A stretch of DNA of 64,000 nucleotides. It comes from Delphinapterus leucas. Lineage: Eukaryota > Chordata > Mammalia > Artiodactyla > Monodontidae. Below are positions 1 through 64,000 of this stretch, piece after piece (positions within the stretch are counted from its first letter, which is position 1; every line of letters begins with the position of its first letter). The position numbers were made by a program, and so were the translations under genes. The notes under the pieces were generated by a model, which saw only the letters and a list, made by a program, of their open reading frames with translations, searched no databases and had not been told where the DNA came from. The stretch lies in contig NW_022098050.1 in assembly GCF_002288925.2 (NCBI RefSeq), forward strand, positions 670,977 to 734,976, written 5' to 3'.

Positions 1-510
1 TCTTTCTGAAAGGGAAAATGAAAGTGAATTAAGGAGAAACATCCTCTAATCAGACTCAGATTTAACTTTCAAGTATGTAGTGCAGCTATATACTGTAAAA
101 AATTAACTTTGAATATTTGATAATTTTGTTTCATTGGAACTTTAACATACATATCACTTTTGATTTAAGAAATATGTTTAACAGTCAAAGTTAGTTCACT
201 TCTTTCAAATAATCTCAGCTGTTAAGTATATTAGATTTGAGTTTTATAGGGTGGAATAATCTCCAGTAAAAGTGAATATAAATATATACTATAAAGAACA
301 TTTCATTTAAAATGCCAAGCGAAGCAAAATTAGCAGCAGAGCATTAGCTATAACTATTTCCTTATTACTGACAGGTCAAGGACAAGTGGGCTAAGGAGAG
401 AGAAGAAATGCAGCCACAGCATAATTTCCATATCTACAAGTTCTTTTTCTTTTCCGTTCCGTTTCTGTTCCATTTTTTTGTTGTTGTTAACAGGTCCTAT
501 TTCTCTCTTC
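1..510. other. AT-rich stretch with no recognised feature
   Basis: AT-rich DNA with frequent stops in all frames. I see no repeat that I can name, no CpG cluster and no convincing exon. Confidence 0.5.
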
Positions 511-1390
511 ATTATATTGATTCCTTTATTTTCTGTCATGTTTATAATAACTTTTTAAATTCTTTGTTAATATTATTGTACCTGTCGATTCTGGGTCATT
601 TTAACTGATTTTTTTCCTGGCTATAAGTCATATTTTCCAACTACATGTTTAGTAATTATTGATTGGACAGTGGACATTATAAATGTTGATGTTGTCTAGA
701 TTTTGTTGTTTTCCTTGAAAAAAATATTGAGTTTCATTTTGGACAATTATGTACTTGCATATCAGCATTTTCTTGTTGAGAGTTTTTTCTAAGCTTTGTT
801 AGGACTTCTTAAAGATAGCTAAGCTAGGTTACCTTTTATTCTAGGGGTAGTACAACCTTCCTCCTATAATGTGGCCTTTCTGGGATCTCTACTGAATTCT
901 CAGGGTAATCAATAAGGCTACTCTACTTTGGTTATATTCCAGGCCCATGTGAACTGTGAGGACTGTTTAGTTTATAGATCTCTGAGAGCTGTGTTTTGCC
1001 CAACCTTGTCAAGTCTCCCCTTATGCATGCGACACTTATTCAGCCAAATGTTCCATATGACCCCAATTCAGATATACAGGACTCATTCAGTGCAGAATTC
1101 TCTCTGCTCTGGTACTCTGCAGCCACCTCAGCTCTCCAAACTTTTGTCTCTGTCTCTTATGCCTGAGAAGTCCGCTATGCTCAGTGAAGTCTAGTAAATG
1201 CCTGGGACTGAAATTGGGGGCTACTGGAGGGCTCACCTTGTTCTTTTCCTTCCCTCTGGGATCCTGCACTAGCAGTTGTTTAAGTCTGAAAAGGGTTGTT
1301 CCACATATTTTGTGCATTTTTTCTAGTTATTCATGGTGGGGCGGTAGGGGTGCAATTTTATTATCAGTTATTCTGCCATGATCATAAATG
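510..1390. repeat. Probable old LINE-derived fragment (family uncertain)
   Basis: The text around 590-690 (gggtcatttt, then cctggctataagtcat, then attggacagtggacatt) resembles an old interspersed repeat that also occurs at about 60.43-60.55 kb of this window in the same orientation. The C/T-rich stretch at 950-1200 (ctctctgctctggtactctg) also looks like an old L1-type untranslated region read antisense. The open frames here (928-1194, 1184-1381) have no recognisable domain. The assignment rests on resemblance only. Confidence 0.35.
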
Positions 1391-1399
1391 GAAATGCTT

Positions 1400-1480
1400 C
1401 ATTTGTGATTCTTAAAACTCCCGAGAGATTCAGATGTGCATTCAAAATTGAGTCCTATGTTCTAGTTGACATTTATCAAC
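1400..1480 (+). mobile_element. MER5-like hAT DNA transposon fragment
   Basis: About 75 bases resemble the terminal part of MER5-type elements (gagattcagatgtgcattca, then ttgagtcc...gttctag), which normally read as gattctgatgtgca...gagaaccactg. The copy is old and diverged. Confidence 0.4.
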
Positions 1481-1825
1481 TTAACAGGATACATATGAAT
1501 GAATTCAGTATAACAGAATATACATTCATTTAAAAATGTATCTATAACATTCAAATTACCTATATTTTCATAAAAAAATTATATAGGCTTTTTCCACTTG
1601 AAACTCCACTACTCCTTAGTTCATTATGTCCTCTGTTCAATTAATTTATTATATATTACACTGGTAATCTTGTTTCTATCTGAGTATCAATTTTTAGTTA
1701 TAAACATATACTTTTCACGTATCACTGAAGAGCTTGAAAATAATTATTATATAAAATTTTGTTCTGATTTTATGCCAATGGAATTTTGCCTTGGGAAATA
1801 TGGGCATGAGAATCTACCCTCTAAA

Positions 1826-2085
1826 CCAGCAGGTTGACAAGACCTAAAACCAAATATGGCCCATTGTCTGATTTTATAAATAAAAGACTTTTTTGGGATT
1901 TGTTTGTTTGTTTTTTTTTGGAATAGAGCCACACTCATCCATTTATGTATGATCTATGGCTGCTTTCATTCTACCACAGCAGAGTGAGTAGTTGAGACAG
2001 AGACTAGATGGTCCTCAAAGTGTAAAATACTTATTACTGAGCTCTTTACAGAAAAAATTTGCCAACCTCTGCTCTAAACTCATAT
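1826..2085 (+). mobile_element. Non-autonomous hAT (MER1-group) DNA transposon fossil
   Basis: The order of blocks matches a common mammalian hAT-derived repeat: ccaaatatggccca, tttataaataaaagac, ggaatagagccacactcatcc, gatctatggctgctttcat, gagtagttgagacagagac and tttacagaaaaaatttgcca. A T-rich expansion at about 1900-1920 interrupts it. I recognise the family but am not sure of its exact MER number. It is a fossil with no coding capacity. Confidence 0.7.
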
Positions 2086-3115
2086 ATTTGAGTACTGGTC
2101 CTGTTCAATAGATTGTCAACTACTGATTCTACAAACATCATACTTTCATTTATTATTTAGAACACATGCACAGTAAGCATGGGAGGGATAGTCTCGGTCC
2201 AGTTTCCTTTAACTCCCTTAGTTTCAGGGAAGCACTCTGGGACGGGGATACAAGTGTGAAAGAAGATTGAAAGTAACAATGAAATCACTCACTGGGTGTT
2301 TGGAGCAGACATTCAACTTCTTCCGGTATTCTTCCTGTAAACTACTTCTTCATTGTGGGCACAGCTAGTACTTACCAAGTTAACAAGGTTTATTCGTACA
2401 CGTTTAAGAGAATACATACATAAACATCATACTGTATTATATTTATAAATGGTGCTTGTAAAATACCTCAAAATTAAATACAAATACAACAAAGATGAAA
2501 CATACTAATAAAAAAAGGCAATGATCAAAGCTAAATGATAGGCTGCAAGTAGGATTTGACTTAGAGGTAAAAGAGCTTCTAGAATATGTTAAAACCACAA
2601 CGTGCTGAACAGAAACCAGATGTAAGGACTACTCTAAAGCAATGTCAGAAATATCAAAAGCATAACTGCCTACAACATGTGTACTGTGTTACCACAGTTT
2701 TTTTTTCTTTTTTACCTATGTTTCTCTGCAAGAAATACTGAACTATGGAAAAAATTAAAATGAACAAAATATATTTTAATTAAAATGAGTTTAAAATAAA
2801 CCCAAATTCTGTAGAGCATTGAAAAGCTTTCAATAAATGTTTTATTTCTCTTCCTCCTGCTGGCATTTTAGAAATTCAAATTTCTATCTTTGGTAATATT
2901 AAAATGAAAACATATCTGATTGACAACAAATTAAATCATATGGTAAAAGGCTTTCAAATATCCTTGTGATAATGAGCCTAATAAAGTAATCAGGTCACTG
3001 GTATGAATCTAAAATTACAATTTATCTTAAGAAATTATAAATATATGTTCATTGTGTATTTGCATTTTAATATAGTTAATTATTATTATATTCCTTTTAT
3101 CTCAATTGAGTGATT
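2086..3115. other. AT-rich stretch with no recognised feature
   Basis: No named repeat, no long open frame and no GC-rich island seen. Confidence 0.5.
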
Positions 3116-3119
3116 CAAT

Positions 3120-3345
3120 GTACCCGGTACTGCACTATGCTCTTTGCAGGTACGGTCTTATAAAAATTCATTACCTATCATTGATATGTAGTTGATTTCA
3201 AGTCTTAGAGCAATTGCTATAAGCATACCCAATTGGCTCATTGATAGAATCTGCTGTGTGCCTGGCAATGGGGTCAGTGATGGAGATATATCATTTAGCA
3301 AGACATATGTATTAACTAACCTCATGGAGCTTAGAATCTATATGG
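3120..3345 (+). repeat. Ancient interspersed repeat, family not assigned
   Basis: It contains the order ctgctgtgtgcctggcaatg ... gatatatcatttagcaagac ... ctcatggagcttagaatct, the core of a very widespread old mammalian repeat (usually tactatgtgccaggcac ... catggagcttacattct). Similar cores occur at about 6.82 and 8.06 kb. Age and divergence prevent a family name. Confidence 0.4.
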
Positions 3346-3539
3346 CTTTATTGATCTCAAGGCAGTGGGGACCTCCATTCTCACTCTTTACCACACTTTC
3401 CAAGGGTCCTGTTAGGAAGGGAAGCAGTGATAGTAACAGCGACCTCTTGTCTACTCTGCCATCACACTTCATTGTTAGTCTCCCTTGATACTGGTCCCAA
3501 GATGCTGAGAAATGAAAATTCGTCCTCTTTTTAATAAGA

Positions 3540-3606
3540 CTTGGCACACTGTACACCTTAAATTTGCACAAGATTATATGTCAATTATATCTCAATAAAG
3601 CTGCAG
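3540..3606 (+). mobile_element. Old L1M-type 3' end fragment
   Basis: The segment ends with gtacaccttaaatttgcac ... tgtcaattatatctcaata then aagctg, the characteristic terminus of old L1M 3' untranslated regions. The same terminus recurs, diverged, in the mosaic array at 36.07, 43.89, 50.37, 55.98 and 62.79 kb. Confidence 0.6.
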
Positions 3607-3609
3607 GGG

Positions 3610-5372
3610 AAAAGAACTTAGGACTCCCCTGAATCAGTAAAGGGAATTTTTCTTTCAGATTTACATCTCTGTGACTTAATTACAAACTCTCAACTATGAA
3701 GTGAAATATGAGAAGACTGCAAAATGCTCACTTTTATAAATAATGTGAAGTATTGATATTTGGGAAAATGAAAAAGTTAACGTTTTTGTCCTGCTAATCT
3801 CTATCCTTCAGTGAGGTTACTTAGATATGACAACAGTGAACTAATAACGTATCAGTTCTTTCAGTCCAAATATATTATTTCTCACAAAAATATATCTTCA
3901 TTACAAACCCTTTCTGAAACTTTTCTACATTTAAATAAAGGGATGGTTTGGTTCCAAGAATCACTGTCTCTCTCGGAAGCCCATCAAATACAGAATAATG
4001 CCAATGGAGGTTTATCAATAAATAAATTAAATAAATCAGTAGGTTTGGATTTATTTTATGGTTAAAAATACTTCTATTACAGATGAACTCTGTTTCTTAG
4101 AAAATTCCTTTTGATTACTGCATTATCTATTATGATGGTCCTAGGAACATAAACACTTTTCCTTTTCTTTTTCTTTACATTAGGTTTCTCTAACATTACA
4201 ATCCACAAAATTCTCAGAAAGAAAAGCAGATTGGATTGAAAACTAAAATTGCACAACTACTGCAACCTTTAACTGAAGGTGAGGTAGGTGAACGCAATTT
4301 CTGCTGAAGGACTCACTGGTGACCTATAAAACAATGGCATAACCATTATTTCTATGACTCCCTCCATTTTAAGAAAATAGAATTTTCAGCATCTATTATC
4401 AGCAATTTATATAAAGTTTTCCCTGAAATCCTTTCTACTATTTCTTCTTCAAAGGTAAAGATACTGTGAGAAAAAAGGTGATGCTTGTGATTTTTAAAAG
4501 AATCTAATGTAAATCTAGACTTTCATCCCACTGTAACAGTCAAATGCAAGCGTCCAGTCATATACATTATATAATGATTTAAATTTTTCCTCATGAAATA
4601 CAACATATTATCATTGCAGATAAACTGGTTTAAGGGGCTATATTGTCATTAGACACAAATAGCAAATTAAATATATTTTCCAGTATCATATATTGCTTAT
4701 TACCCAATGAAATATATAAATTTAATTAATAATGGAGTTAGGGTTATGTTTGTTGAATTGGAACAACAAGAGAAAGGAAACAGGGTTACTGTTCTATCTT
4801 CACAAAGTTTTCTGAGTCATGATAAGAGTTCTTACAAGATTAACTTTGAGGCTAAAAATTTCAACATAATTTATAAAATATTTCACATTAAGCTTACATT
4901 CCTTAACATAATCTGATTTTTCTACTCATCTGAAAGAGTCAATCCAGTTTTACAAGCTCTCTACCATCACACTCCCCTGACAGAATAATTATTTACACTG
5001 GCTTTCATTCAAGGGCATACAGTTTATTGCTCTATTTATATATACTATTTTAAATACTACTTGATTTCGGGTTTAGAGTGATGGTGTTTTGTATTTTAGA
5101 ACAGAGAGATTTCAGATTTAGATAGAAATTTTATTCTGTCACATATTAAACTGTCTTCAAAGACAACTGTGAGGAATAATGAAATAACATTTTTAGTTCA
5201 TGCTACTTGAATTTTGTGTATTTGGAATACTTGTGAACAAGGCAAATTCACACAACTGATAAATGATAACTAACATGCTTTGGGTGTAGGAGATAACTGC
5301 AAATCCCATTTCTCAGAAAACTTTGAAAAATATGTTTTATAAAAAGAAAAAAGAAAAAATTACTACAAATAA
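3610..5372. other. AT-rich stretch with no recognised feature
   Basis: AT-rich DNA. Frames of 84 and 69 codons (3811-4065, 4707-4916) have no domain, no splice context and no composition unlike their surroundings. I see nothing else. Confidence 0.5.
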
Positions 5373-5382
5373 TATGATTACT

Positions 5383-5790
5383 GGGACTTCCCTGGTGGCA
5401 CAGTGGTTAAGAATCTGCCTACCAATGCAGAGGACACAGGTACGATTCCTGGTCCAGGAAGCTCCCACATGCCGCGGAGCAACTAAGCCCGTGTGCCACA
5501 ACTACTGAGCCTGCGCTCTAGAGTCCGCGAGCCACAACTACTGAGCCCGCGTGCCACAACTACTGAAGCCCGTGTGCCCTAGAGTCCATGCGCCGCAACT
5601 ACTGAGCCTGTGTGCTGTGACTACTGAAGCCCGCGCGCCTAGAGCCCCTGCTCTGCAACAAGAGAAGGCACTGCAATGAGAAGCCCACGTACCACAACGA
5701 AGAGTAGCTCCCACCTGCCACAACTAGAGAAAACCCGTGCACAGTAACGAAGACCCAACGCAGCCAAAAAATAAAATAAAATAAAATAAA
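5383..5790 (+). mobile_element. CHR-type tRNA-Glu SINE, long form
   Basis: It starts gggacttccctggtggcac and ends in a (TAAAA)n-like tail. The tRNA-derived head carries A-box-like (tggcacagtgg) and B-box-like (ggtacgattcctgg) RNA polymerase III promoter blocks. The body is enlarged by imperfect tandem copies of a block like cacaactactgagcccgcg. The direct repeat atgattac at 5374-5381 and 5791-5798 is its target-site duplication. GC content is far above the flanks. Confidence 0.95.
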
Positions 5791-5799
5791 ATGATTACC

Positions 5800-6814
5800 A
5801 AAATCGATAAACAGTTTATGTAAAGGTCAAGATCTCTGAAACAAAGTCACCCATGCTAAAACTCTTGCTGAACATTAATTTATAAGTTCAAATGACCTTA
5901 AATTTCTAAATCTTTGAAAGGTATTACTTACATAATTTCAAGAAGAATTGATATTTTATATTTTAATCCTACACCTGCTACTGACAGTTTCAGCAAATTT
6001 CTATACAATGTTATAATGTAGTGCTAAATGATTCTATTTGTCAATATTCTACCGAATTACCAAATAGAAAATTAATAAATATTTAGTACATTGCCCGAGT
6101 AAAGATAAGCATGTACAATTTTTTTTTCCTCAAAGAAGGAAGAAAAGAACCCATTTAGTTATATAAGACTAGTGACAAAAGATAAAATAGTGTGTGGTTT
6201 GCTGAGATATAAGTTCAGAGGAGAAATGCTGGCTTTATAAATCATATACTAAAACAACTCAGCGAAAGATGGGGGTGGGGAGGGAGGGAGAGAAAATATT
6301 CTTTTCATTTAAACCTTTCCTGGACAAAGAAATCCTCTTTGAAAATCTCTTCTATTTTATTTACATGCATATGGAAAACAGAAGATCATTTTTTGCCACT
6401 ATTATTGAGATGGAAAAATTGTTGACACTTTTCATTAGTTGAATAAACTCCTCTATTTAGAAACCAAGGAACTCATAATGATAAAAAGATAATAAACAGC
6501 ACTTGATTTCTTTTTACATATTCTGCATGCTAACTTTTATTCATTCCAATATATCAAATTGAGGAACAAGGCAATAAAACAGATTTAACAAAATCAAACC
6601 AAAGTTTTCTAGGATATGTGATTGGGAAAAAAATGTTTCCCCAACCCAGGCTCCTTTATTGTGTATATAAACATATATGCATACTGTCCATTGAACATCA
6701 CAATTAAAATCATGAGTCCTGGGCATTACAAGAATTACAAGTAAATATGGATTCAGATTTGGGTGTTTTTAATACATTCTAATTAAATGAAAAATCATAC
6801 TCTTTAGACATTCA
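5800..6814. other. AT-rich stretch with no recognised feature
   Basis: A G-rich run near 6265-6295 (gggtggggagggagggag) is the only compositional oddity. No repeat family or exon is recognised. Confidence 0.5.
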
Positions 6815-6960
6815 TTGAATTCTTCAAGTATTCATTTATTCAACCAACTAAATAACCAATATGTTTTGAGTATCTACTATGTGCCAAAAGCAGTACAAGG
6901 TGCAAGGGAAACACTGATAGAAAAGACATTCTGTTGCCTGTCTATATGCTGAGCCTAACA
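6815..6960 (+). repeat. Ancient interspersed repeat, family not assigned
   Basis: It contains attcatttattcaacc ... gagtatctactatgtgcc ... caaggtgcaagggaaacactg, the widespread old mammalian repeat core also seen at about 3.25 kb. Confidence 0.45.
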
Positions 6961-7139
6961 GGTCTCAATATGGTTTCTGCCAAAATAGTTACTGTTGTAG
7001 AATAGTAGTATTTTGCCAAAATATCCTCACCTTAACCCTATTACTCCTTGGCATATACGAAATGTGACAATATGTTCTAAAAAGAGTCATAAATCAGAGA
7101 TCCCATGGTTGCTATAGCCCCCTTAATTCCTGTCTCTGT

Positions 7140-7940
7140 GTAGGTGGTTCTAGGGATTTTGAGGCTGATCAAGGAAAAAGGTAAGACCACAATGAGGTGG
7201 CACACACAAGCTTTACTCGGACGACGCTTTGACAGGTTTGCATGTGGGGGAAGTCCCCCACAGCATGAGACTGTCCAGAGGCTACGGCGCAGGGGACATG
7301 TTTTGGAAGATGGGCAAGAAAACTCCTGAGGGAGAAGGGGTTCAAAGAGGGGTCTTGCGTATCACTCAGTCACAAGGCAGAGTCTCTGGGTCACAGATCT
7401 TCAAAGGGCAGATCGTAGTCTTTATAACCCTGGGGTTTATCTTATCTATGGCCAGCAGATATTGGGCATAGTTTCAGAGGGTATGCAAAGCAGGCAAGAT
7501 ATAATTGGCTAAAAATCTGCTTATTTGATAGCTAGTGGGAAGCAGCCGCATAGCACAGGGAGATCAGCTCGGTGCTTTGTGACCACCTAGAGGGGTGGGA
7601 CAGGGAGGGTAGGAGGGAGGGAGACGCAAGAGGGAAGAGATATGGGAACATATGTATATGTATAACTGATTCACTTTGTTATACAGCAGAAACTAACACA
7701 CCATTGTAAAGCAATTATACTCCAATAAAGATGTAAAAAAAAAATCTGCTTATTTGGGCTATGCTTAAAACAACTGAACGTGCAAAATTTTTAGTTCAGT
7801 GCTGGTGGGCTTTTGAGCTGATGGGTCTCAGCCTACTGTCAAACAGTAAAAAACCTAAGGGCCTACAGAGGTCATCTTTGGCTCATTCATATAACCTGCT
7901 AAATAACTGCTAATATGAGTTTCTCTCTGTAAGGTTACAG
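7140..7940 (-). mobile_element. Probable endogenous retrovirus LTR, interrupted by an L1 fragment
   Basis: Read on the minus strand, a TATA-like block (gttataaagactac, near 7415-7430) is followed about 200 bases later by a polyadenylation-like AGTAAAGC (near 7208-7216) and then a short U5-like region. This is the layout of a retroviral LTR. The plus-strand right end could be ggttaca near 7939. I could not find a matching target-site duplication, so both ends are approximate and the class is unknown. The younger L1 fragment at 7528-7739 splits it. No internal viral sequence is seen alongside, so it would be a solo LTR. Confidence 0.45.
7528..7739 (+). mobile_element. Cetartiodactyl L1 3' end, 5'-truncated, with TSD
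   Basis: A typical cetartiodactyl L1 3' terminus: agctagtgggaagcagccgc, agggagatcagctcggtgc, a G-rich run, gtataactgattcactttg, then tatactccaataaagatgt and poly(A). The target-site duplication aaaaatctgcttatttg flanks it at 7511-7527 and 7740-7756 without mismatch, so the insertion is comparatively recent. It landed inside the probable LTR. Confidence 0.92.
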
Positions 7941-8049
7941 CCAGTAGATGTGTGGATAGTTATTTTATTTACGATTCCTTTACACTCTACTGTGTACTTT
8001 CTGTGGTTCAACTGCACATTCCTCAGAAACCCATCTGGACATGACAATT

Positions 8050-8400
8050 AATTAATTTACACATGCATTCATTCAGCAGAAATGTGTAGTTATATGTATA
8101 TGAATATAAGTATACAAGGCACTTTTCCAGATGACGTGGTAAAAGAAGACAAGAGAACACAAAAACAGGTTCCTAGCTCTCATGGAATCTGCGTGTTGAC
8201 CAAAATAAAACAAATGACCAAATGTATTAAAAATTAGATGCTGATAAATAATTCAAAGATGGGTGACTGACAGGGATCACCTGGGGTGATACTCCAGAGT
8301 TATGGTCAGAGATGTAGTCTCTGAAGGTGCAACTTAAGCTGAGAGGAAAAATGATAAAAAGAAGCAAGAGGTGAAACATTTCATATTCTGAAGCAATGCA
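8050..8400 (+). repeat. Ancient interspersed repeat, family not assigned
   Basis: Blocks such as acaaggcacttttccagatg, tagctctcatggaatctgcg, gctgataaataattcaaag and aggtgcaacttaagctgag follow the order of an old mammalian repeat related to those at 3.2 and 6.8 kb. Highly diverged. Confidence 0.35.
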
Positions 8401-8494
8401 CTTCTATGAATGATAATAAAGTATATACCAAAAATGATGTAACTGGATTAACACTGAAGACATGAACTAAAATTTTTCTTTTAAAAAAGGAAGA

Positions 8495-8650
8495 TTAACT
8501 CAGCAGAAAGAACACAGCAATAATCTTAGGTCTACTCTGATTAAATATGTGGCTGTTAATTTTCTTACTGCCTCGTTTACACCCAGGGAATTTATAAAAA
8601 CTGAAAGAAATAATTATTTTAAATTCAAAGGCACTTTAAAATTGGTAAAG
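8495..8650 (+). mobile_element. Possible MIR SINE fragment
   Basis: Weak resemblance to a MIR core: gcagaaagaacacagcaata, tctactctgattaaatatgt, cttactgcctcgtttac and a late ggcactttaaaattgg. Too diverged to be sure. Confidence 0.35.
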
Positions 8651-11600
8651 CAGGTTCCTGAACCTCATCTCTGCCACTCCAGCCCTCTACCAGCTTAAGG
8701 AACCATAGCAAACACCCAATCTACCTTCATTGTTATCAAGCAGGGTGGCATATAGCAAAGCCTCATAGGAGTGGTCATCAAGTGTTTTAGCAGAGGGGAT
8801 CAAGCATCATTACCCTGAAATTCATTAGAGCTTCTGAAGACTACACAAAACAATACACTGACCTGTTATATCACCATTTCTATCAAGGCCTGGTAAAATA
8901 CATGAATTTAGGTACAACTGTGGTCAAGTTCACCAGAAGCTGAAGATGGTTTACACACAAATGGCATGCAATGGGGACTTAGAGGAAAGGTTGTCAAGTA
9001 CCATGAGGAGAGGAGTAAGAATTTTATGAACCTGTAACATTCTTTCAGGAACATTAGAAACCGCCAAGACACCAATTCATGACTCAAAGACAATCCATTA
9101 TTCCTGACCTAAAAAGTAGTTGTAATAAGTGACTTTCATTGCAAAGTTCAGCAGAAACTGCAGGTACTGAGTAGAGGTAGATGAGTCTGTGCTAAACCAT
9201 TTATACTGCAGCACTCAAAGGCTGGCATATTTACAATGCTAACCTACAGGACATCCAATTTCTTGATTATCTTTTGTCTATAGGACATATGGGACAATGA
9301 CTAAAGGCAGCCTAGAATAAGGTGAGAAACAAACAAACAAACATCTGGGGTTAACACAATAGCTGCATTCTAAACCAGGAAACGTAACTGCCATGAGGGC
9401 AAAAGGCATTCAGTGAGGCTTGCAAGAGGATTCAAGCACTTTAGGAGAAGGTAATTCCCCATAGAAATAATCTTTTTTATGTATGACAACAGTGCCCAAA
9501 TAAGCAATACCTGATAGACCACGCATTCTTGCCAGGACTAGTGATGTTCATCACTCAAAGGATATTATGGCCAATTTCAGCAGGAGCAGGATGTGGTAAA
9601 CGCAGTTGGAATGATTCTGGGGAAGCAAGTACCCTGCATTCCCAGATTTGCACCCTTATTATAATTACACAGGGAATTCCCTGAAGAGTGTGTGTGGATA
9701 GCCAACATCACATGCTGGATTACAGCTACAACCAGGTATGCATGGGGTGAATTCAGCATGAGTAGTTTTGGGGCAAAGCAATTTTCAGAAATCTAAGAAT
9801 GGCTACGTTAATGCCATCAAATGCATGCAGTGGGAAGTGTGTTCACAGGCAACAGCATTTGCCACACAATTACCACAATCAGCCTTGGGAGGAATGAATG
9901 CAGAAGAGATGAATCTGGAGAAACCAATGACAGACATGCTAAGAATGACAAGCTAATTGCCATCATGGGGATTTCACACATGAAACACTTTGAGAGGAGG
10001 AGAATCACTTTAATGAACTTGAGATACTTTCAGTAACATTAGGAACCACGTGGGAACATACGTGAGAGATCATTACACAGTATTAGAAGAGAATCACCCT
10101 CGTGGGTATATGAATTGTTCGGGCCAGCATCAAACCCCTGAAGGCCATATACGGATAGCTGATATACCAACCAATTTTTCTAGGGCTGGTGAAGTACATG
10201 AACTCAATGCCGATTATGGTCAAACTCAGCAGAAAACGAAGGTGGTCAACTCAGGAGGGGCAGTTCTGGGCAAACCACTAGGCCTACAAAGAACAGCAAC
10301 TTCATTTTCCTTACACAGGGAGTATCGCGCTGGGTGTAAGCTTACATTGTGCATCACATATTCCATGATGATTGCAAACAGCTCTGAGTGGAGTGAACAC
10401 AGGGGGAGGCATCCAGATGGAAATGTATCCAATCTAGTCTATCCTGGCAAAATAAGTGCCATCTAGCAAAGAAGCAGGCAATGGGGTCACAGAAGAGAGA
10501 TCGCCAAGCTCTTTGAGGAGACAACTATGAGGTTCGTAAGTATAATATTCTTTCAGGCACCAAAACCAAAACCAAACAAACAAAACAAACTCTGAGAAGG
10601 CAGTACATTGACTACAGACCATCAATTATTTCGACCTGGAAAGCAAGTGTATTTCCACACATGTGGTGCAAAGTCCCCCAGACACTGAAGTTGGTGAATA
10701 AAATAAATGGTTTTGTGGAAGACAAATCAACTGTGCTCTACAAATTGCTTTACATTATCCTCACTAAAGGAACATCCACTTGGTTCTCTGTTCATATTCT
10801 ATAGCACATGCTAGACAATGACTCTAAGCCACCCTTAGTGAAGTAAACACAGGGCAAGTTATAATGGAGTTAACCAATACCCTTCATTGCAATACTGGAG
10901 TCATCACTGTCTTTAGGCCTGTGTCATTAGTGAGAGTTTTGTTCACAGACTATATCATTTGCTAGAAATTTCCTACATTGGCCTACATAGGCATAAGCAC
11001 AGAAAAAAACACCTTGTAAATCGATGACTGACATACTAAACCTGGCCACTTATTATCACCAAGACATGTGGCAACAATTTTATTCATGTTCTCAACCTAT
11101 TGCACAACTGGATGACTGAAAAACCATTTCTGAGTGGGTAAAATACAAGAGGAGTAATTCTCAGTGTCAGCCAATGAATTTCACCACCTCCATAATTTCC
11201 ATAATGCAGGTATACAAGCTATAAAAATTTAAGAGTACAAATGAATCACTTTGAGAGGAAGGTAATCGACTCTGTGACCATGACATACTTTTAGCAATGC
11301 TAGGCATCACTGAACAATCTATACATGAAATGACAGACAAGAAAATCTTGTCTATCATGGTGAGTTGCATGAACACATGGTGAAATCTTCTGATAGGAAC
11401 CTATCTTTACTATTTACATGAGAAAGCTACATTGTCTTTGTGGGAGGAATATTTACGGGAATATACGAAAGACTTCATCTCCCCGTATAAGTACAGAAAT
11501 AGACGCAAGAACATAAAAACATTTTAGACTGAAAACCAACCTATAAAGTAGTTATAACTTGACTAGCTCAGCTTTCCTGCCTGGCTAGTGAAAAACATGA

Positions 11601-13147
11601 ATTTTATACCTATTACTGGCAAGTTCAACAGAAAATGAATTTGGGTAAACAGCAAGTGGATCTGGGGAAACCATTGCTGAGCATTCAGAGGATGGCAACT
11701 TAATTTCTTTACTCAGGAATAACCTCTAGGATGGGTGTTCACATTCCACAGTAATATGGGACAATGACAATAGGAGGTTCTGAGTGACCAAATACAAGTT
11801 AAATGATTCTCATAGGAGTAGTTCAGTAGTTTTGAGCCTGAATCTCAGATTTTCTTCCACTTGTTGGCAAGCAACGAAAATTTTAAAAAGCACAGGGGAA
11901 GCACTTTAAAGGAAGTGAGTCACCTCCATCACTGTGTCAACACAAGCTGAACACCTCTGGCATGAACCTACCCATATCATTCCGAGAAAGGCATTGCCAT
12001 TAACCCCTGAGGAAGGTATCATACTATGCAAACACAAGTGAGAGTCCATGGCCCAGTACTAAAGGAAGACAATCAGTCTCAGGGGCATAACTTGGATCAG
12101 ATCAGAAATCAGTCACTGAGTTACATGTAAATTGCCTTGGTACAACAAGTTTTCTCCTAAGGACATGAGAAAAATGAAATCAGTGCCCCAAATGGGCAAG
12201 GTCAGCAGATACTGAAAGCGGCTAACACAGGGTGAGGCTAAATAATACAGGTTCTGGATGCTGAAAATTAAGTGTCATCCTGCAAAAGGACAGTAAATGA
12301 GGTCATACAGGAGAGTTCACCAATGACCCAAAGGAGAACAGAAGATGTCACATTTACATAATATTCTCTCAGGTACCACAGAAACCCTTTTAGGGACAAT
12401 ACATTGAACACAGACCCCCAATTTTTTCAAACCTAGAAAGCAATTGTAACAAGAACCCTGTGGTACAAAGGTCACCAGAAACTGAAGGTCATGAAGGCAA
12501 GGAGTGATTCTGAGTGAAACCAATCCATTGGGTAATACAACTTGCTCCAAATTATCCTCACCTGGTGGACAGACTTAACTTGGAACAGCAAGTTTTCCCC
12601 CCAAAGAGATGAGGAAAATGAAAGCAATGCCAATAATGGGCTAGTTTAGCAGATACAGAAGGTAGTCAGCACAGGGTGAGTGGTTCTGGACTAAATAATA
12701 CAGGTTCTGGATGCTGTAAATTAAGTGTCATCCTGCAAAGGCACAGTAAATGGGGTCATTGGACTCTCATTGTGGAATGAGAGATCACCAATGACCCAAA
12801 GGAGAAGAGAAGAACTCTCATTTACATAATATTCTTTCCTGCACCAAAGAAAACCCTTCAGGAGCAATCCATTGAACACAGACCACCTCTCACCCACCAA
12901 TTCTTTCAAACCTAGAAAGTAACTATAATAAGCATGCTGTGGTACAAATGCCACTGGAAACTGAAGGTCATGAAAGCATTGGGTGATTCTAAGTGAAACC
13001 AATATACTGCATAAAACATCTGGGTCCAAATAATCCTGATCTGGGAGAAACTTCCTTGGTACAATACGTTTCTCGCAGGAAAATGAAATCAGAGCCCACA
13101 ATGGGCAAGACCAGCAGATACCGAAGGTAGCAATCACAGGGTGAGTG

Positions 13148-13330
13148 GTTCCAGTGCAACCACTGCCCAGCATTCAAACATCACTGAATTCACATTCCTT
13201 TTACATTGTATGGTTCTAGTATGTGTTCATATGTAGAATCACATTTTTTTTTTTAAATGGCTGTTAAAGCCGTCAGTGCGGTGACCCACGAAATGTCATT
13301 CCAATAGAAAAGAACGCAAGGGAATCCACA
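13148..13330. repeat. Higher-order spacer segment, copy 1
   Basis: This segment contains attccttttacattgtatg (13194-13212), tagtatgtgttcat and a diverged gtgacccacgaaatg block. It is present only in the long monomers and recurs 1466 bases downstream, so it marks a higher-order period of about three monomers. Confidence 0.8.
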
Positions 13331-14612
13331 TCCTATAAATTGTATTCCTTCAAAGGGACATTAAATGGGGCAATAGAGGAGAGTTCAACAATGTCTCAAA
13401 TTAGAACAGAACAACTCTCATTCACACAATATTCTTTACCAGAGAATCCCATTTAGGAGCAGTACATTGAACACAGACACTGGATTCTTTCAAACCTAGA
13501 AAGCAATGGCCGTCAGAATATGAAGGTAATGAAGGCAGGGAGTGACTCTGAGCTAAACCAGTACACTGGGTGCTAAAACTTGCTCCAAATTATCCTCCTC
13601 ATGTGGGGAAAACCTGCCTTGGTACAACACATTTTCTCCCAAGTAGATGAGGAAAAGGAAATCAGTACCCACCATGGGTAAGTCCAGCAGATACCGAAGA
13701 TAGTAAACAGAGGATGAGTGATTCTGGCAATAATACAGGTTCTGTACCCTGTAAATTAAGTGACATCCTGCAAAGGGACGTAAATAGGGTCATAGAAGAG
13801 AGTTCAACAATGACCCAAAAGAGAACAGAAGAAGTCTCATTTATGTAATATTCTTTCCTGCACCCCCAGAAAATGATTCATGAGCATTAGATTGAACAGA
13901 GACACCAGATACTTTCCAACCTAGACAGTGAATGCAACAAGCACCCTGTGGTGCAAAGCCACCAGAAACTAAAGTTCATGGAGGCAGGAGTGACTCTGAG
14001 TTAAACCAATCCACTGGGTACAACTTGCTCCAAATTATCCTACTTATCTGGGGGAAACTTGCCTTGGTACAACAAGTTTCCTCCCAGGGAGAAGAGGAAA
14101 ATGAAATCAGTACCCACCACGGGTAAGTTCAGCAGACACCAAAGGTAGGAAACACAGGGTGGGTGATTCTGGCAATAATACAGGTTCTGAACCCTGTAAA
14201 ATAAGTGACATGCTGCAAAGGGACGTAATTAGGATTATAAAAGAGAGTTCCCCAGTGACCCAAACGAAAAGAGAAGAACTCTCATTTACATAATATTCTT
14301 TCTTGTACCAGAGAATCCCCTTTAGGACCAATACATTGAACACAGACCCCGGATTCTTTCAAACCTAGAGAGCAAATGTAACAAGCAGCCTGTGGTGCAA
14401 AGGCCACCAGAGACTGAAGATCATGAAGGCAGGAGTGACTCTGAGTTAAACCAATCCACTGGGTACTACAACTTGCTCCAAAGTATCCTCCTCTTGTGGG
14501 GGAAAGTTGCCTTGTTACAACAAGTTTTCTCCCAAGGAGATGAGGAAAATGATATCAGTGCCCACAATGGGTAAGTTTAGCAGATACCGAAGGTGGTAAA
14601 CACAGGGTGAGT

Positions 14613-14780
14613 GGTTCTGGGGCATCCATTGCCCAGCCTTCATACATCAGCAAATTCATATTCCTTTTACATTGTATGTTTTCTAGTATGTGTTCACTTG
14701 TTGAATCACATTTTTAAAAAATGACTGTTAGGAGCCCTGAGTGGGTGACCCAGTATGAGTTGTTTCAATGGAATTGAAGG
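14613..14780. repeat. Higher-order spacer segment, copy 2
   Basis: Same order as at 13.15-13.33 kb: attccttttacattgtatg (14660-14678), tctagtatgtgttcact, a poly(A)-like run, then ctgagtgggtgacccag. Weaker relatives of the start of this segment lie near 11694 and 10287, giving offsets of about 1.4-1.5 kb throughout. Confidence 0.8.
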
Positions 14781-15899
14781 CCTTCAAATAAGGGTCACCC
14801 AGCAAAGGGCAGAGAGTGGGGAAAAAGAGTGTAAGTCAGCCACCAAGTAAAGGTGAAGAGCAGGATTCTGATGTGCATAATATTCTTTCTCACTCCAGAC
14901 AAAAGCTTGAAGCAGGAAAACACTGAATATAGAGTCCCAATTATTCCACCCATTAAGGAATCCCAATGAGTGTTCCGCGGTGCAATGACCTTCAGAAACT
15001 GAAGGTCATGAAGGCAGGGAGTGAGTCTGAGTCAAATTAATTTACTGCATTTTGCAACTTGCTCCATAGTATCCTTACCCAGGTGACATATACCTTGTCA
15101 TCTGTTCATATCCTATAGCAAAAGTTAGAAAATTGTTCCAAAGGACTCTGAGTGGAATAAATTCTGGGCAAGAGATCATGGATATTAACAATCCACAACC
15201 TTCCAGTCCTACCCTCCCACAAACATTGTCAACAATCCTGTGTCTTCAAGAGCATTTGTGCTCATAGCTTATAACATTTGCAAAATTTGCTACACTGGCC
15301 GTCTTAAGGGTCAGAATGGAAAATATACATCTTGGAAACCCATGACTGACATGGGAAGCCTGGAACCCTCATTGTTACCAAGTTGTGTGTCAGCCACTGG
15401 GGATATGTTCAGATCCAATAGTAACACTGGAAAATGGCAACATGAGTGGAAGCTGAATAATTCTCATAAGAATCATGCATGTTTTTGGGCCAGAACCCCT
15501 AATTTTCCATCATGCTCCTTGGCAAGCAATGAAATTTTAAATGAGTAGAGACGAAGCATTATAAAGGACATGAGTCACCTCCATGAATGTGTTAGCCTTT
15601 AGTAATGTGAACAACAAGTAAAGAACGAACACACTGAAGTTAAGGTGAAGACATTCTTGAATGGCCTGGGAGTGCAGTGAAAACAAGCTAAAACTGTCTG
15701 GCAGAAACCTATACTTATTATCCAAAGCGAAGTCTTCTATTACCACTCAAGCACTGCTACATGCTATGGAAGAATACATAAGAGGAAAATACTTAATAAT
15801 TGAAAAGTAATTATAATATAATATGATAAGTGCTTCAAGTGAAGATGTGTGGAAGTTGTGAAAGTGTGAAGAATGAGAAAAATACTGTCTTTGCATGTT

Positions 15900-16065
15900 T
15901 CTCAAATTTAGCCTGCATCCGAAACACCTGGGGGTCTTGTTAAAACAAACTTCCAGCTCTGATTCAGTAGTTTTGTCATGTGGCTTGAGAATTTGCATTT
16001 CTATCAGTTTCCCAGCTGCCTTTGTTGCTTGTCTGGAGATCACAATGTGAGAATCACTGACCTGC
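15900..16065 (-). mobile_element. MER5A-like hAT DNA transposon fossil
   Basis: Blocks gcatccgaaacacctggggg, cttgttaaaacaaac, ctgattcagtagtttt, tgagaatttgcatttctatc and aatgtgagaatcactg match MER5A reversed, nearly end to end. Non-coding, old. Confidence 0.8.
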
Positions 16066-16079
16066 GCTAATGAGGGACA

Positions 16080-16640
16080 CTTCTAACCAGATCAAAGTTG
16101 AGCTGGGTCTTCAAGAGCTTACAGATTTCCCATGCATGATTTTGGCAGAAGGATATTTGAGACAAAAATAAAAGGCATACTCTCTATGCCAGGTAATAGG
16201 AAGTACGGGGAGTCAGGATCAGGAAAAACCTTGGAGAAACCTGCTTTGCCCACTGAAGGCTGAGTGTATGTTTACAAGAGAGACAAATGAGTAAGAACAT
16301 TCCAGGATTAAGAAAAATATGATGTATACAGGACAGGGGAAGGGTAAGGGAGCTTGTTTCTTTCAAAGAATTTCTGGTACTGAGATCATTTATGAGGGCA
16401 TGACAGAAGTGATGAGGGCCTGAATGAGAGAAGTTTGTGAGGTGAAAACAAGGTTGCTGTAATGAAGATGGAGAAAAAGGAATAAAGGTGTAATACATCT
16501 ACAGGATAGAATCCCAAGGATTTCATGACCAGTCAGAGAGGACGAAAAAGCAAGGCACAGAGAGGAGTCTATACATTTTTTATGCGATGGTTGGTAAATG
16601 TCGGGTCTTGCCAGAGACAGCATAAGGAAATGTAAACTTT
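16080..16640 (+). repeat. Ancient interspersed repeat, family not assigned
   Basis: It contains agctgggtcttcaagagct, taagaacattccaggatt and a purine-rich body, resembling the later part of the widespread old repeat whose first part is seen at 8.05-8.4 kb. The open frames on the minus strand here (16184-16498, 16390-16623) look like chance. Confidence 0.35.
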
Positions 16641-17615
16641 AAATGTGTATATGTGAGCTTGTGTGTACATGCTCACATACACGGAGTTTGGGTAAGAAAG
16701 TCTAATTTAGACAGGTTAAAAATCTCTATTGGTAATAGTGAAGTAGGTTATATATACCATCTCTATCAATGAGCTGACTTTAAAAAGCTTTAAAATACTA
16801 TCAAAGAGGTAACAATACAATGAAGAGTTCCCAGGCTCGGTTTTATGAGTTGAGAGATACCCAAAGAAATAAGCATACTACATTGGGACATTTGTGTTCT
16901 GGTATAATTTACTCATCCTTAAGTGACCATCTGAGAAGTCATACTGCATTTCTGATGATCACAGGGAGATAAGGGTATAATGTGGGCCAAGGGTCTGCTG
17001 CTGAGCCTAGTTAACGGTTAATTTTTATTATTTTTCATAATCATTTACTCATTTAAAAAATGACTAATTTGGGGTTTTTTAGAAACTAAGGGGGAAAGCC
17101 AATGGAGAAGAAATGGGTGGGGAGACAGAAGACAAGAAGAAGAATGCCTTTGATGAACATGTCTCAATGTGTGATATATTTCCAATACACTTTTGTTAGG
17201 GGTAAAAAATAATTTATAACATAGCCGCAGTGAGTAATTTTACCACTGACAATCATTCCTTAGCGAGGTGTTTGTCACCTTGGATTCCAGAGGTCTGTTA
17301 GACTTAGCCTAAAGTAGTGAATTCCAATATCAATATTTAAGCATTAAAAATCATAAAATTAAATTGTGATTTTATCCAAAAGTGTGCAAAGATTAGGTTT
17401 GTATCACTTTATATTGCAGATTGAACTAAACATACTTTAATACAGATACTTTATAAATATTTTATACCAGAAAGAAAAATATTATCAAAGAATTCTACTA
17501 CACTAAATATTAGAGAAGTATAACTTTCAAAAAGTTAACTTGGGTGGCAGCGTGAGTTCTTATATAATTTTAACCCTCAAACTATTCAATGGTTGGCTTT
17601 GATTATCTCATCATT
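16641..17615. other. AT-rich stretch with no recognised feature
   Basis: No named repeat and no open frame of note. Confidence 0.5.
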
Positions 17616-17619
17616 TTTT

Positions 17620-17934
17620 ATTTTTAACATCTTTACTGGAGTATAATTGCTTTACAATGTTGTGTTAGTTTAACACAACTGTATAACAAAGTGAATCAGC
17701 TATACATAAACATATATCCCCATATCCCCTCCCTCTTGCGTCTCCCTCCCACCCTCCCCATCCCACCCCTCTAGGTGGTCACAAAGCACCGAGCTGATCT
17801 CCCTGTGCTATGCAGCTGCTTCCCACTAGCTATCTATTTTACACTTGGTAGTGTATATGTGCCCATGCCACTCTCTCACTTTGTCCCAGCTTACCCCCCC
17901 ACCCCGGGTCCTCAAGTCCATTCCCCATGTCTGT
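17620..17934 (-). mobile_element. Cetartiodactyl L1 3' end, reverse orientation
   Basis: It is the reverse of the terminus at 7.53-7.74 kb: tttactggagtataattgc, aaagtgaatcagctataca, the C-rich run ccctcccaccctccccatcc, aggtggtcacaaagcaccga, then gcttcccactagctatct. It extends further into the 3' untranslated region than the 7.5-kb copy (tctctcactttgtccca, aagtccattccccatgtctg). L1-like text stops where the hairpin at 17935 begins. Confidence 0.88.
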
Positions 17935-18013
17935 GTCTAACGTGCTCCGGATACATAACAATGGCCCCACAGTCCAGTGAGTGCCATTGTTATGTATCTG
18001 GTGCACGTTAGAC
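17935..18013. repeat. Near-perfect 30-bp inverted repeat with 19-nt loop
   Basis: The left arm (17935-17964, starting gtctaacgtgctccggatac) is complementary to the right arm (17984-18013, ending tggtgcacgttagac) at 28 of 30 positions. The loop is 19 bases (17965-17983). Transcribed in either direction it would fold into a strong stem-loop. It sits exactly where recognisable L1 3' sequence ends. Function unknown. It could be a small palindromic insertion, a template-switch product or a precursor-like hairpin. Confidence 0.95.
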
Positions 18014-18094
18014 CTTCAAGCATCCTTGCTATTGCACTGTTGTTCTCTGTGCTTCCAGGGCATCGTTTTGCACCCTTTTTTCACTACTTGATAT

Positions 18095-18245
18095 CACTTC
18101 CTACTCTATGGACACCACATGTTTACTTCTCCATCCCTCTCACTAAATTGTGAACTCAAGAGAAAAAGTTAAGCCTTATTTTTCCTTATAAAACAATACC
18201 TGGAAAAGAGTAGATGTTTTATAAATGAAATTTGAGGTAGATGGG
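18095..18245 (+). repeat. Ancient L2/MIR-like repeat tail
   Basis: The order ctccatccctctcactaaat, tgtgaactcaagag, aagccttatttttcct, aatacctggaaaagagtag, then ttttataaatgaa mirrors a common old repeat (actgtgagctcc ... cagtgcctggcacatagtag ... caataaatg). Confidence 0.45.
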
Positions 18246-18479
18246 AAATAAGGACATAGGAAACTGGATATGCTTAATAGACATTTTCACCCAACAGTGA
18301 CAAAATATTTTAAATAATAAGGAACTGTAATATTTTTAATCTGCAGTAATACAATCTAGTTAGTATATACAATGACACAATTTTTATCCAATATATTGTT
18401 TAGTATTTACAGATTGTGATTTGGTTATTTCTTTTTCATTATCATTTTCTCACAGACGCCTCTAAAATTACTACTATAT

Positions 18480-18695
18480 AATACACACGCACACATAACA
18501 TGATATATATATATATATATATATGTTACTACATAATTTAATATATGTAATTTAATTATATATAATATATAATGATATATAATTATAGTTAAAATAATAC
18601 ATAATATAGTATATAATTTAATATGGTACCAGTATATAATATATATCTATGTATATAATACATCATATATGTATGTATGTGTGCATATATACAGT
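18480..18695. repeat. AT-rich microsatellite, (TA)n with variants
   Basis: An almost pure TA tract at about 18502-18524 lies inside 200 bases of TATA-rich imperfect repeats ending gtatgtatgtgtgcatatat. Confidence 0.95.
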
Positions 18696-19050
18696 TTTTT
18701 TTAACACATTGATCTAGAGAGGCCACCTTGATTTTTAATAGCTCTAAATTTTTTAAATAAGATTATAAAAGGAAACCTTTTCTGCTTCTCTTCATACAAG
18801 GTTTCCTTTCTTCAAACAAAGAGAAATGCTGACCTATTTCCCAAATAAAAGTCTGCATTGCTTTTAGGTTATAATCTGTCTCTTAGCCTGTTTGTCTCTC
18901 ATCACAAAGCAGTCAGAGAGAACCAATCTACAGCTGACATAACAGCACAGCAGATAATCTTATTTGCATTTTTAATGATTGTCATTTTTTAAATGATTGT
19001 GTAGGCGAACATCACTTTGTAGAGAAAAACCATGTTCCATCATTCATATA
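18696..19050. other. No recognised feature
   Basis: AT-rich DNA between two low-complexity tracts. The pairs ggaaaccttttctgcttctc and caaggtttcctttcttc form a short imperfect inverted repeat only. Confidence 0.4.
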
Positions 19051-19064
19051 TAATGATTATGATA

Positions 19065-19152
19065 ATGGTAATGAAGAAAAAGGAGAAGAAAGAGACAAGA
19101 AGACAGAGGAGGAGGAAAAGGCAAAGGAAGCAGAAAAGAGAAAAGAAGCTCT
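19065..19152 (+). repeat. Purine-rich low-complexity tract
   Basis: A GA-rich run (agaagacagaggaggagg and similar) of about 85 bases. It explains the basic open frame at 19032-19244, which is not a gene. Confidence 0.9.
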
Positions 19153-19257
19153 TACACAACTATCAAGATACTTTAGCCACAGTATCCCTACCAAAATTGC
19201 TGTTCACAAGAAAAAAATCCATCTGTAAATTACGTCTACAATAAAGGTGTAAAGAGA

Positions 19258-19478
19258 GAAACTTCTGGAGTTTAAAGTGTCTAGACTTAATTCTCAGCTC
19301 CACCACTTTCCATAGCCAAGTTGTGTACTTCTTAAACACCAGCAGCAGCAATAAAACATATAATAATATCTATATGTCAGTGTTTGTGAAATTAAGTGCA
19401 ATAATTCAAGTTTTTTGCACAGCACACAAGATACAGTAAGCACTCAAAAATTAGTACCTATTTTTATTATTGGTTCCA
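19258..19478 (+). mobile_element. MIR SINE, nearly full length
   Basis: Blocks in MIR order: ttctggagtttaaagtgtct, ttctcagctccaccactttc, ccaagttgtgtacttctta, an AT-rich middle, gaaattaagtgcaataatt, gcacagcacacaagatacag, aagcactcaaaaatta then tattattgg. Diverged as expected of this old family. Confidence 0.75.
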
Positions 19479-19479
19479 T

Positions 19480-20230
19480 TCCCCTTTAAATAATACCTTT
19501 TTCTTTTAGGTGTTACTCTCAATATTTACAATTCTTAGGCATTTTGATTCTATCACTTCATTTGGATATCCATTTAAGCAAAGCTAAAACACTGAATATT
19601 TCTTTAAGCCTGTACTATGTGGACTCTGATAACATAATTATTTCTTGATGAAAATAAGTGCCCTTTGATACTGAGAGTAGGTCATGTTTATTTCCTAAGG
19701 AAACAAAATATGATATTCTTTCAATAACCCTGCTTTCTGTGACTGACACTATTTTCATTGTATTACTTCTATAAATGGTAGAATCTGGCACCAATAATCA
19801 AATGGCAGGTGACCGTAACACCACCCTTTTATAAATCTAAGGCCAATGCAGAAAATGGTATCACATAAAGAGTACACTGCCTAACCTGCTTGCAAAAGTG
19901 AATAATCAAGAGATGTAACGCAAGGCGATATTAGCACCAATTCTACTGTTATTGCATTATGTGAAGTAAATTAATCCCAAAACACCATTGTGGCTTCTCT
20001 GTTGTATGGAAATGTAACCATTTTATTTAACAACCAGAACTCCATCTGTGACCAAAAAAAAAGAAAAAAAATTGTATTCCCTGGGCCTTCCACTGCCCAT
20101 TTAAATTTGTTCACTCTATACTCTGAACCCTAGACATAAAATCCTAAGTATGTTCCACCACTTTTCATTCACTCAGAGAATAAATATCCTCTGGCCACTT
20201 TAGTGTCAAAAAGAAAGACTCATTTTAGTA
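19480..20230. other. No recognised feature
   Basis: AT-rich DNA with a short A-rich run near 20057-20073. I see no repeat family, exon or island. Confidence 0.5.
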
Positions 20231-20279
20231 ACTATAATATCCAGGCCCTTAATAACAGTAAAAACTCAAGAATTTATTT

Positions 20280-20630
20280 AAACTTGTACCTTCTCTGTCT
20301 AGCCTGTGACTCAGCAGCCCCACTCTTAGGTATGTATCTTAAAAAAATGAGTCCATATATTCACCAGGACATGTGTACCAGAATGCACACAGAAACTTTA
20401 CCCAAAGTAGCCCCAAAGAGGGTACAATTCAAATGGCAGGCAACAATATAATGGATAAATATTCGTATGATGGAATATTTATGCAATAAAATGTTAGGCA
20501 CAGAAAGCAAAACATGAACTGATCCTACAAATAACTACACAGATATTACACTTAGCAAAACAAGCTGAACACAAAAGAGTACATAGTGTAAAAGTCCAGT
20601 GGAATGAAGCTATTTTTAAAATATATTTTA
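20280..20630 (+). mobile_element. L1 3' end fragment (ORF2 C-terminus and 3' UTR)
   Basis: The series cagcagccccactcttaggt, aaatgagtccatatattcac, caccaggacatgtgtacc, aatggataaatattcg, gatggaatatttatgcaata and cacaaaagagtacatagtgt follows the 3' end of L1 ORF2 and its untranslated region. Frames are broken. The 142-codon minus-strand frame at 20494-20922 overlaps this element and is rejected as a gene. Confidence 0.75.
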
Positions 20631-20998
20631 TTAGTACTATATATCTGACATATACATGAAATACGAAGACTATTAATGAAGCGAACAAATGTACATCCAC
20701 CTGAAAGAGAACATTACCTTCAGGATCTGTCCAAAGATGGGTAGCGATATCTGTTACCTGTTCAAATCCCTTCTGGAATTTCAGATAGTGCATATCTATA
20801 ATATTTAAACTTTTGTTTTGAGTTAATTTTAAGTGTAACTGCCATTCTAACTTTGTATGTGAAGTCAAGTTCAGAATAAAGTTGTTACTATATGAAAGTT
20901 TTCTATACAAATAGGCAAACAAAAAAACACAATGCTTTTAGAATCTCATACAGACCCTTCTCCAATTATATCACCCTGCTTCCTCCGAGGAGAAGAAA

Positions 20999-21009
20999 CA
21001 CACACACAA

Positions 21010-21049
<40 letters not shown>
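20999..21049 (+). repeat. (CA)n microsatellite
   Basis: A CA tract with a few interruptions at its start, then about 15 uninterrupted CA units. Confidence 0.97.
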
Positions 21050-21050
<1 letters not shown>

Positions 21051-21138
21051 AAAAATTAGGTGATGACAATACTCTTGCTTTTCTAGGTTGTATTTACTGT
21101 ATTTATATGTTGTATTCTATTTATATGTTGTATTCTAA

Positions 21139-21181
21139 CAGGAGCTGTTAGAATACCATGTGGAGAAAGATTTGAAAGCAT
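21139..21181 (+). repeat. 43-bp exact direct repeat, copy 1
   Basis: This copy begins caggagctgttagaatacca and ends gatttgaaagcat. It is identical to 22528-22570. It is flanked on its left by two copies of ttatatgttgtattcta and on its right by a doubled catccttcaaag, so the junctions are locally reiterated. Confidence 0.95.
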
Positions 21182-21199
21182 CCTTCAAAGCATCCTTCA

Positions 21200-21420
21200 A
21201 AGCATGATAATGGAAAACAGGGCAAAAATACCAACTAACCAGATCAATGTAGTTAGCCAAAGAGAACATAGCTGTATAAGCACCACCCAGGTGGGGAATG
21301 AAACACTGTTAGACTCCCAGAAGCATACGGAAGACGTATTCCTTTTATCACCTCACATCACTATACCCTCCCTTTTTAATCATAGTTTACCACTGCCCTG
21401 ATTCCTAATACTTTTACACT
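21200..21420 (+). mobile_element. Possible old L1 3'-UTR-like fragment
   Basis: caccacccaggtggggaatg, gactcccagaagcatacg and accactgccctgattcctaa follow the order of an old LINE-associated repeat (accaccacccaggtcaagaaa ... cagaagccccc ... aaccactatcctgacttctaa). Confidence 0.45.
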
Positions 21421-21739
21421 GGCCTATAACTATTTCTTCTTTACCTACCATGCCAGGTAGAAATAAATGACCTGCTTGTAAAAGTGTTAATGACATTGAT
21501 GGTAACTCCTTGTAATATGCTAAAAGCTATTACAGTTTTACCAGAGCATACCTTGTCTGTCTAGATTACTGTGAATAAACCTGGAGGCACAGATCTCAGG
21601 AATGGATGTATGAGGATTAAATATATATAATTTAAAGTGGCTGGAAATTAACATAAGGGCATATGGCAAATGGAAAAAATTATTCAAAGTAATTCACTAA
21701 ACCTTGGTAAGAACATCAGGAGTCTGTGACATATGAGCT

Positions 21740-23045
21740 AGGATCAGCTCTCATACACCTTCCCCCCAGCTCTGAGTTACAGAATCTCTACTGCATGACG
21801 GTGTAGCCAATAATCTCCTCCCAGCAACCAGTTTAGGGCTCCAGTTTCACCACAGGAGGTCAGGCTGCCTGTGTCTCTCATTCACCACCTTCCCTACAAG
21901 TTCCTTGTTGCAGAAACTCTATTCCAGGCAAGCATAGTCAAGGTGACTGGGGTGCATTTCCCTCACCCAGCTCCCACTCATACGGCAAGGATCCTTCTGC
22001 CTCAGGTGTAACAGGCTGCTGATACTGGGCCTGGATAATTTCCTTCTCTCTGACTGGCTTATTGGGCAGAGGAGAGGCAAACCAAGAAGACCTGGGACTA
22101 CCATCCTTCCCTGCTAGTGCCCACTTAAAGAGCAGAGGTATCACTCTGGGAGAAGTAGGTCTCTGTCTCCTACTCTAGCTAAGATGCAGTTGTGCTAAGG
22201 TTTTGCCTAGGGGAAGAGGCAAACTGTAAGGACTGCTGTTCTCAGCAGCTCTACCTGAGGGTACTGACTTTATTTGGAATGGAACATAGAAAGTTCATGC
22301 CTAAGGACTTCAAAAACAATGGAGATATTGGTGGTGAGCTATTAAGGAGGGGCTGGTAGCTCCATGAAAGCAGCAGCAATAGGTAGTAGCAGCAAGGGAG
22401 ATGGTAGAGCAGGCAGAAATATAACAATGAGAACCAGAGAAAGAGACAGCTAAGAAGAGCCCTTTGGAGATCACACTCATCCCTGGGGGTCCAGAAGGCT
22501 GTCTGCATGTGCTAGACTGCAACCACTCAGGAGCTGTTAGAATACCATGTGGAGAAAGATTTGAAAGCATTTCCAAATGACAAACAGATCCATCAGCAAA
22601 GAGAAGATCTTTAATGCCTCAAGGTTCTTAAGGATAACCTCTGACCAATCACTGGCTGAACAATAAGCTATTCTGACACAGGACTGCTACTAGGAAGCCA
22701 GGCTAAAAATAAAATCACACTCAGTCTATCCTTTCCAATGCTGAAAGAAAAGATAAAACTTTGAACCCATAACTATGAAAGTGGTCTCCAAGCCAAAAAG
22801 AGATTCAGTGGTAAAAAGTAAACATCTTCTGCTTCAGGGCCTTAAGTACAGCCTTTGACCAATAAGTGTGTTATGCTGACCAAAGAAGGACCCCTCGGAA
22901 GTCAGGCTAAAAGATGAAAACATGGAGAAAATCTGAGCAAGAATTTTGGGAGCTCCACACTGCAATAGAAACAGACTGCAAAGAATTACATAAGTCAAGT
23001 CACTGAACAGACAACAGTAACAAGCCTGTTGGGAATCAGTATCCA
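21740..23045 (+). mobile_element. Probable L1M-type 5' UTR
   Basis: A less AT-rich stretch lying directly upstream of recognisable L1 ORF1. Pieces such as ggtacccag-type and tgacccttc-like blocks are not diagnostic. Position, sense orientation and the repeated phrase ctctgaccaatcactggctg / ctttgaccaataagtgtgtt (22640, 22855) suggest an old L1 5' region with an internal imperfect duplication. The minus-strand frames here are judged spurious. Confidence 0.45.
22528..22570 (+). repeat. 43-bp exact direct repeat, copy 2
   Basis: Identical to 21139-21181, 1389 bases upstream. This copy sits in continuous sequence that looks like the original context, so it is the likelier source. Confidence 0.95.
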
Positions 23046-23049
23046 GATT

Positions 23050-24400
23050 TGCTACATTTTCTAATATGTCCAGCTTTAAAGAAAAAACAAGGGGCTATGA
23101 AACATGCAAAGAAGTAGGAAAGTGTGACACATACACAGGACCAAAGCCAAACAATAGAGACCGCATTTGGAGGTACCCAGATGTTGGTCTATCAGACAAA
23201 GACTGCAAAATAGTTATTCTAAATATGTTCAAAGAACTAAAGGAAACCATGTTTAAAGAATTAAAGGAATATATGATAATAACGAGTCATCAAATATAGA
23301 ATATCAAATAAAAACAAATGCAGACGTAGAAAGGGAGAGACTTTAACTAGAAAGACTATTGTAATAGGGAGAATGCTCCAATCTCAAAAATATGTAGATG
23401 TCTCAAAATCAAACAGAAAAAGGAGGAGGCAAGCAGAGATAAGCAGAAACTTTGAAGGGAAGTATGACAAGCAAGGAGAAATGACCAGTGAGATTTGACA
23501 AGAAAACGGTCATGCTGTGGTCAGGATAAGCTGATAAAGGGGAATGTTCCACTTTTTTTCTTTTGGTGCTTGCTCAGGCTTGGGGGCAAGTAGAGTTCAG
23601 GGCCTGTTAAAAAAGAGAAGTCTGACTGACGTATTGTGAAGACAAAGGAGAGGGTAAGAAACAGACAATTATGAACACTTGGTCAAAAATATCAATAAAG
23701 ACCTAGAAATTGTTTTTTAAAAAGAAGCAAATTGAAATTCTGGGGTAGAAAACTATGGTAAACAAAATGAAAAATTCACCAGGGAGGCTCAAAAGTAGAT
23801 TTGAGATGACAGAAGAATGAATCAGCAAATTTAAAAAATAAATCAACAGAAGTTATATAATCTGAAGAACACAGAGAAAAAATAATGAAGAAACATAAAC
23901 AGAGCCTCAGAGACATGTGGGACACCATCAAGAGTGCTAACGTACACATAATAGGAGTGCCAGAAGGAGAAGCAAGAGAGAATGGGACAGAATTTGAAGG
24001 AATAATAGCCGAAAACTCCCCAGATTTGATGAAAAACACTAATCTATACATTGAAGAAACTCAACAAACTCCAAAGAGCATAAATGTAAGAAGCACCTCA
24101 AGAGATATCATAGTCAAAACACTGAAAGCAAAAGATAAAGACAAAATATTGAAAGCAAGAAAAGTGAATCATCATGTACAAGCAGACATCTATAAGACCA
24201 ACAGCTGATAGTTCATCAGAAACACTGCCATAATGCTGTGGGATGACATACTCAAAGGGCTAACAACAACAACAAAACTCTCTCTGTCCTGTTCCAGATA
24301 AAGATTCTTATATCCAGCAAAGCTATCTTTCAGAATGAATACATTCCCAGATAAACAAAAGCTAAAAGAATTTGTGTTATAAATCTTGCAATATAAGAAA
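23050..24400 (+). pseudogene. L1 ORF1 remnant (LINE-1 RNA-binding protein)
   Basis: The region 23180-23290 (aaatatgttcaaagaact, aaaggaaaccatgtttaaag) is the L1M ORF1 coiled-coil portion. The frame at 23885-24208 translates to a piece with SLRDMWDTIKS, IIGVPEGEAREN, EGIIAENSPDLMK and INVRSTSRDIIVKTLKAKDK, which is the RRM/C-terminal part of ORF1p, normally an RNA-binding trimer in the L1 particle. Stops and indels separate the pieces (for example near 23300-23880), so it cannot make the protein. The element is old and belongs to the sense-strand L1 block of this region. Confidence 0.9.
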
Positions 24401-24405
24401 CACTA

Positions 24406-24769
24406 GGGGCTTCCCTGGTGGTCCAGTGGTAAAGAATTTGCCTTACGATGCAGGGTACGTGGGTTCGATCCCTGGTCAGGGAACTAAGATCCCACATGCC
24501 ATGGGGCAACTAAGCCCACGCGCCAGAACTACTGAGCTCGCACACCTCAACTAGAGAGCCCACGTGCCGCAAACTATAGAGCCCATGCATTCTGGAACCC
24601 ACGTGCCACAACTACAGAGCCCAGGCACCCTGGAGCCCGCGCGCCACAACTAGAGAGAAGCCCACACGCCACAATGAAAGATCCCGCATGCCTCAGTGAA
24701 GATCCCGCGTGCCACAACTGAGACCCGATGCAGCCAAAAATAAAATAAATGAATCTTAAAAAAAAAAAA
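24406..24769 (+). mobile_element. CHR-type tRNA-Glu SINE, long form
   Basis: It starts ggggcttccctggtggtcc and has the B-box-like block gggttcgatccctgg. The body holds tandem blocks of the type cgtgccacaactacagagcc, and it ends in poly(A). Imperfect TSD aagaaacact / aagaaactct flanks it. It inserted into the L1 intergenic region just after ORF1. Confidence 0.95.
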
Positions 24770-25911
24770 GAAACTCTAAAAGTTCTTAAGCATGAAAGAA
24801 GTGACACCAGACTTATAAAATCCATATGGAAAAAAACAACGACCTCCAGTTAAAGCAATTATGTAGATAATGATAAAACAAAATATAAATATATACTGAT
24901 GTTCCCTTCTTATCATAACTGATTCAAAAGACAACTGTACAATACAATAACTATAAAATTGTATTTTAGTCATATAACATACAAATGTAATATATTGAAA
25001 ATAAGAACACAAAGAAGAGGGTTGTGAATGAAGTTATATTCGAGTAAGGGAATGAAATCAGATGGTAACACAAATACACAGGAAATAGGACATAAGAAGT
25101 TAGTATAAAATAAAATAAACTCTATATATGTATTTGTGCTTTCCTTTCCACTAGATTCCTCAATAGATATAAACTTATATAAAGGAATAATTATAACAAT
25201 GTATTTCTTGATGTGTAACATTTTAGTATATAGACATAATATCTAAAAAACAGCACAATAAAGGTGAGTGAGAATGGAGCTTTACAGCAGTAAAGGTTCT
25301 ATATCATACCACCAACCTAGGATTCTGTACCCTGTGCAATTATCCTTCAAAAGGGAAGGAGAAATAGAAGCTTCTCAGGCAAACAATAAATGAGAGAGTT
25401 TGTTGCCAGAAGACCTGCCTTGCAAGAAACATTAAAATAAGTTCCTTAGAGAGAAGGAAAATGAAATAGGTCAGAGACTCATATCTTCATAAAGAAAGGA
25501 AGAACATTGGAAAAGAATAAGTAAAATAAAAACTTCTATTCTGTCTTATTCTACATCAATATAACAGATAACAGCTTGTTCAAAACAATAATAGCAACAA
25601 TGTATTCAATGTATATATATATATATATATATTTATGGATATGTTAATGTATGCTTATGTATAAGTGAAATGAATTGAAAGCAATGATACAAGGGACGGG
25701 AGGAAGGAATTTGGAATATTGTGTTGTCATAAGGTACTTACACTACCCATGAAGCAGTATAGTATTATTTGAAAGTGGACTTGGATTATATGTAAATGTA
25801 CGTTGCAAACTCTAGGGTAACCACTAAAAAAATAAAAAGGAAGTATAATTAATATGCTAAGAAAAGAGAGAAAATGGAACATATATAATGCTCAATTAAA
25901 ACCACATTTAG
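24770..25911 (+). mobile_element. L1 inter-ORF region (two overlapping remnants)
   Basis: At 24900-25130 the text is the AT-rich L1 spacer between ORF1 and ORF2 (aaaagacaactgtacaatac). From about 25255 a second, better-preserved L1 begins again in the ORF1 tail (taggattctgtaccctgtgc, attatccttcaaaagggaag, ttgttgccagaagacctgcc) and runs through ttatttgaaagtggacttgg and tctagggtaaccactaaaa. So two L1 copies abut here. A (TA)n run lies at 25611-25633. Confidence 0.85.
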
Positions 25912-26045
25912 GGCGACTACCCTGGCAGTCCGGTGGTTAAGACTTTGCCTTCGCCTGCAGGGGGTGTGGGTTTGACCCCTGGTCAAGGAGCTAAGATCCC
26001 ACGTGCCTCGCGGCCAAAAAACCGAAACATAAAACAGAAACAATA
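25912..26045 (+). mobile_element. Short tRNA-Glu SINE (CHR/ARTsine-like)
   Basis: actaccctggcagtccggtg, gggtgtgggtttgacccctg and gagctaagatcccacgtgcc define a short tRNA-derived SINE without the long CHR body. It lies in L1 sequence. Confidence 0.85.
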
Positions 26046-26131
26046 TTTTAACAAATTCAGTAAAGATTTTAAAAAATGGTCCACATCAAAACAAAAAAGT
26101 CTTAAAAACACACACACACACACTCACACTT

Positions 26132-26233
26132 AGAGAATTCCCTGGCGTTCCAGTGGCCCGAGTTCAATCCCTGGTTGGGGAACTAAAATCCCACAGGCCG
26201 CGTGGCATGGCCTAAATAAATAAATAAATAACA
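26132..26233 (+). mobile_element. Short tRNA-Glu SINE, internally deleted
   Basis: Head gaattccctggcgttccagt runs straight into the B-box part (cgagttcaatccctgg), skipping the middle of the tRNA head. It then has ggccgcgtggcatggcc and an (AAAT)n tail. A (CA)n run precedes it at 26108-26125. Confidence 0.85.
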
Positions 26234-26236
26234 AAA

Positions 26237-26356
26237 CCATACTTATATGTGGAATATAAAAAGAGTCAAACTCATAGAAGCAGAGAGTAGAATGGTGTTT
26301 GCCAGTGGCTAGGTGGGTGGCAAATATGGGCAGATGTTGGTTAAAGGGTACGTAGT
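26237..26356 (+). mobile_element. L1 3' UTR fragment between SINEs
   Basis: atatgtggaatataaaaaga, gtcaaactcatagaagcaga, gagtagaatggtgtttgcca and gcagatgttggttaaaggg are the start of a typical L1M 3' untranslated region. It is a short fragment cut by a SINE at its right. Confidence 0.85.
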
Positions 26357-26513
26357 TTCTGGATTTCTCTGGTGGTGCAGTGGTTAAGAATCTGCCTGCC
26401 AATGCAGGAGACATGGGTTTGAGCCCTGGTCTGGGAAGCTCCCACATGCCGCGGAGCGGCTAGGCATGTGAGCCATGGCCGCTGAGCCTGTGCGTCCAGA
26501 GCCTGTGCTCCGC
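26357..26513 (+). mobile_element. CHR SINE, 3'-truncated
   Basis: It has the CHR head (tctctggtggtgcagtgg), catgccgcggagcggct and cctgtgctccgcaa, then stops abruptly without the last part or a poly(A) tail. Confidence 0.9.
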
Positions 26514-28790
26514 AAAGGAATGGACGCTAACGCTAACACTAATCAACACAAAATGGGAACAGTTACATTAATTTCACACAGCAGGCTTCAGATCAAGGAA
26601 AATTATCAGGGATGATGAGGGGAATGACATAATAATAAAGGGGTTAATAATCCAATAAGACATCAATTCTTAATGAGTATGCACCTAACAACAGAGTATC
26701 AAAATACATGAGGAAAAAGCTGCTATAACTGCAAGGAGGAATAAATGAATACACTATTATAGTTGGAGACTTTAACACCCCTCTATCAAAAATGGACAGA
26801 TCCAGGAGGCAGAAAATCAGTAAGGACATAGTTGAACTCAATAGTACCATCATTCAACTGGATATAATTGATATCATAGACTACCTCCAGTAACATCAGA
26901 AAACACATCTTTTCAAGCTCACATAGAACATTCACCAAGATAGACCACATTCTGAGTCATAAAACACATGTTAACAAATTTAAAAGAATAGAAATCGTAC
27001 AGTATCTGCTCTTAGACTACAATGGAACTCAACTATAAATCAATAAGAGAAAGATAGCTGGAACTCATGCTGAGTGTGTTATTTGACCATAATGTAATCT
27101 AACTAGCAATCAGTAACATAAAAACAGGGAAATCTCTATACACTTGGAAATTAAACAATATATTTCTAAATACTCTATGGTCTATGAGGAAGCCTGAAGG
27201 TAAACTGCAAAAATACAAAGACTGAATGAAAATGAAAATACAACATATCAGAGAGAATGTGTGGGACACAGCAATACTAGTGCCGAAAGGGAACTTTTTA
27301 GTAAGAAGTGCTTACATTAAAAAAGAAATGCCCCAGGGCTTCCCTGGTGGCGCAGTGGTTGAGAGTTCACCTTCCGATGCAGGGGACACGGGTTCGTGCC
27401 CCGGTCCGCGCCCTGGTCTGCGAAGATCCCACATGCCGCGGAGCGGCTGGGTCCGTGAGCCATGGCCGCTGAGCCTGCACGTCCGGAGCCTGTGCTCCGC
27501 AGCGGAAGAGGCCACAGCAGTGAGAGGCCCGCGTACCAGAAAAAAAAAAAAAAAAAAAAGAAATGCCGCAGATCAATTATGTAAGTTAACACTGCTAAAA
27601 CGTAGAAAAAGAAGAGCAAAGTAATCCCAAAGCACACAGAAGGGAAAAACAAAAGAAGAGGAAACAATGAAATTGCAAATATAGAAAACAACATATAAAC
27701 CAATGATAAAAAGTTGTTTCTTCAAAAAAAATCAATAAAATTGGTCAACCTATATAGCAAGACTGACAAAGACAAAAAAGAGAAGACACAAATCACCACT
27801 ATCAGGAATGAAAGAGAGGCTATCACTATAAACATTATAGGCATTGAAAGTTAACAAGGGAATACTACAACTTTATACAAATAAATTTGACAATTTAGAA
27901 GAAATGGATCAATTCCTGAAAACCACAAACACCATAACTCGATCAAGATAAAACAGACAATCTGAAGAGAAAGGAATGTTTCCCAACTCATTTTATACAG
28001 CCAATATTATCCTGATACTATACTAGACAAATACAGTGAAATAAAACTGCAGACCAATTCTTTCACATGAATGTAGATGCGGAAATCCTCAATAAATTAG
28101 TAAATTTAACGATGTATGAAATTAATTATGCATCATGACAAAATGGGATTCATTCCAGGTATGCAAAACTAGTTCAACATTTAAAAATCAATCAATGTAA
28201 ACAACCATATCATCAGGATAAAAAAAGAAAAAAACATGATCATAACAACCAACATGGAAAAAGCATTTGAAAAAATCCAACAGCCATTCAAGACTAAAAA
28301 AGAAATCCTCAGCAAGTTATCAATAGAGGCTATCTAGTACCATTTGGTAAAGAGCATCTTAAAAAAACTACAGCTGACATCACATTTAATAGTGAAAGAC
28401 TGAATACTTTCACTCTCATATCAGAAACAAGGCAAGGTAGTCTGCTCCCACCACTCGATTAAGTATAGTGCTAGAAAGTCTTGCCACTAAAACATGTTAA
28501 GAAAAATAAATAATACACATATGTATTGGAAAGAAGAATTAAAATTCTGCCAATTTGCAGAAGACATCATTGTCTGTATTGAAAATTCCAAGCAATCTAC
28601 TAAAAATCCTTCTAGAACACAATTACTTCAGCAAGGTTGCAGGATACAAGATCAAACATAAAAACAATCATATTTCTATATACTAAATATGAATCTGTGT
28701 AAACCAATATAAAATTTCCCAATTTTTTAGAAATATGTTAATTACAGGTCCAAGATCAATAGAACCAAAGCAGGTTAAATTAAAATAAAT
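26514..28790 (+). pseudogene. L1 ORF2 remnant (endonuclease and reverse transcriptase regions)
   Basis: gctaacactaatca, cctaacaacagagtatc, ttggagactttaacacccct and tcagtaaggacatagttgaa match the endonuclease part of L1 ORF2. gtgaaataaaactgcagacc, catcatgacaaaatgggatt, ccaggtatgcaaaactagtt and atttaatagtgaaagactga match the reverse-transcriptase part. Multiple stops and indels and a SINE at 27336 break the frame, so no functional polymerase can be made. This is an endogenous LINE, sense orientation. Confidence 0.9.
27336..27556 (+). mobile_element. CHR SINE, full length
   Basis: It starts gggcttccctggtggcgcag and carries the B-box-like gggttcgtgccccgg. A small local duplication gives two copies of a ccggtccgcg/ctggtctgcg block. 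It ends in poly(A). The TSD aaagaaatgcc is found at both ends (about 27323 and 27557). It produces the spurious open frames in 27226-27703. Confidence 0.97.
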
Positions 28791-28889
28791 ATTCATATGG
28801 GTACATCATACTTAAACTAAGAGCCAAAGAATAAAAAACAAAAGTGCCAGAGAAATAAAGATGAATTGCCTACCTGGGAATGATGAGTA

Positions 28890-29205
28890 AAATAATGCCT
28901 GCCTTCTCAAGAGTATCCTTGGAGATCCGGAGAAAATAGGGGCAGCATTTTTCCAACGCTGAAAGGAAAATACAGCTGTCAATCCAGAATTCTATATCTG
29001 TCAAAATTATCCTTCCAAACTGAGAATGAAATAAGACACATTCACACAATCAAATCTGAGACCATTTGTTGCTGGACAACCTGTAATACAAGTAATACTA
29101 AAGCAGGGCTTCAGGCTGAAGGGAAAGGACACGTCATGGAAATTAAAAACTACAAGGAGTGAAGAGTACTGGAGAGGGAAAATACGTGGATCAATACGAC
29201 AACTT
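28890..29205 (+). repeat. Mosaic-array segment A, leftmost copy (L1 inter-ORF type)
   Basis: cagcatttttccaacgctga, ccagaattctatatctgtca, atccttccaaactgagaatg, ccatttgttgctggacaacc and gcttcaggctgaagggaaa are the tail of L1 ORF1 and the start of its spacer. The same block recurs at 33.17, 48.19, 54.29 and 59.01 kb. Confidence 0.85.
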
Positions 29206-29419
29206 TATTTTTGAAATACATCTCTATGAAGCAAAAGTGGTAAACAGTATTGTATATGTAAAATATATGACAAGAATATATTCGTCATACAGGAAATGTG
29301 ACAAAGGAAAGGAAAAGGATTAAAGGGAATAAAGTATTGTGAGGATACATGCATGTAGAGTGGTACTATCATAACTCTGAATAGACCAGGATAAGGTAAA
29401 ATATACACACTACTATATA

Positions 29420-29630
29420 TAAAATAGATAATCAACAAGAACCTACTGTATAGCACAGGGAATTCTACTCAATACTCTGTAATAACCTATATGGGAAAAG
29501 AATCTGAAAAATAATAGACATATGTATATGTATAACTAAATCACTTTCCTGTACACCTGAAACTAACACAACATTGTAAATCAAATATACTCCAATATAA
29601 AAAATAAACTGAAAAAGAAAAGAAAAAAAG
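29420..29630 (+). mobile_element. Cetartiodactyl L1 3' end fragment
   Basis: aatcaacaagaacctactgt, agcacagggaattctactca, taacctatatgggaaaagaa, gtataactaaatcacttt and aaatatactccaatataaa mark a lineage-type L1 3' terminus with an A-rich tail. I did not find a clear TSD. Confidence 0.88.
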
Positions 29631-32165
29631 AACAAGGCAAGTATCTCACCACTTTTACTTAACATGGTGCTGGAAGTTCTAGCCAGGACAATAAGGGAAG
29701 AAAAGGAGATAAAAAGCATACACGTGAAAGAAAGATATAAAATTGTCCCTATTTACAGATGACGTGACATCGATAGAGAAAATCCAAAAAAATCTGCCTC
29801 CAAGAAATAATAAGTGAGTTCAGCAAGTTTCAGGATACAAAATAAACTCACAAAATTCAATTTTATCTCCCTATATTAGAAATGAACATATAGAGACTAA
29901 AATTAAAAACACAATAAAATTTTTAATTGCTGAAAAAATAAAATGCTTAGGCACAAATCAGACAAAAGATATACAGACCTTGTATGCTAAAACTACAAAG
30001 GACTGATTAAAGAAATCTAAGGTGTAAAAAAATGGAGAGAATGTACCATACCACAATCGTTCATGGATTGCAAGACAACATAGTAAAATAAACATTTCAA
30101 TTCTCCCCAAATTGATACACTGGCTTAATCCTAATCCTAACAAAATGATAACAGTTTTTTAAAAAGATACAGACAAGACTGTTTTAATATTTATATGTTA
30201 AGACAAAGGAAGTAGGATAAAAACTACTTTTAACAAAAAGAATAAACTTGGAGGAACTACTGTACCCAATTTCAAGGCATGTTATCTAGCCACAGTAATC
30301 ACTACAGTATGATACTGATCAGGAGATACACACATAGCCCAATGGGACAGAAAAAGAACCCAAAATAGCCCCACACCAGTATGGCCAAGTGATTTTTGAT
30401 AAAGCTGGAAAAGCAATTTAATGGAGAAAAGGATAAACTTTTCAACAAATGGTGCTGGAGCAACTGGATATCCACAGGCAAAAATATGAGCCTCTATCTA
30501 AACCTCACAGCCTACACAAAAATGAACTCATAATGGATCATAAATTTAAATGTAAAAAATTTTTTTCAAAATAGCCAGATTAAATCTTTGGGTCTATGGC
30601 TAGGGAACAAGTCCTTAGACTTGACACCAAAAACGTGACCCATAAATGGAAAGTGTGATCTTTTGGACTCCATAATATTTAAAGATTTTGCTATTTAGAA
30701 ACTTTTGGGACTTCCCTGGTGGCTCAGTGGTTAAGGATCTTCCTGCCAATGCAGGAGACACAAGTTCGATCCCTGGTCCAGGAAGATCCCACATGCCGCG
30801 GAGCAACTAAGCCCATGCACCACAACTACTGAGCCTGCGCTCTAGAGCCCGCAAGCCACAACTACTGAGCCCGCATGCTGCAACTACTGAAGTCCATGCA
30901 CCTAGGGCCCATGCTCCGCAACAAAAGAAGCCACAGCAATAAGAAGCCTGCACACTGCAACAAAGAGTAGCCCCCGCTTGCCGCACCTAGAGAAGCCTGT
31001 GTGCAGCAACGAAGACCCAATGCAGCCAAAAATAAAATATAATAAAATTAAAAAATTAAAAAAAAAGGATCTCAACCTTTAAAAAAAAATTAAAAATAAA
31101 TACATAAATAAAAACTTTCACCCTCAGTTAAGAGTATGAACAGACAAGCTACAGATTTGGATAAAATACGTTTGAGCCATATACCCAATAGAGAACTAGT
31201 ATCTAGAATATGTAAAGAACTGTTAAAACTCAACAATATAAAATAAACAATCCAATTTGAAAATGAGCGAAAGATATGAACAAAAAGTTCACCAAAGAGC
31301 ACATGTGCAGATGGTAAAAAAGCACATGAAAAGATGTTTAACATCACAGCCATCAGATAAATGCAAATTAAAACCACAGTGAGATACCATTACACATAGC
31401 AGAATGACTAAAATAAAAAATAGAGAAATAAACAAATTCTCGCAAAATAGAGGCAAACTGTATCACTTATACATTGTTTGTGGGAATATAAAATGTTGCA
31501 GCCATTCTGGAAAACAGGCAGGTTCTTAAAAAACTAAACTTGGAAATATATGATACAGCAATTGCACTCTTGGATATTAATTCCAGAGAAATGAAGATTA
31601 TGTTCACATGGAAACACGTACACAAAAATTTATGGTAAATTTTTCAATATTAGCCCCAAACTGGAAACAACCAGATAATCTTCAAAGAGTACATGGCTGA
31701 ACAAAATGTGGTACATCTATACTAAGAACTACTACACAAAAAGAAAAAGGAATGAACTACCAATACATGCAATAACTTTGATGAAACTCTATAGAATTAT
31801 TCATTATGAAGTAAGCCAGTCTTAAAGGTCACATACAGTATGACTGCATTTATATAACAATCTTGAAATGAAAAGTTTTAGAAATGAAAAACAGATTAAA
31901 GTTGCCAGAATTCATGATTGGAAGGGGATAGTGGGGGTGGGTGTGCCTATAAGTGCAACACGAGGGATCTTTGGGGTGAATGAAATGTATCTATATCTTG
32001 ACCATATCAGTGTGAATATCCCAATTGAGATATTTTACTCTATTTCTGCGAGATGTTAAAATTGGCTAGAAATGGGTAAAAGGTATACAGGGTATCTCTG
32101 TGTGACTTCTTACATGTGCAAGTGAATGCACAATTACGCCAAAATAGAAAGTTTAATTAAAATTG
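29631..32165 (+). pseudogene. L1 ORF2 3' half and 3' UTR remnant
   Basis: The start atggtgctggaagttctagc and tacagatgacgtgacatcg lies in the reverse-transcriptase region. Then come gctggaaaagcaatttaatg, caacaaatggtgctggagca, aaatgcaaattaaaaccaca (C-terminal ORF2) and aatatcccaattgagatatt, ending gaaagtttaattaaaattg. A SINE at 30708 splits it. The same piece with the same right-hand junction occurs at 39.69-42.59 kb. Confidence 0.88.
30708..31070 (+). mobile_element. CHR-type tRNA-Glu SINE, long form
   Basis: Head gggacttccctggtggctca, B-box-like agttcgatccctgg, several cacaactactgagcc-type blocks in tandem, gacccaatgcagccaaaaa and an A-rich tail. TSD not clear because both flanks are A/T-rich. 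Confidence 0.95.
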
Positions 32166-32680
32166 TTTATACTCTTAATATACAGATTGGATACGAGGCA
32201 AAATATATACAAATTAAAATACATTTCAAAAGTAGTATTTTTGAAGATACCTTCCTCTAGTAATGGCAGACTAAGACATTTCAGGTCAAACATTTGCTGA
32301 GAAAAACTGAAAGATGGGAAAATATAAGACATCTGTTTGAAGAAATCATAAATGCAAACAATCAAGCACTGAAAAGACTAGATCTCAGGAAAAAGACTAG
32401 CAAAGGGAGTGAGAACCAAATTTATTAGAGTACCCCTTTCCCTTACAAGATATCCCTCCTCAAATGAGGAGACTGAAAACCCAAGATGCTAAGCAGAAAG
32501 GTATCACTGAAAAGCCAGGCAGCTGAGTAATGTTTCCAGTGGGCTCATCAGTCCATGGGACACATAGGATTTCAGTAAAATGCTCCCTGAAATGTTGTTA
32601 TGAGATCCCTATTAGCTCTACACCAAAATTATAAGGATATTATAAGAACTGAAATCTTACGGTATCAAAATATATCCCTC

Positions 32681-32979
32681 GGGCTTCCCTGGTGGCGCAG
32701 TGGTTGAGAGTCCGCCTGCCGATGCAGGAGACGCGGGTTCGTGCCCTGGTCCGGGAAGATCCCACGTGCCGCGGGGTGGCTGGGCCCGTGAGCCGTGGCC
32801 GCTGGGCCTGCGCGTCCGGAGCCTGTGCTCCGCAACGGGAGAGGCCACAGCAGTGAGAGGCCCACGTACCGCAAAAAAANNNNNNNNNNNNNNNNNNNNN
32901 NNNNNNNNNNNNNNNNNNNNNNNNNNNNNNNNNNNNNNNNNNNNNNNNNNNNNNNNNNNNNNNNNNNNNNNNNNNNNNN

Positions 32980-33014
<35 letters not shown>
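32681..33014 (+). mobile_element. CHR SINE, full length, with assembly gap in its poly(A)
   Basis: It starts gggcttccctggtggcgcag and reads through to cccacgtaccgc plus poly(A). The TSD aaatatatccctc is exact at 32668-32680 and 33015-33027. The poly(A) contains the run of Ns. The frames spanning it (32640-33131) are artefacts. Confidence 0.97.
32880..32979. other. Assembly gap (100 N)
   Basis: Exactly 100 Ns between A-runs. This is the conventional placeholder size, so the true length of the SINE tail, or anything nested in it, is unknown. Confidence 0.99.
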
Positions 33015-33021
<7 letters not shown>

Positions 33022-33307
33022 TCCCTCATAAGAGGTATATATCCTCCCAAAATAAAACAACTTACGTTTGGAAAACAGGACTCAAAGCTATTTCAACTAC
33101 AATACTCCATAAACAAATAGGGTTTAATTGAAGAATGCATTATGGTGGGATAAAAGTTTTGATGAACAAAAAGACAGACCTTCCAAACTAGAATTTTATA
33201 TTCAACAAAATTACCCTTCTAAACTGAGAGTGAAATAAGACACATCCAGATAAGCAAATCTGAGACAATTTGTCACTGGCCAAACAATACAAGTAATGCT
33301 TAAGGAA

Positions 33308-33776
33308 TATATTAGTTTCCTAGGGTTGCCATAACAAAATACCATAAACTGGATTGCTTAAAAAACAGAAATTTATTGTTTCACAGTTCTGGAGGCCAGA
33401 AGTCTGAAATCAAGCTGTAGGCAGGGCCATGCATCCTCTAAAGCCTGTAGGGCAATCCTTCCTGGCCTCTTCCCAGCTTGCGGTGGTTTTGCCAGCAATC
33501 TTTGGCATTCCTTTGCTGGTACGTGCATTACTCTAAATCCTGCATCTTCACATGCCATTCTCCCTGGGTGTATCTTCACAGAGTCTTCCCTCTATGTATA
33601 TCTGTATCTAGTTCTACATCTCCCCTTTTTATCACCAGTCATATTGGATTAGGGCCCACCCTAATGACCTCATCTTAACTTGACTGCACCTGCAAAGACC
33701 CTATTTCCAAATAAGGTCACATTCTGAGGCACTGGAACTAAGGACTTGTTTGGGTGACACAATTCAACATATAACA
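33308..33776 (-). mobile_element. MaLR-type (ERVL-MaLR) solo LTR
   Basis: attagtttcctagggttgcc, cagaaatttattgtttcaca, gttctggaggccagaagtct, attggattagggcccaccct, ccaaataaggtcacattctg and acacaattcaacatataaca are in the order of a MaLR LTR read in reverse. A 5-bp TSD aggaa lies at 33303-33307 and 33777-33781. It interrupts segment A of unit a. The sub-family is not certain. No internal sequence is present. Confidence 0.85.
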
Positions 33777-35162
33777 AGGAAGGGCTTCAGGTTGAAGGGA
33801 AATGACACCTTATGGAAACTAAGAACTACAGGCTACAAGAAGGCATGAAGAACACAGGAGAGGGAAAATAGGTAGATAAACATAGAAGACTAATGTTTTC
33901 TATTACTTATTTGAGAGACATCTGATTCTTTAAATCAAACATGATAAATGATACTATTGATGTAAACTACAGAACAAGAACACAAAGGAAAGGTCACACA
34001 CATAGCATTATCGCGTAGTGAGGTTACATTTACAGGAAGTGATATTACCTAATTCTATGGAGACAATTAAAAGTAAAGAATTTAATATAAATCCATTGAG
34101 CAACCACTAAACATAACAGAACAGTATGTAGACAATATTTTAGTTACCATTACTGGATAAAAAATTACCACAAAACTTATTTTCTCTAATATATTCCATA
34201 TTTACTTGCCTGTTTTCCCATTAGGCTTTCCCGCAATAATTTAACTCCAGAACATCATCTGCATTTGCTCATGTTTAAAACTGAAGAAGTATTTATGGAA
34301 TGAATGAAATAATTACATTAAAAGAAGTTAAGCAAATGATGGCAAAAATTAAAAAAAAGAATCTACTGCTTGTAAAGATCATTTGAATTAAAAAGAAGTT
34401 GGATGTCTGTTTCCCAGAAGATAGAGTAGACAGACTTTCCCTATTTCTCTTCTTAAGTGCAACCAAACTCCCTGGACAGTATATGTAGAAATGAACACAA
34501 AAATATCCTGAAAGGTGGAGAGACTGAGGAAGACTGACTAGGAAGCTCAGAAGCCAAGGAACAGCACAGTGGTGTTTTCCATGTTTTCTTGGGTACGTTT
34601 TGTTTTCTTTTTGCCTCACGTACATCCCAAACCTGGAGAGGAAAAATCAGGCAACCTGAACATGCCAAAAGCTGCAGGGAAAGAAAGCCTCAAAAAAAGC
34701 CTGCTTGCTCCAAAGGACTAGGAAAGACACAGGCAAATAACAGAAAATTTGTAGGCTTTATTTTTTTTTTCTTATAAAGATAGACCTGTTTGCTGGCCAA
34801 GTGAAAGGATGTACATAGTTCTCATTTGTAAACAAGATTTACCTGCTCAGGCTGCATACCATACTGCCAAAAAAGTGACATGAAGGGGGGTCAAGGTGTA
34901 ATGCTCTCTCATCTTCACAGCATTAAAAATGCAAAATAAAACAAAAATTAAATGGACTTAGTTAATGCAGGGCATTCCCACAAGGAAGAGACAAGAGAAT
35001 TTTAAATCAATCAATAGTTGTATAGGATAAAAAATTATATTAGGCTCAGCCACCCTCACTTCTCTCTCCAGCTCTCCTCATCTGACGTACACCAGTCTGG
35101 AACCAAGAAAGCTGGTAGTCAGCAGCTTTTGCTTTAGAGTCCACTGAGATAAGAAGAGGGCA

Positions 35163-35372
35163 GGGCTTCCCTGGTGGCGCAGTGGTTGGGGGTCCGCCTG
35201 GATGCGGGGGACGCGGGTTCGTGCCCTGATCCGCGAGGATCCAGCGTGGCGCGGAGCGGCTGGGCCCGTGAGCCATGGCCGCTGGGCCTGTGCGTCCGGA
35301 GCCTGTGCTCCGCGGCGGGAGAGGCCACGGCAGTGGGAGGCCCGCACACCGCAAAAAAAAACAAAACAAAAC
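35163..35372 (+). mobile_element. CHR SINE, full length
   Basis: Head ggcttccctggtggcgcag, gacgcgggttcgtgccctg, gtgagccatggccgctgg and an A-rich tail. The TSD gaagagggca is exact at 35153-35162 and 35373-35382. The several overlapping frames at 35046-35503 arise from it. Confidence 0.97.
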
Positions 35373-37595
35373 GAAGAGGGCAAAGTGCTGGAAGACTAGA
35401 TGACCTGGCTTTGACGAGGCACTACTTGCAGCAGTGTTGCACACAGAAGTTCTACACCAGACAAACAGCATCCTCATTCACACCAGCAGAGTCCCAGTGG
35501 TGAACCCAGACGTTCACCATTACCAGGCTGCAAGGAGTCACCCCAAACTGTGTTCCCCATAGTGATTTATTTTTCCCATTTACTCAGCATGCCTGAGAAA
35601 GAAAGAAGTATGACATGGTTACATCCATGCAATTTAGATAGACAGATACCACCACGCGCCTATTAGAAGGGCTACAATAAATAATGACCAAAAGAAGTGC
35701 TGGCAAGGATGTTGGGCAACTGGGACTTCTACACTGCTGGTAGGATGGAAGGTGGTACTATCACAATGCAAAACTCTTTGACATACTCTAAAATAACAAA
35801 CGTATACTTATCATGTGATCTGGCCATACCATTCCTTCATGTTCACCCAAGAAAAACAAAAATATATGTCCATACAAAGACTTGTACAATAATGTATACA
35901 CCAGGGGAAAGGAGAAAGAGTTGGATAGAAACAGGAAGGGGAAATACAAAATTTTACAAGGAAGCTTGAGTGGAGGGATGGACATGTACAGTATTTTACT
36001 TCTGGTGATGGACTTTCAAATATATATACATATGTCAAAACTTATATTGCTGAATTTAAAGTTGTAAAGTTTATCTAAACTCAGTTATATTTCAATGAAG
36101 CTTTTACTAAAGTCTGAGGTACAACAATATGTGTGGCTAAAGGAATACTTATAGCAAAAAAATGCAAAATAGGAAATCCTGAAATTTGTGATCAGAGAAT
36201 CCATCTCAAAATATTGGAGAAAAATCAGTAATTCAATACCAAACCAGTAACAGAAATGAAACAATAAAATTAAGGTCTGTGAGTGATATTAAAAAAAAAG
36301 AAAAGAAAAAATTGAAAAATCTAGAACTTTTTTTTTTCTCGAAAAGAGTTACATAAACCCCTGTCTAGACTGATTAATGGGGAAAAAAAAGATGAAGAAA
36401 AACATATATCCAATATCAGCAATGTAAAGGAAATCCTCATGCCACATCCTGGTGACACATACATAATTATATAAATAACTTTAATAAGTTTGATATACAA
36501 AAAGAAAAAATTCCAGGGAAAAGACAGCTTAATGAGCAATAAAATTTACGAAATCTCAATTATTCTATATCTTGTAAATAAACTGTGTCTGTAATGAAAC
36601 ATCTTCCTACAAATGAATCCCATACGCTGGTGCCTGAAGTCATGAACTTTTCCATATGATGGAAAAAGAAATAACACCAGTGTCGTGCAAGCCTTTCCAA
36701 ATAAAATAGTCAAATGTTCCCCAATATGCTTTGTGAGACTTCCTATAAACTTTACAAACAGAAGGTACCTCAACTCCAATACCCCATGAACATATTGGGT
36801 GAAATATTAAGAATGGAGTCTAGTGAGACAAAAATTTTGTTGTCAAACAACTATTATAAAACAAAGGACAAAATCATGCCACTATCATAATAGAAAGTAA
36901 CAATATGACCAAATTTACCATCCAGTCATGATTTAAAAAAAAAAAACACCTCACAACCTGCAGCAAATATCATGTCTAGTGGTGAAATACTAAAAACCTC
37001 CCTTTGAGATCATGCATTGGAATTAAACAGTTAATTTAACAAGATTTTTAGATTCCATACAGTTAAATATTACACATATTACACATTTTTCTGAGAACAG
37101 CAATTACTACTAACCTTTTTATATATATATAAGAAATGGTGCAAAAGCCCTACACTACAAGGTTATATTTTTATGACTTTTTTCTATATACTGATCAGAT
37201 AAAAACTGATAGAGTTTTAACCCTTATTTTTGCTGTCATTTTTTCTTCTAGTAAGGTAACAGAAACCCCAAAATGTAAGATAAACTTTACTATACACTTG
37301 ACATTTAATTCTAGTAGAATAAAAAGATCATTCTTTGAGACTAATTTCTTAATGATCCCTGTTTAATGTTACTAAGAGTTCAACTTAAAAATTATTTTCC
37401 CTCATATCTTGTTTATATTTTTCTTATTATTTTTTCCTTTCTCTTTTCTCAATCTCCTGTCTAATTTCTTCCTGACATCTTATCTCATTCTGTACTACCT
37501 TAATGTAAAAAGTAAAATGTAGATCTTTCAAAAATTATTAGTAATATGTCATTATCCCTTGGGTTTTTAAATTTTACATCTTTAGTTATACACAT

Positions 37596-37920
37596 TGTCT
37601 CGGTCCTTTCAGGCTGCTGTAGCAAAATATCATATAGCTGGTAGCTTATAAAGAACCGAAATTTATTTCTCACAGTTCTGGAGGCTGGAAAGTCCAAGAT
37701 CAAGGCACCAGCAGATTCATAGTTCATTGATGGTCATTTTCTTCTTGTAACTTCACACAGTGGAAGGGATGAGGCAGCTAGTTGGGGTCTCTGTTAATAA
37801 GGACACTGAGCACTCACAACCTAATCAATCTCTCAAAGGCCCCACCTCCTAATATCAACACATAGGGGGTTAGGTTTCAACAGTGCCTATTGGGGGGACA
37901 CAAACATTCAGTCTGTATCA
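37596..37920 (-). mobile_element. MST/MaLR-type solo LTR, internally shortened
   Basis: tgtctcggtcctttcaggct, tttatttctcacagttctgg, aggctggaaagtccaagatc, aaggccccacctcctaatat and acattcagtctgtatca are an MST-type LTR in reverse. It begins TG and ends CA. The flanks cacat / tacat are a 5-bp TSD with one mismatch. At about 325 bp it is shorter than a usual MSTA of over 400 bp. Confidence 0.85.
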
Positions 37921-40600
37921 TACATACACGGTGTATGTAACAATGTAAAATCTTCCAAAAAATGATTATACATAACCCTTTCTAGAAGTAATCGTGATTA
38001 GTTGAGAAGTGTGTGTATAAACAGATGTAAACATACACACATATTAACATGAAGAATATATTTACATAACCTGTACACATATCTATATGTAAATTACAAT
38101 CTGATTTCTTTATTATTAGCAACAAACCATGAAGATGTCTTTTGTAAATATGTAACATCTACCTAACTGGTTTATAAACTGCATACTATTCATAGTACAC
38201 ACACAGTATAATTTATCAAAAAATAGCTGTTTTGACTTTTACGAATCCATACTTGAATGCACATGTGAGTAGCTGTGTCTGATTTAGTTGTAGAAAGCCA
38301 ATACAGCGTAAAATCTAGATATATTTGTAACTTTGCTAAAAATATCATAATGTTTTCCAAAAACTCATTACCATTTTATATTCCTTCAATAACCTGTTAT
38401 CAAAGCACAAAAGGTATCTTGTTACTTAAATAATTTACGTCAAGTATAAAGCATGCTTAATAGATAACTGCCCATTTATATTTATTTTTTGTTTATCCTT
38501 TGATGAATGCTACTAATTCCATTTTAAAGTACTCTATCATTTCCTAATTGATTACCAAAATTATTATATATTAAGCCCATAGATAGATATGCATAAACAC
38601 TCATTGCTTTCATTTATGTTCTATATATTGCATGGTACCTAATTGATCATCATAAGCATATGTTTATATAAATCATTTTACATGTAAAATACCTCTTTTT
38701 TTTACATGGAAAATACCAAAGCAGAACATTATTGTATATTATAGGAAGTGATAGCATATAACTCTAAGTGTAACATCAAAATAAGGAATTCAAATGCCTA
38801 TCCCTTGAGATGCTACTAAAAATGACACAAATATATAGGTAATATTCTAGTTATTATTAATACATAAGAAATTACCACAAAACTTATCTTCTATAATATA
38901 GTCCATATTTCCTCGTCTGTTTCCCCACTAGGCTGCCTCTCAGTAATGTTAACTGCAGCACATGGTCCACACCTGTCACATGCTGGGAACTGAAGAAACA
39001 TTTTGGGGATGAATAAAATAATTAGATGGAAAGAAATAAAGCAAACGATGGCAAAGAGAAATCTACTGTTTATGAAGATCATTGGCTAAAAAAAATCATT
39101 GGGTATCTGCTTCTAAGAAGATGGGATAGAGATACTTTCCCTGTTTCTTCTAAGTTCAACTAAAAATTACATGTAAAACAAACATAAGAAGACTCTGAAA
39201 GGTGGAAAGATGAGAGACTAGTTAGGGACCTCAGGATTCAATAAACAACACAATGGTGTTTTTCCCTTTTTTTTTTTCTTTTTTTCATTTTGTTTTGGTT
39301 TCACTTTACATTCCAGATCTGAAGATGAAAAATCTGGCAACTTGGAAATGCTGAAAGGTTCAGACATAGAAAGGCACAACAAAAGCCTGCTTTTTGTAGA
39401 TAAAAGGCTAGAAAATGGACAACCTAATAATATAGAAAACTTTTAGACAACAGCCACACAAATACAGCCAAACGCCATTCTCAGCCATACCAGGAAAGGC
39501 TGAATGAGGAGCCTAGACTTCCACCCTCTCCAGGCTGAAAAGGAGTCACCCCAAAATGCCCTCCAATGTTGTCAGAGATGGCTCAGTAGATAGCAGGGAC
39601 TTTCATCCTTGATGGATGGTAAAGAGCACTCCATCCAAAAAAGCGTTAATGTATAGCATGTGGGGAGACTTGACTTCTACCCCCAGATAAGAATACAAGA
39701 CAGAAAGTACCAAAAAAGAAAACTACAGACTAATATCCCTTGAATACAGACACCAAATCCTTATTAAAATATTAGCAAATAGAATTCTGTTATATATAAA
39801 AAGATTATACATCATGACCAAGTGGTTTTAACGCCAAGATTATCAGGCTGGTTAAATATTAGAAAATCAATCAAACTAACCCAAACTAACAAGCTAAAAT
39901 CACATGATCATATAAATCCATGAAGAAAAACAATTAACAAAATACAACATGCATTCATAATTTTTAAAAACCCTCCGAAAAATATGAACAGAGGAAAACT
40001 TCTTAAACTTTAAATAGAACATCTACAAAAAACCTATAGCTAATGTTATTCTTAGCTGTATAATGGTGAAAAACTAAATGGTCTCCTCCTAAGTTCAGGA
40101 ACAGAGCAAGTATGTCTGCTTTCTCTACTGTTATTTAAAACATACTGGAGGGTAAGTCAGGGCAGTAAAGCAACAACAAAAACAAGAAAGGAAATAAAAG
40201 ATCTGAAAGGAAGAAATAAAACCTTCTTCAAGTAATGACTGAGCTCCTCGAGAACACAGGATGTAAGATGAACATACAAAATCAATTATATTTCTACATA
40301 CTAGCAATGAATATGTGCATATATTGTGTTAAAAATACAATAAAATTTATAATTGGTGAACAAAATGAAATACTTTGGTATAAATCGTTCAAAACATGTA
40401 CAGGCCTTATATGCTAAAAATTTCATGACAATGATAAAGTAGATCTAAATAAATGCAGAGACATGCAGTGCTCGTGGATGGGACGACTCAACACAGTAAG
40501 ACTTCAATTCTCCCCAAATCAATATACTGGCTTCATACAAATCTTAACAAAATCAAAACAAGATTGTTTTTAGATATAGACATATATCTAAAAAGATATA

Positions 40601-40608
40601 TATGGATA

Positions 40609-40644
<36 letters not shown>
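40601..40644 (+). repeat. (TA)n/(TG)n microsatellite
   Basis: A short run of TG units passes into about 14 TA units. Confidence 0.97.
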
Positions 40645-40647
<3 letters not shown>

Positions 40648-40819
40648 CTAATATTTATATGGAAAGACAAAGGAACCAGAATAGATGAAACAATTTTGAG
40701 AATTAAAAATAAAGTTGGAGGAATCACAATATCCAATTTCAAAGTGTATTATATAGCTATAGCAATCAAGAAAATGTGGTATTGGCAGGTGGATAGACAC
40801 ATAGATTAACATAACAGCA

Positions 40820-41199
40820 TGAGGACTGTTGGTCTGCAAACCAGCCCCCATACACTGATGACAAGGAGAGACTGAAGAAAGAAGAAGACCACTCCAGATT
40901 GGTAGGTGGCAGGTTTAATAAGCAAAGGAACTTACTCACAAGGCTTGTCTTGGCAAGACAAGTAGATCTCCACACCTGCACCACAGAATTTTAAACGTTC
41001 ATATAGAGGCCTTAACTAAGTTCAGTCAGGTGTCCAGTCCAGATGGTCTCAACAACACACTGCTCGCTCTCTCAAGGCTGCATCCTTGGGAACTGTAGGT
41101 GGAACGTACACTACAAGGATGGGGCGGGGGGAAGACTCCAATTGCCCGGGTCCAGCTCAAGGGTCAACCAGTGGTTATGCCCTTTTGAAGACTCCTCCA
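40820..41199 (-). mobile_element. Solo ERV LTR, 380 bp, with perfect 6-bp TSD
   Basis: The element begins TG (tgaggactgttggtctgc) and ends CA (gactcctcca), and acagca flanks it exactly at 40814-40819 and 41200-41205. On the minus strand a TATA-like block (cctctatatgaacg), a polyadenylation signal ATTAAA (in gcttattaaacctgcc) and a short U5 are spaced as in an LTR. The interrupted L1 ORF2 reads through when the element is mentally removed. A 6-bp TSD is usual for class II (beta-like) endogenous retroviruses, but the class is inferred. No viral genes are present. Confidence 0.88.
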
Positions 41200-42280
41200 A
41201 CAGCAACCCTAAATAGTCTCACACCAGGAGGGCCAAATGACTTCTTGATAGAGCTGCAAAGGCAATTTAATGGAAAAAAGGATAACCTTTTCAACATATA
41301 ATGCTAGGGCAATTGGGTATCCCTAGGCAAAAATATGGTCTTTGATTTAAACCTCACACCTTACACAAAAATTAAGGTATAATGGATCATAGATTTAAAT
41401 GCAAACTATATTTTTAAAAAACACAAGAGAAAACCTTTGTAATCAAGCAGAAGACAAAAAGCCCTTAAACTTGACACTAAAAGCATGATCCATAAAGGGA
41501 AAAACTGAGAAAATAAACTCCATAAAAATTTAACTTTTGCTATTCAACTACAGACTGGGGAAAAATATTTTCAAGCCATATATCTGAAAGAACCTAGTAT
41601 CTACAATATATGAAGAACTCTCAAAACTCAACAGTATAAAATAAGCCATTCAATTTTAAAATGAGAAAATGGCAAACAAATTTCACTAAAGAAGATATAC
41701 AGATGGAAAATAAGTCCATGAAAAGATGTTCAACATCATAGTCAATAGATAATACAAATTAAAAGCACAATGAGATATCATTATACAGATATCACAATGG
41801 CTAAAAAAAAATAAGTGACATCACCAAATGCTGGCAAGGATATAAGCAAACTATATCACCCATCACTCTGAAAATGTAAAATGTTGCATTATTATGGGAA
41901 ATAGGCAGGTTCTTAAAAAATTAAACTAACAAATATCATATGATATAGCAACTGCACTCATCCCAGAGAAATAAAGACTTTTACTCACACAGAAACCTAT
42001 ACAAAAATGTTTATAGCAGATTTATCAGTAATAGCCAAAGCCTGGAAACAATTAGAAGTCCTTAAAAGGATAAATGGTTAAATTAAACGTGATACATCCA
42101 GACCAAGAAGTACTACTCAGCAAGAGAAAGGAATAAACTACTGATCTATGCAACAACCTGGATAAATGTCCAGAGAATTACACAGAGTGAAAAAAAAACC
42201 CCAAAGGTAACACACACTATTATTTCAGTAAACAATATTCTTGAAATAAACAACAATATTCTTGCTAATATTTTATTTAT

Positions 42281-42305
42281 ACACACACACACACACACAC
42301 ACACA
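42281..42305 (+). repeat. (AC)n microsatellite
   Basis: About 12 uninterrupted AC units inside the L1 3' region. Confidence 0.97.
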
Positions 42306-44676
42306 AATGAAAAACAGATTATTGGCTACCTGAAGTCAGGGACTGAAGGGATGGGAGGGCGGCAGGAGTTAGATGTGGGTGTGCCTATAAAGTACAATAA
42401 GATCCTTGCAGTGACTGAAATGTATTTTATCTTGACTGCACCAATGTTAATATCCCGGTTGAGATATTGTACTATAGTTTTGTAATATGTTAAAACTGGC
42501 TGCAAATGGGAAAAGGGTGCATTGGATGTCTTTGTGTTATTTCTTACACTTGCAAGTGAAAGTGAACTATCAAGACAGAAAGCTTAATTAAAAATTGTTT
42601 AGATTCTTATTATATAGATTGAGTTAAGTGGCCATGAGGCAAATCATCTACAAACTAAAACTTATTTTAAAAAAGTGTTTGTAAAGACATCACCTTCTAA
42701 TAATGGCAGACTACATTTTTCAGCCCAAACATTCTGCTGAAAAATATCTAGGAAAGATGGAAAAGTATAAAAGATATTTTTGAAGATATGACAAAGTCAA
42801 AGAAGGACAGGATTTCAGGGAAAAAAAGGAGTCCTGGTGAAAAGAACCAAATTTGATATCCCTTCTTCCCACATGGTATCCCACCTCAAAGGAGGAGACT
42901 GAGAATGCAAGACACTAAGCAAAATTTTGTGGCTGAGAAGCTAAGCAGCTGATCACTTTCCAGCAAGCAGTATTACCAGTAAAGGCAACTCAATTTGGAG
43001 CTCAGGGCCCACTACGGAAAATAAACTTCAGGAAACATGCCAAGGGTTCATCTGATGTCACCAAGGTGCTATGCCTTAAGTGACAGTATTAACCAGAAAC
43101 AGAACAATCCTCCCAAAATATGAGACTCAGCTTCAAAAGGACTCACTCTCTTGATGAGATGAACTATATCCTAACCCCCCGACTCCACTCTTACCACCAC
43201 CTTTTAGAAGCAAAAGAATATGCTTCAAGGAGGAAAAATAAATCATCCAGAGCCTCCAATCACCTCTATGATATTTCTTACACAAATTCCTGCACGCAAT
43301 CAAAAACAATTATATGTGCAAAATATTACTGGAAAGGAAAGAATTCACTTCAGGCCTGTGATCTGTTTTCTCCCCTTACGGGTGTTTCCTGGGATAGAAA
43401 GAACTATGACTTTTTTACACCCATGCAATTTGGAGTGACACTGAAATACCACCGCACAACTATTAGAAGGGCTACAATAAAAAACAATGATCATAACAAT
43501 CCCTAGCAAAGATTATAGAGCAAATGTGACTCTCATATGCTGCTAGTAGGGCATAAAACAGTACAATCAAGATGTAAAATATTTTGACATTTTCTAAAAT
43601 AAATGAAATATACACATATCAGATGATCCATACATACCATTCCTTAATGTTTACACAAGAAAATAAAAATATACATCCATACAAAGATCTGTACAATAAC
43701 ATAAACATCATGGGAAAAAAGGGGGTTGGGGCAGAATCAGGAAGGGGAAATACAAAATTGCACAACAAAATCTGACTGGAAGGATGGATATAAACATTAC
43801 CTTGCTTTGGGTGATGGTTTCACAAATGTATGTATATAAATACAGTTAATATACATATGTTTGTTTAAAATTATATAATTGATTTAAATTCAATTATATT
43901 CCAGTGAATCTGTTATAAACTGTAAGATAAAACAATATATGTCTTAAAGGAGCACTTGTAGCAATAAATGCAAAATCTAGTCTGAGAATTTATTATTTAA
44001 TAATATATCTCAAGATTTTGTTTAAAAAACAATAATTTAATACCAAAAAAGTACAGAAATGAAACAATGAAGACCATTGGTTTCTCGCTGACATGTGAGG
44101 AACTTGAAAGTCATCACTCTCATTTTCTCAAAACAAGAAAAAAGCTGAACAAACTGAAAATCAACAACTCTTCCTAATCCATCAGAGAACTCATATTAAC
44201 AAGGCCAAACACTGCCCCAAATATTGGAGAGACAGGCAAATACAGAGAATCACAGCTTAGTGGAGAAGTCCAGAAGCAGACACCCATCACTGGAGCCAGT
44301 ACTAAGGGTATTACAATGGAAAGATTTGCACATCTTAGACCTTATTTAAGAAGTCTGTAGGGAAACTCAAAGACAACAAGGAGAAAAAAATAAGGACATC
44401 AGAGGAAATTTGAGCCTATGATACCTACAACTACAGCAAACAGTAAACACAGCCTAACTCTTAGTCAGATAAAACCTTACACTAAAGGATTTCCAACCTC
44501 AGTTCTTTTTACCCAATACACATCTGGCTTTCAACAGAAAATTACAAGGCATACTTAAGGGGAAAAAAAAACCAAAAAAACTTGAAGAGATGGTATCAAA
44601 AGCATCAAAACTAGATTCAGGTATGGCAAAGATTTCAGGGTTATCAGACCAGGAATTTAAAATAACCATGATTATT

Positions 44677-44889
44677 TACTTATATATATATATTTTTGCA
44701 GTACGCGGGCCTCTCACTGTTGTGGCCTCTCCCGTTGCGGAGCACAGGCTCCGGACGCGCAGGCTCAGTGGCCATGGCTCACGGGCCTAGCCGCTCCGTG
44801 GCATGTGGGATCTTCCCGGACCGGGGCACGAACCCGTGTCCCCTGCATCGGCAGGTGGACTCTCAACCACTGCGCCACCAGGGAAGCCC
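44677..44889 (-). mobile_element. CHR SINE, full length, reverse
   Basis: Read in reverse it starts gggcttccctggtggcgcag. Forward it shows gtacgcgggcctctcactg and ccactgcgccaccagggaag. The TSD accatgattatt is exact at 44665-44676 and 44890-44901. Confidence 0.97.
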
Positions 44890-47698
44890 ACCATGATTAT
44901 TAAACTAAGAGCTCTAATGGAAAAACTAGAGCAGATGAGTAATGTAGGCAGAGAGAGAGGAACTCTAAAGAATCAAAAGGAAATGGAACAATAAAATGAA
45001 GATCAGTGAGAGATTATTTTTAAAATAGCAAGAAGAAAATCAACCAATCTAAAAATGTTTATTTTCATAAAAATTAAAAAATAATTAATAACCCCCCAGC
45101 CAGACTGATAAAATTAAAAAAGAAAGATATAATGAATATCAGCATTATACAGGAAATCCTCACACCATATCCTGGAGACACATTCATAATTGTATAAGAA
45201 AATTTATGCTAATAAATGATATTACACAAAATGAGAATGTTCCAAGAAAACACTGCTTAACAAATCAAGAAAACTTAAGAAATCTCATTTATCCTGTACC
45301 TCATAAATAAGCTATGCCTGTACTGAAAAATAATTCTTACAAATGAATTCCAAGCCCTGGTGCCTGAAGTCACGCACCTCATATATAATAAGAAAGAAAT
45401 AACACCAATCTTGCACAAGCTCCTTCACATAATAGAAACAGTAAAAACACTTCCCACAATGTTTCACGTGAACCTTATAAACTTCACACCATGATGATAA
45501 GGACATTGTAAGAAAGTAAAACCAAAGACTTATATTCCTCAGGAAACCATACCGCCCACCATCAGGAAAATCCAACAACAACAAAAACATTCATTTGACA
45601 AACAGAACCCCAAATACTTCAACTATATAGGCCCATGAACAAATTGGGTAGAATTCAAGCATGAATTACTGTTGAGTTAACATTTTGGAAAGAAACAACG
45701 TTAACAAATCAAAGGACAAAATTATGTCACTGTCACCATAGATATAGAGAAACCATATAACAAAATTTATCATCCAATTATGTTTTAAAAAAACTCTGAA
45801 AACTGCAGCAAATATCATAATTAGTGGTGAAATATGGACAACCTTCCCCCAAGATCATAAAAGAAATAAGAATGCCTAGTATCACCAGTTGTATTCAACA
45901 TTTTAGGGAGGTCAAAGCCAGGAAAAAATGCAAGAAAGAGAGAAAATGCAAAAAGATTGGAAAGAAAGAAAAGAAACCACTTTTATTCACAGATTGCACA
46001 ATCATGTTTCCAGGCTATGGAAAAGCAATCTATAGGTAATATGTTAGAACTGATAAGTGAATTTAGCAAGACTGCCATATCCCATAGAGTTATATCTAAA
46101 CGAATTTTTCTGAGAATAGCAATTCTTACTAAACCTTGTTATACTCCTCATAAGAAATGGCCCCAAAACCCTACAAGACAAGGTTATATTTTTGAGGGTT
46201 TTTTCTATATACTTATCAGATAAAATTCAAGAATCATTATAGCTCTGAATATTGTTGTCATTTTTTCTGATATCATGGTAACAGAGGTCCCCAATTATAG
46301 GATAAACCTCATAAAATACCTATAGTTAATCCTTGTGAAGCAATTTAAAGAGTATTCATTGTGCCAATTTTACGTACGACCCCAAGGTTAATGATCTCAC
46401 CAACTGATTAGAGTTATTTCTAAACTTTTTACTACTAAATTATATTATTTTCTTTACATAAATTCTTTATATATTTTCTTATTTCTTTTCTAACTCTGTC
46501 CTATTTCTGGCTTTAAACATAACCTCTTACCTGTTCTGTATTACCTTACAAAAGAAAAAGGTGGATCTTTCAAAAAATCATTATTGATATGACGTCATGT
46601 GACTATTTCTTTGATTTTATTTTACTAAATAACAGTTTGGCACATGCTCAGTGTAAAATTTCATCCGAAATAGAAATGCGTATCCATTCACAGAAGTAAG
46701 CATGATTAGCAGTCCTGTGTATAATATATGAACAGATACATACATTAATATTTAGATAAGCAATACATTTATATACTTGTGCACACAAATGAAATAAAGT
46801 ACAATTTGCTTTCTTTTTTATTAGTAATATCTTCGATGTATCTTCTGCAATTTTATAATTTTATAAGATGTACCTGATTGTGTATAAAAATTACATAGTA
46901 TTCACCATTTTAACACAGTATGTTACTTTAAAAATAGTTTTGTTTTGCCTTTTGAATCCATACTTTAAGGCACACGTTTAACAAGCTCTGTGAGATACAG
47001 TTGTAGAAAGTCAATTACTATATGAAAGGGTAGACAAATTTAAAATTTTGCTAAAAAATACCAAATTAATTTCAAAAACTCATGACCATTTTATACTCCT
47101 TCCATTAACAGGTATCGATATAAAAAAGGATATCTTGCTATTTATTTAACTTCCACTAAGTACTGAACATATCTAATATATTAATTGCCAGTTTAAACTT
47201 ATTTTTGTGTATATCCTTGATGCATTTTACTAACTCCATTTGCAATTGTAAAGAGACTGTCCTTTCATAATTGCTTGAATACCAAAATCATTATATAATA
47301 GGCCTAAATATACTCAAACTGTTACTTTCATTTATGTTCTATACATTTCCTGTTAGTGAATTGATTCTGATATGTACTACATATAAATCACTTCACCTAT
47401 AAAATGTTTTTTCAAAGAATTATATTGTATATTATATAATTAGAGTATATATAAAATATTTTGCTATAGGTAATACAAATGTTGCTTCATTATTTTGTAT
47501 TAAGAGTTTTAAGTTGTTCTTGTACTTATCTTGTGCATGTCAACATTACTGACACATCAGTAATTATTACAACCATTTTGGTATTTTGCTTGTGAATGTG
47601 CCTTAATTATTTTAATTTGTATGTAATCTGCACCAACATGTTTATATATCTTAATTGAAATAATTGGGCTTTTTGGCTTTTTTCTTTTTAATGTTAGT

Positions 47699-47705
<7 letters not shown>

Positions 47706-47732
<27 letters not shown>

Positions 47733-47930
47733 CCTTTTGCGGTACGCGGGCCTCTCACTGTCGTGGCCTCTCCCGTTGCGGAGCACAGGCTCCGGACGCG
47801 CAGGCTCAGCGGCCATGGCTCACGGACCCAGCCGCTGCGCGGCATGCGGGATCCCCCCGGACCGGGGCACGAACCAGCGTCCCCCGCATTAGCAGGCGGA
47901 CTCTCAACCACTGCGCCACCAGGGAAGCCC
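47706..47930 (-). mobile_element. CHR SINE, full length, reverse
   Basis: A T-run of about 30 bases, gcggtacgcgggcctctcac, then ccactgcgccaccagggaag. The TSD aatgttagttattttt is exact at 47690-47705 and 47931-47946. Confidence 0.97.
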
Positions 47931-50667
47931 AATGTTAGTTATTTTTTGTTTTTGCTTTGTTTCGTTGCTCTTATCCACCTAATGAGTTATCTTTTTATTT
48001 ACTTATATGGAAAAATTTGGATTGACAAAATAGTTATTGAAATTTTAAATAATATTAGTAAACTATATATTTGATATTTATATTAAGTATAAGGAATATC
48101 AGTGAACAAATGTATATCAAACAAAAACTTCCAAAAAATAAAGACACTAATACATATGTAGGCACAATTACTTAAATGATAGTCACTTTTTTAACAGAAC
48201 CCATGGAGAACCAGAGAAAATGCACCAGAATCTTTCCAATGTTGCAAGAAGAAACTTTCAAGCCAGAATTCGACATCCAACAAAATTCTCCTTTCAAACT
48301 GAGACACAGCCACATAAACAAACTTGAGACAATTTGTTACTGTGCAACCTGTAATATAAATAAAGCTACAGGAAGTGCTTCAGGTGGAGGGCAAATGACA
48401 CGATAGAAACTGAGAACTACAGAAAGGAATGAAGAGGTCTTGGGGAAACTATTTGCAGAAATATTAAAGGCTACTTTTTTCTATTATTTCATTAAAAGAT
48501 AAATGACTCTTGAAACAAAATGGTAAGTAGAATTATAAATGGCAAAGATCACGTGCAAGATTTATCAAACTGTTTAAGATTTGTTCCTTTAATTTAATGT
48601 GTTAACCCCTTAACCAAAATTATAAGGCAAGTATATATTATAATTAACAAATAACATTTTAATAAAATACTTAAAATGTATGACAAAAAGAGAACAAAGG
48701 AAAGGGGGAATAAATGGATTGTAGTATCATGAAGTTACATTTACACAGAGTGGTAGAATCCTCAGTAGAAGGAGACCAAGGTAAGGAAAGGATTCACATG
48801 CCAGTCCCTAAAGCAATGACTGAACATAATATAAAGTAGCATAAGTAACATTCTGGTAACTACTGCTGAATAACTAATTACCAGTAACATATCACCTATA
48901 ATATACTAATATTTACTTGTTTGTTGTTCACTAGTCTATAGCTCAAGAATGTACTCCACCACACAATCCATACCTGGCACATGTTGGGAACTTGGGAAAC
49001 ACTTAGGCAATCAGTGAAAAAATTTAATTGGAGTCCATTAAACAAACAATGATAGAAAAGCTACACTGCTTGGGTAGATCGTTGACCTAAAATTTATTTT
49101 ATCTTATTGATATAAAGATTGCATTAATTGGCTGGAGGAGGAAAACTAACTGAAAACAAGAACATATTTCAAAAAAAATTTCTTCTCAGCGAAGATGGTT
49201 GGGCGGCAGTGGCCTGTTTGCATTAATGGAAGCAGACAAATTCAAAATACCAAGAAAGCTGGAAGATATTAAACATCTTGTTCAAAGGCACCAGAAACCC
49301 AAGGAAACCAGCGTTTGAAGAAACTGGATCTCAGAAGAGAAGCCCAGAGAGTGAGAGCCATATTTGGTACCCCTTTTTCCTCCAGGGTTTTTAATAATTC
49401 AGAGGAGGTAACTAAGGTGCTAAGTAGGAAGCTTTAGCTGAGAACTTAAGCAGCTGAACAGGGCTTCCAGCAGCCTCACCAGCCCAGCGAACACATTGGG
49501 TTCATGGCCCACCCTGGCAGAGATGATCTGGGAAATAACCTAAGGATTGACTTAGCATCCCTGATGGGCTATATTTTAGTGTCAATATGAACCAGAAATA
49601 GAAAATTCCTCAGAAAACATGACACACAGCTTCAAAAGGAGTGAATTACTGATTGAGATGAGCACTATCCCACTCTGCCTTTCAAAATAAAAAGAAAATG
49701 CTCCCAAGACAAAAATAAAATTATGTAGCGTCTCCAATTATCTCTATAGTATATCACAGAAAATCTGGCAGGCAAAAAAACCCCACAAAAACAAAAACAA
49801 AAACTACATGCAAAATAAAATGGGGGGAAAGGGTTAGGTGTAGGCCTATGATCCATTTTCTCCATTTACTGGGGATGCCTGGGACAGAAAGCTAAGATTT
49901 GGTAACATGCAATTTAGAGTGATAGTCAGATACTACTGCATGCTGATTAGAAGGACTACAATTAAATATACTTATCATAACAAGTTCTGTCAAAGATGTA
50001 GAACAACTGCAACTCATACTGCTAGTAGGATGTAAAATAGTACAATCACACTGCAAGACACTCTGACATGTTCTAGAAAAAATTAAATATACACCTCTCA
50101 TATGTTCCAGCCACCCTTTTCTTTGATGTTTTCTTCCAACCAACTAACAAAGAAACAAAAAGAAAAGTATATGTTCACACAAAGACTTGTGCAAGAATGT
50201 TCATAACAAATAAATGGGGGAACAGCTTGAGTAGAAACAGGAAGGGGAAATTAAATGGTGAACAAGGAAGTTTGGTGAGAGGGGATGGATATTTACATTA
50301 TCTTGATTGTGGTGATGGTTTCAGATAGATATTTCAAAACTTACATTGTTTATTTTAAAGTTGTGCATTTTATTTTAAATCTATTATACCTCAATGAAGC
50401 CATTAAAAATTGTGTGGATGCATCAAAACATGTGCCTAAAGGAAAATTTCTACCATTAATGCAAAAGAGGAGATCCTGAAAATTTAAGGTTTGATAATAT
50501 ACTTCAAAAAATTGGAAAATAAAGTAAGAATATAAATCAAAACCAGAAATGTTACAAAATTAAAGTTATGATCAATAATCAAACTGAAAGAATGGTCAAT
50601 AAAACTAAAGAGTTTTTTTTTTTTAATGGTGAAAACAATTGATGAACCCTGGCAAAACTGATCAAAA

Positions 50668-50816
50668 AGATGAAGGAGGAAGAGAGGGAGGGAATGGGGA
50701 GGGAGAGGAAAAAGAGGAAGAGGCGAAGAACAACTGGAGAAGCAAGAAGGGAGGAATGTGCAGGGAGGAGGAGGAGGAAAAGGAGAAAGAGGAAGAGAGG
50801 AAGATCACAAGGAAGA
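50668..50816 (+). repeat. Polypurine tract, about 150 bases
   Basis: An almost continuous run of A and G (for example gaggaggaggaggaaaagga) with very few pyrimidines. Mirror-repeat-like. It explains the charged frame at 50639-50935. Confidence 0.95.
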
Positions 50817-50852
50817 TAATGACCTCGACAAGGATGACAAGAAAACACACAT

Positions 50853-51009
50853 TTGCAGGGAATTCTACTCAATACTCTGTAATGACCTATATGGGAAAAG
50901 AATCTAAAAAGGAATGGATACATGTTTATGTGTAGCTGATTCACTTTGCTGAACAGCAGAAACTAACACTGTAAATCAACTATACTCCAATAAAAATTAA
51001 TTTAAAAAA
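50853..51009 (+). mobile_element. Cetartiodactyl L1 3' end, 5'-truncated, with TSD
   Basis: gggaattctactcaatactc, gacctatatgggaaaagaat, gctgattcactttgctgaac and ctatactccaataaaaatta with an A-rich tail. TSD aagaaaacacacatt / aagaagacacacatt (one mismatch) at about 50839-50852 and 51010-51023. Found only in unit e. Confidence 0.92.
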
Positions 51010-53128
51010 AAGAAGACACACATTATCAACAACAAGAATGTAGAGGGGATTATCACTATGGATTGTGGCATCACATACATTATACTATAATCAAATTCAT
51101 GCCAATATATTTGAAATTACATGAAATGGTGAAATTACAAAAACGAAAGCACCACTCACAAAAGGGTAAACTGGGAAATCTCAATAATTTTATACTTATT
51201 ACATAAAATGCACCTGGATTGAGAAGTTTCCTACAAATGAATTCCATGCCCTGGTGCCTGAATTCCTGATCTTTTCCATGTATTTGAGAAAGATAACAGC
51301 GATCTTGCACAACCTCTTCCACAGAGTACTAACAGTCAGAACACTCTCAAAATGTCTCATGAGACCCTTTAACCAAACTGATAAAGACCTTATACATTAA
51401 AAATATCAAGTCTTTATGCTTCATGACAAAAGGCAATAAATAAATAAATAAAATGTAAAACTTATGTCTTACAAGCAGAATCCAAAGATATTTCAACTAT
51501 AATAGCCCATGAATAAATGGAGTTTCATCCAAGAACGGATTCTTCTCATTTTGAAATCAAACTACTGTGGCAAACAAAGGAATAAAATCATGTCACTAAC
51601 ACAACAGATACAGAGAGGCCATGTGATGTAATTTACCACTCATTCATGATCGAAAAGAAATATTCAGGAAGTTGCAGCAAATACTATACCTACTAGCAAA
51701 ATATTGAAAACCTCTCCCTGAAATGAGGAATGAGAAAGTAGGCCTACTTAGCAACAGTTCTATTGAATATTTTAGGGAGGTCCTAGCCAGTGCAACAATG
51801 CAAGAAAAAAAGAAAAAGAGGCATAAATATTGGAAAGGATTAAATTAATTTACCTTTATTCACAAATTGCATGCTTCTGTTTCCAGACTAATTACCACAA
51901 AATTTATCTTCCATAATATACTTTAACCTGTAGACTGCTATTGTTAAAAGCAATCTATAGGTAATGTAGTACAAATAATGAGTGAATTTATCAAGATTGA
52001 CGGAAACCATACAGTTAAACATACACCCAGTTTTCTGAGAAAGCAATTTTTAGTAAATCTTCTATACACATTTTAAGAAATGGCACAAAACCCTACAGGA
52101 CAAGGTTACATTTTTTTTAAGGTTTTTTCAACATAATTATCAGATAATCTTTGAGAGTTATTATAACCTCAATTATTGTTGTCATTTTTTTCCTGATATC
52201 ATGGTAATAGACACCCCAGAATATAAAATAAAATTGATGACACATGACATTTAACTCAAGAGAAAAATGAAATGAGCATTCTTTGTGACAAGTTTACATA
52301 TGGCTCCTATTCGTTCATCTCATTTACAAATTACAGATCAGTTTTTTGTTAGAGATCAGCTTTTTTTTAGGTGGATCACAATTACTCTTTCCACAAAACT
52401 TGTTTATATTTTTATTATTGTATATCTTCTTTCAAACGCTTTTCTATTTCTGTCTTTAGCATAACTTCTAATCTTTCCTGTACTACTTTAAAAAGGAAAA
52501 TATTTTAAACTAATCATTAATGATATGCATTCATATATTTCTTTGATTTCCTTTTACTACTTATAAGTTTGGTATGTACTGAGTGTAAAATTTACAAAAA
52601 CGTACATGTATATCTCTTCACAGAAATAACCATGATTAACAGCGAAGTGTGTATATGAACAAATATACAAATAAATAAACACTTACAAATGAAATATACT
52701 TATATGCATGTACACACATGTGAAATAAATTACAATTTACTTTATCTTTTATTAGGAATATGACTTGGACATTTCTTCAAGTTACAAGAACTGTTTAGTT
52801 GTAAATCTATATAACAGTCATGGAAAGAACACAATATAATTTACTTAAAAATAGATTTCTTAATTTTAAAGCATACTTTTATATACACTTGTGAGTAGTT
52901 TTGTTGACTATAGTACTAGAAGGAAAATTACTGTTTAGAAAGGGTAGGAAATTTTTCAAATTTCCTTTAAAATGCCAATTTAATATTCAAAAACCCAGTA
53001 TCATTTTTTCCTCCCTCAATAGTTTGGTATCAAGATAAAAAAGAATACCCTATTATTTATTTAAAATGCAGTAACTATTGAGGATACTCAATATAGTAAT
53101 TAGCCACTTATATTTACTTTGTTTTTAT

Positions 53129-53576
53129 TGTGAGAGACTGAATGTACAAACGGACAATGGCCAGACCATATATAAAAATAGAACTCTCACCCACAGCTCT
53201 GCAGCAACCAGCCCGTGAAGCCAAACCACAGATTCTCCAGCAACTGGCCCAAAACAGTGAGGACCTAATCAATAACGGCCAACTTCCCTAATTTCTGCCC
53301 CTACTCCTAACTTAGGATGAAGAGGAAACCAAGTTATGATTCCCTAAGCAAACAAGTACAATGTCCCACTTCTAGCTAGCCTCTCTCTACCTTCCTCAGG
53401 CCAACAACCTCCAATCAGGGCATACCTGAAGCCTTCCCTTTTCTACACCATAAAGCTTTCCCACTCTCCTGCCTGCCTTTGTGTCTCTGCCAAATACAAA
53501 TAACACTGTCTGACTCCCTTGCTATACAGTAAGCTCTGAATAAAGAGTTTTCTTCCTCGCATTTTGACAGTCTCCA
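53129..53576 (+). mobile_element. Solo ERV LTR, 448 bp, with perfect 5-bp TSD
   Basis: It begins TG (tgtgagagactgaatgtac) and ends CA (gacagtctcca). The 5-bp TSD tttat is exact at 53124-53128 and 53577-53581. The polyadenylation signal AATAAA sits at about 53539 (gctctgaataaagagtttt), followed by a U5-like pyrimidine-rich end. The AT-rich flanks join into the segment seen uninterrupted in units b, d and f. No internal viral sequence is present, so it is a recombined solo LTR. Class not assigned. Confidence 0.9.
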
Positions 53577-56500
53577 TTTATTTCCAGACTTGCTTGATTT
53601 TACTATTCCATTTGTTAAAAAAAGAGTCGATCATTTCATAAATATTTGAAAAATCAAATTATATATTAACCATATATATATACATATATCCTTGTTGCTT
53701 TCATATATATATATAGTCTGTTAGAAATTTATTTCAACGTGTACTATATTTACATAAATCATTTCAGATATAGACTATGTCTGCCAAATTGAATGTTATT
53801 GCATAGTATATAATTATTACAAATATAAAATATTTGCTTTAAGTAGTATGAAACACTTCATTATTATTTATCAAGAGTTTTATTTGTCCTCATACAATTT
53901 CTCATGCATGTCAATATTAGCATTAAATAACAAACCATTTTGATATTGCACATGAAAATTTGTATATCATTTAATTTGTATACAGTATGTGCAGACATTT
54001 GTATATATAAATAAGAAGTAAAAATTGGATATTTTGGCTGTTGTAAAATATTTCTTCACATGAGTTTTTTTTTGGCTTTTTTGTTGCTACTGTTAATCCA
54101 ATAAACTATTTACACAAATGGAAAAATTTGGATTGATAAAATAGCTATTAAAATGCTTAAATATTTTATCATTAAACTACATATTGGACATCTATGTGAA
54201 ATATACAGATATTAGTGACGTGTATGAATGTATACCAGAAAAACACTTCTGAAAAATAAGCCACCAATAATGATGATTTAAATGATGGCTGCATTCTCAA
54301 AAGACTCCTTGGAGAAGTGGCAATAATGGAGCAGCATCTTTCCAATGCTGAAAGAAAAATTAAACTATCAACACAAAATTCTTTATCCACCAAAGTTATC
54401 CTTCCAAGCTAAGGGTGAACTAAGATGCAGACACATAAACAAATGTGAGACAATTTGTCCCTGTCCAAAAATAATACATATCCTATAGGAAGTTCTTCAG
54501 GCTCAATGGAAAAATTACCTAATAGAATCTACAAAAAGGAGAGAAGGGAACTGGATAGGGAAAATATGTGGCTAAATATAAAAGTTTTTTTTCTATTATT
54601 TCTGCTTAAAGAGCTGATTCCTTGAAGTAAGAATGAAATAGTACTTTGGATGTAAAATACATAATTTGCAAAATTAATCTAACTGTAAACTTAAGCTTTG
54701 TACATTTACCTGAATATACAATATATTTAATTTAAGAAAATTAAGGAGCAAAAATAAATTATATACACTGAATTTAAGTTTTTAAATAAGAATATTTAAA
54801 TAAAATGCTTGACAAAAGAGCAAAAAGTAAAGGGAAAATAAATGGATTCATACTATTTTGAGGCTACACATACATTAACTGGTACTATTTTAACTCTAAA
54901 TAGACCAAGATAACTTAAAGATCCACGTGGCAATCCTTTGAGTAACCAGTAAATATGATACAAATAGGTATTCTGGCTATTATTACAGCATAAAAGAGTA
55001 CTACAGAATTTACCTTTTATAATATACTCCATATTTACTTGTCTGTTACCCTTTCGGCTACATTTCAATAATGTACCTTCATATGCATACCTGGCACATG
55101 TAGGAAACTAAAGAAATATTTTGGCAAAAGATTGGATAATTGACTCTAGGAGGAAAAATAATTAAAACTAAAACATATTTCAAAAAATAGCATGTGCAGA
55201 GATGTCTTCTTCCAGTAATGGTAGACTAGCCATTTCTGCCCAACCATCCCACTGAGATAAACTAGGAAAGCTGGTAGATATTAAACATTCTGTTCAAAGG
55301 TACCAAAAACCCAAAGAAGCAAGCATTTGAAGAAACTGAATCTCAGAAGAGAAGCCCAGGAAATGAGAAACAAATTTGGTACCTCTTTCCCCCATAAACC
55401 TTTTGCTGATCCAAAGGAGGTGACTAAGAACATAGGATGCTAAGAAAAAAGTTGCAGCTAATAAGCTAAGCAGCTGATCAGGGCTTCCAGTCCTCTCACC
55501 AACTCAGGGGACACAGACTGGGTTCAAGGCCCACCCTGGCAGAGAGAATCTGGAAAACAACCCAGGGGTGAATTTAACATCCTTAAGTGTCTGTGCTCTA
55601 AATGTCAATATAAACCTGAAACAGAAAACTACTCATAAAACCTGAGACCAAACTTCAAAAGACTCAACCACTGATTGTAATGAGATGAATGTATTTTCTA
55701 AAGTATCTTAAAGAAACACATATCATGTGACTCAACCATTCCATTCCTTGATGTTTATCCAAGAAAAAAATGAACATGTATATGCACGCAAAGAATTGTA
55801 TGAAAACGTTCGTAGCATGAAAAAGAGAGAAGGGCTTGGCTGGATCAGAAGGGGGAAAAATTCGAAGATGCACATGGAAACCCGGGAGGGGGATGAATAT
55901 GTTTATCATCTTAACTGTGGTGATGATTTCACAAATATATAGATATCTCAAAAGTTACATTATTTCAATGTTGTATAGTTCATTTTAAGTCAATTACACC
56001 TAAGAAAAGCTGTTAAAAATGTGTGGAATCTACCAAAATGTGTCTAAAGAAACACTCTAGCATTAAAAGCAAAAGAAGAAACCTTGAAAACTGAAGATCT
56101 AATAATCCACCTCACCTCAAAAACTGGGAACCAAAAAGCTGATTTAAATCAAAAGAATAGATAGTAGATATAAAAGAAAATTAGAATTAGCTAATGAAAT
56201 TCAGAAAAATACAAAGACTGACAAATCCAAAAATTATTTTGGCGGGGAAAATGTTTAAAAATTGTAATTCCTGGCAAGACTGATCACACACAAACAAAGG
56301 GAGACATACATTATCAACACATATAGAATATAAAATGGATCATCACTATAGACACTTGAGACCCTTACATAATATTTGAAGTTATTTGACATGACAAAAT
56401 TCCAGAAAAACACACCTTAACAAAACAAGAAATTTTCAAAATCCTATATGTTTTAATTTAATTGTATCCATAATAAAAACCTTCCTACAAATGATTTCTA

Positions 56501-57273
56501 TGGCCTGATGCCTGATTGTGTGAACTTTTCCATAAAATTCAGAAATAAATAATACCAATATCGCCCATCCCCTCACATGGAATAGAAATGGTAAAAACAC
56601 TAACCAAAATATTTAATGAGATCCTTATAAATTTTACAATAAACTGATAATGACAATATAGGAAAGGAAGATCAATGGTTGATATGCATCATGACAACAT
56701 AAAGAAAAAAATCTTTATGAATCCAAACACACTTAAATTATAATATCCCATGAACAAATTGACTTTAATCCAAAGCTGAATTCTTAAGTGGCTTAACATC
56801 TTAACATCAAATCTCCTTAACAAAAGACAAATAACCATGTCACTTTCACAACAGACACAGAGAAACCATCAGGCAAATTTACCATCCAGTTATGAGTTTT
56901 AGAAAAACTCAGAAAACTATAGCAAATATCATAATTAGTGATATAACATTGAAAAACACAACCTGAGATCTGGATGGAGTCAGGTTTGCCTGTTATTACC
57001 AGTTCTCTCAACATTTTATGGAGGTCATGGGCCAATAATGCAGACAAAAGTTAAAAATGCATAAATAATTGGAAAGAAAGAAATGAACACGTCTTTATTC
57101 ACCAATTGGACATTTGTTTCTAGAATATCTCAAAATAATCTATATGTAATAAACCAGAATTAATAACTGCATCTAGCAATATTGCTGGATTCCATACAGT
57201 TAAATCTAAACAAATTTTTCTAAGAAGAGCAATTCTCACTAAACATTTCATACACATCATAAGAAATGGCATG

Positions 57274-57630
57274 GGACTTCCCTGGTGGCTCAGTGGTTAG
57301 GAATCTGCTTGCCAATGCAGGGGACATGGGTTCGTACAGTGGTCCGGGAAGATCCCACATGCCGTGGAGCGACTAGGCCCATGCGCCACAGCTGCTGAGC
57401 CTGCACTCTGGAGCCCATGAGCCACAACTACTGAGCCCATGTGCCACAACTACTGAAGTCCGCGCGCCTAGAGCCTGTGCTCCGCAACGAGAAGCCACTG
57501 CAATGAGAAGCCCGCACACCGCAGCGAAGAGTAGCCCCGACTTGCTGCAACTAGAGAAAGCCCACGCGCAGCAGCGAAGACCCAACGCAGCCATGAATAA
57601 ATAAAGAAATTAATTAATTAATAATAAAAA
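57274..57630 (+). mobile_element. CHR-type tRNA-Glu SINE, long form
   Basis: Head gggacttccctggtggctc, several cacaactactgagccc-type blocks, gacccaacgcagccatgaa and an AT-rich tail. TSD aagaaatggcatg / aagaagtggcatg at 57261-57273 and 57631-57643. Confidence 0.96.
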
Positions 57631-59098
57631 AAGAAGTGGCATGAAAACCCTATACAACAAGATTACAGTTTTAAGTCTTTTTCTGTATACTGATCACATA
57701 AAAATTGAGAGGATTTTGACCCTGATTACTGTTGTCACTTTTTCTGATATCATGGAAAGAGAAGCCCCTGAATATTAAGTAAACTCTACATTACACCTGA
57801 CATTTAATCCTAGTAGTACAGTAAAAAAAAAGCATTCTTTCTGACACTTTTACTCATAGCCCCCAGTATAATGATTTCACTGATTAATTAGAGATCAGTT
57901 TCTTATAAATCGTTCACATCTAAATTAAATTTTTCTCCATGTAAATTTTCTATATTTTTTCATATTATTTCTTTCCCATCTACCTCTGTTATAATTCTGG
58001 CTTTAAGCATAACTTCTCACTGTACTATACTACTTATAAAAATAAAGTAGATAGTTAAAAAGAATCATCAGTAATATGCTCCATGTGACAATTTATTTTA
58101 TTTTATTGATTACGAGTAAAATATGCACTCAGTGTAAAATTTCCAAAAAACACAGATACATATCCTTTCACAGAAGTAACCATGATTAGCAATGAAGAGT
58201 GTAACTGAACAAACGTACATATAAATATGCATCTATATAAATAATACATTTATATACTTATAAACACATGTGAAATAAATTTTCTTGCTTTTTTATTAAA
58301 ATTATATTCTGGAGATATCTTGTGCAATTATATAAGATCTATCTGATTGGCTGTAAAACCTGCAATGCATTTACAGTATGAATACATTATAGTCTATTAA
58401 AAATACCTGTTTTGCCTTTTTGTAGCCATATTTTTACTCACATCTTTGACGAATTCTGTCAGATACACTCATAGAAAGCCAATTATGGTGGAAAAGGGTA
58501 GGCAAATTTAAAATATTGGTAAAAAATAGCAAATTAACTTCCAAAAACTCAGAACCATTCTATACTCCCTCCAAATTCAGGTATCAATATATTAAAAAGT
58601 TTACATCTTAATTTCCACTAGCTATTAAGCATATTATATACTAATTACCATTAGTATTTATTCTTGTATATATCACATATGAATTCTACTAATACAATTT
58701 TTTAAAGAGTATATCATTTCATAATTATTTGAATATCAAAATCATTACATATGAAGTATGTCTATATATTTGTGTATACATGCATAAACTCTTATTTCTT
58801 TCACTCACATTCTATATACTCCCTGTTACTGAATAGGTTCTGATATATACTCTATTTATATAAATCATTTCACTAATAGAATATTTTCCAAAGTAGAGTT
58901 CTTTGTATATATATATATACATATATATATTTTTAAAGACACCAATTGTACTTGAACATTTGTTACTTTTTTTTTCTAATTAATTAATTTATTTATTTAT
59001 TTTTGGCTGCCTTCTCAACAGAATCCATAGAGAACCAAGATAATGGAGCAGAATCTTTCTGATACCCAAAGAAAATATAAAACTGTTAGTAGAATTCT

Positions 59099-59414
59099 TG
59101 TTTTTTTTTTAGATGTTGGGGGTAGGAGTTTATTAATTAATTTATTTATTTTTGCTGTGTTAGGTCTTCATTTCTGTGCGAGGGCTTTCTCTAGTTGTGG
59201 CAAGCAGGGGCCACTCTTCATCGCGGTGCGCGGGCCTCTCACTGTCGCGGCCTCTCTTGTTGCGGAACACAGGCTCCAGACACGCAGGCTCAGTAGTTGT
59301 GGCTCACGGGCCTAGTTGCTCCCTAGCATGTGGGATCCTCCCAGACCAGGGCTCGAACCTGTGTCCCCTGCATTAGCAGACAGATTCTCAACCACTGCAC
59401 CATCAGGGAAGCCC
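59099..59414 (-). mobile_element. CHR-type SINE, reverse, hybrid long/short body
   Basis: The reverse head is at its right end (ccactgcaccatcagggaag). The left end has the long-form tail (gctgtgttaggtcttcattt, gagggctttctctagttgtg) with the short-form middle (gtgcgcgggcctctcactg). TSD ctgttagtagaattct / ctgtcagtagaattct at 59083-59098 and 59415-59430. Confidence 0.95.
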
Positions 59415-59599
59415 CTGTCAGTAGAATTCTATATCCAGAAAAATTATCTTTCCAAACTGACAGTGAATTAAGACATATCCACATAAACAAATCTGAGTCA
59501 ATTTGCCAGTGGACAACCTGCAATTTACGTTATTACTGTAAGTTCTACAGGAAACGAAAGGAAATGGTTGATGGAAACCGAAAACCACAGAAATGCTTG

Positions 59600-59825
59600 A
59601 AAAGCACTGGATGGAGAACCAATACTGCGCCGCTGCTGGTGGCAGCTGGTAATGTCAGTTGGCTGGAATTTCAGCTTAGGAATTTATGTAGCATCATAAC
59701 TGCTGCATTGTATTGGTTACAAAGATTCACTAAGCTTGGCCCAGAATCCTGGGAGCAGCCATAAAACCCGTCTATTGAAGGAAAGGATGTTAAAGAATGT
59801 GTGGACATGTTTTTAAACTGCCAAA
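59600..59825. repeat. Unassigned sequence in unit f
   Basis: Less AT-rich than its surroundings. tgctgcattgtattggttac, caaagattcactaagcttgg and cagaatcctgggagcagcc recall a common interspersed repeat tail (ggttacaaagcaagtcac), but I cannot name it. Confidence 0.4.
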
Positions 59826-60320
59826 GATAAAATTTCAAGAGAGGACTTTAAATTGAATAATAAAAAGTATTCAATAAAACAAAAGGAGGAACAGAAAAAT
59901 AAAGAGATGGGAAAAATAGAAAACAAATGGCAAGATCATCAACTTTAAAACAAACTATATTAGTAATAATATTAAATTTAAGCAGACCTAATCATCCCAA
60001 TTAGAGTGGAGAGTTTTTCAGACTAGAAAAAAGCCAAGTCCTATTTACTATATGCTGTTAACATGTGAAGTAATTTGAATTTCAAGAGACAGGTTGAAAG
60101 TAATAGTATACAAAATAATATACCATGTAAAATTAAGCATAAGAAAGCTTGACTGGGTATATTAATGCCAAAGTAGACCCCAAGAAACAGAGTATAACTG
60201 GAGATATATAGGGACATTTCATTATGATTAATGAATCCACTTATCAGGAAGACAATAATCCTAATGTTTAGGAGCCTAATTACAAAACTTCAAAGTACAT
60301 GAAACAAAATCTGAGTTTTT
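59826..60320 (+). mobile_element. L1 inter-ORF and endonuclease-region fragment
   Basis: atagaaaacaaatggcaaga, aaatttaagcagacctaatc, taccatgtaaaattaagcat, agggacatttcattatgatt and cttcaaagtacatgaaacaa follow the L1 order from the spacer into the ORF2 endonuclease region. The frame is lost. Confidence 0.82.
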
Positions 60321-61385
60321 TGTAATTTTCAGTTTGCCACTAAAATTCTTAATTTTGTCTCCTGTTTATTTGAACATAGGCATTTTTAATGCACATCTGA
60401 TAGGTCTTTTATCTGGTTAACTTGTGATTCTACTTCTGTTATCTGCTGTTTCTACTGGGTTTTGGTCACGTGTTCTTTTCTCCTACTTATCCTGGCCATT
60501 TTTAATTGTATGCCAAAAACTATATATAAAAATTGTAGAGATAATTCAAATTTAATTTCACTCTGGCTTCGCTACTACCAGCGCTATCACTTCCAGACCT
60601 ATTTATTCCAAACAGAGATTCAAATGATTCAAAGTTTAGCCTGGTAAAGAGTTGGTCATTTTCAGCTTTACTGTTGCTCCCAAACTATAGCCCTCAGTGT
60701 CCCATCCAAACCCAGCAGAATTTACAGCCTCTTATCCTGCTGTCCACCACACATAGACAATGATTAGCAAATCCCCAAATCTGGTTTTCCCTGTGACCTG
60801 GTGAGTTTATTGAAAGTTCTGTTCATTGTTCTACCTCTAAGTAAGCTATCTGAATCTGTATATTCCTCAAGGGGAAAGACAACTGCAAATATTCAACTGA
60901 ATTCTATGGATCTTCACTTTGTAATTTTTCTGGCAGACCACTGCCTTTGTTTGTTCTTCAATCCCTCTCTCCCTCTCTCCCTCCCTCTTTTTCTCTCCAT
61001 CTATCTATCTTCCAGCATTTCAAGTTGCATGGGTAGTCTGATTTACCTAGTCTGCCTTGATCAGACGAGCATCTCCAATATATAAATGAGTACATATTAC
61101 AGGTCTTAGTATGCCACTGACTTTGTTTTTGGCTCAATATTATATTTGTGAGATTCATCCATGTTGATGTACGTAATTTATAGTTCATTTATTTTCAAAT
61201 CATGGGCACTAAGTTTGTTTTTATCATATAGATAGATAAGTGATAGGCAGACTTACTTGGACAGAGATTGTAATTTGTTTGATGAAAGTTTCTTGAAATC
61301 CTTAATACCTATTTTAAGACTTAATATGTGATCAGGTGTCATTAATTTATGCTAATATAACAACATGTATTGAATACATACCTAT
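60321..61385. repeat. Old LINE-like repeat, mostly unassigned
   Basis: About 60.43-60.55 kb (gttttggtcacgtgttcttt, cctggccatttttaattgt) resembles 0.58-0.69 kb of this window. A pyrimidine tract lies at 60960-61006, and 61140-61200 (gtgagattcatccatgttga) looks like an antisense L1 3' piece. The 94-codon frame at 60801-61085 has no recognisable domain. Confidence 0.4.
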
Positions 61386-61684
61386 ATCTTAGCCCTTATC
61401 TTCTCTAATATATCTCCTTATTTTCTTGACTATTTCCACATTAAGCAGTAACCCAATAATGTACCTCCAACAGATGGACCACACTTGGCACATGTTGGGA
61501 ACTGTGGAAATATTTATTGATTCAATCAATTTTAAATCGAGGGAATTTAAGCAAATGATGACGAAAAGGACTGAATCCTCAAGAAGAACGTTTGCCTTGA
61601 AATAATTTGCTTACCTTCTTAATATTACTTGGATTAATTAGCTACAAGAAACAAAACTATTACAAACTAATACATATTTCAAAA

Positions 61685-63357
61685 AAATTGTATTTGGAGA
61701 GATGTCTGATTCCAGTAATGGTAGACCATTTCAGCCCAACCATCCTACTGAGAAAACCTAGGAAATCTGGAAGATATTAAAGATATTATTTAAAGGCACC
61801 AAAGACCCAAGGAAGAGACAGGATCTCAGAGAGAGGAGAAGCCCAAGTGGTGAGACTCAAATTTGGTACCACTTTTCCCCCTTAGGTCCTTTACTAATTC
61901 AAAAGGGATACTGAGGACCCAAAATGTTAAGCAGAAAGTTGTAGCTGAGAAGCTATGCAGTTGATCAGGGCTTCCAGCCCAGGGGACACAAATTGGACCT
62001 GACTACACACCACCGAGGAGAGGTTCTGGAAAACAATCCAACATATCATTTGACATCTCTGAGAGGATATGCCCTAAATGTAAATATGAACCAGAAATAC
62101 AAAACTCTTCACAAAACCTGAGACCCAGCCTTAAAAGAACACAATCCCTCACTGTTATGAGATGAATTACTCCCACGCTGATTGCCCCTCATAAGCAAAA
62201 TAAAATGCTCCATGGCCTCCAATTATCTCCATAGTGTTTCATACAGAAAACCTAGTTTGCAGTCAAAAATAAACATACATACAAAAATGAACAGAAAGGA
62301 AAGGATTAGCATCAGGCCTATATTACATTTTCCCCACTTACTGTGGATGCCAGGACAGAAAGATCAATGACTTGGTTATACCCACACAATTTAGAGTGAC
62401 CGTGATATATCACTGTATACCTATTAGGGCTAGAATTTAAAATACTGATGATTCCCAGTGCTGACAAAGATGCAGAGCTACTGTGACTTTCATACACTAC
62501 TAATAGAATATAAAATGATTCAATCATTTGGAAAACCTCATTGACTTATTTATGATGTGATCCATCCTTTCCACTTCTGGGTGTTTATTCTAGAGAAATT
62601 AAAGCTTATGTCCACACACATGTTTGTATAAGAATGTTCAATGCCTGGACAAGGGACCATGGAGAAAGTCAGGAGAGGTGATTACACAACTCCACATGGG
62701 AATTTTGGCAAGTAACAGATATGTTCATTATCTTGTTTTGTGAATATATACATATATGCAAATCATAACATACTGCATATTTTAAAATTATACAATTTAT
62801 AGTTATACCTCAACAATCTTTTCAAATGCGTAGGATGCACCAAAACATGCATCTAAAGAAAATTTCCCATGTTAAATGCAAAAGAGAAAATGCTGGAAAA
62901 TTCAGGACCTGATTATTCCTCAAAAAACTTTAGAAAAAAATGGTAAAGTGGAGAAAATAAAACTAACAATAAAATTTAATGAAGTTTTAAAAATACAAGA
63001 GAATATCAACAAAACCAAAAGAGTTCTTTTTTCAAAGGGTTAATAAAATTGATAAACATCTAGCAAGGCTGATATAGAAAAAAGAGAAGGCATGCATAAT
63101 CCATATTAGGAATATAAAGGGGGTCATCCCTACAGATTCTTGAGACATAGACATAAAATTATAAGAAGTTGTATCCAATACATTTAACATGAGATGAAAT
63201 GACAAAATTCCAAGAAAAACACAGGTAAAAAAAGAAAATTTAGGAAACAGTGAAAAACTTCAAAAAAGGTTTAATTTGACCCATTTGAAATTTATATCAA
63301 ACCAAAAAGAGTTTTATAGGAAAGGAAGATCAAAGGTCTCTTTCATGACCAAAAAAA

Positions 63358-63395
<38 letters not shown>

Positions 63396-64000
63396 AACGC
63401 TTAACAAACTTAATCCAAGATACAGCAACTGTAATATACATAAACAAATAATGTTTAATCCAAGATAAATTCATGTTTTGTATCATCTGGAAATCAAACA
63501 AAGTTAACAGAACAAAAGAATAAAATGATAGGTTTATCCCAAAATATGCAAAAATGCCATTGGAAAAAATTAAGCTCGATTAAAAGCAAAAGAACTCAGA
63601 AAACTGAAGCAAATATAATAACTAGTGTTGAAATATTGAAAACTTAGCCCCTTGAGATCAAGAACAACACAAGTATGCTTATTATCACTAGTTTTGCTCA
63701 ACATTTTAGGGAGGCCCTAGCCAGGGCAATAAAACAAGAAAAAGATAAAAACAAAGGCATAACGATTGAAAGAGAAGGAATGCAACCGCCATTATTCACA
63801 GGTTGCATCATTACATATTTATAATATCTAAAAGTAATCTATCCTTAGTGTGTTTGAATAAATTAGTCAATTTAGCAAGATTACTGGGTACAAGCTCGAC
63901 AAAAAAATCAAGTGTAATTCTAGATGCCACAAACAGTTAATTAAAGAATTACATTACTATAAAAATACTATTTACGACAGCATCAAAGAACGTCAAACTC
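61685..64000 (+). repeat. Mosaic unit g, cut by the window edge
   Basis: C (tggtagaccatttcagccca, gaaatctggaagatattaaa), D (62390), E (62790), the L1 ORF2 part and G (63590, attttagggaggccctagcc) are present. The unit continues past 64000. Confidence 0.85.
63361..63394 (+). repeat. (GT)n microsatellite
   Basis: 17 TG units without interruption, preceded by an A-run. Confidence 0.98.

What the first reader, a model, noticed from the sequence alone, without database searches (positions are those of the whole stretch)
28890..64000. Tandem duplication of a composite L1-mosaic unit, about 6-6.5 kb, at least four regular copies
Nine landmarks recur in the same order and orientation, including junctions between sense and antisense L1 pieces. 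Independent insertions would not recreate those junctions, so a composite block was amplified head-to-tail. By eye, copies are around 80-85% identical in segment C, suggesting an old event. The array runs off the window, so its full size is unknown. Arrays of this type can be sites of recurrent copy-number change.
Basis: seen in the sequence. Interest (0 to 1): 0.75.

Follow-up and report, generated by a model that had tools for sequence, protein, structure and literature searches.

The report
Ancient decayed tandem duplication, six units
About 35 kb of this whale-like DNA is a row of roughly six old, badly worn copies of one 6-kb block built largely from dead LINE-1 fragments; it is a real tandem duplication, but older than first thought, and no gene was found in it.

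Summary
The core observation holds: 28.7-64.0 kb is a head-to-tail array of a composite block, not a pile of independent L1 insertions. I find six copies (U0-U5); U1-U4 carry most of the unit. With SINEs masked, the array matches itself in 74 stretches on the same strand and 0 on the opposite strand. Copies are collinear through L1 pieces and through about 2 kb with no detected L1. The array's segment-e pieces are 58-70% identical to each other but 44-50% to two other L1s.
Corrections: copies are 61-68% identical overall (segment c 61-76%), not 80-85%. No antisense L1 was detected. Spacing is 5.3-6.8 kb on the right and 4.7-10.0 kb on the left, where a nested L1 and deletions distort it. That L1 lies between b and c in U0-U2; the site is intact without it in U3 and U5, and trees independently separate the two halves. 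Three later insertions have clear empty sites in other copies. K2P distances of 0.42-0.56 suggest roughly 95-125 million years (recalled rate). Current copy-number change is unlikely at this divergence (inference). An ordinary molecular fossil with an internal marker.

The parts
28690..32590 (+). Copy U0 (partial): a, b, nested L1 (about 29.6-32.14 kb, itself carrying a SINE at 30.70-31.07 kb), c; segments d-h missing
   Evidence: Self-BLAST 28779-29281 ~ 48057-48565, 29786-32575 ~ 40214-43005, 32145-32571 ~ 49075-49502
33130..38560 (+). Copy U1: a, b, start of the nested L1, (c missing), d, e, f-h
   Evidence: Self-BLAST and alignment; shares the left end of the nested L1 with U2
38500..47715 (+). 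Copy U2: b, nested L1 39.17-42.56 kb, c, d, e, f-h; segment a largely lost
47940..54085 (+). Copy U3: reference unit, a to h; carries an LTR-like insertion 53.13-53.59 kb and what looks like a younger L1 3' end 50.86-51.02 kb
54070..59000 (+). Copy U4: a to h; SINE at 57.27-57.63 kb found in this copy only
59017..64000 (+). Copy U5: a (split by a SINE at 59.10-59.42 kb), unidentified 1.65-kb stretch 59.66-61.31 kb, b, c, d, e; the window ends here
54309..54425 (+). Segment a of U4: L1 ORF1 C-terminal (dsRBD-like) remnant; below-threshold matches at the equivalent place in U0 (28938-29039) and U1 (33154-33243); none found in U2, U3 or U5
   Evidence: Pfam PF17490 E=1.2e-5, above its cut-off; PDB 2ldy E=7e-5; E about 0.07-0.08, below cut-off, in U0 and U1
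31133..31831 (+). L1 ORF2 C-terminal remnant in the nested L1 of U0
   Evidence: phmmer to PDB 9k6g and 8uw3, ORF2p residues about 1027-1264, E=1.7e-22
39170..42558 (+). Nested L1 (about 3.4 kb) between b and c in U2; its left end is shared with U1 and its right end with U0; absent from the intact site in U3 and U5 (in U4 the site itself is deleted)
   Evidence: Junction alignments; left and right flank matches overlap by about 50 bp in U3 and in U5
52083..54070 (+). Segments f-h of U3 (apart from the LTR-like insert): no L1 match found; repeated in U1, U2 and U4 at 65-71% identity

Best explanation
One block of about 6 kb, already a mosaic of dead L1 fragments plus about 2 kb of other DNA, was duplicated head-to-tail. 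After the first duplication an L1 inserted between segments b and c of one unit; that unit gave rise to the left half (U0-U2) while the L1-free form gave rise to the right half (U3-U5). The expansion was short (short internal branches, long terminal ones); the array then decayed by substitution, deletion and later SINE/LTR-like/L1 insertions. Shown: tandem same-strand copies, order, shared nested L1, divergence. Inferred: unequal exchange between L1-rich units as the way copies multiplied, the absolute age, and lack of present function.
For: 74 plus versus 0 minus self-matches with controls. Non-L1 segments f-h are as similar between U1-U4 (65-71%, 6 pairs) as the L1 segments are. e copies 58-70% to each other versus 44-50% to two other L1s (a third L1, the nested one of U0, was left out of that call). 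Nested L1 between b and c: left end shared by U1 and U2, right end by U0 and U2, intact site without it in U3 and U5. Trees separate U0-U2 from U3-U5: bootstrap 95 all segments; 100 c (without U1), 97 d and 100 e (both without U0). Insertions with clear empty sites: U4 SINE empty in U1, U2, U3 (z 28-33); U5 SINE empty in U0, U1, U3, U4 (z 15-19); U3 LTR-like insert empty in U2 and U4 (z 12-16) and weakly in U1 (z 5). The U5 SINE has a duplicated target of about 15 bp (read by eye). K2P 0.42-0.56 in all 15 pairs.
Against: The f-h tree (four copies) does not show the split (it joins U2 with U3, support 33) and the a-b tree gives it 29. U2 hardly has segment a, U0 lacks d-h, U1 lacks c. Of 11 sites in the empty-site test only three were clear in two or more copies; the same test of the nested L1 gave z 6.5 in U5, 1.5 in U3 and -0.9 in U4, so its empty site rests mainly on the alignments. 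The ORF1 domain reaches its threshold in one copy only. The age uses a recalled rate.
Confidence: 0.9

Rival explanations
1. The landmarks are independent L1 insertions in an L1-rich, AT-rich region and only look periodic.
For: L1s also occur outside the array; L1 protein remnants are found in several copies.
Against: No masked self-match is on the opposite strand, 74 are on the same strand; e copies are clearly closer to each other than to two other L1s; non-L1 segments recur in the same order; nested-L1 junctions are shared.
Confidence: 0.03
2. Each unit once carried a gene or exon and the array is the remains of a small gene cluster (segments f-h being gene remnants).
For: Old tandem arrays in mammals are often kept around genes (recalled); f-h is non-L1 DNA present in U1-U4. 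Of 132 open frames of 50 or more codons in the aligned copies, 44 are open in at least one other copy against 20 in column shuffles (0 of 200 reach it), and one 53-codon minus-strand frame in segment e is open in all five copies that carry it, which 19 of 200 shuffles match.
Against: Six frames of 42.5-57.5 kb give no Pfam or PDB match except L1 ORF1. Frames open in two or more other copies do not exceed shuffles (7 against 5.4; 57 of 200 reach it). The excess for one partner may reflect once-coding L1 parts and the larger number of open frames in the real alignment (132 against 81). Identity is fairly even along the unit.
Confidence: 0.1
3. The array is a young (cetacean) duplication that diverged fast.
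Against: Copies differ by K2P 0.42-0.56, while 21 pairs among seven SINE insertions of the window differ by 0.08-0.32; the two SINEs with clear empty sites in several copies are each in one copy only.
Confidence: 0.04

Closest known systems
Ancient segmental (tandem) duplications of mammalian genomes
   Same: Kilobase-scale low-copy duplicated block, here in tandem, with internal dead repeats
   Different: At 61-68% identity it lies below the 75% that SEDEF, a detector of older duplications, is described as reaching (PMC8932185, passages seen)
L1-mediated unequal-exchange duplications, as proposed for globin-type clusters (recalled)
   Same: Units rich in same-orientation L1 fragments, head-to-tail copies
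   Different: No gene found in the unit and no breakpoint shown to lie inside matching L1s
Half-L1 (HAL1) elements (recalled resemblance)
   Same: Segments a-b look like ORF1 followed directly by a 3' part without ORF2
   Different: Not tested against a repeat library

Membership tests
Tandem segmental duplication | Two or more collinear copies of a block of 1 kb or more, head to tail | tested here: met
Tandem segmental duplication | Block includes DNA that is not itself an interspersed repeat | tested here: inconclusive
   f-h repeats in U1-U4 and has no L1 hit, but no repeat library was available
Tandem segmental duplication | Copies at least 90% identical (conventional modern segmental duplication; recalled) | tested here: not met
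   61-68% in all 15 pairs; it can only be called an ancient one
Independent L1 insertions | Both orientations, copy-specific ends | tested here: not met
   0 minus-strand matches; shared nested-L1 ends
Active copy-number hotspot | Long, nearly identical tandem copies | tested here: not met
   copy number in populations was not tested
HAL1 | Match to the HAL1 consensus | not testable with these tools
   No repeat library held

The most novel reading that the evidence does not exclude
The array formed before or around the placental radiation and survives, in order, as a gene-free tandem array in several placental orders, with the nested L1 as a marker of the order of duplication; its right end lies at or just past the window edge, where U5 keeps the original L1 flank.
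Probability: 0.45. Interest if true: 0.4.

Novelty: new member of a known kind. Interest (0 to 1): 0.25.

Why it matters
It is an example of a tandem duplication without a detected gene that can still be recognised at about 65% identity, below the range quoted for a detector of old duplications, with an internal L1 that orders the duplications. It could serve as a test case for finding very old duplications. It gives no evidence of a function or of present instability.

Tried and rejected
Looked for genes with Pfam: six frames of 1-29 kb and of 42.5-57.5 kb, the three plus frames and one of three minus frames of 28-43 kb, the three plus frames of 57-64 kb (no match). The array gave only L1 ORF1 matches. 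Two minus frames of 28-43 kb and the minus frames beyond 57.5 kb were not scanned. PDB: one frame of 28-43 kb, six frames of 42.5-57.5 kb, three plus frames of 8.7-15.7 kb. Rfam: nothing at its gathering scores in the window.

A first six-sequence alignment that kept the nested L1 gave misleading identities of 43-68% and was replaced by one with insertions left out. I first took the SINEs at the ends of U2 and U4 for one shared insertion; the alignment showed different sites. An ORF2 tree that put other L1s next to U5 (support 98) fell to 55 when the tail was left out, so it is not used for rooting. One search also left out the nested L1 of U0. In one search the rows U2 and U3 were skipped for the SINE between them; the L1 3' end in U0 gave z 6-11 in U3, U4 and U5, but in U5 at a non-equivalent L1 stretch, so I set it aside; the L1 3' end in U3 gave only z 4.0-4.5 at the equivalent places in U2, U4 and U5. 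My first reading of the open-frame scan, that conserved frames are broken in other copies, was too strong and was replaced by the control.

The idea that e|f is the original duplication breakpoint is left open: U5 seems to continue into L1 there, but U0 does not start with f. The best match of that test, the L1 left of the array, runs to 28759, some 70 bp past my U0 edge.

The window's own genome and other mammals could not be searched: no genome search was answered. Literature searches listed no paper whose title or abstract start concerns this array; passages of PMC9223172 and PMC8932185 were seen, otherwise listings only.

Full report
Observation. Self-comparison of the window shows same-strand off-diagonals from about 28.7 kb to the end. 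With the tRNA-type SINEs masked, 28.69-64.0 kb matches itself in 74 same-strand stretches and none on the opposite strand at E<=1e-6; the reversed sequence gives 3 and ten block shuffles give 0 to 4 each. The repeated landmarks are real and far above chance.

Anatomy. Taking U3 (47.94-54.09 kb) as reference, the order is a (L1 ORF1 C-terminal remnant, by its homology to U4), b, c, d (resembles an L1 3' end; recalled), e (resembles the middle of ORF2; recalled, in line with its matches to other L1-like stretches), then f-h, about 2 kb in which I found no L1. Firm protein anchors are the ORF1 dsRBD-like domain in U4, with below-threshold matches at the equivalent places in U0 and U1, and the ORF2 C-terminal part in the nested L1 of U0. 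These are on the + strand. No antisense L1 was detected, but decayed L1 escapes these searches and some minus frames were not scanned.

Copies. U1-U4 carry most of the unit, U0 and U5 are partial. U0 lacks d-h, U1 lacks c, U2 has little of a and is stretched by a 3.4-kb nested L1, and U5 has an unidentified 1.65-kb stretch between a and b. With landmarks placed by hand from those calls, spacings are 5.3-6.8 kb from U3 to U5 but 4.7-10.0 kb on the left.

Divergence. Over an alignment with inserted stretches left out, all 15 pairs are 61-68% identical, K2P 0.42-0.56. By segment: c 61-76% (10 pairs), d 61-72% (10), e 61-71% (10), f-h 65-71% (6 pairs among U1-U4; four pairs with U5 rest on 105-116 sites at 45-56% and I set them aside), a-b 50-68% (15 pairs). 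With a neutral rate of 2.2e-9 per site per year (recalled) the pairs date to roughly 95-125 million years.

Duplication rather than independent insertion. The non-L1 part f-h is as similar between copies as the L1 parts. e copies are 58-70% identical to each other but 44-50% to two other L1s, one left of the array and one nested in U2. By eye the d copies share one arrangement that differs from the nested L1s. An L1 lies between b and c: U1 and U2 share its left end, U0 and U2 its right end, whereas b runs into c at an intact site in U3 and U5; in U4 the site itself is deleted. Trees separate U0-U2 from U3-U5 independently (95 for all segments, 100 for c, 97 for d, 100 for e; not in f-h, 29 in a-b). 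A joined-flank test of the nested L1 was weaker: z 6.5 in U5, 1.5 in U3, -0.9 in U4.

Relative age. Of 11 insertion sites tested, three gave clear empty sites in other copies: the SINE in U4 (3 copies), the SINE in U5 (4 copies) and the LTR-like insert in U3 (2 copies); the SINE in the nested L1 of U0 has an empty site in U2 (z 8); the L1 3' end in U3 was weak (z 4.0-4.5) and the rest were not informative. The SINEs resemble the CHR type (recalled); CHR-1 is described as identified in cetaceans, hippopotamuses and ruminants (PMC9223172, passages). If that name is right, the duplications predate those cetartiodactyl insertions. Pairs among seven SINEs differ by K2P 0.08-0.32 (21 pairs), well below the array copies.

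Coding. Of 132 open frames of at least 50 codons in the aligned copies, 44 are open in at least one other copy (shuffle mean 20, 0 of 200 reach 44), but frames open in two or more others (7) do not exceed shuffles (5.4; 57 of 200). One 53-codon minus-strand frame in segment e (about 56258-56416 in U4) is open in all five copies that carry it; 19 of 200 shuffles have such a frame. I read the first excess as a trace of once-coding L1 parts; it is not proof that no gene was there.

How it probably worked. A first head-to-tail duplication of unknown mechanism, then unequal exchange between L1-rich units, an L1 insertion in one of the early units, a short expansion into two halves, and decay since. 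The steps after 'tandem copies' are inferred from tree shape and the nested L1. Current instability is unlikely at this divergence (inference).

Limits. No eukaryotic genome could be searched here, so orthologs, the right end, the repeat subfamilies and the species are untested. The last part of U5 fits two of three L1s (z 4.3 and 2.4; 0.6 to the third) better than segment f of U1-U4 (z -0.1 to 1.3), which hints that U5 is the last copy.

Noticed in passing
window 8780-15740: A second, unrelated decayed tandem array with units of about 420-450 bp: best copies at 12.28-14.62 kb (74-83% identical to one unit), worn ones from about 10.2 to 15.1 kb. At its left edge, about 8.79-8.93 kb, lies a nucleoside diphosphate kinase (NME1/2-like) remnant (PDB E=2.3e-6; Pfam E=1.9e-4, below its cut-off). 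Some units look by eye like further pieces of that gene; the other two plus frames gave no match.
   Followed up: partly
window 53128-53592: LTR-like insertion in U3, about 460 bp, with an empty site in U2 and U4; its nature is recalled, not tested.
   Followed up: partly
window 23939-25369: L1 ORF1 remnant outside the array: Transposase_22 E=1.3e-9 at 23939-24169 and a below-threshold dsRBD match at 25310-25369.
   Followed up: no
window 32880-32979: Run of exactly 100 N beside the A-tail of a SINE between U0 and U1, probably an assembly gap, so the U0/U1 boundary is not fully known.
   Followed up: no
window 59660-61310: Unidentified 1.65-kb stretch between a and b in U5; no empty site could be shown.
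   Followed up: no
window 7523-7744 and 17617-17838: Inverted pair of stretches 89% identical, parts of which also match 29.4-29.66 kb and 50.9-51.0 kb; probably a younger L1 3' end (recalled).
   Followed up: no
window 56258-56416: A 53-codon minus-strand frame in segment e, open in all five copies that carry the segment; 19 of 200 column shuffles contain such a frame.
   Followed up: partly
window 24412-24484: ARAGORN reports a tRNA-like structure without a clear anticodon, probably the tRNA-derived head of a SINE.
   Followed up: no
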